A stretch of DNA of 54,593 nt from a virus. The position numbers and the translations under genes are program-made. The notes beneath the pieces are model-generated. The model was not told where the DNA came from. It made no database searches and saw nothing but the letters and a program-made list of their open reading frames with translations. The stretch covers positions 1-54,593 of IMG/VR virus record IMGVR_UViG_3300035698_029165, one strand, 5' to 3'. This document shows positions 1 to 54,593 of this stretch, piece by piece; within the stretch, counting starts at the first letter, position 1, and each line of letters starts with the position of its first letter.

Positions 1-126
1 AAAGTTATGCTTCCATTCCTACTGGATTAGCTTACTGTTACTGATGTTTTCCTATATTAAATTGTTAAAATATTAAAGTTATGCTTCCATTCCTACTGGA
101 TTAGCTTACTGTTACTGATGTTTTCC
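1..126. repeat. 52-bp direct repeat at the left edge
   Basis: Bases 1-52 and 75-126 are identical, giving a 74-bp repeat period. The second copy covers the last eight codons and the TAA stop of the first tail-fibre-like gene, read on the minus strand. The first copy repeats that gene end further downstream. It looks like a small tandem duplication of the 3' end of the gene. An assembly artefact at the contig edge cannot be excluded. Confidence 0.85.
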
Positions 127-1702
127 ATATTTTCCCAGCCCATTTAACGTCTGGCTTGTAATCCACCGAACCCCCACCTAAAGATGTCCCAGTCGAGGAG
201 CTGAATGGCGGAATCTTTAGGAGTGTAACAGAACCTGAACCAAAAGTGGCACCACCACTTGAAGTGAGTGCAAATGGTGCTGATACGTCTGTAGGCCATG
301 ACACGTCAACATTGCTCCATACATATTGCATACGTCCTGTAGTAGAAGAATCGCTCACCCAAAATAGGAGATAGTTGCCTGCAAGTCTTATAAATAGCCA
401 TGTTGTAACTCCATCATCGGTATTGACATCTGTTGGTGTGGCTAGTGAAAACTCGGCAACATAGTCATCTAGGTCTATTATTGCTAGCTTAGTGTACTCA
501 GCTAGCCCCTTGACCCTGACACGAGCAGTCTGTGTGCCTGTATCAACGTCGAGAGTGGCATCAAATGCTGCTGCATCGGCACTTTCTTTAGCAGTCACAT
601 CTACAGACCCCACAAGCTCTACATTGCCACCTATTTCCCGCCTAACACAGGCACTAATTTCATAAGATGCAGCATCATCTGCATAATCAACCCCAAGATA
701 GTGACCACCTGCTGTAACGTGGGCTTTAATATATGCTGTCTCACCCTCTGCAATGGCGTAGTCCTCTAGTGTTGTCCAATTGTCATCGTTCGTCGTCAGT
801 GTCACTTCATCCGCAGCATCAGCTAATGCCTGAGTGGCATCGCCTTGGGCAGCTACGGCTTTGCCATCGGCTGTAGAAGCATCAGCTAATGCCTGAGTGG
901 CATCGCCTTGGGCAGCTACGGCTTTGCCATCGGCTGTAGAAGCATCGGCTAATGCCTGAGTGGCATCGCCTTGGGCAGCTACGGCTTTGCCATCAGCTGT
1001 AGAAGCATCGGCTAATGCCTGAGTGGCATTCGATCCAGCAGCACTAGCTTGAGCAGCTGTTACGGCATTTGGGCCACCTGTATCAAGACCTTGGTCTGTA
1101 CCTTGTACATGTAAAAGAGCATGACCATGATCTCCAGTAGCAGCCTGGAAGCCACCTGTCCCAAGAGTATGGTGTAAAGATGTCAATCCCAAATCAGTAT
1201 CAGGGGATTCATGAGTGTAAGCCATAGATAATTTGGATGTACCATCCGCTCCTGTATGAAGATGGCCAACTGCTGAAGCTCCTACATCACCATAATCAAG
1301 AGTAACAGCTCCAGTTGCCCCATTAACCGACACAACAACAGCAGAAACTAACAATTCTTGATAGTCAGTCATTTGTTTAGGTGCAGGAGTGTTATTTAAA
1401 GAAAAATAAGTCTTACTACTATCCGTTCGAATAACAGCATCACCCTCTTCTGTTGTCAAGGCAAGCTGAAGTACTTCAGAGGCAACAACGTATACTCGGG
1501 TAATTGCTAAAGGAGGAAGCTGTGCTGTTGGAAGAAGTGTATTAGCGTCCAGAGTAGCAACACCATTGGCTGCACCTTTCTCAGCTACAGGAATCCCACC
1601 ACCTGCGCCTCCTCCAGCCACTACATCTGAACCACCAACTTCATGAGTTTTATGGTGGGGGGCTGGTGCTGAACCATCCCCAGGGTAATTTGATACTGCC
1701 AT
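101..1702 (-). CDS. tail-fibre-like structural protein (533 aa)
   Basis: Probable virion fibre or receptor-binding component. The N-terminus has the His/Gly pattern HHKTHEVGGSD seen at the start of many phage fibre proteins. A linker at about residues 165-195 (SLHHTLG followed by TGDHGHA) is of the same kind as linkers in the neighbouring 1807-aa fibre. Residues 226-295 hold three near-identical 21-residue repeats (core ALADASTADGKAVAAQGD), which probably form an extended shaft. The C-terminal 200 residues are beta-rich and not assigned. The ATG at 1702 follows an AGGAG site. The gene lies just downstream of the larger fibre gene and is probably cotranscribed with it. The fibre role is inferred from composition and neighbours. 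Confidence 0.75.
   Translation of the reverse strand: MAVSNYPGDGSAPAPHHKTHEVGGSDVVAGGGAGGGIPVAEKGAANGVATLDANTLLPTAQLPPLAITRVYVVASEVLQLALTTEEGDAVIRTDSSKTYFSLNNTPAPKQMTDYQELLVSAVVVSVNGATGAVTLDYGDVGASAVGHLHTGADGTSKLSMAYTHESPDTDLGLTSLHHTLGTGGFQAATGDHGHALLHVQGTDQGLDTGGPNAVTAAQASAAGSNATQALADASTADGKAVAAQGDATQALADASTADGKAVAAQGDATQALADASTADGKAVAAQGDATQALADAADEVTLTTNDDNWTTLEDYAIAEGETAYIKAHVTAGGHYLGVDYADDAASYEISACVRREIGGNVELVGSVDVTAKESADAAAFDATLDVDTGTQTARVRVKGLAEYTKLAIIDLDDYVAEFSLATPTDVNTDDGVTTWLFIRLAGNYLLFWVSDSSTTGRMQYVWSNVDVSWPTDVSAPFALTSSGGATFGSGSVTLLKIPPFSSSTGTSLGGGSVDYKPDVKWAGKIWKTSVTVS
816..1029 (-). repeat. 63-bp in-frame tandem repeat
   Basis: Three full 63-bp units and a partial fourth start at 816, 879, 942 and 1005. 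They encode the 21-residue ALADASTADGKAVAAQGD-type units of the fibre-like protein. The units are nearly identical in DNA, which suggests recent expansion and possible length variation between related phages. Confidence 0.85.
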
Positions 1703-1710
1703 TTTATCTC

Positions 1711-4700
1711 CTATTTCGAATATTCTAAAGTTGATCCACGACCATCATTCTGAAAATGGATGTCAAATTCTTTCAACAAAGCATCCCCTGAATATGGATC
1801 AGTTGCACCAAAGATACCACTGGCATCAGATGTATCCCGATACAGTTTAATATCTATAATGGCACTAAGACCAATGGTCGAAGCATTAATAATTGGAAAA
1901 TTGGACAATTGAACAATACTTCCTGCTGTATATGTGAATTCATGGCTGCTCAAAGCAATGGGCCCCTGCCATGCTCCTGGAGTTGCCCCATTATCGTAAA
2001 TTCGATAGGTTATCAGAAAATTAGGGATGTTGTTTTGGTTTTGTATCCAATGAAAATGGGGGTGTAAATCAGTCCCTTGAGACCAAGTATGTGGCATTTG
2101 GCCAGTTAAGATGAGGAAGTCCTTAATGTAACGGGCATTAGCCCGGAAATCTTGTCCACCATCTGTAAGGTTAACAACAATCCGAAAACGAGAACCCCCT
2201 AATGTTGAACCCACAACTGGGAACCGAAGGTCATCCCATTTCAAATCAGTAAAGTCAGTATGAGTATGGTTTCCAGCAGCAGCTTGAGTTGCAGTCATTC
2301 CTATCGTATGATGGAGGGAAGTAGTTGCAACATCGGTATCTGCATTTTGATGAGTTTCACTCTGGTCCAAAATAGGACCATTAGCAGCTCCAGTATGGTC
2401 ATGTCCAGATACCAGTCCCGCAGCTGTACCACTTGCATCTGCACCAACGTCTACAGAAGTAGGCATCTTATGAACATGGTTGGAAGCCGAAGGCTTCGTA
2501 GCATTACCAGCTGCTGCAACCCCTAAATCAGAAGCTGGTGTAGTTCCTTCAATAGTATGATGGATCGAAGCCTGAGTAATATCTGTGTCTGGGGACTCAT
2601 GAGTATTTACTTGGATTAGTTGTGGCCCATTGTTCCCAATTCCATCATGAGTATGGGCAACCGGAGGATAAACTCCTGTATGAAGATGATTACCTGCTGC
2701 TGCCTTAGTTGCTGTCGTTCCAATGGTATGATGCAATGAAGATGTAGCAGCATCTGTGTCTGGGGATTCATGAGTATTAGCCTGAACCAATTTAGAGGAC
2801 TGATCAGCAGCTCCACTATGAGCGTGGTCAATGGCTACTCTGTCATTAGACAATCGAGCATCAGTATTATCTACTAATTGGTTAGCTGCACTTGGGGCAG
2901 TCCCACTGGTTCCAACCAGGGCAGCTTTTTGGTCAGCCGTCGGAAGATACCCAACCTGAACTGTCGTAATATGCTGATAATCCCCAGCTGCCCCACCAGA
3001 AATATTAAGAGTGTCATCATGGTCAAGCACACTATCAGAAGGTAAAATAGCTCTCCAAGCACTTCGGGCTCGGCCTGCTGCCACTCCCTGTTGAGCAAGT
3101 ATACCACCAACCAGAAGTCCAAAAACAGATATAATGTCAGGTACATCTGTTGGTATTGGAGCTAATTCAGCTTCAGCTTCGGTGTCATACTGGTCACTTA
3201 GAAGAATTGTAGACCCCTCCTCGTTTTGATGACGGTAAATCCAGTTGACTACGTATTTTCCAGCACCCAATCCTTGGATATTCGTGCCATCATCGTATTG
3301 GGTATTTGAGTATTGAGTAACCAGAAGCCCCGTCCACACACCAGCAGAATGATAATACAGGTGCGTGTGGTCTGTGGTGGAGTCATATGCACCTAATGTC
3401 GAAAAGTTTCCACCATTCCATGCAATACCTTCTGAAATCAGCACCGTTCGGGCTGCACCAACACTAAGATCCAACCCACTTTGTCGGGCAATCCTGTCTG
3501 TTTTCACCAATCGCTGATGTAACCGATTAGAAAGTCCTATCCCCATAGTGCCCCATCCAAGGTTATGGATAGTGTCATCAGCATCTCTGTATATTGAATA
3601 GTAAGGAATATATGTGAATTCATCAATTAGTGTAACATCGATAATGACATCAAAAACAGGTGTACCTGCATTGTATTTTCCGACAATATAGCTTTTCCCG
3701 TAAGGTAGTGCAGGAATTGCACCTACCCCCGTTGTCCCACCAGTCAAAGTGTAGATATCTACTTGATTAAACCCGTCATCAACACTCAACCAAACTGTTT
3801 CATTGGAGAAAGTAACTGAACCATCCCCATTGTCTGTCAAACCACCGTTACTGATGAACCCATTAGCTTTAAGATAGTCGATGTGGGGGAGATTAGCTTT
3901 TTCATCAACCGTTGGCAACGTTGCATGAGTATGAGCAATGATGGCAAATGTGGTGTCTGAATAGTTTTTCGTTGCAGCATCCTGAGCCTGAGTCGGGTCG
4001 GTCACACTGGAGATTCGATGAGAACCTAAATCCAGGCTTCCTGTCCCTTTTGGAGCCAAGTTAATTATGATGTTTATGTCAGTTCCGTCAGCCCCTAATG
4101 TTGTCCCTGTTAGGGTTAATTGGGCAGCAGCCATATTTGTATTAAAAGAAGTTCCTTGGAAGACCCCAGCCTGAATGGTGCCCGTCGTGGAAATGAGGCC
4201 ATCAGCGGCAATCCTGAGCCGTTCTATGGATGTTGTAGACCCTACTGGAGTATTTTTGAACACTATTCTAGTCGGTGCTGATCCTGGAGCAGGAACCCCA
4301 TCCATATAACTATTGATTTGACTGAGTTCATACCAATCATCAGTGTACCCAAAGAACTCAAGACCCCCAATACCATCACCATCTTGGACTGTGGTTGGTA
4401 TTGATAAAATCCCCCGTGACCGAGCAACTGCAAATGAAGGGTTAACTATTAAATCCGTGGCAGATTGAAGGAGGAGATTCTTCGTTTCAGATTGACTATA
4501 GAAAGATGCTAATGAAGAAGTAGCAGAATCGATGGCAGAGCCTGCAATACGTTCAGAAACCTGGAATAAGTTGTTCCCTGCTAGTGGAGAACCACCAATC
4601 TGAGTTTGACCTCGGGGAGTGATGGACATAACTGGGATGGTATCATTAGCAGCCGTATAAATACCAATAGCAGGAACAGCCGATGGGTTTACTGAAGTCA

Positions 4701-7134
4701 TTTGAGGGGTATCCACCAAACCAGGCGGATTCGTTGTGGAACCTACTCGTACCCAATAATATGGACCCATCCCACCGACAATGGTTTCATCCCAGTCATC
4801 ACCTGCGCCACCTGGGTCAAATCTGTCCCATTTTAAACGACCTTCTTTTGTGTAGTTTGAGGTAGCATCCTGAATCAGAGTGATTGTAGCCCAACCAAGC
4901 CCATTCCAGTATTCGACCCGAGTTGTCCAACCCACCACACCAACCTGTTGGAATAGAAGCCCACAAGCTCGGAACTTCCGAGGCATAGCCAGATATGTCC
5001 AGTTTTTCGTCCTATCAACAATTGAGGCATTAAGGAAAGTGAATGCCGTACCTTCACTTGTGGCTGCCTCAACCGTATTGTCGGTAAAAACTGCCTCATC
5101 TTCAGTGTAAGATACGACACCGAAGCTTTGTGAGAAAATCGAAAATAGGTCCGGGGCTTGATCATCCACATTTCGAGGATTAGAGTCAAATGTCCGATTA
5201 ATGGACATTCTACCAACATCACTGAGTGTCATAATATCTACATCTGTGTGGGCATTGTAGATACCGAAAATAGCATCGTTTTCTCCATACCATGTATATA
5301 ATTGCCAAGTGTCATGACCTTCAGCATCAATCCATGTAATTCCACGTTCTGTTCGGTCATTGGTATCAGCTTTGAGATGGAGATGAAGGGACATGACCCA
5401 AGACCAGGCAAACCCAGCAGACCAATCTACAGCAGCATTAACGACAATATTGTTATTATCAGTTTTTTCATAAATTTGTTGGGTTTCACCGTTGGCAGTG
5501 ATCGTATCCCACAGATTCAGGTTAGCAAAAGCATTCCCTGTTGTGGTCACAAGCGTTGAAGAACCTACGGTAGTGACAGTTCCTACCCCAGCCACACTAC
5601 CAACATTTCCCATGTCCCGAGTACCATCAGTTAGCAAGTAATTTACGTGGCCGTGATTTCCAGCGGCAGCCTGATTGGCCGTTATACCTACCGTATGGTG
5701 AATAGAAGCAGGGGCTGAGTCCGTATCCACGGATTCATGAGAATTGGCTTGTATCAGTTTCGTGGTGCCATCAACACTATCATGAATATGGCCGTCCATT
5801 GTTTCATTGATAGTAACCTGAGCCGTTGTCATCAAACCACGGGCTGTGTTGGTAGCATTCGGTAATTGGTCATTGCCCGTCAAATGGGCATCTACGTGTT
5901 TGGAGAAATTCCGTGTCAGGTTACTACCTGTATCTGTAATGGTTCCCAGTTGGTCACCACCGTCCATCAAACATGCATTTGCAGCTGCATCAATAGTGAT
6001 GTCACCCAGAACACCCGAAGCATTGAGATCGAACTCACATCCAGCACCTACAATCATGTGTCGAGTAACTAAACTTTCGGAGCAGGTTAGGAATGCCGTT
6101 CCTGAAAGAGTTACATCTTGTTCGACACCCCACGAGAAAATGTTATCTCCACCTGCTTCACCTGAAAATGTAAGGCTCTGCATTTTCATGTTTTTGCCAT
6201 ACACATATTTTTCGGAAGTATTTGCAGGTGTGCCAGCTGTGTCTGCCGAGTTCCAAGTGGCTGAGACCCCTGCAATAATTATTGAATTTGACAGATTGAT
6301 CTTATTACAGTTTATGATTGTGACAGGAGCTGTACTTGTAATGTAGGATTGGGTGTCTATATACGTGGTATTTATATTTCTGAAATAAATCGGAATGGTT
6401 GCAGGGTTGATAGCAAGGACGGCACAATGCTCGATGTACGTATTGAATGAGAAATCCGTTGTGGTGGCCGTATTGTCGCCCTTAACACCCAAAAACCGAA
6501 CAGGGGGGCTGGTGTTTGCAAAACCACTCAAAAAGGAAATGCCCCAAACTCCAGCAACTAATGGGCCAGCATCACCTTGATTTACCAAATCTGCATAATT
6601 TCCAGTAGTATTGTAAACCCCAAGAGATAAAGCCGTGGCATTTGTGACAGTTAAGCCACTTCCAGTTGTTGCTGCTACTATAACTGTTTGGGCATTACCC
6701 CTGCTACGAAGATGGACTCCATCTTCGTGAATAACTATATTTTCATCATATGTTCCAGGTTCTATCAACACTACCATAGAATTTGAACTTGTGGCAGTTA
6801 ATTCAGCATGGGTCACACCAGTTTGAATAGTTTTGAAAGGGAACGTTGGGCTACCATCTTCCACATATACATCTACTCGGTTTTTATCAACATGAACGGT
6901 GTTTGGTTCAGCCAATGCTTGAGCCCCAATCCGTCCAGCATTAGCTGCCGACATTAAACCTTTTTGAACAGTGGTGGCCAATTGAATTTGATCCCCACCA
7001 GAAATATGTGAAGCTGCATGAGGAGCAGCAGGAATACCTGTTACTTCATCATCACCACCAGCTTCATGACTTTCAGCATGAGCTTCGGGTTCACCGCCTT
7101 GTGGGGGGTATGTTTTGATTGGATCATCAGCCAT
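1711..7134 (-). CDS. large tail fibre/tailspike-like protein (1807 aa)
   Basis: Very large presumed receptor-binding fibre. Residues 1-60 hold His/Gly repeats (HAESHEAGGDD, HAASHISGGDQ) typical of phage fibre N-termini. Residues about 80-390 resemble a right-handed beta-helix (pectate-lyase-like): FPFKTIQTGV followed by an IEPGTYDENIVI pattern. At least four linkers with an SLHHTIG-plus-AAAGNHxHT pattern recur, shared in kind with the adjacent 533-aa protein. The C-terminal 190 residues contain DLHPHFHWIQ, a His-rich beta-domain motif seen in some phage tail proteins. The ATG at 7134 follows GAGGTGATAAA. Whether the beta-helix cuts a glycan or only binds it cannot be read from sequence. Confidence 0.8.
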   Translation of the reverse strand: MADDPIKTYPPQGGEPEAHAESHEAGGDDEVTGIPAAPHAASHISGGDQIQLATTVQKGLMSAANAGRIGAQALAEPNTVHVDKNRVDVYVEDGSPTFPFKTIQTGVTHAELTATSSNSMVVLIEPGTYDENIVIHEDGVHLRSRGNAQTVIVAATTGSGLTVTNATALSLGVYNTTGNYADLVNQGDAGPLVAGVWGISFLSGFANTSPPVRFLGVKGDNTATTTDFSFNTYIEHCAVLAINPATIPIYFRNINTTYIDTQSYITSTAPVTIINCNKINLSNSIIIAGVSATWNSADTAGTPANTSEKYVYGKNMKMQSLTFSGEAGGDNIFSWGVEQDVTLSGTAFLTCSESLVTRHMIVGAGCEFDLNASGVLGDITIDAAANACLMDGGDQLGTITDTGSNLTRNFSKHVDAHLTGNDQLPNATNTARGLMTTAQVTINETMDGHIHDSVDGTTKLIQANSHESVDTDSAPASIHHTVGITANQAAAGNHGHVNYLLTDGTRDMGNVGSVAGVGTVTTVGSSTLVTTTGNAFANLNLWDTITANGETQQIYEKTDNNNIVVNAAVDWSAGFAWSWVMSLHLHLKADTNDRTERGITWIDAEGHDTWQLYTWYGENDAIFGIYNAHTDVDIMTLSDVGRMSINRTFDSNPRNVDDQAPDLFSIFSQSFGVVSYTEDEAVFTDNTVEAATSEGTAFTFLNASIVDRTKNWTYLAMPRKFRACGLLFQQVGVVGWTTRVEYWNGLGWATITLIQDATSNYTKEGRLKWDRFDPGGAGDDWDETIVGGMGPYYWVRVGSTTNPPGLVDTPQMTSVNPSAVPAIGIYTAANDTIPVMSITPRGQTQIGGSPLAGNNLFQVSERIAGSAIDSATSSLASFYSQSETKNLLLQSATDLIVNPSFAVARSRGILSIPTTVQDGDGIGGLEFFGYTDDWYELSQINSYMDGVPAPGSAPTRIVFKNTPVGSTTSIERLRIAADGLISTTGTIQAGVFQGTSFNTNMAAAQLTLTGTTLGADGTDINIIINLAPKGTGSLDLGSHRISSVTDPTQAQDAATKNYSDTTFAIIAHTHATLPTVDEKANLPHIDYLKANGFISNGGLTDNGDGSVTFSNETVWLSVDDGFNQVDIYTLTGGTTGVGAIPALPYGKSYIVGKYNAGTPVFDVIIDVTLIDEFTYIPYYSIYRDADDTIHNLGWGTMGIGLSNRLHQRLVKTDRIARQSGLDLSVGAARTVLISEGIAWNGGNFSTLGAYDSTTDHTHLYYHSAGVWTGLLVTQYSNTQYDDGTNIQGLGAGKYVVNWIYRHQNEEGSTILLSDQYDTEAEAELAPIPTDVPDIISVFGLLVGGILAQQGVAAGRARSAWRAILPSDSVLDHDDTLNISGGAAGDYQHITTVQVGYLPTADQKAALVGTSGTAPSAANQLVDNTDARLSNDRVAIDHAHSGAADQSSKLVQANTHESPDTDAATSSLHHTIGTTATKAAAGNHLHTGVYPPVAHTHDGIGNNGPQLIQVNTHESPDTDITQASIHHTIEGTTPASDLGVAAAGNATKPSASNHVHKMPTSVDVGADASGTAAGLVSGHDHTGAANGPILDQSETHQNADTDVATTSLHHTIGMTATQAAAGNHTHTDFTDLKWDDLRFPVVGSTLGGSRFRIVVNLTDGGQDFRANARYIKDFLILTGQMPHTWSQGTDLHPHFHWIQNQNNIPNFLITYRIYDNGATPGAWQGPIALSSHEFTYTAGSIVQLSNFPIINASTIGLSAIIDIKLYRDTSDASGIFGATDPYSGDALLKEFDIHFQNDGRGSTLEYSK

Positions 7135-7155
7135 TTTATCACCTCAATTAAGGTA

Positions 7156-7446
7156 TTAACCCCAGCTCCAGACGACAGAAGCCGTAGCCCCGATTCCCAT
7201 CCCTGAAGTTGTAGCTTGAAATTCGTACCATCCATAATCATCCACATTAACTTCGGCATTAATGGCCGTGGAAATAAGGCTTCTCCAAGGACCTTCTTTT
7301 TGTCGTCCTCGAATAGATACAACAGCAGCTCCGGTTAATGCAATGATGAACAAATGCCGAGGTTGTTTTCGGCCAACATAATATGCGGGGCCGAATGTAT
7401 CGACGATAACATCCAGAATTGTCCGTTGTCTAACTTGTCTTGACAT
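7156..7446 (-). CDS. small presumed virion protein (96 aa)
   Basis: Function not recognised. The N-terminus is basic (MSRQVRQRTILD). The rest looks like a small beta-sandwich, with a hydrophobic strand around residues 38-48 (IIALTGAAVVS) and a C-terminal GIGATASVVWSWG strand. The ATG at 7446 is chosen over an upstream in-frame codon because AAGGAGGAC lies just before it. The gene directly precedes the two fibre genes in transcription order. Its long leader holds a stem-loop, consistent with high expression. A minor structural or chaperone role is a guess from context. Confidence 0.65.
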   Translation of the reverse strand: MSRQVRQRTILDVIVDTFGPAYYVGRKQPRHLFIIALTGAAVVSIRGRQKEGPWRSLISTAINAEVNVDDYGWYEFQATTSGMGIGATASVVWSWG

Positions 7447-7464
7447 AATGTCCTCCTTAAACGG

Positions 7465-7501
7465 ATAATGCAAGAGATATAATAAGCATCTCCTGCATTA
7501 T
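7465..7501 (-). other. leader stem-loop before the small virion gene
   Basis: Inverted repeat in the 5' leader of the 96-aa gene. The arms 7465-7472 and 7494-7501 pair over 8 bp (ATAATGCA), and an inner GAGAT/ATCTC stem extends it with one mismatch, around a loop of about 9 nt. No U-run follows, so it is unlikely to be a terminator. It may stabilise the mRNA or control translation. Confidence 0.5.
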
Positions 7502-7519
7502 GGAGCTTATAGCAAGATT

Positions 7520-7545
7520 AATCAAAAAGGACTTGAACGGTTAAT
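7520..7545 (-). promoter_or_regulatory. element B, degenerate copy
   Basis: On the minus strand this matches the repeated B core (GTTCAAGTCC, then TTTTTGATTAAT in place of TTATGACTAA). It lies about 75 bases upstream of the 96-aa gene start. It is the most diverged of five copies in the window. The proposed role is a promoter with TTGATT or TATGAC-like -10 sequences. This is inferred from recurrence upstream of genes. Confidence 0.4.
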
Positions 7546-7551
7546 CGAAAA

Positions 7552-8034
7552 CTAAGTATTTGGTTGGTCATATCGGACTTTTTCTCCGTCAAACCACCCC
7601 AACTTACCTGTAACAGTTGGAAGTCCCTTCTGGATGTCTTTACGGGAACTGTGGGCTATCAGTTCTTTAGAGTACTTAGGAGGAACCCCAGAAGCAGCGG
7701 TTAAAGTGATATGAGCTATCCGACCTGATCTGAGTTTAAACTTGCTAGGAAGCTGAACGAGGGCAACTTGGGCTTTATCATCTTCTACATAACCAATGAT
7801 TTTCAGAGGAAATGATTTCCCCAGAGGAAGTTTCTCCAACTGAGGATCCCCACCATCTTGAAAAAACCAGATAGTCATATGATCGGTATGGATGTTAGGA
7901 TGTTTTTTTCCGAATTTCTTTAATAGTTTTTTCTGTTCCATCAGGGGCAGAAAAAAACCCAGGTAAACCACTCCAAGGTGATTGGCCTGTTTCAGTATCC
8001 ATCGGCGGATAAGTTTATCAGTGGGATTAAGCAT
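7552..8034 (-). CDS. 2H phosphoesterase-family protein
   Basis: The two HxT motifs that define the 2H phosphoesterase superfamily are both present: H52-M-T54 (HMTIWF) and H108-I-T110 (HITLTA), 56 residues apart in a 160-residue protein. The stretch after the second motif (HITLTAASGVPPKYSKEL) resembles the phosphodiesterase domain of fungal tRNA ligase and CNPase. Members open cyclic phosphates in RNA or cyclic nucleotides. The phage protein Acb1, which destroys CBASS signals, belongs to the same superfamily. The ATG at 8034 is chosen because it follows the upstream TAA by one base; an in-frame TTG lies 12 bases upstream. The substrate is unknown. RNA repair or signal destruction are both possible, and an RlaP-like gene lies 1 kb upstream. 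Confidence 0.75.
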   Translation of the reverse strand: MLNPTDKLIRRWILKQANHLGVVYLGFFLPLMEQKKLLKKFGKKHPNIHTDHMTIWFFQDGGDPQLEKLPLGKSFPLKIIGYVEDDKAQVALVQLPSKFKLRSGRIAHITLTAASGVPPKYSKELIAHSSRKDIQKGLPTVTGKLGWFDGEKVRYDQPNT

Positions 8035-8035
8035 A

Positions 8036-8476
8036 TTAAGGAACAACAGCTATCTGCCTGACTGCTATTTTAGCAATAATTAAGAAAACAGATGAGACAA
8101 TACCCCCACCGATCAGACTCCCAATGGCAATGTAAACCTTTATTTTTGTGCTCGTCATGATACTTTCGTTACCCACTGCTTTCAGGTCTTTTTTCACTAT
8201 TGCCATGTCAGTTTTCAGAGTTCGAATGTCCGATCTCATTGTAGCTGTGTCAGTTTTTACGGAAGAGGTACAAACTATTGCTTCCGCTGTTTTTTTACTG
8301 ATGATATCTTTCAATTCATCCTTAACTGTGTTGATCCTATCAATAGTTTCTACACGGTAATCAGTTTCTTTTTCTTGAATCTTTTCCAAGGCATTACTGA
8401 GATTTTCAATGTTTTTTACTAAAGTGTAAATAAATTCAGCATTCAATTGTGGGTTCTGTTCATCAGTATTAATCAT
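8036..8476 (-). CDS. coiled-coil protein with C-terminal membrane segment (146 aa)
   Basis: Residues about 18-100 are Lys/Glu-rich with heptad spacing and probably form a coiled coil. Residues about 113-138 (IKVYIAIGSLIGGGIVSSVF) form one transmembrane helix. Few residues follow the helix, so the coil would be cytoplasmic. The layout resembles XhlA-type or tail-anchored phage membrane proteins linked to lysis, but no family motif is seen. The ATG overlaps the stop of the cupin gene (ATGA) and the stop lies one base before the 2H phosphoesterase ATG, so the three are translationally linked. Confidence 0.6.
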   Translation of the reverse strand: MINTDEQNPQLNAEFIYTLVKNIENLSNALEKIQEKETDYRVETIDRINTVKDELKDIISKKTAEAIVCTSSVKTDTATMRSDIRTLKTDMAIVKKDLKAVGNESIMTSTKIKVYIAIGSLIGGGIVSSVFLIIAKIAVRQIAVVP

Positions 8477-8895
8477 TGAGGGTATCCTTTATCTGCGGGA
8501 ACTGTTATACAATACAACCAAGTATCAACTAGAGCTTTTGCACTATGTTTCACATTAGGTAGGAAAAAAACAGGAACACTACCTGGAATTAGTATTTGTT
8601 CTTTCTTATCCTCTCCAATGAAAAATATAATTTTGCCTGTATATGCAATGGCAAGTTCCGATTCCTCATGACGATGTTCAGGGAAAAGAGTTCCTTTTGT
8701 TATGAATATTCTTTGACTGGCAATAAGACCCTCACCGTCAAAATAAGATTTTAAACCAAAACATGTTCCACCTCCAGGAACCTCGTAATTAACGAAGCCA
8801 TCAGGATTGTTAAAGTGGTTGGGGGGACATAATCCATCAAGGAGCCGGGGGGCAAGAGCTTGTAATTTTTTTAGATCAGGGTTTGAATTAGACAT
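8473..8895 (-). CDS. cupin-domain protein (140 aa)
   Basis: Single-domain cupin. The first cupin motif G(x5)HxH(x3)E(x6)G is matched exactly by GTLFPEHRHEESELAIAYTG, which gives two His and one Glu metal ligands. The second motif is GSVPVFFLPNVKH, with the last His as fourth ligand. A metal-binding beta-barrel is therefore expected. The substrate is unknown, since cupins include isomerases, dioxygenases and sugar-binding proteins. The ATG at 8895 follows AGGAGATATT. It is the first gene of the cupin, coiled-coil, 2H phosphoesterase group, downstream of a terminator that closes the previous unit. Confidence 0.8.
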   Translation of the reverse strand: MSNSNPDLKKLQALAPRLLDGLCPPNHFNNPDGFVNYEVPGGGTCFGLKSYFDGEGLIASQRIFITKGTLFPEHRHEESELAIAYTGKIIFFIGEDKKEQILIPGSVPVFFLPNVKHSAKALVDTWLYCITVPADKGYPQ

Positions 8896-9002
8896 AATAT
8901 CTCCTAGTGATTTTCAAAAAACTACTTTCATGTTCAGACCGATTAGCCAGGGTCTGTAAAAGTGCTCTATTTGGTAAACAATTAATTTGATAGCAGGCAT
9001 AT

Positions 9003-9057
9003 AAAAAGCCCCTTTAAGTTAAGGAGTCGCAACTCATCTTCTCACTTAAAGGGGCTT
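9003..9057 (-). terminator. rho-independent terminator
   Basis: A 14-bp perfect stem (9006-9019 with 9044-9057, AAGCCCCTTTAAGT) encloses a loop of about 24 nt that holds a smaller GAGT/ACTC hairpin. On the minus strand the stem is followed by a T-run. It lies 20 bases downstream of the nucleotidyltransferase stop codon and ends that transcript. Confidence 0.88.
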
Positions 9058-9077
9058 ATTGAAACTTTAACGAAGAA

Positions 9078-10031
9078 TTAACCGTTTGCAGCTAAATATT
9101 CTTCAACTATGGTTTGATGTAAATTATTCAGGAAATTGATGTCGGGAGTCTTTGGAAGTTTACACATCCCTGACTCATAAAAGCTATCCAACTTGGCATC
9201 CATTTCTTCCGAAAAATCAATGAGTTGATCATAACTCCAAATGCCTTCATTACGAATCGCCAAAAGTTCCTCCGCATCAGGACGACGGACATTCACTTCA
9301 CCAGTGGTCAACATCTCATAACCCTGTCTCATAAGTCGTATAAGATGGGCAGCGTGCTTCGAATCAAAACCAAACTTTGCTTCAAGTTCTGCACGTTTAA
9401 GGTTACGGTTGGACTTCCAATTCTGGAAAGAGTTCCAGTTTGACAGAGCTTTCTTGTAAGAAGCTTCAGCCTGAATCTGTTCTCCCATAATCTGCATGGC
9501 ATCCAGACCAGCATCGTTCAAATCCTGCACCTGTTTCCTGAAAACACCCAAATCCTGATTTTCAGGCATGCCAAAATCCGAACGTAAAGGCTGTTTTTTC
9601 ACAGGGTGGAGTAGCCAGTTTCGGTGTGATTTTATTCTTTTTAACTGGGAAAAAGCATAGCCGCTGTAAGCCTGTTTCACCCTCATGCACAAGAACTTGT
9701 CCCGATGTTCCATAATTCTTTCCATCCAAGGTGTCATCAGAATGATGCAATCCTCTGGCATCCACAGGAGTTCAAGAATATTTGGGTTGTTAGCAACTGC
9801 CAACTTGAAGAACTTTTTAATGTTATAAATGATCGAATCTTCCTTGTTAGGGTCGTTTGGGTCAGGCTTGGATTCAGCTTGTTCAAAGTTGAATAAAAAC
9901 CCATGCCAGAAATTGGCAGGGGGGATAGCTATCCCCCTGTAATCAATGTCTGATTGAGGTGTGTCCATTCCATAAGCATGACTGCCACCAATGGCTTTGA
10001 AAATGGTTCTTTCATCTATATTGAAATTCAT
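9078..10031 (-). CDS. RlaP-type nucleotidyltransferase
   Basis: Nucleotidyltransferase of the DNA polymerase beta superfamily. The signature is GGSHAYGMDTPQSDIDYRG at residues 15-33, where GGS starts the nucleotide-binding turn and D28 and D30 are the metal-binding Asp pair. The whole protein (317 aa) resembles the RlaP family (RNA repair pathway nucleotidyltransferase). Such proteins occur in many large phages and are predicted to add nucleotides to RNA ends or to modify tRNA. The ATG at 10031 has a weak upstream AGGA. The gene is monocistronic, closed by a strong terminator. A 2H phosphoesterase, a typical RNA-repair partner, is encoded about 1 kb downstream. The family call is firm; the substrate is not known. 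Confidence 0.8.
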   Translation of the reverse strand: MNFNIDERTIFKAIGGSHAYGMDTPQSDIDYRGIAIPPANFWHGFLFNFEQAESKPDPNDPNKEDSIIYNIKKFFKLAVANNPNILELLWMPEDCIILMTPWMERIMEHRDKFLCMRVKQAYSGYAFSQLKRIKSHRNWLLHPVKKQPLRSDFGMPENQDLGVFRKQVQDLNDAGLDAMQIMGEQIQAEASYKKALSNWNSFQNWKSNRNLKRAELEAKFGFDSKHAAHLIRLMRQGYEMLTTGEVNVRRPDAEELLAIRNEGIWSYDQLIDFSEEMDAKLDSFYESGMCKLPKTPDINFLNNLHQTIVEEYLAANG

Positions 10032-10149
10032 TGTTCTTTTTTCCTATTTGCTGGTTAACTTAGCAAAAGTCCCTAAAGGAGCCCTAAGTGCCAATTTTTT
10101 CAGCAATCATTTTATCCACCTGTATGTTCCTGTTTAGGAAAAGGCCACA

Positions 10150-10947
10150 TTATGCTACCTTCTGAATTACATTGACGATTTCGTCAGTTACGAGGAAACC
10201 TTCTTGAGTGGCTTTAACTTCGGCAGTACCACCAGCTCTTAATAACCAATCTTGCCCTGGTTCCAAACGATAACTAACATATTTACAAATGGGAAGCTTG
10301 GAACGAAGCAGGTTCTTGGCAACAGTTTTGGCAGCTGACTTGGGAGCAGGGATAGGGCCATTGACAGCAGGAGTCAAGATTTTTGACCAGACCTTTAAAC
10401 CTTGAAGGTAAATGGTGCCATCTTTCGGAGCCTTGGCTTCACCAGAGCATTCTCGGCAATGACATTTATGGCCTGTGTCGGCAACACATCGATAGACACG
10501 GCCACCAGTGACTACCTCGCCATCTACCACCAAAGGTTCGTACACATGATCTGTGGTGGATTTGGATTCACAATCAGAATTAAGAGTACGATTAAAGGAG
10601 TCTTTCAATTCCATAACAGCTTCAACGATGTCGGACATCGTTACGGGGGTTTGAACTTGGTTTTTGCCTCGACCACTATAACCTATGAGGCCACGTTTGG
10701 TCACTTCGGCCATGACATCACCCATGTTAATGGTGTCCAGAGCTTCGAGACTACGTTTTACGAGCCGTTCGTATTTGAAGCCAGTAATTATAACAGTATG
10801 GACTACATCATCACCGTAGGTCACTTTAGCACCCTTGGGGCCGATAGTTTTCCCTACCTTATGGGTCATGAGACCTGTGAAGGTTCCCTTACGGGCATCA
10901 TTCAGAAGCATTCCTAAAAGGGGGCTGTTGGCGTTAGTTTGTAACAT
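10150..10947 (-). CDS. unknown protein with Cys/His cluster (265 aa)
   Basis: Not recognised as a known enzyme. Residues about 160-175 hold CVADTGHKCHCREC, a likely zinc-binding knuckle. The first 60 residues look beta-rich and basic (FTGLMTHKVGKTIGPKGAKV). The C-terminal 60 residues carry SYRLEPGQDWLLRAGG. The ATG at 10947 follows CAAGGAGATGAACA. A copy of repeated element A lies 35 to 75 bases upstream, so the gene likely has its own phage promoter. Confidence 0.6.
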   Translation of the reverse strand: MLQTNANSPLLGMLLNDARKGTFTGLMTHKVGKTIGPKGAKVTYGDDVVHTVIITGFKYERLVKRSLEALDTINMGDVMAEVTKRGLIGYSGRGKNQVQTPVTMSDIVEAVMELKDSFNRTLNSDCESKSTTDHVYEPLVVDGEVVTGGRVYRCVADTGHKCHCRECSGEAKAPKDGTIYLQGLKVWSKILTPAVNGPIPAPKSAAKTVAKNLLRSKLPICKYVSYRLEPGQDWLLRAGGTAEVKATQEGFLVTDEIVNVIQKVA

Positions 10948-10982
10948 TGTTCATCTCCTTGGGTTAGTTTTCAATGTTCTTT

Positions 10983-11024
10983 CTCTCTTACTACAACAAC
11001 CGAGAAGTCAGGGAAACTAAGCCA
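10983..11024 (-). promoter_or_regulatory. element A copy 1, upstream of the 265-aa gene
   Basis: Minus-strand copy of the repeated element with core GACTTCTCGGTTGTTG, preceded by GGCTTAGTTTCC and followed by TAGTAAGAGAG. It lies between the stop of the repeat-protein gene (11031) and the ATG at 10947. Six copies in the window all face a downstream gene start at similar distance, so a phage-specific promoter or leader is likely. Confidence 0.7.
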
Positions 11025-11030
11025 AAATAA

Positions 11031-12371
11031 TTAAATTATTTCAAATCCTTTTACTCTGGCCTTCCCATCAAAATCCTTTTTTACTTCAGTTCCCCAGTCT
11101 TCAAGTTTAACTTTAATTGGAGTGTTTCCTTCTGGCCATATTCCAAACCCATAAGAATTCTCATGATATGGATTCAAATCACAATGCCAATCTTTATAAT
11201 AAGTTCCAGTTAGGTAAGATTTATTGGGGCTGAAAGCCCCTCTTCCTTTTTTATCATGGTTTCTAAAAGCATAAAGATACCCATCTTTAATTTCAAGATT
11301 ATGTTTTTTCGCATAATCTTGAAGGTTGGTAGGATTGAAAGTTCTCTCCTGATATGAAATTTGGAATTGGGAAATCCTATCCCACACTTTATGCTGGAAT
11401 TCACGAATGAATTCCTCAGATAAAACTTGATATCGAGAAATACAATCCCAATGAACGTTATCCTGAAATTCACGAATGAAGGATTCAGATAAAACTTGGT
11501 ATCGAGAAATACTATACCAATGAACTTTATCCTGGAACTCATGAATGAACTCTTCTGATAAAGTTTGATATTTGGAAATCTCACCCCAATCCATCTTATC
11601 CTGGAACTCACGAATGAACTCTTCTGATAAAACTTGCCTGAAGGAAATCCTATCCCAATCCATCTTATCCAGGAACTCACGAATGAACTCTTCTGATAAA
11701 GTTTGACTTGTGGAAATCAGATACCAATTTACTTTATCCTGGAATTCTTTAATGAACCCCTCAGATAAAATTTGATACTCTGAAATTTGATCCCAATCCA
11801 CTTTATCCTGGAACTCACGAATGAACTCTTCTGATAAAACTTGCCTGAAGGAAATACTATCCCAATCCATCTTATCCAGGAACTCACGAATGAACTCTTC
11901 TGATAAAGTTTGATATTTGGAAATCTCACCCCAATCCATCTTATCCTGGAATTCCCGAATGAACCCTTCTGATAAAGTCTGATACCCTGGAATGTCTTGC
12001 CAATTAACCTGATCCTGGAATTCACGAATGAACCCTTCTGATAAAATTTGATACTCTGAAATTATATGCCAAGTCACTTCATGCTGGAATTCCCTGATGA
12101 ATTCCTCAGATAAAGTTTGACATCGAGAAATACTCCGCCAATTTACGTTATCCTGGAATTCACGAATGAAACTCTCCGATAAAGTTTGGTAGAAGGAAAT
12201 ATCATACCAAGTCACCTTATTCTGGAATTCTTTAATGAATCCCTCCGATAAAGTTTGGTACTTGGAAATCCCATACCAATTCACATTAGTCGGGTATTCT
12301 TTGAAACACTTGATAATTGTGTCCCAAGTTCTATGTGTTTTTCCACAAACAGGACATACTTTATCTAACAT
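11031..12371 (-). CDS. 23-residue tandem-repeat protein (446 aa)
   Basis: The N-terminus holds a CPVCGKTHRTWDTIIKC zinc-knuckle-like motif. Residues about 28-335 are 13 tandem 23-residue units of the form LSEEFIREFQDKVDWxxISxYQT, probably a helical-repeat solenoid. The C-terminal 100 residues form a separate domain with GYLYAFRNHD and SYGFGIWPEG. Repeats of this style occur in giant-virus and large-phage proteins of unknown role. The ATG at 12371 is chosen because AAAGGAAC precedes it and because the homologous plus-strand gene at 54316 starts at the same residue; an in-frame start lies 42 bases upstream. Element A lies upstream. A protein-binding role is a guess. Confidence 0.7.
   Translation of the reverse strand: MLDKVCPVCGKTHRTWDTIIKCFKEYPTNVNWYGISKYQTLSEGFIKEFQNKVTWYDISFYQTLSESFIREFQDNVNWRSISRCQTLSEEFIREFQHEVTWHIISEYQILSEGFIREFQDQVNWQDIPGYQTLSEGFIREFQDKMDWGEISKYQTLSEEFIREFLDKMDWDSISFRQVLSEEFIREFQDKVDWDQISEYQILSEGFIKEFQDKVNWYLISTSQTLSEEFIREFLDKMDWDRISFRQVLSEEFIREFQDKMDWGEISKYQTLSEEFIHEFQDKVHWYSISRYQVLSESFIREFQDNVHWDCISRYQVLSEEFIREFQHKVWDRISQFQISYQERTFNPTNLQDYAKKHNLEIKDGYLYAFRNHDKKGRGAFSPNKSYLTGTYYKDWHCDLNPYHENSYGFGIWPEGNTPIKVKLEDWGTEVKKDFDGKARVKGFEII
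11350..12300 (-). repeat. 69-bp coding tandem repeats (13 units)
   Basis: These in-frame 69-bp units encode the 23-residue repeats. Neighbouring units vary between about 70 and 95 percent by eye. Two 69-bp units near 11650 and 11840 are almost identical, which indicates ongoing exchange or duplication within the array. Confidence 0.8.
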
Positions 12372-12413
12372 AGCATAAGTTCCTTTCTTATCTTCGTTTA
12401 GGTTTTCAATCAA

Positions 12414-12456
12414 TCTCTTCTACCCCAACAACCGAGAAGTCAGGGAAACTAAGCCA
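12414..12456 (-). promoter_or_regulatory. element A copy 2, upstream of the repeat-protein gene
   Basis: Copy with GGCTTAGTTTCC, then GACTTCTCGGTTGTTG, then GGGTAGAAGAG. The leader that follows (GAAAACCTAAACGAAG) is also present downstream of the plus-strand copy at 54235, so the shared block runs from the element through the ribosome binding site to the start codon. Confidence 0.7.
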
Positions 12457-12612
12457 AAAAAATAAATCAATTTAGGAACCTCTATGCTATAAGACATAAT
12501 TTTTTGGATTCTAATCACAGGAATCCCTTATTATTTCATGCTGAATGAGGGGGATTTACACAAGTCATGGAGATAACCTGAAGGGCAGTTCTATTTATCT
12601 TTATTTGCAATC

Positions 12613-13161
12613 TTAGGAAGGTTTTACGTCTACTTCGTAGGAGCCATCAGAGCCTGTATGGAACACGAGACCGCCGGCAGCTAGAATAACTCGATCTGCC
12701 CGATTATAGTCCCCATCATGAACAGCTGAATTAAATTCCCCAGCCTCGATGAGTTTCTCAAGGTGTTCTCCCGCCAACACATATATAGAAGCAGTTTCCG
12801 TATTGATAGTAGCAGCTTTCTTGGCTTGGGATCGATGGGCAAGACGTTTCTCAGAATCGCCAGCCATTATTTCACGAATAAAACGAGCAGCTAATTGATT
12901 GGCCTGTTTCTCGATCTTTTTTTCCATTTTTTCCAGTTCATCGTAATAAACAGGTGATTCTGTAAGATGGTCCATAGAAATCTCACGGGCAACATTAGGA
13001 TCATCCGTGTGCTCCATCTCTATATCAATTCCTTTGGCCAGAGCTTTGGGGTCGAACTCTTCAGGTTTCTTATCCTTAGCAAGTCCACCTGGAATATGTT
13101 CTATAGCTTGAATCATGTTATTATCCATATGTAAAACAATGATAAAAAAATTATCAAACAT
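12613..13161 (-). CDS. DUF5661-like protein (182 aa)
   Basis: Residues about 24-78 match the pattern of DUF5661: GGLAKDKKPEEFDPKALAKG, then EMEHTDDPNVAREISMDHL and a TESPVYYDELEKME tail. That family is common in phages and in plant-associated bacteria; its function is unknown. Residues 79-120 are charged and helical. The last 60 residues (AGEHLEKLIEAGEFN, then DRVILAAGGLVFHTGSDG) form a second unassigned region. No good ribosome binding site precedes either the ATG at 13161 or the in-frame ATG at 13128, so the start is uncertain. Confidence 0.65.
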   Translation of the reverse strand: MFDNFFIIVLHMDNNMIQAIEHIPGGLAKDKKPEEFDPKALAKGIDIEMEHTDDPNVAREISMDHLTESPVYYDELEKMEKKIEKQANQLAARFIREIMAGDSEKRLAHRSQAKKAATINTETASIYVLAGEHLEKLIEAGEFNSAVHDGDYNRADRVILAAGGLVFHTGSDGSYEVDVKPS

Positions 13162-13237
13162 GACGAATGTTTCACGAGGTCAATGCCACAGCTTCAATCC
13201 AATGGCCTTTTGACTAATTAGTGAAATTATTTAAGGT

Positions 13238-13435
13238 TTATTCAAGTAATGACTCGATCTTGTGTTGTTCCGCAAGATGGTTTCTATTGCCAGCTCTTAT
13301 TGCATCTCGAATGCCCCTCAATAAAGAAATGGTTTCTTTATTGTCTTGCCTGATAGCACCAAGACGATAAACAGCCATAAAAAAGCCGGCTATTAAACAT
13401 ATCCCTAGTATTGCTAGAATTATCCAAAACATCAT
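13238..13435 (-). CDS. small membrane protein (65 aa)
   Basis: One N-terminal transmembrane helix (residues 3-26, MFWIILAILGICLIAGFFMA) is followed by a basic, helical cytoplasmic-type tail with IRDAIRAGNRNHLAEQHKIE. The ATG at 13435 follows AGAGGATGAAGA. The family is not recognised. Size and layout would fit a small phage membrane effector, but nothing specific supports one. Confidence 0.55.
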   Translation of the reverse strand: MMFWIILAILGICLIAGFFMAVYRLGAIRQDNKETISLLRGIRDAIRAGNRNHLAEQHKIESLLE

Positions 13436-13462
13436 TCTTCATCCTCTCTTTTGATTATTGGT

Positions 13463-13717
13463 TTACTTTAACCTTGGAATTGGATTTTTCAGGGTTTTGT
13501 CTGGGTTCAGAGCCATTTGCATGTGGTCCCCACAGCAAAATGTAATAATTTGACCTCTGTTGTCCCAGTCGATAACATGAGGAATATTGTGATCAACACA
13601 GTATTCCAGCATTTCGTGAGCTGTTTTCGGTGCATCCAAAGACTCCATGTGCAATGCTCGGTTGCATATAGCACACAAAATGACTACTTCATTGTTTTTT
13701 ATGTTTGTCATTGACAT
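13463..13717 (-). CDS. small Cys/His zinc-binding protein (84 aa)
   Basis: The sequence has CAICNRALHMESL near the N-terminus and FCCGDHMQMAL near the C-terminus. Together they give a CxxC plus CC-x2-H set that could hold one zinc ion. The ATG at 13717 follows AAGGATTTT; a second ATG two codons on is equally plausible, and an open frame continues upstream without a ribosome site. It overlaps the end of the preceding 62-aa gene by 29 bases, so the two are probably coupled. Function unknown. Confidence 0.55.
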   Translation of the reverse strand: MSMTNIKNNEVVILCAICNRALHMESLDAPKTAHEMLEYCVDHNIPHVIDWDNRGQIITFCCGDHMQMALNPDKTLKNPIPRLK

Positions 13718-13877
13718 AAAATCCTTTCTTAACTTCCAAAGTTTCCCAACCGCGGCTGTCCCGACCCATCTTGGCCGTTCGTTTAGCACAGTTTTGGGCA
13801 GCTTTCTCAGATTTATGTTCCCTGTGGCAATATTCCTGGTTTCCTATGTGAAAACACGTCCATCGAACAGCAGACAC
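13689..13877 (-). CDS. small His/Cys-containing protein (62 aa)
   Basis: A short basic protein with CFHIGNQEYCHREHKSEKAA, which could form a small metal site. The start is GTG at 13877, supported by AAAAAAAGGAGTAAAGTC directly upstream. A GGGC-AATAAC-GCCC hairpin followed by an A-run precedes the ribosome site. The same hairpin-plus-A-run is found in the leader of the acidic lipoprotein gene. Element A copy 3 lies about 90 bases upstream. Function unknown. Confidence 0.55.
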   Translation of the reverse strand: MSAVRWTCFHIGNQEYCHREHKSEKAAQNCAKRTAKMGRDSRGWETLEVKKGFYVNDKHKKQ

Positions 13878-13964
13878 GACTTTACTCCTTTTTTTGGGGC
13901 GTTATTGCCCTGTTGTATGAAATCCACAATGTGATAAAACTGGGAATATCCCTATTAATTTTAT

Positions 13965-14005
13965 CTCTCACTACTACAACCGAGAAGTCTTGGAAACTAA
14001 GCCAA
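13965..14005 (-). promoter_or_regulatory. element A copy 3
   Basis: Minus-strand copy (GGCTTAGTTTCCAAGACTTC, then TCGGTTGTAGTAGTGAGAG) immediately after the stop codon of the deoxyribosyltransferase-Nudix gene at 14010. It points into the group of small genes starting at 13877. Confidence 0.65.
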
Positions 14006-14009
14006 AAAA

Positions 14010-15200
14010 TTAACCATGGTGGAACACATCTGCTGGGAGGGCTGCCATAATCATCCCAAGGGTAGCCCAGTCAGTTAGTGGCTCTTTCAATAGAGCCGCT
14101 ACGGTATATACTTCAACATAAGTTTGCTCGGTGTCTTCCACAACTCCATGCATTTTACCGATTTCCCGTTTCATGGTGGCCATTTCAGGAATAGTCAGAG
14201 CAACGGAGTAAACATGGGCATGATGAGTACTTAGTGTCCCTGCAATCTGCCGTACCCCCTGGAACTCCAACCTGTCGGCCTGGAGAGACACACCTGTTTC
14301 TTCCTCAAATTCATGAACGGCATTGTCTGCAGGATCAATCCCCAGTTTAAGGGAACTGCCTCCAGGGACTTCTCGAATGAAACAATCCCCTATCGAAGCT
14401 GGGGATCGAAATTCTTTGACAATGGCAACCTCAATGTTATCTCGAACGTCTGTTCCTACAATCCGAACCGAAGGCCAGCAGTATGCTACAATAGCAGAAA
14501 TGTGAGGACGCATGATGACAATTTCATTAATCTTGTGTCGGTCTTCACTCTCAATGTAGACATCCACATGGATGGCCCAAAGGAATAAGCGGTCTTTCTT
14601 CTCCCCGACTCTGAACGTCCAAACAACCTCAGCCCCGTCCAAACGGTTCCCCGCAGATTTCTGAGCTTGAAGCCACTCCTGAAAAGCTGGTTTTTTCCAG
14701 ATACCAAGGGGTATCTCTCGTTCACCACCAGTACGGAGGGCACCCTGGCCGATCATCTCGACTGCTTTCTCCACTGTCTTTTCTAACGTGTCCAAAACAG
14801 GCACACCATGTTTATCTGCCATGTGGTGGAGATAACGCATTTTCTCAGACTCAGGGGGATAACCCAATACCACCTTGCCTTGTTTCAGATTCATCCCAAA
14901 TTCCACGTTCGTCGTCAAGGCAGGCATCAATTTCATGTCTCGATGAACCCAGAATAAAATTACATCTGCCATATTCATGGCATCCTGTTCCCAACCAACC
15001 TGACTATCATAATCAGCCTCGTCAAAGTTTGGGTTCATCGGGTCGAATACAACCCCGTCATACCCGGCTGCTTCTAGTAACTGGATACATTCCTTTCTCC
15101 ATTCAGGAGCCATTTCTTCCCTTGGGGTTGGCCCAGCTAAGAAAATCGACTTAGAGAAAGAATCAGGGGGCATTTCCTTTGGTGCTTGCACAATTATCAT
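14010..15200 (-). CDS. nucleoside 2-deoxyribosyltransferase-like / Nudix fusion
   Basis: Two domains. Residues about 15-155 resemble nucleoside 2-deoxyribosyltransferase-like proteins: SIFLAGPTPRE, then W34-R, VGWEQDAMNMADVILFWV and NVEFGMNLKQGKVVLGYPP. Residues about 240-390 are a Nudix-like domain with VPGGSSLKLG and HEFEEETGV. The box is non-standard: His replaces the usual Arg and the early box Glu is missing, while the EExxG metal-binding Glu residues remain. The pair suggests processing of a nucleotide, possibly NAD-derived or a damaged base, but the substrate cannot be read. The ATG at 15200 follows GAGGTGAATA. A GCTTTCGGGTAAG motif lies about 45 bases upstream. Confidence 0.75.
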   Translation of the reverse strand: MIIVQAPKEMPPDSFSKSIFLAGPTPREEMAPEWRKECIQLLEAAGYDGVVFDPMNPNFDEADYDSQVGWEQDAMNMADVILFWVHRDMKLMPALTTNVEFGMNLKQGKVVLGYPPESEKMRYLHHMADKHGVPVLDTLEKTVEKAVEMIGQGALRTGGEREIPLGIWKKPAFQEWLQAQKSAGNRLDGAEVVWTFRVGEKKDRLFLWAIHVDVYIESEDRHKINEIVIMRPHISAIVAYCWPSVRIVGTDVRDNIEVAIVKEFRSPASIGDCFIREVPGGSSLKLGIDPADNAVHEFEEETGVSLQADRLEFQGVRQIAGTLSTHHAHVYSVALTIPEMATMKREIGKMHGVVEDTEQTYVEVYTVAALLKEPLTDWATLGMIMAALPADVFHHG

Positions 15201-15685
15201 TATTCACCTCATATAAAAGAAAAAGGACAGTTATTTCTATCTATCTTACCCGAAAGCAAACTAATTGAGAAGGATAACCCGATAAAACAGGGGTTTTTGC
15301 AGGGGTTTAAGAAATAGCCCCCGTGTTTGTTAGTGTTTGCCCTTATAAAAATACAACTTTTCTTTAGATAAACCCTTAAAAAACTAAGAAACTTATAACT
15401 AAAGTTTTTGCAGGTTTAACAGGTTCAGAGTTTTTCCCTAACTACCTAAAGTTTGATTTGGTAAAGTTTGATTTGACAAACTAACAAGGCATCAAAGTTA
15501 TTGTTTGCTCGGGTTTCCGTTCAGGGGGATTTAAGGAATTATTTATAAAGGGGTTTCCCTAACTAGTGATTTTGATGAAGTTTGGGGCCATTTTTGGGAT
15601 TGGCACCAAAAAATAAAAGGGAGCAGTAAACCCCTTTTCGGGATAGTTTTCAAAAAAACCCTATAGTGCTGAAAAGCTTAACCTT
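15201..15685. other. 485-bp non-coding region with short repeats
   Basis: No supported gene lies here. The right end holds the terminator of the methyltransferase gene. The rest is A+T-rich with several short direct repeats: TAAAGTTTGATTTG twice at about 15446-15475, CAGGGGTTT twice near 15290-15310, and TTTTTGCAGG twice. The left end is the leader of the deoxyribosyltransferase-Nudix gene. Repeat content, base composition and its standing as the longest gene-free stretch would fit a replication origin or a regulatory region. Neither is shown directly. Confidence 0.5.
15608..15638 (-). terminator. rho-independent terminator
   Basis: A 7-bp stem AAAAGGG/CCCTTTT (15632-15638 with 15615-15621) has a 10-nt loop and is followed by ATTTTTT on the minus strand. 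It lies about 50 bases after the stop of the methyltransferase gene at 15686. Confidence 0.75.
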
Positions 15686-16906
15686 TTAGAACATATCAAG
15701 AATAGATGCTTTTTTCTTTTCGGCATCCGTAGGGAAAGCCTGTTCTCCTAGAATGCGGGTTTTGGCTAAATTCAGATAGCCCGAGTTCATATCAATTCCA
15801 ATGTAATCCCGTCCCAAGTGCATGGCCACTTGACCTGTAGTACCCGAGCCACTGAAAGGGTCAAGTACTACACAGCGGTCATAAATGTCTGTACAGGAAC
15901 ATGGTAACTTCCAACCTTCTGAAACATGTTGATAAGGAGCACCACAGACCCCACAACAACCTTTCTCAGATGTTCCTGCCAGTATCATAGGCTCAACAAG
16001 CTTCGGTGGCCAGGTAGAAAAATGAGCCCCTTTATAATGACTGACGGCAACATCCCACACTGATCGTTTGTTTCTGGTCTGCCGATTGGTATTTGATATT
16101 TTACCCAAGCCTGCTTTAATTCTGTGTTGTTCCGATTCTTTATTATATTGATCCACATATTTGTGAGTTTTATTTCCTGCATATTTACCTGAAGCAGCTT
16201 CTTTAATGGCATCAGTGTCAAAATAATACTTGGAATTCTTGGTAAGCATGAATATATATTCATGAGCTTTCGTGCATCGGTCTATTACCGATTCGGGGAG
16301 AGGGTTGGTTTTTCGCCATATTATATCTTGTCGAAGATACCAGCCATCATCCTGAAGGGCCAATGCAGCCCTCCATGGAATCCCTACCAAGTCTTTATTC
16401 TTTAACCCAATATCACTGGGAACAGGTCTTTTCCCTACTGATCCTAGACTAGCTCGATATGCCTCTTTATCTCGAATACGGTTTCCTTGAAACCCTCCCA
16501 TTGCATCCAATTTCTTTGCAGAGTGACTCATATATGAATCCCCCAAATTCAACCAAAAAATCCCATCATTTCGAAGAACCCGCCACAACTCTTGACCTAT
16601 TTCAACCAGATGCTCAACAAAAAGATTAGGCGTGGGTTCTAATCCAAAGCAACCCTTCCAAGCTCCACAATGACACATATCAGTTTCTTCATCAAACACA
16701 TGCTGACAAGTGGACTCACCACCCCATATCCCAGATTCTACACCATAATCCCGAAGACCCCAATACGGAGGGCTGGTACATATCATATGAATAGACTTAT
16801 CTGGCAACTGTTGTAATGTTTCTCTGACATCTCTCCCGTAATACAGAGATGCTTTTGGAGGATTGTCTCCTTGCGGCCACAGTATGATTTCTGGTGTTAT
16901 TGGCAT
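15686..16906 (-). CDS. site-specific DNA methyltransferase, amino-group type
   Basis: Amino-methyltransferase acting on adenine N6 or cytosine N4. The catalytic motif TSPPYWG is at residues 44-50 and the SAM-binding motif DPFSGSGTTG is near residue 350, so the order is of the beta class. Two Cys-rich inserts (CQHVFDEETDMCHCG and GCCGVCGAPYQH) may bind zinc and lie in the variable region. At 406 aa the gene is full length with both motifs intact. There is no partner nuclease nearby, so it probably protects or marks phage DNA. An element B copy lies about 40 bases upstream of the ATG at 16906. The ribosome site is weak. Confidence 0.88.
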   Translation of the reverse strand: MPITPEIILWPQGDNPPKASLYYGRDVRETLQQLPDKSIHMICTSPPYWGLRDYGVESGIWGGESTCQHVFDEETDMCHCGAWKGCFGLEPTPNLFVEHLVEIGQELWRVLRNDGIFWLNLGDSYMSHSAKKLDAMGGFQGNRIRDKEAYRASLGSVGKRPVPSDIGLKNKDLVGIPWRAALALQDDGWYLRQDIIWRKTNPLPESVIDRCTKAHEYIFMLTKNSKYYFDTDAIKEAASGKYAGNKTHKYVDQYNKESEQHRIKAGLGKISNTNRQTRNKRSVWDVAVSHYKGAHFSTWPPKLVEPMILAGTSEKGCCGVCGAPYQHVSEGWKLPCSCTDIYDRCVVLDPFSGSGTTGQVAMHLGRDYIGIDMNSGYLNLAKTRILGEQAFPTDAEKKKASILDMF

Positions 16907-16945
16907 TAGAACAAATCCAGTATTGTTTCAGGTGTGTTAGGTAGA

Positions 16946-17030
16946 AATCATAAGGAACTTAAACTGTTAACCAGACGGGTTAACAATTCTTGCTTCATAG
17001 ATAATAGTTTCGTCCTTGCTAGTTTGGTCA
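16946..17030 (-). promoter_or_regulatory. element B, long form
   Basis: On the minus strand: the conserved block ACGAAACTATTATCTATGAA, then a perfect 7-bp hairpin (GTTAACC with GGTTAAC, loop CGTCT), then GTTTAAGTTCCTTATGATT. It starts at the stop codon of the DUF4406-like gene and ends 40 bases before the methyltransferase ATG. A sigma70-like reading is CTGGTT, 16 bases, TATGAT. Confidence 0.6.
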
Positions 17031-17474
17031 TTGGTCTATCCTTTTCAAGATACTTGCTATTTCGTCAGCAGTAGTTTCAATAATTGGCCCAATTCCTTCA
17101 TCATCGTTGATGAATATTTTGATGTCCCGATATTCTGTTCCTCTCATATGGTTAATTGCCCACTCAATTTCACCAATACAACCACTGGAGGCTTCCCAAC
17201 CTGGTGCCAAATAAATGGCATCACAACGATTCAGAAGCTCCATAGTTCCATTTAACCAATAGGCATCAGTCACTCCAAGCCATTCCTCATAATGATGAAA
17301 GCCTGCTGTATTCAAAACTGGGTTAACAGGGAAATAATCAGTTGCTTGCATAAGGGCAACAGCAGCTTTAGAAGCATTCAGGATATTTTGTTTAACCACC
17401 AGTTCGTTTGGACCCCTGTAAGGAGTCGCCACGTAGCAAAGTTCCGTTAACTTAACTCTGTTAGAATCTCCCAT
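17028..17474 (-). CDS. DUF4406-like protein (deoxyribosyltransferase-like fold)
   Basis: Resembles DUF4406, a relative of nucleoside 2-deoxyribosyltransferases. Landmarks are CYVATPYRGPN near the N-terminus, YFPVNPVLNTAGFHH in the middle, and LLNRCDAIYLAPGWEASSG followed by GEIEWAINH towards the C-terminus. These mirror the phosphate-binding and catalytic regions of that fold. A nucleoside or nucleotide substrate is likely but unproven. The ATG at 17474 is chosen because GGGAGATTTAC precedes it; an in-frame GTG lies 30 bases upstream. The leader carries GCTTTCGGGTAGG, a motif also found ahead of the other deoxyribosyltransferase-like gene. Confidence 0.72.
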   Translation of the reverse strand: MGDSNRVKLTELCYVATPYRGPNELVVKQNILNASKAAVALMQATDYFPVNPVLNTAGFHHYEEWLGVTDAYWLNGTMELLNRCDAIYLAPGWEASSGCIGEIEWAINHMRGTEYRDIKIFINDDEGIGPIIETTADEIASILKRIDQ

Positions 17475-17576
17475 GTAAATCTCCCATGTAAATGATAAAA
17501 ACACCCCTTTTGCCTACCCGAAAGCTACAAAATTATCTCAGGTTTTCTCTCTCATGACGTACAGACCAGCTCCAAG

Positions 17577-17849
17577 TTAATTCTGAAAGGAGAGGCCCGG
17601 TACGTTGGTATATGACATGAATGGGGATAAAAGGCTAGATAGGTGACACCACATCCTCTTCCAAGGCTTCATTCGTAAGCAGCCAGGGCTGAGTTTGTGA
17701 GGTTGAAAGGAATGTTCCTCCAAGAGGACCATTTGTTTAGCAGTTTCCCGAAGATTACACTCCGAGTCATGTAAAATGAACTTGCCGATATACCGTACCG
17801 AGCCCCTTCTTTCAAAAATATGGACGGGGAACCTAAAGTTACTCAACAT
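17577..17849 (-). CDS. possible small protein (90 aa)
   Basis: An open frame with ATG at 17849, overlapping the end of the previous gene by 11 bases and preceded by CAGAGGCACCTG, an acceptable ribosome site. The sequence (VRYIGKFILHDSECNLRETA near the start, tryptophans and prolines later) matches nothing recognised. It fills an otherwise empty 340-bp gap. Reality is uncertain. Confidence 0.4.
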   Translation of the reverse strand: MLSNFRFPVHIFERRGSVRYIGKFILHDSECNLRETAKQMVLLEEHSFQPHKLSPGCLRMKPWKRMWCHLSSLLSPFMSYTNVPGLSFQN

Positions 17850-18504
17850 CAGGTGCCTCTGGACCTTTACTAGTGTTTTTGACCTCGTAACCAGCCCGTC
17901 TTGTTGCTTTTACTGTATCCTCAACATCATTCCGTCTTATTTTAGCATTCTGCTGTTCCAGATACTTAATATGGTTTTTCTGGGCTTCCGTCAACTTCAT
18001 GTTCCCCATCAGAGTTCTCTGGCCAGTGTCTCTATCTAAACGTCGGGAAGTCATGCCATGCAAACCTGGAAGATACATCTTCACCAACTCAGGACTAATG
18101 TGGTCAATGGCAATGTCCCAAGCTAATTCCAGGAACATCCCAGTTTTTATCATAACAGGTTTCCCACCAACGTGAGTGGCCATCCTTTTTTTGAACATCG
18201 TGATGTTACTGCCTCGAACTCTCAGTTCCAAATCGAGGAAATGAAGCTCTGTTAGATTTTCAGGGGCATTAAAGTCGAGTCGGAACTCAATGCAGACCCG
18301 AAGGTCTCCAAACTTAATACGAGGGTTCTCCAAGCGACCCCAGCCATGAATAATCAATTCCAAGTCTCGGGACTGAATCATTCTGTCCAAAGCATCCATT
18401 TCGTCTTCTGATATGGGGACGTAAAGGCCAAGAGGATTCTTGCCTCCGAATATATTGGTTTCGGGTGCAGAATCTGCTGGTTTGATTTTTTTACCATCAC
18501 TCAT
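17839..18504 (-). CDS. unknown phage protein (221 aa)
   Basis: Not recognised. The middle (residues about 45-150) is a mixed alpha/beta region with LELIIHGWGRLENPRIKFGD and LDLELRVRGSNITMFKKRM. The C-terminal 60 residues are charged, helical and probably coiled (AQKNHIKYLEQQNAKIRRND). The ATG at 18504 forms an ATGA overlap with the previous gene, and GAGG lies 8 bases upstream; a TTG further upstream is less likely. It belongs to a tight run of genes from 20.3 to 17.6 kb. Confidence 0.6.
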   Translation of the reverse strand: MSDGKKIKPADSAPETNIFGGKNPLGLYVPISEDEMDALDRMIQSRDLELIIHGWGRLENPRIKFGDLRVCIEFRLDFNAPENLTELHFLDLELRVRGSNITMFKKRMATHVGGKPVMIKTGMFLELAWDIAIDHISPELVKMYLPGLHGMTSRRLDRDTGQRTLMGNMKLTEAQKNHIKYLEQQNAKIRRNDVEDTVKATRRAGYEVKNTSKGPEAPDVE

Positions 18505-18995
18505 CGGCATAGCCTCACATGACAAGCACGAGTTTTTGTATCTCTTTGGCCAGAGAAGAACATTCCTACCTGACCTAATATTGGAATCCTGTCCCCTATG
18601 ATGTCGCTTTTGTGGACATAGTGGGAAATTCCATTATCTTCTTCAAAGAAACCATACCCCCTTTGGTTGTCAAAGGTTTTCATTTTCCCTTTGATAGGGG
18701 TCTGAATATTTACCCGAATGACACGAGAAGCTCTGGGAGCTGAGGTGCCTTCCCTGATTTCACTTAAATCAACCTGCACGTCAACTTCTTCCCCTGCTAC
18801 TGGAGGGGGAGCTGTCTTAGCCCACGAACAATCAGGGATTGGACAGGAACTACAATAAGAAGGTGTCTTCCATTCAGAACCTGGATCAAATGACCCCAAA
18901 TGAAAAAATACTTGCTGACCTGTGTCCTCAAGAATTGCAAACCCATACATTCGTTCCGGCAAATATCTATATATACGCATCCGATACGTGTTCAT
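18501..18995 (-). CDS. tandem cold-shock-domain-like protein (164 aa)
   Basis: The C-terminal domain (residues about 102-164) looks like a cold shock domain: GKMKTFDNQRGYGFFEEDNG, then HYVHKSDI, matching the RNP1 (GYGFF) and RNP2-like (YVHKSD) nucleic-acid-binding motifs. The N-terminal 90 residues hold a second, diverged copy: RMYGFAILEDTGQQVFFHLG, interrupted by a Cys-rich insert (CSSCPIPDCSW). It probably binds single-stranded RNA or DNA. It overlaps its neighbours at both ends by ATGA. Two-domain cold-shock proteins with a Cys insert are unusual. Confidence 0.72.
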   Translation of the reverse strand: MNTYRMRIYRYLPERMYGFAILEDTGQQVFFHLGSFDPGSEWKTPSYCSSCPIPDCSWAKTAPPPVAGEEVDVQVDLSEIREGTSAPRASRVIRVNIQTPIKGKMKTFDNQRGYGFFEEDNGISHYVHKSDIIGDRIPILGQVGMFFSGQRDTKTRACHVRLCR

Positions 18996-19237
18996 AGGTT
19001 ACTGTTTTTCTTAGTAGTTTTTCTAATCTTCAGGTAATCATAAGCTTCATAATAAGTTTCACAGGATTCACAATGACCATCAACTCTGAGGTCGCCCCCA
19101 CACTTCTGACAATCTGAATCCTTTCCTTCAATACTTTCAACCTCATCTAAAATAAAGTAGTTGACAGTATTGCCTAGGATCCTACTTTTATCTTCAAAAA
19201 ATACGTTAGTCATCTTTTTTGTAGGGCATTGACTCAT
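18992..19237 (-). CDS. small zinc-ribbon protein (81 aa)
   Basis: Residues about 43-62 have CQKCGGDLRVDGHCESC, a CxxC...CxxC zinc ribbon. The N-terminal 35 residues are beta-like, and the C-terminus is Lys-rich (IRKTTKKNSNL). The ATG at 19237 lies two bases after the previous stop (TAAGGATG), a coupled start. It probably acts as a nucleic-acid or protein-binding adaptor; the role is not known. Confidence 0.55.
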   Translation of the reverse strand: MSQCPTKKMTNVFFEDKSRILGNTVNYFILDEVESIEGKDSDCQKCGGDLRVDGHCESCETYYEAYDYLKIRKTTKKNSNL

Positions 19238-19239
19238 CC

Positions 19240-19617
19240 TTATTTAATTAAACTCTTTACAAGGGCTGCTAATATAATACCAAGCACTTCCCCAACTTGA
19301 GTTAAAAATGATCGGGCAGCACTTTTTCGGCCTGCTTCAGCATTTTGCATGTGTGCTAAAAGGTCACTTGCTGTATCCAAATGAGCCCAGTCAATATCCA
19401 CGTATTTATCATTCAGAATATCTCGGACGGCATCCACAGCTATCTGAATCCCACCCACTCCATGTTTCTGAATTGCGTCTCCAACTAAAGCAAGGATAGC
19501 TCTTTTCCAAAGAGCATCAGCACCTTGAGTCATGTCTTCCAATCGGTTCTTCAGGGCATCTGCCCCAGTCTGCCCGAGAATCGGGACAATCAAATCCAGT
19601 AAAGCTTGTGTATTCAT
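19240..19617 (-). CDS. unknown helical protein with hydrophobic C-terminus (125 aa)
   Basis: Alpha-helical throughout, with hydrophobic stretches at the N-terminus (ALLDLIVPILGQTGADAL) and C-terminus (VLGIILAALVKSLIK). The last 18 residues could be a membrane or amphipathic helix. The layout fits a small phage structural or membrane-associated protein, but no family is recognised. It follows a lipoprotein gene by three bases. Confidence 0.5.
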   Translation of the reverse strand: MNTQALLDLIVPILGQTGADALKNRLEDMTQGADALWKRAILALVGDAIQKHGVGGIQIAVDAVRDILNDKYVDIDWAHLDTASDLLAHMQNAEAGRKSAARSFLTQVGEVLGIILAALVKSLIK

Positions 19618-19620
19618 GAG

Positions 19621-19971
19621 TTATTCCTCTGGACAAAGAGTTTCAGGGGGGAGAATGACAGGAGGATTTTCCGGTGGCTGGGTGTTTGAAATACCCGCAT
19701 TGTAGAGCATCATGGCTTTATGCCATGGAATCCGAGTTTTGACCGTGATGGCCAGCCGAGCAGCCTCTCGGCACTCATCCATCACAAACATACCATCATC
19801 CTCACACTGACAATAGTTTTTAATAAACCATTCTAATTTCTCAACAGGTTGTATGGCAGCCTGTTCCATGAAATTGATCTCAGATTCATAAACCGTTTTC
19901 TCCCTGCAAACCTGAGAGTGGCTACACCCCATCAAAGTGGCAATTGCCATAAATACTAATAAATACTTCAT
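19621..19971 (-). CDS. small lipoprotein (116 aa)
   Basis: A signal peptide with a lipobox: MKYLLVFMAIATLMGC, so Cys16 would be lipidated. The mature part has four more Cys residues (C-x4 to CQCEDDGMF and MDECREAA) and a Pro-rich C-terminus (PPENPPVILPPETLCPEE). It might be an outer-membrane spanin, which are short Pro-rich lipoproteins, but no inner-membrane partner is seen next to it. The ATG at 19971 is preferred because GAGGTTGAAG precedes it; a TTG lies two codons upstream. Confidence 0.68.
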   Translation of the reverse strand: MKYLLVFMAIATLMGCSHSQVCREKTVYESEINFMEQAAIQPVEKLEWFIKNYCQCEDDGMFVMDECREAARLAITVKTRIPWHKAMMLYNAGISNTQPPENPPVILPPETLCPEE

Positions 19972-19973
19972 CT

Positions 19974-20285
19974 TCAACCTCGTCCTTTCGGTTTCTCTAA
20001 ATGAATGCCACTCATATTCCAGTTTTTTTGAAGGACATCGTGAAAATCCTTCTCGTTTTGATAGGTGTACTTGGGAACACCTACAGCAAGAGCATTTAAC
20101 CGATCCTGTTCAGCGACAAGCATAGTAGGAACTACCCTATTAAATGACTCCAAAGCAGCAGGGATTGTGCTCAGGAAATCCACAATCATGTCATTCCATA
20201 ATAGAATAGGATTGTCAGGGTCGTCTTCGACACCTTTCAAAAGATTGGCTCCTGTATCATCGTACCACCATTCGGCATGTTCCAA
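19974..20285 (-). CDS. unknown protein (103 aa)
   Basis: Acidic, Trp-rich N-terminus (EHAEWWYDDTGANLLKGVED) and helical middle. Not recognised. The best start is a TTG at 20285 because GGAGG lies 7 bases upstream; the frame stays open to another TTG at 20303. It ends two bases before the lipoprotein ATG. Confidence 0.5.
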   Translation of the reverse strand: MEHAEWWYDDTGANLLKGVEDDPDNPILLWNDMIVDFLSTIPAALESFNRVVPTMLVAEQDRLNALAVGVPKYTYQNEKDFHDVLQKNWNMSGIHLEKPKGRG

Positions 20286-20347
20286 AACAAAACCTCCATC
20301 CAAATATTATTTCTAACTAGATGATTCTATAGGGATTCAAGTGAGTT

Positions 20348-20755
20348 TTAGGATGTTTTTAAGAACTCCACTATTTTTCGTCGGTTTCGGCCAAGGTGAG
20401 ATATATCCACTTTCTTATCAGATGCCTGATGGCGAAGTTCGGCTATAGTGGGAAGGTCTGACCTCCATTGACGGGTGTTTCCATTGCAGCCATACTGAAT
20501 CTCAAGCATCACAGTGCCATTATTATCAATAACCACTGTAGCATCCCCACGTCGTCCCAGACCCTTCGTAACGGATTCAGCCACAATAGGTGTCAGAGGA
20601 TTCAGTGAAAGATGCTCACGGGCATCCTGGATAGCTTTTTGAAAGGTTTCACGTGCTTCTTCCAGCACCTTGGCAAGGGGGATCCCCCCAGTTGTAAGTA
20701 AAGCCTTTGTAAGTTCTTCAGGTAATGGTTCTCGGTGTGTTTTTGTACGGGTCAT
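20348..20755 (-). CDS. unknown protein (135 aa)
   Basis: Helical N-terminal half (LPEELTKALLTTGGIPLAKV, then LEEARETFQKAI). The second half is mixed and ends in a basic segment (SHLGRNRRKIVEFLKTS) that could contact nucleic acid. The ATG at 20755 follows TTAAGGAGAACTTGAGCT. A terminator for the upstream gene lies about 100 bases before it, so this gene probably starts a new unit. Function unknown. Confidence 0.55.
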   Translation of the reverse strand: MTRTKTHREPLPEELTKALLTTGGIPLAKVLEEARETFQKAIQDAREHLSLNPLTPIVAESVTKGLGRRGDATVVIDNNGTVMLEIQYGCNGNTRQWRSDLPTIAELRHQASDKKVDISHLGRNRRKIVEFLKTS

Positions 20756-20856
20756 AGCTCAAGTTCTCCTTAACCAAAAAAATATCTTTACTGCCCCTTT
20801 ACCCTAAGTCCAAACTTTTAATCAGGAAAGTTTTGATTAAGCAGGAAACTTCAAAT

Positions 20857-20888
20857 AAAAAAGCCCCCAACAAAGGTTAGGGGCTTTC
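20857..20888 (-). terminator. rho-independent terminator
   Basis: Stem AAGCCCC/GGGGCTT (20880-20886 with 20861-20868, one extra base) with a loop of about 11 nt, followed on the minus strand by TTTTTTATTTG. It lies 35 bases after the stop of the 297-aa gene. Confidence 0.85.
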
Positions 20889-20920
20889 CAGGAATAGCCA
20901 GAGGGGGTCTGGCAGGGAAT

Positions 20921-21814
20921 TTATTTGTGAGCCAAAATCTTATCGATCTTGGTTTCAGCTTTCTTAGCTGCTTTTTCCAAGTCGGTAGTGGCTTTCTGTA
21001 CAATCTTGGTTCGATTCACAAAACCCAGATACCACTGTTTAATGTTTCCAGGGACTTGAAGAACTCGTTTAGTGAGTCCACTCACTCCACCCTTGAGCCA
21101 ATCTTTGAAAGCACCAAGGTTATCAAGAATATCGGCATTCTTGAGGATAGTTGGGTGAATGCTGGATGTTTTGACAAACAACTTAGACATACTGACGGTG
21201 TGAGATGTGGCAGTCAGCTCGTCTACACATGCTTCGTAGATAACCTGAACAGCGACAGAAACTTCCTGGCCTAACTCGGAAGCAACCCGACCGTAAAGGT
21301 CCCCAGCTTTCTCACCCCAATCGGCATCCGTTGGATCAGCTAGTATCTGATTGATACCAGGCCTCTGGCGTTTGAAGAAAGACGATATTTCTATGCAGAT
21401 ATCCTCAGACTCACCACAAAGTTTGGCTTTTAAACCCATTTCTCGGGCTGCATCTTCAAGGAATTTCTTGCCCTTCTTGTACTCTTTGTCCGCAACCTTA
21501 ATGCCTTTTAGGACAGCCTCAGCTTCTTTTTTCTTCAGTTTGAGAGCCACTTGCATGTCATGGAGTTTATCGATGTATTTCTTGAACTGCATTTCGGACA
21601 TACCTGGCAGTTTATCAATGTTTACTCTTTCAAGTGTTTCACCAGTTTTCAGGTTACGGTTAATTTGAATGGCTTCCACCAAATCTCGGTGCTGAGAACC
21701 TGTAAGGACCCGTTTCCCTGTAGCTTTTTTAATCAAGGGGAGAAGTTGTGCTCGAAGGGCTGGATTGTCGTGTGCCAGTCGAATGGCTTTTTCACGAAGT
21801 TTACTGAAGTCCAT
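20921..21814 (-). CDS. unknown helical phage protein (297 aa)
   Basis: The N-terminus LREKAIRLAHDNPALRAQLL matches a pattern I recall at the start of many uncharacterised proteins of large phages (IRLAHxNPELRPxLLPLL), which may be a targeting or packaging tag. The rest is Lys-rich and helical with a coiled-coil-like stretch (residues about 85-115) and one Cys pair. The ATG at 21814 follows AAAGGATAAATC, and a strong terminator ends the gene, so it may be highly expressed. A head-packaged or internal protein is a reasonable guess; no enzyme motif is seen. Confidence 0.55.
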   Translation of the reverse strand: MDFSKLREKAIRLAHDNPALRAQLLPLIKKATGKRVLTGSQHRDLVEAIQINRNLKTGETLERVNIDKLPGMSEMQFKKYIDKLHDMQVALKLKKKEAEAVLKGIKVADKEYKKGKKFLEDAAREMGLKAKLCGESEDICIEISSFFKRQRPGINQILADPTDADWGEKAGDLYGRVASELGQEVSVAVQVIYEACVDELTATSHTVSMSKLFVKTSSIHPTILKNADILDNLGAFKDWLKGGVSGLTKRVLQVPGNIKQWYLGFVNRTKIVQKATTDLEKAAKKAETKIDKILAHK

Positions 21815-21881
21815 GATTTATCCTTTCAAAAAAAAATGGTCATTGTATACATCAGAGGGGGTTTATAGAACAAAAAACGAG

Positions 21882-22145
21882 TTAACTAGCCTGATATTTT
21901 CTTCGTTCAACTTTCATTTCGTCCGTTTCTTCCTCTGTGAATCTTTGAACTGTGATGCCAAGAGTTTTAAACAACCGTAAAGCATCGTCAGCAACCTCCC
22001 TAGAAGCCACAATTTTCCAAGGTATTCTTTTACCTTGGAAATCTAAACCAGGGTTCCCCGGTAGTGTTATTTGCATGGAAGGTCCCGATAAAAGTAAGAA
22101 AGTCCATACTCTGTGTAACCCTACACTGATGCTTTGTTCTGCCAT
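21882..22145 (-). CDS. unknown small protein (87 aa)
   Basis: Mixed alpha/beta sequence with MQITLPGNPGLDFQGKRIPW in the middle and a charged C-terminus (EEETDEMKVERRKYQAS). Not recognised. The ATG at 22145 overlaps the previous gene by 25 bases and has AAGGA 8 bases upstream. Confidence 0.5.
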   Translation of the reverse strand: MAEQSISVGLHRVWTFLLLSGPSMQITLPGNPGLDFQGKRIPWKIVASREVADDALRLFKTLGITVQRFTEEETDEMKVERRKYQAS

Positions 22146-22453
22146 TTCAACATTCCTTGTTTATCATCTTTAACTGACCAGCCAACAAACTCAACTTCAA
22201 AGAACTTATTGGGAATAAAGTCTTCATCATCTGCACAAACAACAGAAAGTTCCCCCTTGTTTGAAAAAACCACGGATCTTCCAGAAAATTTCCCAATTTC
22301 AGAGACCAATGTCCCTACAATCCGAGCTGTTTTAGTAGCCATCTCAGTATTTGGGCATACAATAATCACATAACTCCCTTTAGCAACAACCAAGTCTAAT
22401 ATATTTTGAACCCTTGCTATAAGAGTCACGATATCAATATTACTTGGACTCAT
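22121..22453 (-). CDS. unknown protein, ATPase-like N-terminus (110 aa)
   Basis: Residues 28-55 (SYVIIVCPNTEMATKTARIV) resemble a helicase-like strand-turn-helix but lack a Walker A Lys, so no ATP binding is claimed. The remainder is beta-rich and acidic. It overlaps both neighbours. AAGGGATTACTG precedes the ATG at 22453. Function unknown. Confidence 0.5.
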   Translation of the reverse strand: MSPSNIDIVTLIARVQNILDLVVAKGSYVIIVCPNTEMATKTARIVGTLVSEIGKFSGRSVVFSNKGELSVVCADDEDFIPNKFFEVEFVGWSVKDDKQGMLKWQNKASV

Positions 22454-23579
22454 CAGTAATCCCTTTCGGTTTGAATGTGCTTACTAATCGGGCTGCCCAA
22501 CCAACAACCCTATCAGTAATTTGATTAACTGGGGTAATCTCCAACGTCAAATCTGTAGGTATATGTTGGTTTTCCATCTGACGGGATAATTCTACACCCA
22601 AAGATTTACCAGCTATATCCAAGATAGAAAACCCTGCTTGAAGATTCTGAGCACCTGTAATATTTGCTGTCCACTTATGGGATGCTTTAATTTGGTCTGG
22701 GGTAGTAGCTCTGTCGAATTCACGCCACCTTACCTGAATTTTCTTTGAAGTTAAATAATTGATAATGATTCCTCGAACAGCAGTCTGAGCCGTCCGACGA
22801 CCTTGGGTAGATGAAAACATCTTCCAAGCAGCATCTTTGGCATCTTTGGGACCCATTTTTAAGAGTTGGCCAGCATTAGGAGCTGGTACAGACATTGGAG
22901 CAGCAATCTGCCCTCTGCGGTACTCAGGATGGTCTGTCTTTTGGGATCCATATAGCATCATTTCCTTAGCAGATTCTGCCCCGTGTAGGGCAACCAAGTC
23001 ACTATGCTGTTGCATTAATGCCAAGTTCTTTGACTTCCCTAACGCTATGGCATCAATGCTTTGACGACGTTTCATCTCCAAAGCATCTACTTTTTCCCCC
23101 AGTTTTTTCTCAGCTTCCTGTATCATCAATCCTATAGATACAGGATTCCGTGAGTCTGAATCCACACTAACTGCTGGAGGAACCCCTAGCTTTTTTGGGC
23201 CTGTCCGTAACTCAGGTATATCATTATCAAACTGAAGACGCTCGACAATTTTGCTTATATATAAGGGATTAATTCCAGGAAGTCCTTCTGACCGTGAAAA
23301 GAATGGGGTATTAGGGTCTCCAACACCAGGCTGAGGAGGGATAAGAGAGGTATTTTCTGAATCCTGTAACGAAGCCATATCCGTAGTGGCATGTTCCATT
23401 AGTTTCTTCCCGAGGTCGGGGTTTTTCTGAATCACGGCCATCATTTGTAACATAGCATCCGCTTCTGTAATGATTCCAGCCTTGGCATCATTCATAATTT
23501 TCAGAAGTTTCGGGCTCTCTTTAATTGAATGCCCAAACAGATTTGATAATGCAGCAAAAGCTTGTGTCTCTATTGTCAT
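22440..23579 (-). CDS. unknown protein (379 aa)
   Basis: Helical N-terminal 70 residues (QAFAALSNLFGHSIKESPKL), a Pro-rich low-complexity linker (residues 80-100), a helical middle (residues about 155-215) and a C-terminal domain from about residue 250. That domain contains RRTAQTAVRGIIINYLTSKK and WREFDRATTPDQIKASHKW. No catalytic motif is seen. It lies in a five-gene overlapping run just downstream of DNA polymerase, so a replication-linked role is possible but not supported by sequence. Confidence 0.5.
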   Translation of the reverse strand: MTIETQAFAALSNLFGHSIKESPKLLKIMNDAKAGIITEADAMLQMMAVIQKNPDLGKKLMEHATTDMASLQDSENTSLIPPQPGVGDPNTPFFSRSEGLPGINPLYISKIVERLQFDNDIPELRTGPKKLGVPPAVSVDSDSRNPVSIGLMIQEAEKKLGEKVDALEMKRRQSIDAIALGKSKNLALMQQHSDLVALHGAESAKEMMLYGSQKTDHPEYRRGQIAAPMSVPAPNAGQLLKMGPKDAKDAAWKMFSSTQGRRTAQTAVRGIIINYLTSKKIQVRWREFDRATTPDQIKASHKWTANITGAQNLQAGFSILDIAGKSLGVELSRQMENQHIPTDLTLEITPVNQITDRVVGWAARLVSTFKPKGITDESK

Positions 23580-24340
23580 TTGGTATTTCCTTTTCCACCC
23601 ATGATAATTCTGGCCCCAGGCTCAACTTTCTTCTCCGTACCTGGAGAAGGTGGTGCCCAATCATCAGGAATGTTTTCTGATGGGTCACCCCCACCAATCA
23701 TAATCCCATGTTTAAGTTCGGTGTTCCCCTGATTAGGGGATGATGTTTTCATAGGTTCTGCAACAGGTTCAGGAATATCTTTAACGGGAATATCTTTAAC
23801 GGGAATATCTTTAACGGGAATATCTTCAACGGGGATATCTTCAACGGGAACTTCATTAAAATTTGAATCCTCTATTGAAAGGTCGGGGAACGTGTCCTCG
23901 ATTTTATTCTCTGGTTCAGGGATATCCAGTTCCTTATTCTTGGACTTAGCCAATATTTTAGCTGCAGCATCAATGGCATTAGTAGTGCCCTTCGATGCTG
24001 TTTGGTCAACTCCATCCGTAATTGGTACTTCCACATCCCAATCGTCCTGATTGGCCATGTGAACACGGAGGACTTCTTTTGTCATTTCCATGAAATCTTC
24101 TAAATGGGCAAATTGTGGATTATTGGGGTCAGTTTGTGTAGGGTTAAAAAAACGGTTGGGTTGGGTTACTATTCGAGCTGAAAATTTATCTACTGCCCAA
24201 CAAGCATGTTCACAGTCGGGATTACGACAGTAAACACAAAAAACCTTTTGAAATTCAGCAGGATGATCTGGGACATCTTTCCCAGCTTTTCGTATGGAAT
24301 CATCCATACATTCAAGCAGTAAACTCTTTTTTTTATTCAC
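23576..24340 (-). CDS. unknown protein with zinc-like motif and PVKDI repeats (254 aa)
   Basis: The N-terminal region has CVYCRNPDCEHACW (residues 35-48), a probable zinc site. The following segment includes FSARIVTQPNRFFNP. The middle (residues about 165-190) holds six tandem hexapeptides of the VPVEDI/PVKDIP type, encoded by 18-bp repeats. The C-terminus is disordered, Pro- and Gly-rich. The start is GTG at 24340, overlapping the previous stop. Probably an adaptor-like or scaffold protein; function unknown. Confidence 0.5.
   Translation of the reverse strand: MNKKKSLLLECMDDSIRKAGKDVPDHPAEFQKVFCVYCRNPDCEHACWAVDKFSARIVTQPNRFFNPTQTDPNNPQFAHLEDFMEMTKEVLRVHMANQDDWDVEVPITDGVDQTASKGTTNAIDAAAKILAKSKNKELDIPEPENKIEDTFPDLSIEDSNFNEVPVEDIPVEDIPVKDIPVKDIPVKDIPEPVAEPMKTSSPNQGNTELKHGIMIGGGDPSENIPDDWAPPSPGTEKKVEPGARIIMGGKGNTK
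23772..23852 (-). repeat. 18-bp coding tandem repeats
   Basis: Four to five in-frame copies of an 18-bp unit (plus strand ATCTTTAACGGGAAT type) encode the PVKDIP/PVEDIP hexapeptides. Three of the units are identical, which points to slippage or recent expansion. Confidence 0.75.
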
Positions 24341-24714
24341 GGCTTCTTCGCTTTCCTGTGTGCTGTGATAACTGGTGGTTTTTGTGAAACTTCCAGAGTT
24401 GGGATATCAATCTGAGGGACAGCCACTTTCCTATCTAAAGTAACTAAACACGGAAGCATGTCCCGTATTTCTAATCGACGAACATGAGTACACTCAATGC
24501 ATTTACTGTCCATCTTGAGTTTACCACATATCTTCTCCCAAACCTTGGCAGACTGATATTTGGTTTGATTTAGTTTGCCTGTCCTCCAATAGTCATCCAA
24601 AGTCATATCTTCATATGTAGCTATCATAGCGGCAGTTGGGGGAAAAGCATTCCAATGTAAACAAGCAAAAAAGTCTTCTTTATTTTCATATAGCAATTTA
24701 ATAGACTTTAACAT
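24337..24714 (-). CDS. unknown protein with two Cys (125 aa)
   Basis: Contains KCIECTHVRRLEIRDMLPCL (residues about 70-89), which could hold a zinc ion with help from neighbouring residues, and a Lys-rich tail. The N-terminal half is helical (WNAFPPTAAMIATYEDMTLD). ATG at 24714 overlaps the previous stop codon. Not recognised. Confidence 0.5.
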   Translation of the reverse strand: MLKSIKLLYENKEDFFACLHWNAFPPTAAMIATYEDMTLDDYWRTGKLNQTKYQSAKVWEKICGKLKMDSKCIECTHVRRLEIRDMLPCLVTLDRKVAVPQIDIPTLEVSQKPPVITAHRKAKKP

Positions 24715-25052
24715 TTATATTTCTTCTCCATTACTGCAATTTCCTCATCAAGAACATCCAAACGAGTATGATTGCCTTGCTGCAAAATGTTAAACACTTC
24801 GTGCAAGGTTTCATTACCTTTAATTGTACCCATCATCGTCTGAGTGTGCTGAGCTCGTTGTAGAATAGCCTTTTTCTCTGCCTTTTTTTTTGCCAAAAGG
24901 GTTATTTCAGAGGGGGTGTCCTTGGTATCCTTAATGACAGTAACCAAATGCTGAAGGATAACAGAATCATCCCTATCTGAAACCCATTGCACCAGATTGT
25001 GCATTAATACCTGCCATGATAGCTCACACGATTGGGGTGGGTAGTTTTTCAT
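24708..25052 (-). CDS. unknown helical protein (114 aa)
   Basis: All-helical, Lys-rich in the middle (LLAKKKAEKKAILQRAQ) with a C-terminal segment LDVLDEEIAVMEKKYK that looks like a short coiled coil. Its ATG overlaps the DNA polymerase stop (ATGA), so it is translated after polymerase. A replication accessory role is possible from position only. Confidence 0.5.
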   Translation of the reverse strand: MKNYPPQSCELSWQVLMHNLVQWVSDRDDSVILQHLVTVIKDTKDTPSEITLLAKKKAEKKAILQRAQHTQTMMGTIKGNETLHEVFNILQQGNHTRLDVLDEEIAVMEKKYKC

Positions 25053-28000
25053 GTTATATGCTCATTAGCTAATGTCCCAAATGTGGACGGGTTAATTAAA
25101 ATTGTCCCATACTCTTTTTCCATAGCCAGCACTTTACCATCTACCGTCAGGACATGAAGAATTCGTGTCCCTTTGTTTTTACACAGGTTGATGACATGGG
25201 CCAGCTGAAACAAAGTTCCTAATGTAAGAGGCTTATGTAATTGATATTTAAAAACACTCCCTGACGGGATGGTTGTTTTCGGGGGTTCCAGGTTTTTTGG
25301 GTTAATATCTATCACAGGGGCAACTGGTGTTACTGGTGTTACTGGTACTGCTTTTACAGGGTTCTCAGGTTCAAGTACTATGTCTATTTTTTGTTGCACA
25401 GCACCGTCAGGTATTGGCTGCGTGACTACAGGATCAGATTCAGGGTTGAAAAAAGGACGGAGGGTATCTGGCCATGTTTCCATATCATCCCAGTTATAAT
25501 TTTCAGGAATATCTTTTGGTTTGTAGAATTTCTTGTCCCCGATGAATCGAATCTCTTTGTATTTGATAGCATTTATATCCCAAGGGACTGTCCAGTTGAC
25601 ACCTATCTCTACATCTGTTGTCAATGGTATCGGCCATTTCTGGGATAGAATCATAGGGTTTCGGCACATTATGGGGTTGATGACCGCAATGGCTTCTTCT
25701 AAAACATCTAGGTCGATTTCAAACACGAGTTCATCATGCATTGTAATAATCATCTGAACCTTGTCCAGCCAACCACGTTTGTTGCATTCATTGTAGACAA
25801 GACCCATAGCAATCTTAGTTATATCAGCCGAAGTATTATGGACAATTAACCCATCACACGAAAAGGCGTGTAAATTATCCAAGACTTCAACATCATACAT
25901 GTTGATAGTTTGGTTAAGGTCTTTTTTATCCGTAACGAAACACCAATCATATGTTAAAGCATCCTGGATTTCTAAAGGCAATTCAGGATTACCATAAAAT
26001 TCCAATAACCGCAGACACTGACTTTTACTACCTAAACCTGCTACCAAACGTAAAACAGCAATTTGTTTGGTACTACCAGAAGATATACTATATTTTTTAA
26101 GGATTTTCCCAATAGAGGTTACAATATTATATGGAAACACCATCTCCCTACCCGTATGTGGCCTCAGTGGGTCTGCTGCAACCCAATCACCATTAATTAA
26201 ATCACCTTGTGGAACCCACTGAAAGGAATCACCCCGCCATACATAAAATAAATGTTCGGGGCTTGTTAAAATAGAATTTCCATCGTTAAAAAACGTTTTC
26301 TGGACTGCTTTCTTTCCTGAGAATAAAGGTCTGGCATGTTCCCATTTTTTTCCTGTCCACACTTCAAAAGATTTCTCGGCATCCCATAAATCTTTAACTT
26401 TTTGTAAACCTTGTTTTGTGGGTACCTGACAATCGGGGTGTAAACATCCTTGAATTGGACCATTAATGGCATTTCGTTCAGCCTTGGAACGGAACCCATT
26501 ATCCGCATGATTAATATCAGGTAAAGGGTATCGTCGTCTAAAAGCGGTCACGACAAAACCCTGTTGTCGAGCAAAGGCATGTTGAGAATCCCACCAGTTT
26601 TTTAAAGTCCTGTAAGTTCCATCGAACTGCCGTTTCAGTCGGTTGCCTTCATTCCTGTCTACACCAGCAGCACGTTGAGCAGCGAGACCACTTCCCCCGT
26701 AACAAAGCGCAAAGTTTAAGCTGTTATGAGATATGACACCAGATGTCCAATATAGATGATCATCCGACTCAACATGTAAATCCATACAGGGCATTTCTTC
26801 TGCTGGGATAATATGCATCACCTTATTAGGAAGACTCGTTCCGGTCTTTCGGTTATGTATCCGCCTGATTTTACCTGGGTGTTTTAGATAAGGTTTAAAA
26901 TACGGAGCTTGTGACCCCGATACTTTAATTCGGTAATACCATTTAGAATAAGTTTTATTCCAAGAAGCCTCACAATACGGAAGAACCCCAACAAATTGTA
27001 ACACAGATGCAATCTGCCCTGCAAAAACAGCATCTTTTGTTGTTACAGATAATATACCATCACGTTTACCTACAGTGCCATCTGTGTCAAACAGCCCTCC
27101 AAGAAACCACATAATAGCTTTTCTACCGTTCCCCAAAACCCAATCAGGAATACGTAATGAGCGTTTCCCACTATCATTGTCTGTGGGGTTTATTAAACCT
27201 AATGATGTAAAAATTCTCATTACATGGCGACTATCAATATATATACTTTGTTTTTTTGGTTTAGGGGAAAATCCAGCATCTTTACAAACACCAACAAGGA
27301 TATTTTGCCACTCTTTATAAGAAATCCCCATTTTATCTGTCTTGGATATATCTCCATGACATAAGGACACTGAATTAGTCCCAGCTTTCGACCCATCACC
27401 TGAAAAAGCTCCTGCAAGGTAAGCTATATGACAGTTAGTATTAATATTCATTTCTGGGAAATCTTTTAAAGGTTTTACCTTAACAGATTTCCACGATGTA
27501 GAGGGCATTGTTAAAGGTTTTGAAGGTTCCGATAGTAAAACTCCCTTTGATAACCCTGTAGTTATGGATTTTAAAGTCCCATCTACCGTTTCAATTCGAT
27601 GTTTGTTGGAACAGGTTAATATCCCTCGACGAGTAATGATATGGTACAGTTTCTTAATTCCTCCATTGTACGTCTCTGTTATCGGTATTTCTTTATGCCC
27701 ATTCCAAACTTTCCACTTACTATTAACTTTTCTAAAAGTATTTATATCACCAATTGGGAAAAATCCAATTCTACGTGGCACAGTACCAGATAGACCAGAA
27801 CTAACTGATATAATACTGTCTGGATGAATACATTTTGCCTTACCTCTGTATTCTTTCCAATCAGGGTTTGCCTGAATCTCTTTACCATACACACTGATAC
27901 CAGTCAATGTATGCAAGTCGCCAATTTTATCAGAGCCACAGTTTGGACATCGGGCAGGAGGTGGTTCAGGAGTACAAGTACCATCACCATGGTCGAATGT

Positions 28001-29650
28001 ACGATCACAACCAGCACAGTGGAAGAATTCAGATAACCACAAAGGTTCCCGTGACAGGTTCGTGACAAGCCTAAGCTCCACGCCTGAATAATCAATTGCC
28101 ACGATAACACGGTCAGGACGACGCACCGTAATACATTCTCGAAGTCTTTGCATACATTCAGGACGCTGAGTACCTCCTGATCGGGGGAGAGCTTGCATAT
28201 TAATGGCAGGCCAACCAACCATGTAATTGGCACTCTTGGATGATATCTCTTTGGTTGGGGTGCTGAACCTTCCTGTGTCTACCTTGTGACCTTGGAAGTT
28301 CACTCGTATTGTATCATCTAAGGGGTCGGAATCATTAAACATAGGGTATAGGTAAGTGGATAAGGCTTTATTTATTTCACGGAATCGTTTAATTTTACTC
28401 ATAAATGGGAACTGCTTCCCAGCTTCTTCAATGATTCGGTCAAGTTCGTCTTTAGAAGTTTTAATCTGCCCTGACTTCTCTGTCCTCTTGAGTCCTTGAA
28501 CCCCCATATCCTCGAACATGTTGCCAAGTTGTTTAGCAGCATTCACATCGTATATGGGAGGCCATTTTTTCCCTGTGGCATCTATGACTTGAGTTACAGG
28601 GTCAGGATACTCTTGTTTTGCCTTTCCTGTAGCTACTTTCAACTGTTCTTTAATGGACAAATGTGGATTGTCTGCTATAAAAGATTCTTGCAGATTTTTA
28701 TAACAACCTGGCATAATGTCCCTGTTCAGAATAGCTTGGGCTTCAGCATATACATCCATGATAGATGTATACCATTCCTTATGGCCAACTTGGATAAGTT
28801 CCCCAAGTTTCTCTTTGTCCAGATGAATTCGGTTACGTTCCATCCAACGTGTGGCTGCCACACACTGTTTCTCTATTTTATAAACGGTTACTTGATCAAA
28901 TCCATGTGCAGGTTTCAGAATATCAGGGGCCAAAATATCATACAGAAGTCTGGTGCAAATACCATCACCGCCACCATACCATAATGTGGAAGGTTCTTCA
29001 GGATCCAACAAGGAGAAATCTTTATCCGTTACTCGAACCCTACCTTTGGCATCTTTCTCGTCAGGGAGGAGTTCCTTCAATTCCAACATTTCGATGCCCA
29101 AGAGCTGCTTGGACAAAGCCTTCAAACCCTTCTGCCGACGGCGTGAGTCTGACAGGTATGCAAGGATAAGAGTATCATCCCACATGTACGTTTTGTCCCA
29201 CGTCCCAAAAGGTTCACCCCCCCAGTAATTCAAGAACTCATGGTCAAATTTACCGTTGTGGAAAACAGCTGCCGTTTGTTTCTCTTCCGTAGCTGTAATA
29301 AGGCGTCGGAAAGCTTTCTCAAACACACCCCACGGAACATTGCTGGGGTATCGAACCTGTGTGTTGTTAATCTTCACTTCAACATGATTTAATGGTATAT
29401 AATAACCTGTGATTCCATCAGGGGATAAACAAACACCTACTAAGCGGTCAACAGTTTTCAGCACACCACCGTGGTCTAAAACTCGGTTATCTAAACCCGT
29501 CGTCTCCACATCCAGAGCATACCTATAGGAATTGATACAGTGATCCATAATCTCGTCGATGTTATCAACAGTCCCAAGAATGAATTTCTTCGTCTTCATC
29601 CATTCCTTTTCTTGGATTGCATCACCGTCACCAATCTGAAAATCTTCCAT
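25049..29650 (-). CDS. polA-like: family A DNA polymerase with proofreading domain and two inteins
   Basis: Replicative polymerase. The 3'-5' exonuclease motifs are intact: DVETTG (Exo I, residues 47-52), FHNGKFDHEF (Exo II, around 130) and YGGGD (Exo III, 225-229). Polymerase motif A is DYSGVELR (520-527). The O-helix RGKAK/SLNFALCYGG is split by intein 1, N-x-PIQG/TSAD is split by intein 2, and motif C is HDEL (1305-1308). No 5' nuclease is present. A CAGC...CPNCG zinc-ribbon insert lies between motif A and the O-helix (545-571). After the core comes a Pro/Val-rich linker and a C-terminal domain of about 70 residues. The ATG at 29650 sits 7 bases after GGAGG; another ATG six bases earlier is too close. 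It must splice twice to be active. Confidence 0.93.
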   Translation of the reverse strand: MEDFQIGDGDAIQEKEWMKTKKFILGTVDNIDEIMDHCINSYRYALDVETTGLDNRVLDHGGVLKTVDRLVGVCLSPDGITGYYIPLNHVEVKINNTQVRYPSNVPWGVFEKAFRRLITATEEKQTAAVFHNGKFDHEFLNYWGGEPFGTWDKTYMWDDTLILAYLSDSRRRQKGLKALSKQLLGIEMLELKELLPDEKDAKGRVRVTDKDFSLLDPEEPSTLWYGGGDGICTRLLYDILAPDILKPAHGFDQVTVYKIEKQCVAATRWMERNRIHLDKEKLGELIQVGHKEWYTSIMDVYAEAQAILNRDIMPGCYKNLQESFIADNPHLSIKEQLKVATGKAKQEYPDPVTQVIDATGKKWPPIYDVNAAKQLGNMFEDMGVQGLKRTEKSGQIKTSKDELDRIIEEAGKQFPFMSKIKRFREINKALSTYLYPMFNDSDPLDDTIRVNFQGHKVDTGRFSTPTKEISSKSANYMVGWPAINMQALPRSGGTQRPECMQRLRECITVRRPDRVIVAIDYSGVELRLVTNLSREPLWLSEFFHCAGCDRTFDHGDGTCTPEPPPARCPNCGSDKIGDLHTLTGISVYGKEIQANPDWKEYRGKAKCIHPDSIISVSSGLSGTVPRRIGFFPIGDINTFRKVNSKWKVWNGHKEIPITETYNGGIKKLYHIITRRGILTCSNKHRIETVDGTLKSITTGLSKGVLLSEPSKPLTMPSTSWKSVKVKPLKDFPEMNINTNCHIAYLAGAFSGDGSKAGTNSVSLCHGDISKTDKMGISYKEWQNILVGVCKDAGFSPKPKKQSIYIDSRHVMRIFTSLGLINPTDNDSGKRSLRIPDWVLGNGRKAIMWFLGGLFDTDGTVGKRDGILSVTTKDAVFAGQIASVLQFVGVLPYCEASWNKTYSKWYYRIKVSGSQAPYFKPYLKHPGKIRRIHNRKTGTSLPNKVMHIIPAEEMPCMDLHVESDDHLYWTSGVISHNSLNFALCYGGSGLAAQRAAGVDRNEGNRLKRQFDGTYRTLKNWWDSQHAFARQQGFVVTAFRRRYPLPDINHADNGFRSKAERNAINGPIQGCLHPDCQVPTKQGLQKVKDLWDAEKSFEVWTGKKWEHARPLFSGKKAVQKTFFNDGNSILTSPEHLFYVWRGDSFQWVPQGDLINGDWVAADPLRPHTGREMVFPYNIVTSIGKILKKYSISSGSTKQIAVLRLVAGLGSKSQCLRLLEFYGNPELPLEIQDALTYDWCFVTDKKDLNQTINMYDVEVLDNLHAFSCDGLIVHNTSADITKIAMGLVYNECNKRGWLDKVQMIITMHDELVFEIDLDVLEEAIAVINPIMCRNPMILSQKWPIPLTTDVEIGVNWTVPWDINAIKYKEIRFIGDKKFYKPKDIPENYNWDDMETWPDTLRPFFNPESDPVVTQPIPDGAVQQKIDIVLEPENPVKAVPVTPVTPVAPVIDINPKNLEPPKTTIPSGSVFKYQLHKPLTLGTLFQLAHVINLCKNKGTRILHVLTVDGKVLAMEKEYGTILINPSTFGTLANEHIT
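25835..26446 (-). other. mini-intein (204 aa) in DNA polymerase
   Basis: Begins CLHPDCQVPTKQGLQKVKDL, with Cys at polymerase residue 1069, and ends GLIVHN (His-Asn, residue 1272), followed by extein Thr. Block B is visible as GNSILTSPEHLFYVW and the C-terminal block as MYDVEVLDNLHAFSCDG. No LAGLIDADG motif is present, so it is a splicing-only form. It interrupts the conserved PIQGT sequence of family A polymerases. Confidence 0.88.
26723..27832 (-). mobile_element. LAGLIDADG intein (370 aa) in DNA polymerase
   Basis: Begins CIHPDSIISVSSG (Cys at polymerase residue 607) and ends GVISHN (residue 976), followed by extein Ser. Block B is LTCSNKHRIETV. Two LAGLIDADG motifs are present, AYLAGAFSGDG and WFLGGLFDTDG, so a homing endonuclease is encoded. 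It splits the O-helix (RGKAK/SLNF), where incoming nucleotide is bound. Confidence 0.92.
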
Positions 29651-29671
29651 ACACATTCCTCCTTCTAGATA

Positions 29672-30118
29672 TTACCCCAAACTGAATTCTTCACCTTCAA
29701 CTAGAATCACATGTCTACCCTCAACCCAAGCCAGTATAACAGTTGCCATAGCCTCCGAATCTTCCGAACTTACCCAGGAGGGTTCAAAACAGGCAGGCAA
29801 TTTAGGGCATGGGAAACACACATTGGTATCATATAGGATACAGGATTTAGACATCTGACATGTTCTGTATTTCTCTGGAATCTGTTTTAATAAGCCATGG
29901 GGATATGGACCAATCTCATTCATCAATGGAGTGATATAACCATGCATGGCATTAGAGAATGCTTCACCTGAAACTACAGGGATAAGTTTACCTATGGGAG
30001 TGTTCTTGAGAGAAACTATATCCCCCCAGATGTCACCGTTTAATGGAATTGGGCGTAGCACAAGAATCTGACCCCATTCCAGACTATCCAGACTGAACCT
30101 GTTCAGATGTTCCAACAT
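29672..30118 (-). CDS. unknown Cys-cluster protein (148 aa)
   Basis: Middle region holds seven Cys in 30 residues (CQMSKSC, then CFPCPKLPACFEP), suggesting a metal or iron-sulfur site. The N-terminal 60 residues are beta-like. The C-terminus ends GRHVILVEGEEFSLG. It overlaps the primase-like gene by 35 bases, with AAAAGGCTTACA before the ATG, and ends 22 bases before the polymerase start. The position suggests a replication-linked protein; the function is unknown. Confidence 0.55.
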   Translation of the reverse strand: MLEHLNRFSLDSLEWGQILVLRPIPLNGDIWGDIVSLKNTPIGKLIPVVSGEAFSNAMHGYITPLMNEIGPYPHGLLKQIPEKYRTCQMSKSCILYDTNVCFPCPKLPACFEPSWVSSEDSEAMATVILAWVEGRHVILVEGEEFSLG

Positions 30119-30722
30119 TGTAAGCCTTTTTTATTTCTTCATGTAGTTTCTCCAACAATTTTTGGATAACTGCACGTCCTTTTATTTCGGTTATGAGTTC
30201 CTTCTGAACCAGATACTCCATTTGATCGGAACCTTCCCAGAATGCTGCTGTGCTTTTCACAGACAATGTTCGATCTATGGTTTCTGCTGTCAACACTGAT
30301 CGGAATATCCGAAGGTCATCTTCCAGAGTTTTATCAGGAAATTTTAAACTTTCTTGGATTTCCTGCTCGGGTTTAGGAGTAGAATCATAATCCCCTTCTT
30401 CCCATGGCACAGTAGGCAGGTTGTACCGAGTCTCCAAAATGCTGATAGCTTCCATGAAACTAACACCTTCTTTAACTTTAACGGTATCAACTCCATCACG
30501 GACTACACCACAGGCAAAACAAAACCAAGAAGCTGTATCAGGATATAACCGAGCTGATGGCTTATTATCATGCCCATCACCATGTAGATCACAGGGAAAT
30601 TGTTCTTCTCGGTCTTCACCATCGGTTCTGACAGGGTAACCATAGTCGAACAAAATCTGGGCAATAGGGATCAACTCTTTAATTTGATCCAGTCTTTTTC
30701 TTGTACGAGGGTTATCTACCAT
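30084..30722 (-). CDS. CHC2-type primase zinc-finger protein
   Basis: Residues 44-71 give the DnaG-type CHC2 zinc finger: C44, H47, C68 and C71 (PCDLHGDGHDNKPS, then WFCFACG), followed by EGVSFMEAISILETRYNL. This is the template-reading domain of bacterial and phage primases. The remaining 110 residues are helical, and no TOPRIM catalytic motif (EGxxD, DxD) is seen. The protein is therefore either half of a split primase or a DNA-binding relative. It starts at TGATG, one base into the previous stop, and lies just upstream of polymerase. Confidence 0.78.
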   Translation of the reverse strand: MVDNPRTRKRLDQIKELIPIAQILFDYGYPVRTDGEDREEQFPCDLHGDGHDNKPSARLYPDTASWFCFACGVVRDGVDTVKVKEGVSFMEAISILETRYNLPTVPWEEGDYDSTPKPEQEIQESLKFPDKTLEDDLRIFRSVLTAETIDRTLSVKSTAAFWEGSDQMEYLVQKELITEIKGRAVIQKLLEKLHEEIKKAYNVGTSEQVQSG

Positions 30723-31465
30723 CAGAGTTTTGCCCTATCCCCGTTACAAAGTACTGTTAAAAATGGAAGCTGCCCATCTGTAGGATGTTTATAATAGGTC
30801 TCCCCACAAATTTCACAAATACAATCTCCAGAAGCTTGGATGTAATCGGGAGTTGCCTGAATCTGTTTAAAAAACCGAGACACATACCCTTCATTAGCTT
30901 GGCTAGTAGTCCTACAAACCCCATAACTACTGAAAGCTACACGTTTTACGCCTTTTTTCATAGAGTTCATATGACCGCTTTTAGTGATACCTACCGTTTC
31001 GTTCAAATAACTGATAGGACAACCATCCCAACACTCCCACTGTTCTACCGTTTCCATCCCATTCTCATCTGAATACCCCCGTCGAGTGGCATCCGTTGGA
31101 CGGAACCTCCACAGGTCTTTAGAAGTCCGACCGCCATCACCATCTGGCCGTGTGTCTACTCTGTTACCAGGGATTTCCCTGAAACCTAAATTTCGACACT
31201 GAGGTTTATGTTCAAAAACAATGTTAGATGGGAACCTGCCTTTTACATGAGGTTGAGATTTCCATTCACGCATATCAGGGGAGCTGTTGAACATCCGATC
31301 ATCTCGGACAGTAGCATTACAGGTTCCCCAGACACCTGAACCCAATGGCCCTCTTACACGACTTACACGACTTTCATCAAGATTAAGCCCACCAGTACCC
31401 CACTGGATTACATTGTCCACCACAGAACTGTTTATGGGCTTTCTAGCTATGGTTATAACTATCAT
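30722..31465 (-). CDS. orphan methyltransferase middle module (247 aa)
   Basis: Corresponds to the middle section of large phage amino-methyltransferases, not to a whole enzyme. Signatures are VITIARKPINSSVVDNV, then GTGGLNLDESRV, GRFPSNIVFEHKPQC, METVEQWECWDGCP and YVSRFFKQI. A C-terminal CICEICGETYYKH zinc motif is added. It contains neither a catalytic DPPY/TSPPY nor a DPFxGSG SAM motif, so it cannot act alone. The same module is fused to a C5 methyltransferase at 34.8-37.4 kb and is decayed at 33.1-33.5 kb. It overlaps the preceding methyltransferase gene (ATGA). A target-recognition or partner subunit is a plausible role. Confidence 0.65.
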   Translation of the reverse strand: MIVITIARKPINSSVVDNVIQWGTGGLNLDESRVSRVRGPLGSGVWGTCNATVRDDRMFNSSPDMREWKSQPHVKGRFPSNIVFEHKPQCRNLGFREIPGNRVDTRPDGDGGRTSKDLWRFRPTDATRRGYSDENGMETVEQWECWDGCPISYLNETVGITKSGHMNSMKKGVKRVAFSSYGVCRTTSQANEGYVSRFFKQIQATPDYIQASGDCICEICGETYYKHPTDGQLPFLTVLCNGDRAKL

Positions 31466-32301
31466 TGATCACACTTATTAGGGATAAGAAACTCTAATCC
31501 TTTTTCAAACTGCTTTTGTTCCTGACTATATTTAAGTCTTTCTTCACAAATTTCACAGTATTCACTAGAAATCTCACTTCCAATATAATTTCTTTCATTC
31601 AATAAAGACATTTTAGCGGTAGTTCCAGACCCCATGAAGGGATCATAAACTAAACTCCCTTTATTACCCCAAGAAAGGATATGATCATTAGCTAACTGCT
31701 CAGGAAACATAGCAGGATGCCCTAGAGCACATGTATCTAATGTTGTTTTATTATGGCCATTACGGATTTCCCAAATATTAAAACGGGAGCCCCATTCCTT
31801 TAACATATTTTGTTTATTATGTCTTATCTGTTCCCCCTCAGCATTCCTATAATGACCTTTTATAGATTTTTTTCCATTGAAACATTTGTTTTTTCTGTCT
31901 TTAATGCAATTAAATACTTGCGGGGTACCCTTAGAAAACACAAACATATACTCAAAAACATTTGAATATCTATTTGTTTCTGGGAATGCAATTTTACCCT
32001 TGTGATATATCATTGTATCATGGATATTAAATCCACATTCCTTGAAATACAAAGCTTGTTTAAAAGATGTTCCTGTTTCACTACCCTTAACCGTAGCATC
32101 CCCCACTACCCAAACTACAACACCACCCTCTTTTGTAACCCTAAATAACTCTTTAGCTATTTTCTCAAAATTAAAAGTGTAATCATTATATGTTCTAAGG
32201 TTATCATAAGGGGGAGAGGTAACTACTAGATCTACAAAATTATCAGGCATCCTTAACATAGTATCAAGGCAATCCTCATTATAAATTTTATTTATTTCCA
32301 T
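31462..32301 (-). CDS. DNA amino-methyltransferase, tandem copy 2
   Basis: Beta-class amino-methyltransferase of 279 aa. TSPPY is at residues 28-32, and YDPFMGSGTTAKMSLLNERN lies near residue 230. The middle holds its own target-recognition region (GRYSN-type NRYSNVFEYMFVFSKG). The first 40 residues and the last 80 are almost identical to the next gene upstream, so the two arose by tandem duplication; the middle differs, which may change target sequence. The ATG at 32301 is chosen because GGAG lies 6 bases upstream; it overlaps the previous gene by 14 bases. Confidence 0.88.
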   Translation of the reverse strand: MEINKIYNEDCLDTMLRMPDNFVDLVVTSPPYDNLRTYNDYTFNFEKIAKELFRVTKEGGVVVWVVGDATVKGSETGTSFKQALYFKECGFNIHDTMIYHKGKIAFPETNRYSNVFEYMFVFSKGTPQVFNCIKDRKNKCFNGKKSIKGHYRNAEGEQIRHNKQNMLKEWGSRFNIWEIRNGHNKTTLDTCALGHPAMFPEQLANDHILSWGNKGSLVYDPFMGSGTTAKMSLLNERNYIGSEISSEYCEICEERLKYSQEQKQFEKGLEFLIPNKCDQ

Positions 32302-33121
32302 CAGGTTCTCCAAATAAAAAGTCTAAACCTGATTCTTGAGTTATTTGATCCCTTACTTTCTCTAACCGTAGGTCACAGATTTCACAGTAATCACTAGAGA
32401 TTTCACTCCCGATATAATTCCTTTCATTCAGTAAAGACATTTTAGCGGTAGTCCCTGATCCCATAAAGGGATCATAAACTAAATCCCCTTTATTACTCCA
32501 AGAAAGGATATGGTCATTAGCTAATTGTTCAGGGAACACAGCAGGATGGATAGTTTTACTTGAACCCCTGGATACTATCCAGACATTAAACCTTCGGGAA
32601 TATTCTTTTACTGTCCTAGTTTCCCCCGTATACCTTCGGTCTTCTTTACAAGAACGGGTTTCTCTTTTAGAGGATTGGCCAAAACTTTTATTCTTTCGGT
32701 CTGCTAACAGATTTAATGTTTTAGGTTTCCCCTTAGAGAATACAAACATATACTCAAACACGTTGTAATACCTACCCTCTGTAGGGGCTTGGGGTGAGGG
32801 CTTTTCCCATATCATAGTATCATAGAGATCAAAACCTGCCTCTTTAAAGTATAATGCCTGATTAAAGGATGTTCCTGTTTCACTACCCTCTACCGTAGCA
32901 TCACTAACAACCCAAACTACAACACCACCCTCTTTTGTAACCCTGTGGAGGTCATCAATAAGAGGTTTCCAAACATGCTCGCCCCATGATAAACCAATAC
33001 CTGAATTATATGTTCTAAGGTTATCATAAGGAGGACTTGTGACAGTCAGGTCAACAAAGTTATCAGACATCCTTGCCATTGTATCAAGGCAATCCTCATT
33101 GTAAATTTTATTTATTTCCAT
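32288..33121 (-). CDS. DNA amino-methyltransferase, tandem copy 1
   Basis: Beta-class amino-methyltransferase of 277 aa with TSPPY at residues 28-32 and YDPFMGSGTTAKMSLLNERN near residue 230. It is a paralog of the gene downstream: both ends match closely while the target-recognition middle differs (EKPSPQAPTEGRYYNVFEYM here). The ATG at 33121 is preferred to the upstream GTG because AGGTGG lies 5 bases before it. It follows directly on the decayed middle module, so the original arrangement was probably module then methyltransferase. Confidence 0.88.
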   Translation of the reverse strand: MEINKIYNEDCLDTMARMSDNFVDLTVTSPPYDNLRTYNSGIGLSWGEHVWKPLIDDLHRVTKEGGVVVWVVSDATVEGSETGTSFNQALYFKEAGFDLYDTMIWEKPSPQAPTEGRYYNVFEYMFVFSKGKPKTLNLLADRKNKSFGQSSKRETRSCKEDRRYTGETRTVKEYSRRFNVWIVSRGSSKTIHPAVFPEQLANDHILSWSNKGDLVYDPFMGSGTTAKMSLLNERNYIGSEISSDYCEICDLRLEKVRDQITQESGLDFLFGEPDGNK

Positions 33122-33499
33122 CACAACCACCTAAAATAACTATCACTGACCATCTGATTCAGATAATAAATCAGACATCCGTTCACACACTCCCATGTTT
33201 CCACGGTCTCCACACCACCACTTCAGCACTCAGGTTTATGTTCGAAGATCATGTTGGAAGGGAACCTGCCTTTGTCGTGGGGTTCACTTTTCCAGGCTCT
33301 CATCTCAGGCTCTCATCTCAGGGGAGCCATTGAACATCCGATCTGATCGAACCGTAGCATTGCTCGTGCCCCAGACTCAGGCTCCCTGGGTGCCCTGTAT
33401 GTGGCTCTCGTCAATATTGAGGCTACCAATACCCCATTGGACGATATTGTCCACTACAGCCCCACGTATGGGCTTCCTGGCTACGGTAACGACGATCAT
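33121..33499 (-). pseudogene. decayed methyltransferase middle module
   Basis: A broken relative of the 247-aa orphan module. From an intact ATG at 33499 (overlapping the previous stop) it reads MIVVTVARKPIRGAVVDN, then SLNIDESHI, and hits a stop. Homology resumes in other frames: VWGTSNATVRSDRMFNGSP, GRFPSNMIFEHKPEC, then ETVETWECVNGCLIYYLNQM. A 13-bp tandem duplication (AGGCTCTCATCTC on the plus strand, about 33296-33321) causes one frame change, and further short deletions shorten the middle. It is not expected to make a working protein. Confidence 0.85.
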
Positions 33500-33774
33500 T
33501 GACCACACTTCGTCTTGATTTCCTCACACGTATTGATGGTCTTCAAACATTGTGGATTCAAGGAGTGTCCACACTCCTGAGTTTCGACACAGAACTGCAC
33601 ACAGGTCGGCCCATCAGGGATGTCTTCCCCTTCAGGACAGAACAGCTGCTTCATCCTGTCACAGGCTGCCGGACAGGATGATGTTCCCTGCGGCTCGATG
33701 GGCATTGGTGGGGGTGTTAATTTACATGACACTACCAACATTAGAACAATAATTATGATTAGTAAATTTCTCAT
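33496..33774 (-). CDS. Cys-rich lipoprotein (92 aa)
   Basis: A signal peptide with lipobox, MRNLLIIIIVLMLVVSC, puts the lipidated Cys at residue 17. The mature part has eight further Cys residues in a CPAACDRMKQLFCPEG, CVQFCVETQEC, CLKTINTC, KC pattern, likely disulfide-bonded in the periplasm or on the outer membrane. Such short lipoproteins are common in Myxococcota. The ATG at 33774 follows GGGAGGAAATAAA and overlaps the protease stop. Expression during infection could alter the cell surface. Confidence 0.72.
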   Translation of the reverse strand: MRNLLIIIIVLMLVVSCKLTPPPMPIEPQGTSSCPAACDRMKQLFCPEGEDIPDGPTCVQFCVETQECGHSLNPQCLKTINTCEEIKTKCGQ

Positions 33775-34541
33775 TTTATTTCCTCCCACGGGGCGGTGAT
33801 AGTCCAGATGTCACGGGTTTCCCCCCATTTGATATAATCCTTGTCCATCAAGTAGAATCCATTATCTCCCCAATTTTGGCCCCAGCTGTTTTCACCAATA
33901 AATTTACCGTCTTGGTACCCAACCAAAACAGTTGCATGTCGGCCTGTAGTGTCATCAGGTTTAGACAATACATCACCAGTTCGATATTTATTCCAGTTTT
34001 TACCCGTAGCCGTCCCAAATACTACAGGGTTGCCAGCATTGAGACATTGAATAATATTCTCCACCCTGTCATTACCAGAGGATTTGATTCTGTAGAAAGC
34101 CTCAATCTTATGCTGGTAGGCTTTACACATAGCCAACCATGGAGGTGTTTGATTGATATTCTCAATGACAAAGGGCCAATCTGCATCAGGACACACTCCC
34201 CACCGACGGAGTACATCACAAGCCAAGGAAATGTAAGTCCCACTATCTTCCCCTGTTTGTTGAGGGAATTGGAGTTCCCTGGCCAGATAATAAATGGCCA
34301 TAATAGACAATTCTACATGAGCATCATGGCCATATTTCATGATCCGTTTGAGTTCCAGTGCTTTAATGACAGCATGACCCACACAGGAACTTGTCCTGCG
34401 TTGGTTTTGTGGTGGGGAGGAGAACTCTCGAAGGTCTACATCATCTGTCCTAGCCTCAAGCCTGGGTTTCAATTTGTCTTCAAATACCCAATGCTTGTCA
34501 CTGAAGGGTTCAGGGATATACCCATTCATTTTAATAGCCAT
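33771..34541 (-). CDS. papain-like cysteine protease (C1 family)
   Basis: Papain-type protease. Catalytic Cys in QNQRRTSSCVGHAV (about residue 53), His in TTGRHATVLVGY (about 203) and Asn in GENSWGQNWGDNGFY (about 218) are all present. The Gln oxyanion residue (QNQR) precedes the Cys. At 256 aa it has no recognisable propeptide or signal peptide, so it would act in the cytoplasm unless released at lysis. The ATG at 34541 follows TAGGAGGATATT. The gene is coupled to the downstream Cys-rich lipoprotein. Possible roles are processing of phage proteins or degradation of a host protein. This family is uncommon in phage replication regions. Confidence 0.82.
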   Translation of the reverse strand: MAIKMNGYIPEPFSDKHWVFEDKLKPRLEARTDDVDLREFSSPPQNQRRTSSCVGHAVIKALELKRIMKYGHDAHVELSIMAIYYLARELQFPQQTGEDSGTYISLACDVLRRWGVCPDADWPFVIENINQTPPWLAMCKAYQHKIEAFYRIKSSGNDRVENIIQCLNAGNPVVFGTATGKNWNKYRTGDVLSKPDDTTGRHATVLVGYQDGKFIGENSWGQNWGDNGFYLMDKDYIKWGETRDIWTITAPWEEIK

Positions 34542-34558
34542 AATATCCTCCTATAAAG

Positions 34559-34819
34559 TTAATTTAGCATAGAGGGTTTATAATTTGGATTCCATCGGAT
34601 ATGTTCCTGCCCTTCATCTTTTTCCAACATGCCTATCTCCAACATTTCATAAAGGGCTGTGTAAAGCATATCACTGAAAGGATTCGATGACCAGAACAAA
34701 TCCTTAATTTTCTGGGGACTTCCTTTTTCATCAAGTACAACCCCTAACACAATGGCAAGTTCATGAGATGCTACATCCATGCCACCCCAGTCAACTAACC
34801 GTTCCTTCAATGTTTTCAT
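34559..34819 (-). CDS. unknown small protein (86 aa)
   Basis: Helical, acidic protein with WGGMDVASHELAIVLGVVLD and a C-terminal Trp/Asn segment (IRWNPNYKPSMLN). The ATG overlaps the C5 methyltransferase stop codon. The fold could be a winged helix (MLYTALYEMLEIGMLEKDE resembles a recognition helix plus wing), but this is weak. Function unknown. Confidence 0.5.
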   Translation of the reverse strand: MKTLKERLVDWGGMDVASHELAIVLGVVLDEKGSPQKIKDLFWSSNPFSDMLYTALYEMLEIGMLEKDEGQEHIRWNPNYKPSMLN

Positions 34820-37428
34820 AATTCCATTCCTTTCAAAATATGGGCAATAACATCAATAGTCCAACCATTCCCCAGCATTCTGTACCTCTGATGGTTCGAG
34901 GCTATAGATGTGTATCCTCGGGGGACAGTTTGTAAGACTTCACATTCTTCTGGGGTCATGATTCTATATTTAGTCTTGTCTTCGTTATAAACTCCAACCC
35001 CCTTGGTTCTTCCCCCAGCTGAAGCTCTTAGACATGAAGCTTTACTATCAAGAGCTGAAGGAGTGTCCGCTTTGTACGGGAATTTAATGTCATCTTTCCA
35101 TTCAGCTTCAGAATCATCATCTAGGACATCACATAAAACAAGTTTTTTATCATCAGGTTGGTCAATAAAATTCCCGATTATATAATCACCATCACCAGGG
35201 ATATTTGTCCAATATAACCGTTTTCTATTCTGAGCCGACACAAGGTTGGAATTGATACGAGCACAACTCACACCGAGAAGTTCTGTGATAGCATATTCGT
35301 ATTCCCGTTTCATCTTTACGTTCTCAAGAAGGAAATACTTTGGTTTACACTCTCTCAGAAGTCTAACGAATTCAAAAAACAGTTTACTTCGAGGGTCTTC
35401 AAAATTTAAACCTTTACCAGCAAAACTGAAGCCTTGGCAATTATGCACTATATGATTATTAGCCACATAAGAGTTGTCATCAGCTACTTCAAGATTATAT
35501 ACAACTCCTGTAGATTCTATCTCTTTTATCTCCTTTATAGGGTTCCATACCACATCATCAATCACCCATGCCCTAGACTGCTTTGGATGATATTTTCTAT
35601 AACTAATAGTATAGGTGTTTTGTTGATTTACAGTACGACCTTCTATAATTGTTTTTTCAGGTCTGATTGTGTATTCAATACTACAGGTTGTCCTATACAC
35701 TTTTGCTATTGCTAATGCTAAAGTTCCCACTAAATCCTTGGAAATAGTTGTTGCTCTATAGATATTATTCCTATAACTACCATCTGCAAAATAATACCCT
35801 TCTAAAACTTTCTCTAATAAATTTTTAGGCAAGTCTAATAGCATCTTAGATAGATATTTATTCCCAGCACCTATACCACAATATTTCTCTGCTATTTCTA
35901 CCAACCTCTTATTACAAAAAACAGCTCTATAGGTACTTTTTGTATGTTTGTAAAAAGAATGTTTTAGTTTCACACTCTGCTTAAATAATTTTTTTTCATG
36001 CTCTCCTACTGATATAATTAATTGCCCGTGTCTATGATTAGGTCTATTTTCCGATATTCTATAGTCTTTCCTTGTATGACCATCACCTATATACACCCCT
36101 AGCAGATAGCATTCCTCGGGAGATATATTTAATGGGTTCTTTTCTTTCCTTAAAATGGGTGTCCCTATATAATCATTTTTTTTAATATCACTAACCCCCA
36201 CCCACTTTGGGTTACTAAAAACCCACTCATACGTTTTTTTTTCATTATTCCACAATCTTTTTCGAGACCTAACATAATATGGATGATTAGCAGTAGTTAT
36301 GGTTTTAGTAGCCCCCTGACTCAACAAAACCCATAATTGTTTATTATTGTTACCAACTTTTACGACTCTTTTATAATTACCGTTATGTGTCAACACTTTA
36401 TCATCAACACATACATTTTCAATTAGCCTAATGTCATTTTCACATATAACCTTCGTACCTGCTAAAAAACAAGGAGACCCGCCAATTAATAAATCAATTT
36501 TAGGTAAATCCTTACTAAAAACCTGAGTAACATCCCCCAATTGGATTGTTTCGGGGTAGTTTTTCATGGTTACTTGAATAGCAAACTTATCAATCTCAGA
36601 AGCATAGTAACGAGCTGTTTTAATACCAACACGTTCCAAAGCAATCTGCCCACAGGACATACCGTCAAATAAAGATAATATGTTCATGCCTTTCTTTTCA
36701 GGTTTCTTTTCAGCATTGTCATGAATGTGTTTGAAATATCGGGAAGCTCCTCCTAAGTCACCGTAGCCTGGGTCTCCACGAACATCATCTACTGAAATGT
36801 CTTGCCCTAGACCTTTACCGTTTCCAAAAATGATTGAGGAAGTGGAGATGTTGGCCGTTCGGCCACCTGATGATTTGGTGGGGTCACCACTCTGTACGTC
36901 AATCTGCCGTACAGGACAGTCCCCGACACACTCCCAGGATTGGATTGATTCCATACCAGACTCGTCACCGAACCCAACTGTATAACTGACTCCTTTTACA
37001 CCAATCCCTACACCACGCCCCCAGATATTGCCATGCTGTTCTCCCGACAAGATTCGTTCCTTCACAGGGAGTTTGTCGAAAGTAGTTTGAGGTGCCCCTT
37101 TAATCTTAGAAAGTCCCAAGGAAACACACTCAGGCTTGTGTTCAAGGATGACATTTGAGGGGAATCTCCCCTTCAGGGAGTTTTCTTTGATTTGCTCCTT
37201 CATCATGTCAGCATGACGTTGGGCATCTTCAGGTCGATGCATCCAGGGCTGGCTCCAGCCACCCCGTTTCTTATCTATGGTTTCAGGCCGTTCATCACCG
37301 CCACCCAACCGTTCCCCTGTTGGAGTTATCCTGCAAGCATCAATATTGAGACCACCAATCCCATTCTGCTGGATGTTATTCACCAGTGTTTTCGGGAAAG
37401 ACTTTCTGGCAACGGTAATAACTATCAT
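34816..37428 (-). CDS. dcm-like: C5-cytosine methyltransferase fused to a methyltransferase middle module, with intein
   Basis: 870 aa in three parts. Residues 1-240 are the same middle module as the orphan at 30.7 kb (VARKSFPKTL, GIGGLNIDACRI, GRFPSNVILEHKPEC, GGASRYFKHI). From residue 248 a C5-cytosine methyltransferase follows: motif I ILSLFDGMSCGQIAL, catalytic GGSP/CQGFS split by the intein, ENV motif LLENV, QNRKRLYW and LGNGWTIDVI. Residues 320-663 are the intein. The catalytic Cys is the residue right after the intein, so the enzyme is inactive until splicing. The ATG at 37428 overlaps the previous stop; an in-frame start lies 27 bases upstream. The fusion is unusual and could mean two target activities. 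Confidence 0.88.
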   Translation of the reverse strand: MIVITVARKSFPKTLVNNIQQNGIGGLNIDACRITPTGERLGGGDERPETIDKKRGGWSQPWMHRPEDAQRHADMMKEQIKENSLKGRFPSNVILEHKPECVSLGLSKIKGAPQTTFDKLPVKERILSGEQHGNIWGRGVGIGVKGVSYTVGFGDESGMESIQSWECVGDCPVRQIDVQSGDPTKSSGGRTANISTSSIIFGNGKGLGQDISVDDVRGDPGYGDLGGASRYFKHIHDNAEKKPEKKGMNILSLFDGMSCGQIALERVGIKTARYYASEIDKFAIQVTMKNYPETIQLGDVTQVFSKDLPKIDLLIGGSPCFLAGTKVICENDIRLIENVCVDDKVLTHNGNYKRVVKVGNNNKQLWVLLSQGATKTITTANHPYYVRSRKRLWNNEKKTYEWVFSNPKWVGVSDIKKNDYIGTPILRKEKNPLNISPEECYLLGVYIGDGHTRKDYRISENRPNHRHGQLIISVGEHEKKLFKQSVKLKHSFYKHTKSTYRAVFCNKRLVEIAEKYCGIGAGNKYLSKMLLDLPKNLLEKVLEGYYFADGSYRNNIYRATTISKDLVGTLALAIAKVYRTTCSIEYTIRPEKTIIEGRTVNQQNTYTISYRKYHPKQSRAWVIDDVVWNPIKEIKEIESTGVVYNLEVADDNSYVANNHIVHNCQGFSFAGKGLNFEDPRSKLFFEFVRLLRECKPKYFLLENVKMKREYEYAITELLGVSCARINSNLVSAQNRKRLYWTNIPGDGDYIIGNFIDQPDDKKLVLCDVLDDDSEAEWKDDIKFPYKADTPSALDSKASCLRASAGGRTKGVGVYNEDKTKYRIMTPEECEVLQTVPRGYTSIASNHQRYRMLGNGWTIDVIAHILKGMEL
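35440..36471 (-). mobile_element. LAGLIDADG intein (344 aa) in the C5 methyltransferase
   Basis: Begins CFLAGTKVICENDIRLI (Cys at residue 320) and ends NNHIVHN (residue 663), followed by extein Cys, the catalytic nucleophile. Block B is TTANHPYYVRS. LAGLIDADG motifs are YLLGVYIGDG and LEGYYFADGS, so a homing endonuclease is encoded. Base composition is more A+T-rich than the flanking gene, which suggests recent arrival. Confidence 0.92.
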
Positions 37429-38261
37429 TCTGCAATATCTATTCTCTGCACACAATCCTCACAATTACTTTCACCAATGATGAAAATCTTATTATCTGGA
37501 ATATCCCCAGTTTCAATATGACCGGTCCATAAGAAATTGGCTCCCAAATCAATATAATTATCATCGTCTTCAGATTTGAAAATCAACCCATGAAAAAGAG
37601 TTCTACGAGTGTTCTCAGAAACCAAGATGGTGCTGACCATGATATTGTTTTTCTCAACAACAGTAAAAGCATCGGCCAGAATATCCAATGTCAGGGAACC
37701 TTGAAAAGGTTTCCCCGACCAACCTTCAATCCGTTTCAAGGTTTTATCAGAAGCAGGGTAAGTTCCAAATATGATATTGAATTCCCGAGCCATCCATTCT
37801 AGTTCCGCTTTCATTTCTTCTTTATCTTGAAAATCTATGAAATGCTGTACAACATCTTTAACAACCCCAAAAACAGCTAGGTATGGATTTTTCTTGTGTA
37901 TAGGTTCCATATCATACTTAATGTAACCCTTAAAAAAATCTACAGATTCCTGATAAGCCTCAATTGCAGTTACGTTCTTGGGCACCCCATGTTTCAGTAT
38001 TCGTAACCCTAAGTCTAAAGCTGCTTGGTGAACATTCGGATGTTTGTCAATTTTGATAAGTTGAAACATTTGTTTAGCCCCTAATGGGCGAACCAAATGA
38101 GACAAGGGGATTGGTTCCTCTTCTCGACCTTTTGCCCACGGTACCAAGGCTTGAAGTTTTTTTTCGGCCTCCCCTGGGTATTTAATATCTGGAATCAAAT
38201 GATTTGAAATAGCCATCAATTCATTGAATGTTGTCCAGTGTGTTTTAGTTGCATCCTTCAT
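37425..38261 (-). CDS. unknown protein (278 aa)
   Basis: Helical N-terminal half and a C-terminal half with NNIMVSTILVSENTRRTLFH, then NFLWTGHIETGDIPDNKIFI. That pattern recalls the C-terminal part of some HK97-like or P22-like coat proteins, where a strand-rich segment is followed by GxxWGxxI and a VYxLPE strand. The resemblance is weak and the gene lies among methyltransferases. A CEDCVQRI motif ends the protein. The ATG follows GGAAAGGTAGTTTTTA. Its stop overlaps the C5 methyltransferase start. Confidence 0.5.
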   Translation of the reverse strand: MKDATKTHWTTFNELMAISNHLIPDIKYPGEAEKKLQALVPWAKGREEEPIPLSHLVRPLGAKQMFQLIKIDKHPNVHQAALDLGLRILKHGVPKNVTAIEAYQESVDFFKGYIKYDMEPIHKKNPYLAVFGVVKDVVQHFIDFQDKEEMKAELEWMAREFNIIFGTYPASDKTLKRIEGWSGKPFQGSLTLDILADAFTVVEKNNIMVSTILVSENTRRTLFHGLIFKSEDDDNYIDLGANFLWTGHIETGDIPDNKIFIIGESNCEDCVQRIDIAE

Positions 38262-38308
38262 TAAAAACTACCTTTCCTTTGGAATTTTTATTAATAGGTA
38301 TCAGTTTA

Positions 38309-38884
38309 TCAATCACATTCTTTAGAAGGTTTTCTCCCCACCACAATTACTTCCCAAGCTGGTTTTAACGCAGTACCATACCCTTCAAACTTCTCAATTA
38401 GGGCTTCGTCTACTGTATCTGCTCCAGCTTCTTTTTTTCTCTGTAAAGCTTTTGATATATTAAGGCTTTTTGGAAATCCAGACCCAAAAATCCAGGCATT
38501 TATATGTATATCTACGAAGCCAGCCTGCTCCATGGCAGCAACTAATCGATGGTAGGTTCGAGTTCCACCAAATGCTTTAATAACACCCCCTGGTTTTAAT
38601 ACCCGAAAAGCTTCAGTTAGCCAGTCTAAATGCCAAGCTTGTTGAGAGTTCATGGGTATATCAACCTTAACAGGTTTGTTGCAGGCACATGTCTTATCAA
38701 GGTTGTCCCATTTCTTATTCATGAAGGAAATTCCTGTTTCACGTCAGCCGTATGGCGGATCTGTACAAATAGCTCCTACAGACCCTTCTGGAAAACTATG
38801 CATACATTCTTTGCAGTCCCCAGTGTGGATTTGTAAGTTCTGCACAGAACCAGCCATACGACTGATTTTGTTCTCCTTACTCAT
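38309..38884 (-). pseudogene. amino-methyltransferase N-terminal part split by in-frame TGA
   Basis: One reading frame runs from the ATG at 38884 (after GGGAGGATTAAAAAA) through HTGDCKECMHSFPEGSVG and the catalytic DPPYG, hits TGA at 38744-38746, and continues in the same frame into RETGISFMNKKWDNLD, AFRVLKPGGVIKAFGGTRTY, NAWIFGSGFPKSLN and LKPAWEVIVVGRKP, ending at 38309. Typical phage enzymes of this kind have no stop there and continue past RKP into the middle module. The piece is thus the N-terminal third of such an enzyme, broken by one nonsense codon. The downstream half could restart at the ATG at 38722. Readthrough, a sequencing error or real decay are possible. Confidence 0.78.
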
Positions 38885-38888
38885 TTTT

Positions 38889-39092
38889 TTAATCCTCCCA
38901 ATCTTCCCCACAAGCTTCGGCTGCGGCATTCCTCAAGAAAGAATTAAGGTTCGGAACTTTGTAAGACTCACTGGAAATTGGAATCCCACAACATACAGGT
39001 TTCGGTGTGCTACTGTCACTTTGTGGTAATAACGCAGCTTCCTCATCTGTCCAAGATTTCCCACACACATTACAATGATAATAATGGGTCAT
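38889..39092 (-). CDS. small zinc-ribbon protein (67 aa)
   Basis: N-terminal HYYHCNVCGKSW and later VCCGIPISSES give four Cys in a ribbon-like layout, with an acidic C-terminus. The ATG at 39092 follows AGGAGAGTCC. It ends four bases before the split methyltransferase. Function unknown. Confidence 0.55.
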   Translation of the reverse strand: MTHYYHCNVCGKSWTDEEAALLPQSDSSTPKPVCCGIPISSESYKVPNLNSFLRNAAAEACGEDWED

Positions 39093-39138
39093 GGACTCTC
39101 CTTATAATCAAAGTCACCGTTAGTATCCATCATATTTT

Positions 39139-39480
39139 TCAACCATTTCCAGCAAACCCACTGGATTCCCAGAATTCTATCTTCTCTGAAGATCCATCCA
39201 TAAACAGAATTTCCCCTGACTTGATATCTAATTCTAAATCCTCATATATCAGGTATCCATTAAAAAAGCATTCTTCATCATCAGTCATATAAAAATATTT
39301 CTTGTAGTAACATCTCATTGTGTAAGCAAACAACCACCCACCTAAATGAATTGATTGTATGTTGTCAAAGTTTTCAAGTTCTTTTTTGAATTGTTCTTGA
39401 GACACTAAAGCAAAAGAATTATGGTCAGCTAGGGTTAATTGCATTGCTTGCAGTTCAACTCTATCTTGAACTAATATCAT
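39139..39480 (-). CDS. unknown protein (113 aa)
   Basis: Mixed protein with aromatic-rich middle (LGGWLFAYTMRCYYKKYFYM) and a beta-like C-terminal half (YLIYEDLELDIKSGEILFMD). No motif recognised. It starts 5 bases after the preceding gene's stop. Confidence 0.5.
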   Translation of the reverse strand: MILVQDRVELQAMQLTLADHNSFALVSQEQFKKELENFDNIQSIHLGGWLFAYTMRCYYKKYFYMTDDEECFFNGYLIYEDLELDIKSGEILFMDGSSEKIEFWESSGFAGNG

Positions 39481-39485
39481 GTTTT

Positions 39486-39983
39486 TTACCCCATTTCTAG
39501 CATGTCTGCTGTATTTAATAAAATAGTAGCCAATGGTTCCGTAATTCCAAGTTTCGGAAACAGGACTTTCACCATACCAGTCTTCAAATCATTCCCTTTG
39601 GCCACAGAAACGGCCTTCCAGTCACATATCATCTCAATCATGTCAATCAAATGCATCCCAGCAATACCCTTTTCAAAATGTTCAGGGTGATGCCTGTTTT
39701 CGGCATAATGATGTTGGAGAGCAGGACCGAGTTCTTTCACAATGGCTTTGGCTTCAGGGGAACCAAATTGTTTACCCTTCAGCTGAGGGATTACCTTAGC
39801 ATAGGTCGAGAATTCTTCATCACTGAGCTTGGATTGATCATGGGCTGCTTGCCTGTACTCAACCTCGTCCAGGACTATCTGCATTTGGTTAAAAACATCA
39901 GTCTGATGAATTAAGACTTCTGCTCTATAATTTTGCTCTGCCAACTTTGAAACTTCATCTACGTTTTTTTCTAGCTTACTCAT
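39486..39983 (-). CDS. DUF5662-like protein (165 aa)
   Basis: Matches the DUF5662 pattern: ALQHHYAENRHHPEHFEKG, then GMHLIDMIEMICDWKA. The His/Glu/Asp-rich core suggests a metal-binding helical bundle, perhaps hydrolase-like; the family has no assigned function and is common in phages. The start at 39983 is chosen because GGAGG lies 5 bases upstream; an open frame extends further into the previous gene. It overlaps the membrane protein gene by 8 bases. Confidence 0.75.
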   Translation of the reverse strand: MSKLEKNVDEVSKLAEQNYRAEVLIHQTDVFNQMQIVLDEVEYRQAAHDQSKLSDEEFSTYAKVIPQLKGKQFGSPEAKAIVKELGPALQHHYAENRHHPEHFEKGIAGMHLIDMIEMICDWKAVSVAKGNDLKTGMVKVLFPKLGITEPLATILLNTADMLEMG

Positions 39984-40386
39984 CTCCACCTCCTGATTTT
40001 TTGACATGGCCTCCATCTTCAACACCATCCCCACCAATATTGAGAATAGCCCCATCTAAATTAAAATAATTATCCAACCCGTTTTGAGGATCATTATCAT
40101 TAAGAAGGCAAGTACGAGCGATACCCTCCAGATAACTGTAACCAACATGACAAGTATTGATGTGAATTTTCATACCCTCAATCAGGTTGGTTAAACGTTG
40201 AGTTAAAGCCGCACATGATTGAGTAATCTCCTGAGTTGCTTCTAACTCGATAACACACTGATCCAGCTCTCTATCATGCAATGCAGCATGTCCGAACCAA
40301 CCAGCGCCAATTAGGAATAAGATACTGCCGAGAATCAGAAGAATCTCGATAGAAAAATATACTTTTTTACTTATGTTTATTATCAT
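39976..40386 (-). CDS. single-pass membrane protein (136 aa)
   Basis: One N-terminal transmembrane helix (about residues 9-32, VYFSIEILLILGSILFLIGA), then a helical region with several Cys residues (CVIELEATQEITQSCAALTQ), then a Gly/Asp-rich tail. If the helix anchors an N-in protein, the remainder is periplasmic with possible disulfides. An inner-membrane spanin-like role is conceivable, but no lipoprotein partner is adjacent. Family not recognised. Confidence 0.55.
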   Translation of the reverse strand: MIINISKKVYFSIEILLILGSILFLIGAGWFGHAALHDRELDQCVIELEATQEITQSCAALTQRLTNLIEGMKIHINTCHVGYSYLEGIARTCLLNDNDPQNGLDNYFNLDGAILNIGGDGVEDGGHVKKSGGGDE

Positions 40387-40669
40387 TATTATCCTTTAAA
40401 CTCAGTAAATATTTTGAGAACGCCTCATTTAAGATTAAAATCAAATTAGATTTGTCATCCTGAAAGTGGGATACTTCAAAATCGAAGTCCTTACTGTAAG
40501 AAGGAAAAAGTCCTAGGTCTAAATATTTTTTCAATAAGGATAACATCACCATTTTACACTGCTGTTTTAAAGCAGGGGTATTTTTTTGAAATAAGAAAGG
40601 CTTTAAAGATTCCCTCATCTCGGTTTCTATTTTTTTAACAATATTGCGGGTTTCATTAATTCTTGACAT
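40367..40669 (-). CDS. unknown helical protein (100 aa)
   Basis: Predicted all-helical, basic N-terminus (SRINETRNIVKKIETEMRES) and Lys-rich C-terminus. The ATG at 40669 follows GGAGGTGGTA; a GTG two codons upstream is less likely. It overlaps the following membrane-protein gene by 20 bases. Function unknown. Confidence 0.5.
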   Translation of the reverse strand: MSRINETRNIVKKIETEMRESLKPFLFQKNTPALKQQCKMVMLSLLKKYLDLGLFPSYSKDFDFEVSHFQDDKSNLILILNEAFSKYLLSLKDNNDNKHK

Positions 40670-40739
40670 TACCACCTCCTGAACAAGTTTTGGAACTCGG
40701 GTAAAACCGATCGGCCTTAATTACTTCTACCCCATTCTT

Positions 40740-40773
40740 GGAGACCCCCATTATAAACAAACCTGGGGGTTCC
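40740..40773. other. stem-loop downstream of the ASCH-like gene
   Basis: ACCCCCA (40744-40750) pairs with TGGGGGT (40764-40770) around a 13-nt loop, and an outer GGA/TCC extends it with one bulged base. The T-run lies on the plus side and 8 bases away, so for the minus-strand genes it is not a standard terminator. It might still act as a weak or factor-dependent end signal. Confidence 0.4.
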
Positions 40774-40890
40774 AGAAGTTTTTTTAAAGTAAGTTTTCTG
40801 CTTATTATTTGGATAAAGTCTGATTTTATGTGCTTTGTTTATTTTCATAACTATGTTAAATTATTTAATGTTTATTCCAGTCCCTTTTGC

Positions 40891-41517
40891 CTACCAATTA
40901 AGCCGGACATGATTAAAATCAATAACCCATACAAAAGGATTCATATCCCACGGATACATAGGATAAAGGTTATCCCAAACCTTAGCAAAATGGTTTATGA
41001 AATCCACTTTAGAAAATCCATCCTCATTAAATCTAACCATTTCAGTAAAGTCTATCCCCTCCATTCTAAGATCCTCATCCGTGATGGCATTTAAACCCTC
41101 TACTCGAATATCCTTGATCTTGATCTTGATCCCATCAGGCAGATTCATTATATCACCAATAACACAATCATATGGATAAGGGGCAAAATGAACTAAACCC
41201 TCATCGGGGTTACCTGATTTGTAAAAATACACACCAAACCCCTTGATGCCTTCACTGACAATGCTTTGAAGGGGTTCGTTGCCTATTTCAGGCTGTGTTT
41301 TCACAACACGTCTGGTTACGGTTTTTATTCCGTCCTTAATCACAGGAAGAAATTCGGAATTAAACCGTATGGGGAATTGCTGACCCGGTTTTAATTCAGG
41401 ATGCAAAAACCAAAAATCATCTAAAGAAGCAAAATTTTTCCCATTGTGCACGAAATACGTTTTCCCATCCGATTGAGAAACCGCAAGTGGTATGTAAGGA
41501 TTCAATACATCATTCAT
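40891..41517 (-). CDS. ASCH/PUA-like domain protein (208 aa)
   Basis: Residues about 47-74 give FPIRFNSEFLPVIKDGIKTV, then TRRVVKTQPE, the hallmark start of phage ASCH-like proteins (pattern MVxAILxGxKTxTRR). Later segments include RVEGLNAITDEDLRMEGIDF and NHFAKVWDNLYP, which close the same domain. ASCH domains are PUA-related and are thought to bind RNA or modified nucleotides. The ATG at 41517 has GAAGGAACAAAACAA upstream. A sigma70-like promoter and element B lie before it. Confidence 0.78.
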   Translation of the reverse strand: MNDVLNPYIPLAVSQSDGKTYFVHNGKNFASLDDFWFLHPELKPGQQFPIRFNSEFLPVIKDGIKTVTRRVVKTQPEIGNEPLQSIVSEGIKGFGVYFYKSGNPDEGLVHFAPYPYDCVIGDIMNLPDGIKIKIKDIRVEGLNAITDEDLRMEGIDFTEMVRFNEDGFSKVDFINHFAKVWDNLYPMYPWDMNPFVWVIDFNHVRLNW

Positions 41518-41555
41518 TTGTTTTGTTCCTTCAACGCTTAATAAGAGTTCTAAAT

Positions 41556-41583
41556 ATTATAGTTACTAACTCTATTTTTACAA
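41556..41583 (-). promoter_or_regulatory. sigma70-like promoter of the ASCH-like gene
   Basis: Minus strand: TTGTAA (41578-41583), 16 bases, TATAAT (41556-41561), about 40 bases upstream of the ATG at 41517. The -10 box is a perfect consensus and the -35 has four of six matches. It lies just downstream of an element B copy. Confidence 0.55.
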
Positions 41584-41588
41584 GGATT

Positions 41589-41692
41589 AGTCATAAGGGA
41601 CTTGAACTATTAACCCTACTAGTTAACTACCCTTTTCTTGCTTCATAGATAATAGTTTCGTCCTTGCCCCAAGGGCAAAGCATTGACCAGAT
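41589..41692 (-). promoter_or_regulatory. element B, long form
   Basis: Contains a short hairpin (TTTGCCC TTG GGGCAAG), the shared block ACGAAACTATTATCTATGAA, and the core AGTTCAAGTCCCTTATGACT, in that order on the minus strand. It fills the gap between the mini-intein methyltransferase gene and the ASCH-like gene. The GTTAACC hairpin is degenerate in this copy. Confidence 0.6.
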
Positions 41693-41702
41693 TATCTGGC
41701 AT

Positions 41703-42956
41703 TTAATCCTCCACATCCCATAAATCAATAGGTTCTTGTTCAACAATTTCTGGTTTATAGTCGGATTCAATCAACCGAGGAATGTACCCCTGTTCGCTGT
41801 CCCAATATCTAATTCGGGAGGTTGAAATCCCAACGTAATCTTCTTCACTATCTACCCCAATGAAATCATGACCTGTCTGTATACATGCAATCCCCGTTGA
41901 GCCACTTCCCATAAAAGGATCAAGAATTGGCCCATTAGCCACAGGCACATCGTCCAACAAACGTTCCATTAATTTAATGGGTTTTACCGTATTGTGGCTC
42001 ATACCTATACAAGTTTGAAAAGTGGGTGAGCCTTCCACAGAAAGATTCATCACATCTCCAGTATAAGGAACAAGCTTAATTGATTCTACACATCTAAGTA
42101 CATACCCAACTCCTTCGTGTACATACCCAACTCCTTCATATCCCGTGTAAACAGGTTCCTTTTCCGTATCAAATAAAGAAAGAGGGGTCATTGTATAATC
42201 CCCTTTCCTAATATCTTTTGCTTCAATCCAATTAACACTACCCCCAATAGGAATCTGTTTTCTGTCGGGTCTCCAAATCAAGTATGGGTGGTTGTCAGAT
42301 GAGGGGGCAGTATGATTTGTCCCTTGGATATGAATATCATACAAATGAGTGGATGTATACAGATGTCGACTAACGTCAGATACGGCATTAAATTCCCCAT
42401 TTGCACTAAACACCCTGTCTCCAATTTCTATCTCTTTTATAGGATGGTAACCCTTTATAGTCATCACTAATGTATCTGGATGTAAACATGGATGGAAATT
42501 CTTAATTGGATTTACACCTCTATTCCGAGGATTGTCATCTCCAGGATTCCCTTCCTTACGACCACAGTTACGTTGTTGAGAATTAATAGAATAACACCCA
42601 GCCTCCCGTTCAGACCGGGAAGCCTTGGGTACATAATGGAAATGGCCAGCTTCTCTCACCCAAAGGATAGCATCACGGATATCAAAACCTGCATCCTCAA
42701 TCCTACAAGTTCCAGTATGCCCTGTTGGTTCTGATTCTGGTGCTACCAATAGTAAATGAGCACCAGGCATCAAAATTCTTTTCAGATCTGCTGCCTGTTC
42801 CTCAGTTGGTTGACCAACAGCAATGACTCCAGGCCAGGAGTTATCTTTTTTTTCCCCAACTTCCCAGGTACTAATATCAGATATATACAAAGCCTGCATA
42901 TAAGGAGTGGATATTAAAGTTGTAAGATAATCTAATAGTTCTTGTGGTATTTTCAT
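41703..42956 (-). CDS. phage DNA methyltransferase (C-terminal type) with mini-intein
   Basis: 417 aa. The first part has LKRILMPGAHLLLVAPESEP, DAGFDIRDAILWVREAGHFH and PKASRSEREAG, typical of a family of phage site-specific methyltransferases. Next comes NFHP/TVKPIKLMERLL, split by a mini-intein, then the SAM motif LDPFMGSGSTGIA. No DPPY or TSPPY catalytic motif is visible, so activity may need a partner or a degenerate motif IV. The ATG at 42956 has only a weak ribosome site. The frame stays open to 43115 and encodes GDSGGASRFFKC, the end of the middle module found elsewhere in this window, inside the helicase gene overlap. Splicing is needed to join the two conserved halves. Confidence 0.8.
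   Translation of the reverse strand: MKIPQELLDYLTTLISTPYMQALYISDISTWEVGEKKDNSWPGVIAVGQPTEEQAADLKRILMPGAHLLLVAPESEPTGHTGTCRIEDAGFDIRDAILWVREAGHFHYVPKASRSEREAGCYSINSQQRNCGRKEGNPGDDNPRNRGVNPIKNFHPCLHPDTLVMTIKGYHPIKEIEIGDRVFSANGEFNAVSDVSRHLYTSTHLYDIHIQGTNHTAPSSDNHPYLIWRPDRKQIPIGGSVNWIEAKDIRKGDYTMTPLSLFDTEKEPVYTGYEGVGYVHEGVGYVLRCVESIKLVPYTGDVMNLSVEGSPTFQTCIGMSHNTVKPIKLMERLLDDVPVANGPILDPFMGSGSTGIACIQTGHDFIGVDSEEDYVGISTSRIRYWDSEQGYIPRLIESDYKPEIVEQEPIDLWDVED
41991..42488 (-). other. mini-intein (166 aa) in the methyltransferase
   Basis: Begins CLHPDTLVMTIKGYHPIKEI, block B SSDNHPYLIWRP, ends IGMSHN followed by extein Thr. No LAGLIDADG motif. A 21-bp tandem duplication near 42105-42145 encodes EGVGYVHEGVGYV. 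Residues before and after are NFHP and TVKP, a conserved motif in this methyltransferase type. Confidence 0.88.
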
Positions 42957-43068
42957 GTTTATGTTTTCTCTCAAGCATTTGAAAAAACGAGAGGCTCCAC
43001 CAGAATCCCCATAATAATCAGGATTGTGGTCGAATGCAGCAGTGGCTTTCTGGCCAAAGAAATCACTC

Positions 43069-44718
43069 TCATAAACTATCCAGTATCTCCGCCGTTTTGT
43101 CAACTTCGTCTCCAACCACTTGATTCTGATTTGAAGTCATTGGCATATCGAAACATGTCAAAAGACGACGACATGGCCATTCAACACGAGCCAAAAACAT
43201 CTCAAAAGGTTTTTGGTCACGGGATTTTAAACATTGAAACTGAACTCTGTTAGCAGAAATAAGATCCTCGTCAATCCAAGAAGACGTAACAATGTCAGCA
43301 GAACGCTCACATTCATTTGCATAGCTCAAAGCTGTCACATCATATCGAGCTGCTCCTGTCTTCTCTTTAATCTTCATTGCTGACCGCATACCCTCACGGC
43401 TGATTTGAAATAACCCCACAACAGCAATACCTTCACCTCGATTAAACGACATTGCCAATTTTTTAGTATCCCGAATGATTTCATTATCCCTGTCAGTACG
43501 GCTGGCCACCCATTTACGAGGGGAAAGCAAACTCACATGGTCAATGACAATCATTCTGAAGGAACTCTTGGAATAGATAAGTTCAGCCTTCTGCCGAAGG
43601 TTATCCATAGTGAAATCCATCCTGTTCGGATCAGCAACTTCGATATGGATTTTCCCATAGTCTATTGGTTTTGGATAAGGTTTACCCATCTCATCCACAG
43701 TACAACTCAAAATATCCTTAGTCACAGGGTCATGATACTTTTTCCCTGTCAAAGGGCATGTATCCACATCTATGGACTTGCCATTAAAATCAGGTACCAC
43801 GTAATCAAATAGAAACCTTTTTGCATTAACATGATGCCTATCCAAGGTACCATCACGAAGATTCTCATACTCTAAACCAACAGTATCTGCAGGGGACGAT
43901 TGAAGCCCTAAGTAGTACCTGATCAATCTGAATTTGGGGTGGCTTGAATGAATAGCGTACAGAAGATTCCTGCACTGCTCGTAAGGCATCTCCAAACTGA
44001 ATAATAAACTGGAATGTAGATGATAGATGGCTTGATTATATATCCAATTCAAAGCCCAAGTACTCTTCATGCCTCCTGTAAAAGCAGCATGAATCCACAA
44101 TTCAAATTTTCTAGCCCCGTTAGTAGCAACATCAATTTGAGTCAATCCTGTATGTTGGCCTATTCCAGCTAAAGGGTCAGCCTCGACACGTTCATAACGG
44201 CGTGTGAAATCTTCACCATCCTGAGTTACTTCACCTGAGAGCCGAGAGCCTGTCACAGGAGCTACTACGGCATGACTTTTTTCCAGAAAATAGTGAACCG
44301 AATCCATTGGACCCTTCAACATCTTCTTATCACGACCTTTTCTAATCTCCAATCCCGTTGTCAGGATTGTACCGACATCTTTCATCAATTCCGTGACTTC
44401 TCGAATACGACGTTCCTCTGCTTTCACTCCAAGTCTGGTGTCAAAATCACCCTGGGAAAACCCCTTAATGTTCTCCAACACTCGCAGACGTTCAAGGACA
44501 GTATCCTCACCGGTTCTGGAAAAATGGGTTTGCAAAGTGCTGATGTCAGGAACATGGTTATGAGCTCTGATAAACTGTTTCACAAATTCCCAAATGACCA
44601 CATCTTCAGGAAGGTCAAATTGTAAGCCTGAATCATCGAGTTTTATGTAGTTTCGTAAAAAAAGGTCAAGATTGTCCCCTGGTGCAGCAATAAACGTTGA
44701 ACGCAATAATGTTTTCAT
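43069..44718 (-). CDS. dnaB-like: DnaB-like replicative helicase
   Basis: 549 aa. Residues 1-150 are a helical N-terminal domain. The RecA-like ATPase follows, with ELWIHAAFTGGMKSTWALNW (Walker A, Lys218), SLLFSLEMPYEQ, FRMIVIDHVSLLSP (Walker B) and VVGLFQISREG (motif with Gln). This layout matches DnaB family C-terminal domains. The Walker A reads GGMKST, so Met stands where Gly normally precedes the Lys. It would unwind DNA at the fork. The ATG overlaps the stop of the candidate loader gene (ATGA). Confidence 0.85.
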   Translation of the reverse strand: MKTLLRSTFIAAPGDNLDLFLRNYIKLDDSGLQFDLPEDVVIWEFVKQFIRAHNHVPDISTLQTHFSRTGEDTVLERLRVLENIKGFSQGDFDTRLGVKAEERRIREVTELMKDVGTILTTGLEIRKGRDKKMLKGPMDSVHYFLEKSHAVVAPVTGSRLSGEVTQDGEDFTRRYERVEADPLAGIGQHTGLTQIDVATNGARKFELWIHAAFTGGMKSTWALNWIYNQAIYHLHSSLLFSLEMPYEQCRNLLYAIHSSHPKFRLIRYYLGLQSSPADTVGLEYENLRDGTLDRHHVNAKRFLFDYVVPDFNGKSIDVDTCPLTGKKYHDPVTKDILSCTVDEMGKPYPKPIDYGKIHIEVADPNRMDFTMDNLRQKAELIYSKSSFRMIVIDHVSLLSPRKWVASRTDRDNEIIRDTKKLAMSFNRGEGIAVVGLFQISREGMRSAMKIKEKTGAARYDVTALSYANECERSADIVTSSWIDEDLISANRVQFQCLKSRDQKPFEMFLARVEWPCRRLLTCFDMPMTSNQNQVVGDEVDKTAEILDSL

Positions 44719-45626
44719 TTACGGCCACCCCATTTTTTCTTCTTGTCTTTTTCTTCCATACGCCGAACTTCATTATCAGGATCAAGTTCACCCACCATAG
44801 TAGAAGGTGCAGCTAAACCTGTGGGTGCAGTATTTTGTCGGGAATAACAAACTGTGGGTTTGATTGGTTTGGAGGGGTGAACTTCTTGTGTTATGGGTGC
44901 AGCTTCCCCAGGCACACTAGTTCCAATGCCCATTGAAGATACTCCAACATATGGGTCCAATGCAATATGCTCCCAATCTTCCATATGAGAGCCGACATGA
45001 ACACTATATGAAATATGGCCTTCCATCAATGGATATGAAGGCTGGTCAACCACCCACGTTGGTTTGTCTCTGAAATCCCTGAGTGTCAAGGTTTCTAACA
45101 TAACCTCAGACATGGCTGAATTTCTGGCAGCCTTCACCCCCAAACACACAATCAATAATGCAGGATGCTCTACCAATTCCGATAATGCCTCAATAGGTGA
45201 TTTTTCCATTTTCTGACGTTCATTTTCTCGAATCCCTACAATGTCGGGGTCGTAAACATTCAGACCTTTAGACAACCAGGCATCCATCAACAATGCATCC
45301 GAAACCACAAGGAAATTCCAACGTGGTCCCATCCGTACAGCCACATGTCGAATATGCTGTTTCAGATTAAAGGATGTAGATGTAATCATTATATTAGTCT
45401 TGTGTTTATTAGACAGCTGGGACGATTTGACAGGAGCAGCCTTTGACAGACCTTTCCAACCTCGTTCTAAATTAAGTTTTACATCTCGAACCTGCACACA
45501 ACTGCAAATACGGGTCACTTCCCCCATAGCTACTAAAGGCCGTTCTTCTCGTGTTAAAGATACAACACCTCGGCCACGGCAGAAAGGGCAATTGGGAAGT
45601 CCATCACCAGATGGATAATCACTCAT
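44715..45626 (-). CDS. candidate helicase loader or accessory protein (303 aa)
   Basis: N-terminal zinc-finger-like CPFCRGRGVVSLTREERP, then CSCV, as in many phage DnaC-type loaders. The central region includes TNIMITSTSFNLKQHIRHVA, then FLVVSDALLMDAWLSKG, resembling an AAA+ strand-helix pattern. A Walker A Lys is not visible, so it may be a loader that has lost ATP binding. It lies directly upstream of the helicase gene and overlaps it. The C-terminal 60 residues are Pro/Lys-rich and disordered. The ATG at 45626 sits after GGAGGTTGATA. Confidence 0.6.
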   Translation of the reverse strand: MSDYPSGDGLPNCPFCRGRGVVSLTREERPLVAMGEVTRICSCVQVRDVKLNLERGWKGLSKAAPVKSSQLSNKHKTNIMITSTSFNLKQHIRHVAVRMGPRWNFLVVSDALLMDAWLSKGLNVYDPDIVGIRENERQKMEKSPIEALSELVEHPALLIVCLGVKAARNSAMSEVMLETLTLRDFRDKPTWVVDQPSYPLMEGHISYSVHVGSHMEDWEHIALDPYVGVSSMGIGTSVPGEAAPITQEVHPSKPIKPTVCYSRQNTAPTGLAAPSTMVGELDPDNEVRRMEEKDKKKKWGGRK

Positions 45627-45628
45627 TA

Positions 45629-48600
45629 TCAACCTCCACGAGCATCTGAAAGTAATCCACTGAAAATATCCGAAATATCATTAGATACTTCAATAACGGA
45701 TACGTCATTCTCACCTTTGAAGCGTTTTCCCAAAACGGTTTCAATCAGGTTCATTTTCTTACCCAAAACACCCATAACTCGTTTGTCAATCGTAGCTCCA
45801 TGCATATGACTACTGGCTACCAAATGAAGGGCATAGCAGGTATCATGAACACTCCCTATACGAATCATCCGACCGACCAACTGGATGAAATCACCCGCTG
45901 ACCAAGGTGTGTCATAACAAATAAGAGCCTTAGCTGCCTGAAGATTGATGGCATCTGAACCAGCCATCGTAATACAAGCTACCCGTACATCAGAGTTCGG
46001 GTCCTGAAAGGCTGCCTTGGCTGCCTCACGTTGATCCTCATCCTCAGAACCTGTGATCCGAACAGCAGGTATCTTGGCTTTGGCTAACCTCGGCATAATG
46101 ATGTCCACCATCGTTCGGAACCGAGTGAAGATAATGACATTTTCTTCTGCAAAATCTCCATTAGATAGAATATCTATCAAGGTCTCCAACTTGGGTGATA
46201 AACAATCGGTTGCCCCTATTAACTCCAAGTCATTCACAATCTCCTGACAATAAATGAGGGCAGTCAATTTTGTAGTTTCCTTATCGATCAATCCATTTTC
46301 AGTCCCTATTTCCAACAAACCTTCTAGAGCTTCCTTATATTTATCATCCTGCTCGTGGGTCATCTCCACGGAGATATTCTGAATAGTCAAGGATGGCAAC
46401 TCTGAGGCCACTTCATACTTGGGACGGCCTAGAAAATATGGGGCAATTGTATTCTTGAATTCCAGAACTCGGGACTTGGTATACCCAACTATGACAGGGA
46501 CTTGACGGTTGCTTTTTGGTATTTTCTGCATCCTGGTTATACAGTAATGCTGCATGAACTGACTGGTTGACATCTGGAATAATCCTGGTACCACCACTTT
46601 ATAAATCCCGTGGCCTTCCATCAGATTGTTCTTTATGAGTGTTGCCGTCAATCCCCACACTTTGTCGGCTTGTTCTGCCAGATGTTGACAGACCTGGTGA
46701 ACCTGAGTCTTGGGGTTTTTAAATGCAGTGCAATTTGATACTAAAACACCCCCCGCAAAATAATTATGATTATCTTCAACCTCTAAATTATAAACATATT
46801 GATCTTTATCTGAGGAGGGTGGATTCCAAATAGATTTATATAGTACCCAATCAGTAATCAGTTTATTTTTTGGTGTCACATCTAAAGAATGCGGGTATTG
46901 GAGTTGTAAATAATCAGGAAATTTATACTCTACTCCAGGTAATTTATATGGCATTAAAGCTAAAAATTTACGAGCCTCTTTATCAGGAAGATAAATATGA
47001 GCTAGACATTTTTTAGAACCTGTTTTCCTATCTGACCGTTCCTTTGAGATTTTAATTTGAGCTTGTAGACCCCATTTCCAATTCAACCACCCAACTATCA
47101 ATTCCTGTTCTTCAAAAGTAAAACCCTGAGTGTGTAAAGAAATTGAATATGTAAAAGTATCATTTTTACAAAGATAGGTTGTTAAAGACCCGTCATCTCC
47201 ATACCACACAGCTAATCCTAAAACACCTACTTTATCCAACCAGTCAAAAGTCACGTGTTTTTTATTTCTCTGTCGAATCCGAGACTGTACTAACAAAGAA
47301 GTAATTCCAGCATTACCCTTTAATTGGAATCTGTTGAGAATAGATGTTTCTTTATAACCACTTTGACAAGATGTTATACCAGACACCCCTAATGATCCTA
47401 ATACCTCTTTTTTCCAGTTTAAATAAGCTGATTGTTTTTCAGACTGAATAAAACATACCCCCCATAAATTTCTGTTTGGGTGACTTATACTGGCATCCCC
47501 TAATAAACCTCCAAGTACTATTTGCATCTGATCATCAGTCGGGTAGTTATTGCATAAATACTGAACAGGGCTATCTTTTTTTAATGCTGAAGCCACACAT
47601 TCTTTATCATTAAGTTTATAATATTTATGAGTTTTTGTTACTCTAGTTTTCCCTCCAAATCTAAAAGTAAGGTGGAGTAATTTCTTACTGTTCATCTTAG
47701 TACGTATCCACCGGGTTACTTTTTTTTCTTCGATTTCACTAGTATTTAGATTCTTTGACATTACAGACACAGGTTGTTTTTGACATACAATTTTCCCAAC
47801 CAATTCCTGTGTACCGTCTGCTAAAGTGATTGGTGTGTGGTACTGGAAACATTCGTCCGCAATCAGGACATAATCCTTAAAATGCTGAAGGTGAGTGAAA
47901 TCCTGAACTGCTGACCGATAGCCCATTATCAGGACAGTTGGGCCAGTAGCTTTGGCAAAAGCTTCACGAGCTTTTGCCCGAACCTTGGGGCTGCCTTTAC
48001 AAATGACGGTCGTGATACCCTGAGTAAACTTTTGAAACTCCTGTGCCCACTGTTTAGTGGCGGATTTTGTTGTTAAAATAATAACTTTTTGGCTAGGCTT
48101 CTTTGCCCAAAGATAGCACAGTGCTCCAATAGACTCCAAGGTGTTATGATTCACGAAACCATCGGCCACAAAACAATGTTCGGGATCACTAACTTCAATG
48201 TCAGCTACGGCTTCTTCACCATCCTTAATGTTGACGATGGGATCATAGAAAAAGTTATTCTCACACAACGATTCAGTATAAGAAACATCTACCCGATTTT
48301 TAGGAGTTATAAAGCCAATCTCTTCACCAAAAATACGGGTATCGTCTCCAAATATAGTTAATTTTTTAGGACCCCTGGATGAGATAACCCCAAATCTTAA
48401 AAGTAATATCTGGATTTCCTTCAGCATTTGAATAGAAGCACTTGATACTTCAATAATGCCCTTTGTAACAGAACCTTCACAATCAAAAAAAGCACGAAGG
48501 AATGCTGCTACTGATTCACGTGTACTTTGAAAAATATGCCTGGGAATATATTGATCTTTTGAAATACTTTTATCTCGTTCTGGCACAGGTAGGGTTGGTT

Positions 48601-49159
48601 TGATCTCAGGAAACTTTGATAAAGATCTGTCTATACAGATAAAATCCCCCTCTTGAAGGTTTCTAGTCTGAATGAACTCAAAAGTACCATCAGATTTCCT
48701 GACTTTTAAAGGGTGGACTAAAGACCCAGTTGTTTCATAACCTCTACGGGTAGTTATTGTTTTAGTAGGTTTAACCCCACAATTATAAAACTTTTTAATA
48801 GATGCCCATTTTGTCCCCGTCCAAACCTGAGTAGGTTGACTGAGCGGGTAGAACGTGTCAGGTTTTAACTCAATATTAACAGGAGCCAGATCCTTTAATT
48901 GCAGTAGCCCTCGATCAGTTAAAACCCAAGTAAGAAAACTGGTGCACTTACCCAATCCAGTGTCGTCCCCTAATATGAAACGTTTCATCAACAGCAGATG
49001 GAAAATCCCCTGAACCTGATAATATCTGATATTCAACGGTTTTTCTGTCCCATCAAAATCTGTGAATGTCTCTTTCAGAAACTTGGTTGGCTTCAAAACT
49101 AAATCTTGTCGTTCACGTATACCTTTCAGCTTCTTTTGAACTTTGTCCATATTTGACAT
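45629..49159 (-). CDS. SNF2/SF2-type DNA helicase with two inteins
   Basis: 1176 aa, of which about 535 are exteins. Motifs in order: RYYQVQGIFHLLL (Q-like), Walker A GDDTGLGK/T split by intein H1, VIILTTKSATKQW (Ia), VLIADE/C (DEAD-type motif II) split by intein H2, WGLTATLIKNN (III), NVIIFTRFRTMVDI (IV), then DAINLQAAKALICYDTPWS (V) and QLVGRMIRIGS (VI). This layout is an SNF2-like or RapA-like ATPase. Both inteins sit inside the ATP-binding machinery, so unspliced protein cannot hydrolyse ATP. The ATG at 49159 is chosen for AAAAAAGGGAG upstream; the frame continues to 49216 within element B. It may act in recombination-dependent replication or fork remodelling, as T4 UvsW does. Confidence 0.88.
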   Translation of the reverse strand: MSNMDKVQKKLKGIRERQDLVLKPTKFLKETFTDFDGTEKPLNIRYYQVQGIFHLLLMKRFILGDDTGLGKCTSFLTWVLTDRGLLQLKDLAPVNIELKPDTFYPLSQPTQVWTGTKWASIKKFYNCGVKPTKTITTRRGYETTGSLVHPLKVRKSDGTFEFIQTRNLQEGDFICIDRSLSKFPEIKPTLPVPERDKSISKDQYIPRHIFQSTRESVAAFLRAFFDCEGSVTKGIIEVSSASIQMLKEIQILLLRFGVISSRGPKKLTIFGDDTRIFGEEIGFITPKNRVDVSYTESLCENNFFYDPIVNIKDGEEAVADIEVSDPEHCFVADGFVNHNTLESIGALCYLWAKKPSQKVIILTTKSATKQWAQEFQKFTQGITTVICKGSPKVRAKAREAFAKATGPTVLIMGYRSAVQDFTHLQHFKDYVLIADECFQYHTPITLADGTQELVGKIVCQKQPVSVMSKNLNTSEIEEKKVTRWIRTKMNSKKLLHLTFRFGGKTRVTKTHKYYKLNDKECVASALKKDSPVQYLCNNYPTDDQMQIVLGGLLGDASISHPNRNLWGVCFIQSEKQSAYLNWKKEVLGSLGVSGITSCQSGYKETSILNRFQLKGNAGITSLLVQSRIRQRNKKHVTFDWLDKVGVLGLAVWYGDDGSLTTYLCKNDTFTYSISLHTQGFTFEEQELIVGWLNWKWGLQAQIKISKERSDRKTGSKKCLAHIYLPDKEARKFLALMPYKLPGVEYKFPDYLQLQYPHSLDVTPKNKLITDWVLYKSIWNPPSSDKDQYVYNLEVEDNHNYFAGGVLVSNCTAFKNPKTQVHQVCQHLAEQADKVWGLTATLIKNNLMEGHGIYKVVVPGLFQMSTSQFMQHYCITRMQKIPKSNRQVPVIVGYTKSRVLEFKNTIAPYFLGRPKYEVASELPSLTIQNISVEMTHEQDDKYKEALEGLLEIGTENGLIDKETTKLTALIYCQEIVNDLELIGATDCLSPKLETLIDILSNGDFAEENVIIFTRFRTMVDIIMPRLAKAKIPAVRITGSEDEDQREAAKAAFQDPNSDVRVACITMAGSDAINLQAAKALICYDTPWSAGDFIQLVGRMIRIGSVHDTCYALHLVASSHMHGATIDKRVMGVLGKKMNLIETVLGKRFKGENDVSVIEVSNDISDIFSGLLSDARGG
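46733..47851 (-). mobile_element. LAGLIDADG intein H2 (373 aa) in the helicase
   Basis: Begins CFQYHTPITLADGTQEL (Cys at residue 437) and ends GGVLVSN (Ser-Asn, residue 809) followed by extein Cys. Block B is RVTKTHKYYKL. LAGLIDADG motifs are VLGGLLGDASI and GLAVWYGDDGSL. It splits the DExx box (IADE/CTAF). The penultimate Ser replaces the usual His, which may slow Asn cyclisation. Confidence 0.9.
48143..48946 (-). mobile_element. intein H1 (268 aa) in the helicase
   Basis: Begins CTSFLTWVLTDRGLLQL (Cys at residue 72) and ends DGFVNHN (residue 339) followed by extein Thr. Block B is TTGSLVHPLKVR. One LAGLIDADG motif, AFLRAFFDCEGSV, is visible and a second is not clear, so the endonuclease may be a half-site or decayed form. 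It splits Walker A between Lys and Thr (GLGK/T). Confidence 0.88.
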
Positions 49160-49210
49160 AGGTATGCATCTCCCTTTTTTAACAGAGGTCAAACTTCGGC
49201 TATATATTTT

Positions 49211-49320
49211 AGTCATAAGGAACTTGAACTGTTAACCAAACGGGTTAACAACTGCCCTTTTCTTGCTTCATAGATAATAGTTTCGTCCTTGCTTGCCCTT
49301 GGGGCAATGCACTGACCAGA
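49211..49320 (-). promoter_or_regulatory. element B, long form
   Basis: Same order as the copies at 17 kb and 41.6 kb: TTGCCCCAAGGGCAA hairpin, shared ACGAAACTATTATCTATGAA block, perfect GTTAACC/GGTTAAC hairpin, then AGTTCAAGTTCCTTATGACT. It is 50 to 160 bases upstream of the helicase ATG at 49159. An open frame across it (49213-49398) looks like an accident of the repeat. Confidence 0.6.
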
Positions 49321-49444
49321 GCTTTCATCTCCACAAGCATTTATACTCTCTGAATGACTTTCAGCGAGTTGTTTTAAAATCAAAACCTTTGTGATCATTT
49401 CGTGATTATTGAAACAATCATAAAAGCTTTATAACAGATTTAAA

Positions 49445-49473
49445 GAATTAGTCCAAATCTTTTTGACTAATTC
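49445..49473 (-). terminator. weak terminator-like stem-loop
   Basis: GAATTAGTC (49445-49453) pairs perfectly with GACTAATTC (49465-49473) around an 11-nt T-rich loop. On the minus strand it is followed by TTTAAATC, a poor U-run. It lies 35 bases after the stop of the 179-aa gene. Confidence 0.5.
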
Positions 49474-49507
49474 CCGTGTTTTCATCTACCCCAAAATGGA
49501 TTTTTTT

Positions 49508-50047
49508 TTACTTGAGAAGAGTAACTAGAATTTCAGCAGTGCGGCCTCCACCTGAATAAAAACTCGAAGAATTTGTGATAGTCTCATAAAAGTTTTCCAG
49601 CCATTCTAGGAGTGGAAACAGAGGTATCTCTTTATTGGCTTTAATAGCAGCTTTGAGAGTGAGCTTATCATAGGTAACCTGCAAAATACGGGCTGGGCGT
49701 CCTCGTGCCCATTTAGCTGTTTGTTTGAGAGCCTCATTAATATTGGCAATGTAGTCTTGGTCTGGCTTCTGGGAACGGTTATAGTTGGGGACCAACAGTT
49801 CACCAATAACAATGCGATTCAAAGCTGCAATAAGGTATTTATCGTTAGGCTGTATACGCCATCGACGTTGTTCCTCGAAAATAATCCTAAAAGCATACTG
49901 AAGATATTTTGCAGGGACACCTGCCCCTAGTATTTGAGCTGTCAATTGTTGCATATAAGGTTTAGCAATCTTCCCAGCTGCGTTAGAAAAATCCTTAGTG
50001 ATTACCTTGGCAGACTGAACAATTATATCCATGGGGGAATTAGTCAT
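49508..50047 (-). CDS. unknown protein (179 aa)
   Basis: Helical, basic. The C-terminal segment has SSSFYSGGGRTAEILVTLLK and the middle QRRWRIQPNDKYLIAALNRI. No catalytic motif recognised. The ATG overlaps the stop of the peptidoglycan-binding protein (ATGA), so it is the last gene of that unit. Confidence 0.5.
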   Translation of the reverse strand: MTNSPMDIIVQSAKVITKDFSNAAGKIAKPYMQQLTAQILGAGVPAKYLQYAFRIIFEEQRRWRIQPNDKYLIAALNRIVIGELLVPNYNRSQKPDQDYIANINEALKQTAKWARGRPARILQVTYDKLTLKAAIKANKEIPLFPLLEWLENFYETITNSSSFYSGGGRTAEILVTLLK

Positions 50048-50820
50048 TTTGAAACACCTCCATCAACATCAATAATAACTCGTCCGGGGCCATCAATGGT
50101 AAGGGTTGCACCCTGACGTGTCTGGACAGATTTCACACCTCCGAAGGTTGCAATATTCAAATCCCAACCGGGAATGGCTACATGCCCAGTGGTTCGAATC
50201 ATCGGGGCACTTTTAGGAGGTTCTGCCGTCCTTAAAAACTCCTGTACTTTCACGAAAACTGCTCTGTTTAAACCCAGGCTTTCCATAGCTTCAACCGTTC
50301 GGGGGCCTATGATGCCATCTACGGCACCAATGTTTTTTCCAATCCTGTGTAATTGCCCCTGAACAAATCTCTGATCAGGGTTATCACCAGCCCATGTTCC
50401 AACATCCATCTGAGTAGCAGCACAAACTGAGGGCCATGCCAAATGCCCCCTGCCTTCCGACATCAACTGGTCAAGGATAATCTTCCAATGTCCCAGAAAA
50501 TAAAAAGCATTAGCCTTGGGTTGATCGGCTAATGGATACCGCTGATGGGGCATGAATCCCAAAGGTACCAGGAATCCCCACAAAGCATTCAACTTCGTTT
50601 GAGGGTCAGTGATATCATCTCTGTCCAACCGAACATAGATTTCTCGGCCAGCAGGTTTCAATGACAAAGGATTGTCCATCTCGATACCAGCTTCGGGACC
50701 TTCAAGAATCATTTGCCATTTGCCTATTTCAGCAGCTTTTTTTTCTGCTATTTGAAGGGCTGTTGCCATTTCACGGCAAACTAACAGTCCTTTATAATTA
50801 ACCAAATTCATTCGGTGCAT
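50044..50820 (-). CDS. peptidoglycan-binding-domain protein (258 aa)
   Basis: Residues about 150-185 hold FVQGQLHRIGKNIGAVDGII, then GPRTVEAM, the signature of the PG_binding_1 repeat (pattern VQxxLxxLGxxxGxxDGxxGPxT). No lysozyme, amidase or endopeptidase catalytic motif is seen in the other regions, so it may be a wall-binding part of a lysis or tail system, not the cutting enzyme. The N-terminal 140 residues (YVRLDRDDITDPQTKLNALW, then WPSVCAATQMDVGTWAG) are unassigned. The ATG at 50820 follows GGAGG by 7 bases. Confidence 0.7.
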   Translation of the reverse strand: MHRMNLVNYKGLLVCREMATALQIAEKKAAEIGKWQMILEGPEAGIEMDNPLSLKPAGREIYVRLDRDDITDPQTKLNALWGFLVPLGFMPHQRYPLADQPKANAFYFLGHWKIILDQLMSEGRGHLAWPSVCAATQMDVGTWAGDNPDQRFVQGQLHRIGKNIGAVDGIIGPRTVEAMESLGLNRAVFVKVQEFLRTAEPPKSAPMIRTTGHVAIPGWDLNIATFGGVKSVQTRQGATLTIDGPGRVIIDVDGGVSK

Positions 50821-50833
50821 TTTCGTACCTCCA

Positions 50834-51133
50834 CTATATAGGATTTAATAGGGCATTAACCATGAAAACTTTGGCTAATTTCCCTGCACCTCGGGCTTTT
50901 TTTATAGTGTTTCGAATAAAACCCGCTGCTTTTCCATGAGTATCCCAGTCAGCCAAGTAAACCTCCACCTTCAAACCTGCCTGTTTTGCAGCCCAATATG
51001 CCCATGAATCCACTCCATGGGCACCACCCGATACTATGGTCGTGTCTGGAGCTTTGGCTGCCACAGAGCCAATAAAATACTCAACAGCACCTTTAGCATC
51101 ACACCTACGAGAACCTACAATGGCAATCTTCAT
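50834..51133 (-). CDS. SLOG-family nucleotide-binding-like protein (99 aa)
   Basis: Resembles the YspA/DUF2493 branch of the SLOG superfamily: N-terminal MKIAIVGSRRCDAKGAVEYF, then TIVSGGAHGVDSWAYWAAKQ and DWDTHGKAAGFIRN. These proteins have a Rossmann-like fold and are thought to bind nucleotides or ligands derived from them. At 99 aa it lacks the C-terminal third of typical members (about 130-140 aa). The ATG overlaps the previous stop. Confidence 0.75.
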   Translation of the reverse strand: MKIAIVGSRRCDAKGAVEYFIGSVAAKAPDTTIVSGGAHGVDSWAYWAAKQAGLKVEVYLADWDTHGKAAGFIRNTIKKARGAGKLAKVFMVNALLNPI

Positions 51134-51876
51134 ATTGAAATTACCAGATTCTCCTGATACTCAGGGTTTTCTGCATGGCCAGCATAACCGAATGGGTTAC
51201 AAATGAGCCGTGTCCGTTCCCACACCTTCCCTGGGAAGTCGAAGGTTGAATCGTAACTGTCATGAGTATGACCAAACACCCACAACTTTGGATGCTGTAT
51301 GATAAGAGCCCTTTCCATATTGCAAACAAAAAAAGATTGCATAGGGGAACCCCACCATTTCTTATTAGAAGCTTGATAAGTTGGGATATGATGAGTCACG
51401 ACAACATCCGTTGATTGAATGTTCTTGTGAAGAAAATCCACAGATTTAGCATTTACTTCAAACACCCACTCCTTAAAACCCCGAATAACATTAAAATCAT
51501 TCAACATATTCCAATGAGGGCGAGCTTTTTCAAGATCAGGAAACCACAAGGTAGAACCAATGAACCTTTGACCGTCGATAGTTACATGACTATTTTCCAA
51601 AATATGAAGGTTCTTGTACTTAGAACTCAATCGTTCCAGCTCGGTTAGGACAGTATCTCGATCACAGGAATAAAATTCATGGTTCCCAACAACCATGACG
51701 ATATGAGGGTATTTATTAACCAACAGAGGGATAAGTTCTTCGTATTGGTCAATAAGAGCAAAATCTCCCGCAATGACCAAAACATTAGTATCGTGTGGAG
51801 TAAGAGAATCTATAAAAGAGTAGCCTGTATCTTGATGGAATTCAGCATGGATGTCACTGATCACTTGTATGTTCAT
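51130..51876 (-). CDS. calcineurin-like metallophosphoesterase
   Basis: Five metal-binding motifs are all present and in order: SDIHAEF (D8, H10), VIAGDFAL, VVGNHEFY, VVTHHIPT and VFGHTHDSY. The 248-aa length fits the family. It hydrolyses phosphodiester or phosphomonoester bonds with two metal ions; the substrate is unknown. Close relatives occur in many phages. The ATG at 51876 follows TAGGAGGTTTTT and the stop overlaps the SLOG gene start, so these two are coexpressed. Confidence 0.88.
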   Translation of the reverse strand: MNIQVISDIHAEFHQDTGYSFIDSLTPHDTNVLVIAGDFALIDQYEELIPLLVNKYPHIVMVVGNHEFYSCDRDTVLTELERLSSKYKNLHILENSHVTIDGQRFIGSTLWFPDLEKARPHWNMLNDFNVIRGFKEWVFEVNAKSVDFLHKNIQSTDVVVTHHIPTYQASNKKWWGSPMQSFFVCNMERALIIQHPKLWVFGHTHDSYDSTFDFPGKVWERTRLICNPFGYAGHAENPEYQENLVISI

Positions 51877-51973
51877 AAAAACCTCCTATTATCCATTTAT
51901 CCATAACTAATCCTAAACTATTTCAAATCCCCAAACTCTTCCCTTATCACTTTCCTTAATAATGGAAGTCCCC

Positions 51974-52255
51974 TTACTTCAAGCGTAAAATACGACGAAT
52001 AGTCTGAGGGTCAATGGTCTGTGCAGGAGTAATAACAAATCCTTTATAGAAAATAGTTGCTGAACGTATTTTTTTGGTCCACTTAGAACCTGTTATTTTG
52101 GCAACTTTGAAAACCTGATGGCCTTCTTTTCCATAGACATATACAACATCCCCAACTTTTACTTGAGCTTTTGAACCGTATTCAGGAGTATTTCCTGAAT
52201 TCTTATCAAAGATGACAATATATTTGCCTTCTGTTCTGATTTCCTCATCATTCAC
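51974..52255 (-). CDS. small beta-barrel-like protein (93 aa)
   Basis: Beta-rich with QVKVGDVVYVYGKEGHQVFK and a basic C-terminus (IDPQTIRRILRLK). The pattern recalls KOW or SH3-like barrels that bind nucleic acid or protein, without a firm match. The start is GTG at 52255 with GAGG 8 bases upstream. Element B lies about 73 bases before it. Confidence 0.5.
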   Translation of the reverse strand: MNDEEIRTEGKYIVIFDKNSGNTPEYGSKAQVKVGDVVYVYGKEGHQVFKVAKITGSKWTKKIRSATIFYKGFVITPAQTIDPQTIRRILRLK

Positions 52256-52328
52256 AAATACTACCTCTTAATGGGCAGGAGTTATAGCCTGGTTACCTTA
52301 CAGGTGTCTCTATCACATGGAAGTCTTT

Positions 52329-52369
52329 AGTCATAAGGGACTTGAACTGTTAACCAGTCCCTTATGACT
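52329..52369. promoter_or_regulatory. element B core inside a perfect inverted repeat
   Basis: AGTCATAAGGGACT (52329-52342) is exactly complementary to AGTCCCTTATGACT (52356-52369), a 14-bp stem with a 13-nt loop. The minus strand reads GGTTAACAGTTCAAGTCCC, then TTATGACT, the element B core. It lies 7 bases downstream of the lipoprotein stop and 73 bases upstream of the 93-aa gene start. It has no U-run, so it is either a processing or stability hairpin or a promoter that has gained a mirror copy. Confidence 0.6.
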
Positions 52370-52375
52370 AGACAT

Positions 52376-53410
52376 TTATTCGTCCTCTTCAGGGACAAGG
52401 CATTCACCCTCTTCGGTACATATTGCATCACTCCCCCATCCACCACACAAGGTGCCTTCAGGGCAAAGTGTCCATCCATGTGGGTCAACATTGGAATTAC
52501 AATGTAAACAAGGATCAAGAGGGTTTAATTGGCCGTTACCCATCCCCATCATGAAAGTTTCACCATCCTCATCTTCTTCTGATTCAATGTAGCAATGACC
52601 TGTTATCACGGTGATTTCAATTTCATGCTCAGCATTACATATTTCTATAATATGATTATCTCCACTACTAGGAGGTATTCTACCTTCAACATACCAAAAA
52701 CCGAAACCTTCTGCACAACAGATGTTCTCGTCTTCGGAACTACATTCTCTCTGGTCATTAGTACATTGTTTCAACCATCGTTCTGTGTATTCAGAATCTA
52801 TCAAAGTCATTGGACCATAACCATCAGGAGCTTCAATAGAGTCTGGATTATCTGAAGGTGCCCTCAGTTCGTAAGTCAGGCAGTATTCAGGCTCTCCTGC
52901 TTCCTCCCTGAATATTACACATATCTGACCTTCAAGACAAGTACCTTGTAAATCTTCACAGGAAGCATCTAAACCTGCCAAACATCCTTCTAATGGGTCT
53001 ATTTCATCCTCACCCTCTTCACTGTCTTCTGAATCTTCTTCATCCTCACCATCTTCTTCATCCTCACCATCTTCGGTAGCTTCAGAATCTTCAGTGTCTT
53101 CTAAATCTTCTTCATCCTCACCATCTTCGGTAGCTTCAGAATCTTCTTCATCCTCACCATCTTCTGAATCTTCACTATCATCAGTGGCTTCCACATTACC
53201 CTCGATGTCTGTATCTCCACCCTCGATGTCTGTATCACCATCCTCGATGTCTGTATCACCATCCTCGATGTCTGTATCACCATCCTCGTAGGGATTACCA
53301 GCCGTTGTGAAGACAGTGCTTCCACACCCTGTCAGGAGACTCATCAAGATGATTACTACAAAGATAATTGCTACCAAGATTGTCATTTTCATTAAAATTG
53401 AATGTTTCAT
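52376..53410 (-). CDS. acidic-repeat, Cys-rich lipoprotein (344 aa)
   Basis: A signal peptide ends in lipobox SLLTGC (Cys29). Residues about 40-70 are four DGDTDIE-type repeats, and 75-140 is Asp/Glu/Ser/Thr low-complexity sequence, giving a long flexible acidic spacer. The C-terminal 200 residues carry many Cys residues in patterns such as CEDLQGTCLEGQIC and CCAEGFGFWYVEG, ending CPEGTLCGGW and CTEEGECLVPEE. Architecture and motifs are those of surface lipoproteins of Myxococcota-type bacteria. The ATG at 53410 follows AAGGAGCAAGAAA. It is likely exported and anchored during infection and could change the cell surface; the role is unproven. Confidence 0.78.
   Translation of the reverse strand: MKHSILMKMTILVAIIFVVIILMSLLTGCGSTVFTTAGNPYEDGDTDIEDGDTDIEDGDTDIEGGDTDIEGNVEATDDSEDSEDGEDEEDSEATEDGEDEEDLEDTEDSEATEDGEDEEDGEDEEDSEDSEEGEDEIDPLEGCLAGLDASCEDLQGTCLEGQICVIFREEAGEPEYCLTYELRAPSDNPDSIEAPDGYGPMTLIDSEYTERWLKQCTNDQRECSSEDENICCAEGFGFWYVEGRIPPSSGDNHIIEICNAEHEIEITVITGHCYIESEEDEDGETFMMGMGNGQLNPLDPCLHCNSNVDPHGWTLCPEGTLCGGWGSDAICTEEGECLVPEEDE
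52990..53290 (-). repeat. acidic coding repeats of the lipoprotein
   Basis: Low-complexity DNA encoding DGDTDIE units (18 to 21-bp period, 53205-53290) and GEDEEDSEATE-like units (53000-53190). The units are nearly identical and prone to slippage. Confidence 0.75.
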
Positions 53411-53441
53411 TTTCTTGCTCCTTTTTTATGGGCGTTGTTGC

Positions 53442-53482
53442 CCTCTTATTACAACAACCCAGAAGTTAACATAACTAAGCCG
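53442..53482 (-). promoter_or_regulatory. element A copy 4 (diverged)
   Basis: Minus strand GGCTTAGTTATG, then TTAACTTCTGGGTTGTTG and TAATAAGAG. It precedes the acidic lipoprotein gene by about 35 bases. The leader then holds GGGC-AACAAC-GCCC and an A-run before the ribosome site, as in the small gene at 13.9 kb. Confidence 0.6.
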
Positions 53483-53552
53483 GAAATCGTCAATTATATT
53501 ATTTTTTTTTGATATTTCCTGATTGCCACCATAATTTCCTATTTCCTCCTAA

Positions 53553-54140
53553 TTAAAATAATATCTCCAAACCATGATCACGGGCAAATTCTCGACCACC
53601 GTTTTCATCAAGCATCAAAATTTCAGCACCTTTCTTATCCAATGCCTTAAATCCTATAACCTCCGTTCCTTTCCTAACAAGCTGGAGAGTGTAGATAAGG
53701 TTCCACGGAGCACCAAGAATACTCTGAGTAGCACTCATAACCCAGTTTGAAGGTATCGGTTGAGATGGCACTCCTACCTGCTTTACTTTCTTAACTTGGG
53801 CAGTCGTCGGGGGTGTTGGAACCCACCCAAGTATCTTGGCAATGTTACCAGCGGACATACGGACGTAAGGATAATTCACATATATATAACCCTTGGCAAG
53901 TTTATCAGGCAACCTGTTTCGGAGTTCTGCCCATGTAGTAAGTTGAGTTTGCGGTTTTCTTCCAACAGCACCCCAACCGATTTCAATAGCTTCACTCAAT
54001 CCTCGACCAGAGGCATACCAATATTTATCACTAACTCCGTTTTTATTATTGACATTTACTCCTGTGAATTCCAATCGGATAGACCAAGGATGTTTTTTTT
54101 CAGCAATTGCTTCAGCCTCATGTAACATTAACAGTGCCAT
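53553..54140 (-). CDS. WGR-like domain protein (195 aa)
   Basis: Residues about 20-95 resemble a WGR domain: SDKYWYASGRG, then IEIGWGAVGRKPQTQL and LAKGYIYVN, in the order of the WGR motif (GWGxVGxxxQ) and the closing KGY. WGR domains bind nucleic-acid ends or protein partners in PARP-like and phage proteins. The C-terminal 60 residues (LVRKGTEVIGFKALDKKGAE, then LMLDENGGREFARDHG) form a second small beta domain. The ATG at 54140 follows GGAGATTGAAAA. Element A copy 5 lies upstream. Confidence 0.58.
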   Translation of the reverse strand: MALLMLHEAEAIAEKKHPWSIRLEFTGVNVNNKNGVSDKYWYASGRGLSEAIEIGWGAVGRKPQTQLTTWAELRNRLPDKLAKGYIYVNYPYVRMSAGNIAKILGWVPTPPTTAQVKKVKQVGVPSQPIPSNWVMSATQSILGAPWNLIYTLQLVRKGTEVIGFKALDKKGAEILMLDENGGREFARDHGLEILF

Positions 54141-54171
54141 TTTTCAATCTCCATAGTTCAAGTGGCATTCA

Positions 54172-54213
54172 TCTCTTCTACCCCAACAACCGAGAAGTCT
54201 TGAAAACTAAGCC
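54172..54213 (-). promoter_or_regulatory. element A copy 5 (minus)
   Basis: GGCTTAGTTTTC, then AAGACTTCTCGGTTGTTG, then GGGTAGAAGAG on the minus strand, 32 to 73 bases before the ATG at 54140. With copy 6 it makes a 30-bp inverted repeat around an A-rich centre. Confidence 0.7.
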
Positions 54214-54234
54214 AAAAAAACTAAATAAAAAAAA

Positions 54235-54278
54235 TGGCTTAGTTTCCAAGACTTCTCGGTTGTTGTAGTAAGAGAGAG
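54235..54278 (+). promoter_or_regulatory. element A copy 6 (plus, divergent)
   Basis: GGCTTAGTTTCCAAGACTTC, then TCGGTTGTTGTAGTAAGAG on the plus strand, facing the 23-residue-repeat gene at 54316. It is the only plus-strand copy and lies exactly where coding direction switches. Confidence 0.72.
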
Positions 54279-54315
54279 ATAAAGAACACTGAAAACCTAA
54301 ACGAAGGAACATGCT

Positions 54316-54593
54316 ATGTTAAATAAAAAATGCCCCGTTTGCGGAAAAAAACATAAAATTTGGAATACAATCACCAAGTGTTTTTTGAGACACCCAGATA
54401 AAGTTCATTGGTTTGATATTTCCCAGCATCAATTTTTATCTGAGGAGTTCATTCGTGAATTCCAGGATAAAGTGGATTGGGTTCGGATTTCCCAGCATCA
54501 ATTTTTATCTGAGGAGTTCATTCGTGAATACCAGGATAAAGTGGATTGGTGGAGTATTACCAAATGTCAAACTTTATCAAAGGGGTTCATTCG
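54316..54593 (+). CDS. 23-residue tandem-repeat protein, second copy (partial)
   Basis: Starts at ATG 54316 after GAAGGAACATGCT and runs off the window (92 codons visible). N-terminus MLNKKCPVCGKKHKIWNTIT matches that of the protein at 11.0-12.4 kb. It is followed by 23-residue units such as LSEEFIREFQDKVDWVRISQ. It is a paralog on the opposite strand with the same promoter element and leader. The C-terminal domain is not in view. Confidence 0.82.
   Translation, partial: MLNKKCPVCGKKHKIWNTITKCFLRHPDKVHWFDISQHQFLSEEFIREFQDKVDWVRISQHQFLSEEFIREYQDKVDWWSITKCQTLSKGFI

Follow-up and report, generated by a model that had tools for sequence, protein, structure and literature searches.

Introduction

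Mycobacteriophages carry several inteins per phage at the active centres of nucleic-acid enzymes, among them N6_N4 methyltransferases and a HepA-type helicase (Kelley et al. 2016, PMC5050341). The highest count for a phage in the literature that we compared is that of mycobacteriophage ET08, with at least five (PMC3029335). Core genes of the zeta crAss-like phages, which are rich in inteins and introns, are also densely populated by mobile self-splicing elements, with up to 14 introns but at most 3 inteins per genome (PMC7886860). The uncultured phage LR745208.1 (LR745208, 485 kb) has at least eight inteins, five of them within 19 kb (two in PolA and one each in DnaB, SNF2 and UvrD). Inteins within C5-cytosine methyltransferases, at the junction P/C...HN/C (a slash marks the splice junction throughout), occur in Mannheimia phage vB_MhS_587AP2, Lactobacillus phage Nyseid, Erwinia phages Yoloswag and SNUABM_5, and the contig L114.

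Here we analyse the 54,593 bases of IMG/VR record IMGVR_UViG_3300035698_029165 (the window), which is the entire virus entry and a linear fragment of the genome of an uncultured phage. It holds six inteins in 23 kb, a density that had been called high in a first-pass annotation of the sequence, and rightly so: six in a 54.6-kb fragment, against at least five in ET08, stands at the high end of phage reports, although the difference from the published counts is one of degree, not of kind. Taking LR745208 as the reference, the Poisson probability of at least six inteins in 54.6 kb is about 3e-4 to 1e-3, which is no proof of an exceptional density because the inteins of LR745208 also cluster in the replication module. 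Unlike the zeta crAss-like phages, the window gave no match to group I or group II introns of Rfam.

A close parallel by site is with LR745208.1, which shares the inteins at the PolA O-helix, PolA QG/T and SNF2 Walker A, at 41-49% identity and in the same module. It differs from the window in having an intact endonuclease in the PolA I2 and SNF2 I1 counterparts, in the absence of the SNF2 I2 intein, and in further inteins in DnaB, UvrD, DnaX and RecD2. The C5-site inteins named above are homologous to that of the window from end to end, but they lie in unrelated phages and are only 22-49% identical to it (49% for L114, 30% for 587AP2). The closest cultured relative of the SNF2 I2 intein is the RNA-ligase intein of Pseudaeromonas phage KLEP7 (31% over the whole length), which sits in another host protein and at another site and ends in HN rather than SN.

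Six inteins in four enzymes

The genes of the window include tail genes, a DnaB-like helicase, a primase-type zinc ribbon, PolA, an SNF2 helicase and several methyltransferases (MTases); no tRNA genes were found within its 54.6 kb. Exactly six inteins, all in frame and free of stop codons, lie between positions 25835 and 48946 of the minus strand, in the following four ORFs.

25049-29656, minus strand: family A DNA polymerase (PolA), 1535 aa, extein 961 aa, two inteins; Pfam DNA_pol_A 2e-49 in three stretches
26723-27832, minus strand: PolA intein I1, 370 aa, Cys1...SHN/S, in the O-helix RGKAK/SLNFALCYGG; two LAGLIDADG motifs
25835-26446, minus strand: PolA intein I2, 204 aa, Cys1...VHN/T, in NGPIQG/TSADI; endonuclease core deleted
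34816-37455, minus strand: C5-cytosine DNA methyltransferase, 879 aa, extein 535 aa, one intein; Pfam DNA_methylase 2.3e-37
35440-36471, minus strand: C5 intein, 344 aa, GGSP/C...VHN/CQGFS; two LAGLIDADG motifs
41703-43115, minus strand: N4/N6-type DNA methyltransferase, 470 aa, extein 304 aa, one intein; Pfam N6_N4_Mtase 1.7e-16, DpnA-type alignment
41991-42488, minus strand: N6 mini-intein, 166 aa, NFHP/C...SHN/TVKP; no endonuclease; Hint_2 7e-5
45629-49216, minus strand: SNF2-family helicase, 1195 aa, extein 554 aa, two inteins; SNF2-rel_dom 4.5e-19, Helicase_C 8.8e-17
48143-48946, minus strand: SNF2 intein I1, 268 aa, in Walker A, DDTGLGK/C...NHN/TLES; one LAGLIDADG half (the first motif) lost
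46733-47851, minus strand: SNF2 intein I2, 373 aa, in motif II, IADE/C...VSN/CTAFKN; LAGLIDADG_2 (I-SceI-like) endonuclease

The number was established with a profile built from 28 inteins, all from outside the window, and run on every frame of the window. Since its only matches were the N-terminal splicing regions of the six, the count is exactly six, as the first-pass annotation had read it. Pfam and NCBIfam independently mark intein or LAGLIDADG domains in ORFs of the window. Because the PHROG match of the MTase at 15686-16906 is split, a seventh intein was suspected there; the intein profile finds none.

By sequence reading, Cys1 and the (T/S)xxH of block B are present in all six. The C-terminus is HN in five and SN only in SNF2 I2, which has a penultimate Ser, and the +1 residues are Ser (PolA I1), Thr (PolA I2, N6 and SNF2 I1) and Cys (C5 and SNF2 I2). 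The joined exteins align without gaps over every junction: PolA with Klenow and Taq polymerase over both, the C5-MTase with M.HhaI, the SNF2 extein with STH1/Snf2 (with STH1 over both), and the N4/N6-MTase with DpnA-type enzymes. Thus all exteins fall within the polymerase, methyltransferase and helicase families, and joining restores the O-helix K/S, QG/T, GGSP/CQ, HP/TVKP, Walker A GK/T and motif II DE/C. The insertion motifs and terminal residues given earlier for the six proved right at each junction. The description of nearly all sites as catalytic needs narrowing: conserved motifs are interrupted throughout, but HPTVKP and QGT are functional motifs and not strictly catalytic residues. 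In the C5-MTase, the catalytic Cys is itself the +1 nucleophile of the intein.

PolA I2 and N6 are the weakest two of the six by sequence evidence, and both model as intein/Hint folds. The PolA I2 model (pLDDT 70, moderate) has the GyrA intein 1am2 as its best structural match (E 1.6e-6). The AF2 model of N6 (pLDDT 82, moderate) matches the gp41-1 intein 6qaz at 8e-7, and its best matches are bacterial intein-like domains, the gp41-1 intein and the hedgehog Hint domain (E about 5e-7 to 1e-6). For the other four the Hint fold is assigned from profile matches alone. Together, the in-frame insertion, the splicing residues, the Hint fold and the presence or absence at the same site among relatives place the elements in class 1 (Cys1).

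The contig is metagenomic and uncultured, and an assembly chimera or insertions other than inteins (introns, pseudogenes) could be imagined. The frames and splicing residues are intact, the folds are those of inteins, Rfam introns are lacking, and independent same-site copies of five of the six occur in other records; an artefact is almost certainly not the explanation.

State of the endonucleases

Both LAGLIDADG motifs are kept in PolA I1, C5 and SNF2 I2, and these three are probably still mobile. Half of the endonuclease is lost in SNF2 I1, whose same-site inteins in LR745208, G007 and G010 are longer (454-464 aa). PolA I2 lacks both motifs, though a helical remnant is left and can be aligned with the longer same-site copies with endonuclease in LR745208 (460 aa) and G010 (about 448 aa). 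N6 has no endonuclease, nor was a same-site relative with one observed. Because the endonuclease is intact, halved or gone, the six appear to have reached different points of the homing cycle.

The HP/T position of N6 is the sole one of the six sites without a known same-site counterpart in other phages. No intein was present at HP/T in 80 homologous viral loci, 75 of which read through the motif, nor in the mycobacteriophage MTases examined. The sequence HNTQKP in three MTase homologues was considered as an intein end and rejected as a natural variant.

Relatives and empty sites

No close DNA-level match to the window was found among cultured phages. No relatives were found in GTDB genomes either, and therefore no host can be linked to the phage. 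Scans of viral contigs with the full-length SNF2 extein and with a PolA fragment gave zero matches, and a shorter SNF2 piece gave nine. By SNF2 and PolA, the kin of the window are environmental contigs, several of them of 200-540 kb; the phage is related to huge phages. The relatives used below are G001 (88.8 kb), G002 (536 kb), LR745208 (also W01) and G010 (213 kb), with the contigs G003-G009 as outgroups.

Inteins at the same site occur in other phages for five of the six sites. PolA I1 has counterparts in LR745208 (41%) and G003 (35%). LR745208 also has those of PolA I2 and SNF2 I1, G010 those of PolA I2 and both SNF2 inteins (41% for SNF2 I2, G010/L111), and G007 that of SNF2 I1. The fifth site is that of the C5 inteins. 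The set is not conserved among close relatives. G001 is about 84% identical to the window in SNF2, 82% in the N6 MTase and 70-80% in the C5 MTase at the protein level, and its DNA shows empty sites for SNF2 I1, SNF2 I2, N6 and C5, all four that could be shown. The flanks of these sites are about 71-79% identical in DNA and abut within a few bases, with no drop in identity close to the sites. G002 is without both PolA inteins, both SNF2 inteins and N6 (five of the five showable). No empty PolA gene nearer than about 50% identity was found.

All six inteins have GC and GC3 below those of their own extein (GC3 0.24-0.30 versus 0.32-0.43). In the relatives, too, intein GC and GC3 are below those of the extein, and the intein GC tracks that of the phage which carries it; this speaks for inteins that have long resided in compositionally similar phages rather than for ones newly arrived from those sampled. 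The same-site inteins of the window, LR745208 and G010 differ from one another roughly as much as their exteins do. With roughly host-like GC and extein-like divergence, a recent transfer among the sampled phages finds no support, and the inteins may have been resident for long and been lost from G001 and G002.

These last two observations are what would be expected if the ancestor of the clade was already intein-bearing and G001 and G002 lost their inteins by recombination with intein-free alleles. This would, however, demand that G001 alone, after its split from the window phage, underwent no fewer than four separate precise losses, at sites where the flanking identity is undiminished, and more losses in G002 and the outgroups. 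We consider vertical inheritance with losses rather unlikely, yet a serious rival as regards the history of the elements, not their nature.

Ancestry of the splicing domains

A tree of the splicing domains (136 columns, and thus indicative) divides the six among three clades. PolA I1, PolA I2 and SNF2 I1 group with inteins of DnaB, TerL and RNR (bootstrap 94), the families of PolA I1 and SNF2 I1 being sisters (bootstrap 100). C5 and N6 group with other MTase and NrdD inteins (bootstrap 88), and SNF2 I2 with inteins of RecD2, RNA ligase, T5-like polymerase and DnaX (bootstrap 95). Trees had been proposed as a check on shared ancestry: some of the inteins share clades, but the six did not arise from one origin by recent copying.

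Transposition of the inteins from one another within the genome might account for the two sister families, for PolA I2 in the same clade and for the shared clade of C5 and N6. However, same-site inteins cluster in the tree, and five of the window inteins are each nearer to a same-site copy in another phage than to any other intein of the window. Recent intragenomic copying is therefore excluded, leaving only ancient jumps between sites, if any, that predate the split of these phages, and we regard such local spread as the source of the six as scarcely credible. In the third clade, the SNF2, RecD2 and DnaX inteins all lie at DE/C (motif II/Walker B) of very different ATPases and all end in SN/C, a lead suggesting that inteins may have jumped from one ATPase to the equivalent motif of another, non-homologous one.

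Dependence on splicing and its possible regulation

Given where the inserts lie (in Walker A, motif II and the O-helix, and at the catalytic Cys), it can soundly be inferred that the four enzymes should depend on splicing. The wider claim, that DNA synthesis, remodelling and methylation all do so, is too broad, as the DnaB-like helicase (43069-44718) and at least three MTases (15686-16906, 31462-32313 and 32288-33130) are uninterrupted.

The inteins might be kept since slow or conditional splicing delays or couples the polymerase, the remodeller and the methylases during infection. All six are placed so that the enzyme should lack activity until spliced, three of them retain the splicing residues with the endonuclease partly or wholly lost, and the P-loop intein of M. 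smegmatis DnaB is a known oxidation-sensitive switch (PMC6195587). Since the enzymes would not function at all unless splicing is kept, however, the intactness of the splicing residues says nothing for regulation. Moreover, a relative with about 84% identity in SNF2, G001, does without all four testable inteins and G002 without the five showable ones, and a common sensor is made less likely by the division into three unrelated clades and by the mixture of +1 residues. Such gating of the replication module is very improbable, and the coordinated conditional control suggested earlier found no support: the patchy, site-specific distribution is that of homing elements. It is equally improbable that a clade-wide replication module is run through splicing (two inteins each in PolA and SNF2, with DnaB, UvrD, DnaX and RecD2 in a relative) and that the splicing rate has come to act as a timing or stress gate on phage DNA replication that outlasts the decay of the endonuclease.

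Homing as the likely route

The six are, with high probability, ordinary inteins of the class 1 type with Cys1, which would have entered conserved motifs of phage DNA enzymes through homing driven by their endonucleases, in cells co-infected by related phages. We infer splicing, endonuclease activity, inactivity of the enzymes before splicing and the route of entry alike. Each precursor would be translated whole, and the intein would excise itself and join its flanks by an acyl shift at Cys1, transesterification to the Cys, Ser or Thr at +1 and cyclisation of the Asn, the motif of the enzyme being complete only afterwards. Homing, together with the need for exact removal, may explain why the inteins persist. 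The genes of the replication module are presumed to be essential, conserved and shared, so that homing sites would persist in them and a hotspot would form. The window looks like such a homing-driven hotspot in a phage replication module, its inteins like mobile passengers of three lineages and not like one control system.

The finding presents a phage replication module as an intein hotspot in a group that counts genomes of 200-540 kb among its members. With its empty sites and all stages of the endonuclease, it offers a natural series for the entry, the decay and perhaps the retention of inteins in essential viral enzymes. In the C5-MTase, a single Cys would serve both splicing and methyl transfer, and the enzyme would thus be unable to work unspliced.

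Other features of the replication region

The C5 methyltransferase of the window (34816-37455) carries an additional domain in its N-terminal 250 amino acids (GGLNIDACRI..GRFPSN..GGASRYFK). Since this domain is common to window ORF 30722-31465 and to N6 methyltransferases of other phages, e.g. Polka14 gp65, the C5 enzyme is a fusion of methyltransferase pieces. At the contig end of an 88.8-kb close relative, G001 (L109, G001:C1:84900-88796), the C5 methyltransferase occurs three times in tandem; all three copies lack the intein, and an internal TAG was reported in one match. The window PolA (25049-29656) contains a small zinc-ribbon-like insertion (CAGC..CPNC; extein residues ~545-591) immediately upstream of the O-helix region, matching TIGR02605 (E = 0.0024). 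A papain-family cysteine protease gene is also located within the replication region.

Repeats and protease gene of the window
33771-34541, minus strand: papain-family cysteine protease (Peptidase_C1, 1.9e-13)
10982, 12414, 13962, 53440, 54172: 60-nt repeat
7517, 16943, 41586, 49208, 52326: 31-nt repeat (43 nt more in 3 copies)
11031-12413, minus strand: gene built of 69-bp repeats
54316-54593, plus strand: gene built of 69-bp repeats, cut by the contig end

Both short repeat families are mostly intergenic, and could possibly be promoter or processing elements. The 69-bp repeats of both genes encode 'LSEEFIREFQDKVDW' units.

Inteins in related phages

Apparent split inteins were found in a virion-type gene of two related phages, at different insertion sites:
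L126 (213-kb contig G010, G010:C1:43500-47600), 1182-3539
L127 (485-kb phage W01, W01:C1:354500-360500), 208-2621

In each, an N part of ~34 amino acids is followed by a separate endonuclease ORF, DUF559/Vsr-like or TnsA-like, and then by the C part with the C-extein, a 'fractured gene' arrangement.

The DE|C site (Walker B/motif II) is occupied by inteins in DnaX, RecD2 and SNF2 (L103 and L104 of W01; window 46733-47851; L111 of G010). These inteins are related and all end in the C-terminal junction SN|C, which suggests that they have moved from one ATPase to another at corresponding motifs, even though the ATPases themselves are not homologous.

Follow-up and report, generated by a model that had tools for sequence, protein, structure and literature searches.

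Does a phage helicase whose Walker A motif and DExx box are both interrupted by an intein carry a pair of locks that evolved to control its activity, or has it been invaded twice by selfish elements? This question is raised by a gene found in a single IMG/VR virus record of 54,593 bases (the window, that is, the whole stretch of DNA analysed here), which probably derives from a large-genome bacteriophage. The open frame occupies 45629..49216 on the minus strand and encodes 1195 aa counted from the most upstream ATG (49216). The ATG at 49159 is the better start, since AGGGAGA (49169..49175, minus strand), a likely ribosome-binding site, lies nine bases before it in the window and at the same distance in the related helicase gene L009, where a stop codon stands just upstream; for the same reasons, the end at 49159 given in the first-pass annotation is preferred. 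The gene so delimited (45629..49159, minus strand, as are all its parts) encodes a precursor of 1176 aa, in which an N-extein (48947..49159) terminating in the Walker A sequence DDTGLGK is followed by a first intein, H1, of 268 aa (48143..48946), a middle extein of 97 codons or 291 bp (47852..48142) running from TLESIG to the DExx-box sequence VLIADE, a second intein, H2, of 373 aa (46733..47851), and a C-extein (45629..46732) with the C-terminal helicase motifs, including motif VI (QLVGRMIRIG), and the stop codon.

The host protein is a member of the SNF2 family of SF2 helicases. Indeed, its frame matches SNF2-rel_dom (PF00176, E 4.5e-19) and Helicase_C (PF00271, E 8.8e-17) in Pfam, GLGKT, DECT and QLVGRMIRIG are found in the spliced product, and the phage family phrog_62 (DNA helicase) is matched at 4e-68. 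Matches far above chance are also obtained with Intein_splicing (E 1.6e-19), LAGLIDADG_2 (1.1e-20) and LAGLIDADG_3 (4.5e-12), and both intein ends pass the cut-off for TIGR01443 C-terminal splice motifs. Together with the alignments with relatives described below, these domains bear out the proposal of the first-pass annotation that one SNF2-type helicase is interrupted in both of its ATPase motifs. An anti-phage defence helicase was considered and rejected, the PADLOC matches being to generic SNF2 proteins (DpdE 7e-28, ZorD 2e-24) and far weaker than the match to phrog_62. Downstream of the helicase gene are found a gene encoding a 305-aa protein with no family match (44715..45632, minus strand), syntenic in the 485 kb uncultured phage LR745208.1, and a gene assigned by domain and family match to a DnaB-like replicative helicase (43069..44718, minus strand), which has no intein in the window. 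The gene order downstream of the helicase is the same in LR745208.1, and in the DnaB-like homologue of this phage an insert bounded by intein-like ends follows GGLK.

Numbered from the ATG at 49216, H1 covers aa 91-358, with junctions GLGK/CTSF...FVNHN/TLES in the Walker A motif, and H2 covers aa 456-828, with junctions IADE/CFQY...VLVSN/CTAF in the DExx box. Read at these junctions, the first residue of both inteins is Cys and the +1 residue is Thr after H1 and Cys after H2, as had been described on first reading. The spliced product (554 aa from the ATG at 49216) aligns at 59% identity with the helicase of LR745208.1, in which an H1-type intein is present and the H2 site is empty (DEAS), and at 84% identity with L009, a viral-contig helicase carrying neither H1 nor H2; in both cases no gap is seen at either junction. 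Hence the comparison with homologues that the first-pass annotation had called for leaves both proposed junctions in place, and an intein-free homologue aligns across them. Aligned as DNA, L009 and the window stop matching at 48948/48145 and 47852/46729, at most a few bases from the intein borders. The gap-free extein alignments and the intact splicing residues indirectly support the view that both inteins would be excised and the exteins ligated.

H1 displays the residues of a class 1 intein (Cys1, a terminal His-Asn and +1 Thr) in the window as in every one of the 16 H1 carriers of our sample. Its block B reads Ser-x-x-His (S75 and H78), the usual Thr being replaced by Ser in all 16 sequences, and S75, H78, the block F residue H257, H267 and N268 are invariant. 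The AlphaFold2 model displays a Hint fold with a mean pLDDT of 90.3 (mostly 92-98 for the Hint part, which is intact), and TliVMA (1e-13), GyrA and RecA inteins are among its PDB matches in Foldseek. Alignment indicates that the window H1 keeps LAGLIDADG motif 2 (FLRAFFDCEGS) and that motif 1 and the C-terminal DNA-binding part are deleted, so that only one of the two motifs of a LAGLIDADG endonuclease is found. Motif 1 is present in 14 of the 16 H1 inteins, including those of the four other carriers of both H1 and H2 (L031, L035, L042 and L043). The other H1 inteins with an endonuclease are 433-463 aa long and have both motifs, that of LR745208.1 being full length at 463 aa, and the H1 of L112, reduced to 193 aa, has lost the entire endonuclease independently of the window. 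With half of its endonuclease deleted, the window H1 is an ageing copy, which most likely could not home alone. The +1 residue is Thr in every one of the 16 carriers, and the 67 empty sites all have either Thr or Ser, since Mg is bound by this Walker A residue in P-loop ATPases. H1 takes the Walker A Thr for its splicing nucleophile, and its site therefore looks the same with or without the intein.

The splicing residues of H2 are also preserved: C1, T72, H75, N373 and the block F His (H362) are invariant in the seven H2 sequences, all of which are followed by a +1 Cys. The penultimate His, usual and not obligatory, is replaced by Ser in all seven, and they all end in LVSN despite only about 43-57% mutual identity. 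The Ser-Asn end thus belongs to the H2 intein group and is not a sign of decay, and reading it as a defect, in line with the slower splicing suggested in the first-pass annotation, is not supported: the block F His is kept, and splicing is on record for inteins that lack the penultimate His (Chen et al. 2000, as cited in PMC4031507). Both LAGLIDADG motifs are found in H2 (LGGLLGDAS and LAVWYGDDGS) with invariant acidic residues (D119, D219 and D220), and the endonuclease fold matches I-SceI and I-WcaI (about 26% identity, rmsd about 3 A). On these grounds the endonuclease looks intact and H2 may still be mobile. At the +1 position, Cys occurs in 7 of 7 carriers vs 4 of 76 empty sites, the others having Ala (64), Val (6) or Ile (2) (p 8e-8 by tip count, kinship ignored); H2 is therefore not seamless and changes a residue of the mature helicase. 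H1 and H2 are not mutual duplicates, as their similarity is confined to a short C-terminal splicing block (E 0.023). In the phage collection, the intein closest to H2 in any gene other than the helicase is that of the KLEP7 RNA ligase (31% over the full length), and a direct search for further relatives with H2 alone returned only one viral contig.

The helicase family was sampled by scanning viral contigs twice and bacterial genomes once; with the window and LR745208.1 added, 83 distinct helicases were retained after removal of duplicates. In this sample, where intein-free matches rank higher since split matches score lower, H1 is found in 16 members, H2 in 7, both together in 5 and a third intein, H3, in 3, while 64 of the 83 members are intein-free at every site. 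H3 is located in helicase motif VI (Q/C...GN/C-x-GRMIRIG), and its +1 residue is Cys in 3 of 3 carriers vs 1 of the 79 empties with a readable site, so that H3, like H2, alters a conserved residue of the mature helicase. Where an empty allele has Cys at the H2 or H3 +1 position, as a few do, this may be the scar of an intein since lost or reflect a permissive ancestor. Two inteins are found in each of seven proteins, either H1 and H2 (the window, L031, L035, L042 and L043) or H1 and H3 (L038 and L114). Among the bacterial-genome matches listed, L122 (59%) and L192 (a short partial match, 46%) both lie on MAG contigs; the remaining matches listed are distant SNF2 proteins (25-29%).

Phylogenetic analysis of 82 exteins indicates that the 16 tips with H1 require 15 changes, the 7 with H2 require 7 and the 3 with H3 require 3. 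Furthermore, L107, which carries H1, and L098, which carries no intein, have exteins about 99% identical, and L071 (H1 only) is a near relative of L108 (H2 only). The H1 inteins of L094 and L114 share only 39% identity for exteins 89% identical, and those of L107 and L112 share 69% for exteins 96% identical. As changes are almost as numerous as carriers and close relatives differ, occupancy turns over at the tips of the tree, which is the behaviour of a mobile element and not of a conserved lock. Co-conversion tracts were considered as a proof of recent homing and are suggestive at most: an excess of synonymous change is found near H1 in L107/L098 (p 0.0004) and weakly in window/L009 (p 0.08), but comparable mosaic patches turn up in control pairs in which both members are empty, e.g., L058/L059 near H3 (p 3e-5).

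The reading that we favour, with a probability of roughly 0.9, is that a SNF2-type phage helicase has been invaded by two unrelated LAGLIDADG inteins, which are selfish and dependent on splicing and do not form an evolved switch. Each intein would target a motif that the host cannot change, namely Walker A, between its invariant Lys and Thr, for H1 and the DExx box, right after Asp-Glu, for H2, these being the parts of the ATP site under the strongest constraint. After translation, class 1 excision would proceed by an acyl shift at Cys1, transfer to the +1 Thr or Cys and Asn cyclisation, and removal of both inteins would yield a helicase of about 535 aa (from the ATG at 49159). H2 would import the +1 Cys that it needs, co-conversion in the course of homing being the probable route, with DEAT becoming DECT in the mature enzyme. 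The ATPase would be off while either intein is in place, which is most simply viewed as a cost that forces splicing to work. In the window as a whole, six inteins are found in four DNA-metabolism genes, encoding the helicase (two inteins), a PolA-type DNA polymerase (two), a C5 cytosine methyltransferase and an N6-type methyltransferase, and each is located at a catalytic or strongly conserved motif. A search for C-terminal splice motifs found no intein in the 88.8 kb record of L009; the records of other intein carriers hold several matches, eight of them in LR745208.1.

Regarding the history of the two inteins, it is quite possible, at somewhat less than even odds, that both were ancestral to the clade formed by the window, L043, L009, L010 and L011 and were lost in its intein-free members, a proposal which concerns history only and is compatible with the reading favoured here. 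This five-member clade is recovered with an SH-aLRT of 99, H1 and H2 are found together in the window and in L043, at identities of 57% for H1 and 52% for H2 vs 60% for the extein, and the empty L011 retains Cys at the H2 +1 position, as precise loss would leave. However, L009 and L010 have Ala at this position, so that loss there would require replacement by an empty allele or reversion, and gain and loss are not separated by tree parsimony. The data for this clade support vertical descent followed by losses and a recent gain equally well.

A more doubtful proposal is that H1 no longer homes by itself and is a passenger of H2, whose endonuclease would cut the empty allele, the repair of which would copy H1 too. 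The lack of one of the two LAGLIDADG motifs in H1, the presence of both in H2 and the 97 codons that separate the two sites are in line with it, and such a co-transfer is named as an open question in PMC10643990. However, no transfer event is visible, the conservation of H1 motif 1 in L031, L035, L042 and L043 makes the half-deleted state specific to the window, and haloarchaeal co-homing was inefficient with both endonucleases active (PMC10643990). It seems just as unlikely that the inteins at motifs I, II and VI of this helicase family form a phage counterpart of the haloarchaeal MCM system, with an endonuclease-defective Walker A intein persisting and spreading on the back of a mobile DExx intein, whose Ala-to-Cys rewrite leaves scars in alleles that later lose it; under such a scenario, L011, L041, L073 and L111 would be the candidates for a Cys scar at the H2 site and L031 at the H3 site.

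The first-pass annotation had argued that splicing is a double lock on activity, any unspliced or half-spliced product being devoid of ATP hydrolysis. This premise is plausible by analogy: loss of ATPase activity in the precursor would be expected from the positions of the inteins and from the P-loop intein of Pyrococcus RadA, which disrupts ATPase function (as cited in PMC6195587). A lock of regulatory design, in which splicing would sense the infection state, redox or DNA and activity would appear only after release of both inteins, is nonetheless highly improbable. Both inteins are indeed located at ATP-site residues, the P-loop intein of Mycobacterium smegmatis DnaB splices slowly, in a manner that oxidation blocks reversibly, and the second intein is fast (PMC6195587), and H1 is present in 5 of the 7 H2 carriers (Fisher p 0.0026 by tip count, and 0.0096 when the window is left out). 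However, the latter co-occurrence, which could be taken for cooperation, is significant by tip count only and loses its significance in a sign test that takes kinship into account (median p 0.22). Moreover, intein content differs between relatives as close as the window and L009 or L107 and L098, most members (64/83) have no intein, nearly every carrier of H1 and every carrier of H2 costs a change on the tree, and the Ser-Asn end, common to the whole H2 group, is not a tuned slow variant. A selected switch would be marked by conservation, and none is seen; the regulatory lock is unsupported, and the distribution argues against a conserved role for a conditional splicing switch. Least probable is a decaying pseudogene with H1 and H2 unable to splice, which would account for the truncated H1 endonuclease but not for an entire 1195-aa open frame, splicing residues conserved in both inteins, intact helicase motifs and the confidently predicted Hint part of H1.

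With three intein alleles (motifs I, II and VI) and filled, empty and doubly filled relatives, this helicase family constitutes a natural data set that bears on the choice by inteins of sites that the host cannot mutate, on the imposition of a splicing nucleophile on a host without one and on the travelling of a crippled intein with its neighbour, a question left open in PMC10643990. In addition, the expected spliced sequence helps to avoid misannotating such helicases as broken or as endonucleases.

Two-intein helicases are already known, the close precedents being M. smegmatis DnaB and haloarchaeal MCM; in the open-licence literature, we found no report of motifs I and II both filled in one SF2 helicase. 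Related inteins taken singly share some traits with those of the window. The RNA-ligase intein of Pseudaeromonas phage KLEP7 (OM654377.1) resides in another host gene and at another site than H2 and ends in VHN with a +1 Ser, whereas H2 ends in Ser-Asn with a +1 Cys. The Snf2 intein of Deinococcus radiodurans (Brace et al. 2010, cited in PMC4031507) also interrupts a SNF2-family helicase but is of class 3 (block F Cys), while the window inteins are class 1. According to the accessible text of PMC5050341, the mycobacteriophage intein TerL1-a lies between the Walker A Lys and Thr, like H1 and likewise in a phage, and TerL1-e lies in the Walker B motif, to be compared with H2 in the DExx box; there, the host protein is a terminase, a packaging ATPase, and the two inteins occupy distinct sites, with no protein reported in that text to have both a and e filled.

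M. smegmatis DnaB resembles the window helicase in having two inteins in one helicase (DnaBi1 and DnaBi2), a P-loop intein without an endonuclease and another with one, and, as for H1, a P-loop residue that doubles as the +1 splicing nucleophile (PMC6195587). Unlike the window protein, it is a RecA-type replicative helicase and not a SNF2 one, DnaBi1 is of class 3 with a +1 Ser, and DnaBi2 resides in the DNA-binding H4 motif whereas H2 resides in the Walker B/DExx box; moreover, splicing has been measured for DnaB, while that of the window protein is predicted from sequence. Haloarchaeal MCM differs from the window helicase as an archaeal replicative helicase, by MCM-d lining the DNA channel and not the DExx box, and by two endonucleases shown to be active, whereas that of the window H1 is half-deleted. 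In turn, MCM-a follows the Walker A Lys at a site that is conserved whether empty or filled, like H1, and MCM-d needs a +1 Ser, present in occupied sites, where empty sites mostly have Pro, so that invasion needs co-conversion, just as H2 needs Cys where empty sites mostly have Ala (PMC10643990). Single, double and empty alleles coexist there as in the family of the window helicase, and for MCM-a and MCM-d the same site logic has been shown experimentally (PMC10643990).

Motif VI constitutes a third intein site of this SNF2-type helicase family and is filled in three relatives (L038, L091 and L114), with junctions Q/C...VGN/C-x-GRMIRIG and a penultimate Gly residue. In another relative, L031, this site (H3) is empty, yet a Cys occupies +1, the first extein residue after the intein, and the same residue is found at the empty H2 site, in the DExx box, of L011, L041, L073 and L111. 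Such Cys residues at empty H2/H3 alleles are possibly scars left by lost inteins.

Beyond the two inteins of the helicase, the PolA-type polymerase (window 25049-29656) carries two inteins, of 370 aa (26723-27832, minus strand; YRGKAK/C...SHN/SLNFALCYG) and 204 aa (25835-26446, minus strand; NGPIQG/C...VHN/TSADIT). The C5 methyltransferase (34816-37455) contains a 344-aa intein (35440-36471, minus strand; GGSP/C...VHN/CQGFS), its +1 Cys coinciding with the catalytic residue in PCQ, a conserved motif of the enzyme, and a second methyltransferase (41703-43115) a 166-aa mini-intein (41991-42488, minus strand; NFHP/C...SHN/TVKPIK), which DNA alignment shows to be absent from the homologue in L009, the closest helicase relative.

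The window also encodes, on the minus strand, a 460-aa protein built from short repeats of the type LSEEFIREFQDKVDWDxISxYQ (11031-12413) and large, perhaps tail-fibre-like proteins that contain repeats of the 'ADASTADGKAVAAQGDATQAL' and 'THESPDTD' types (1711-7134 and 101-1702).

In the 485 kb uncultured phage LR745208.1 (L001), intein-like inserts also occur in neighbouring UvrD-like (667-5892, minus strand; near IDEAQDLNK) and DnaB-like (9866-12718, plus strand; after GGLK) helicases, and this record has further matches elsewhere to the C-terminal intein splice motif profile TIGR01443.
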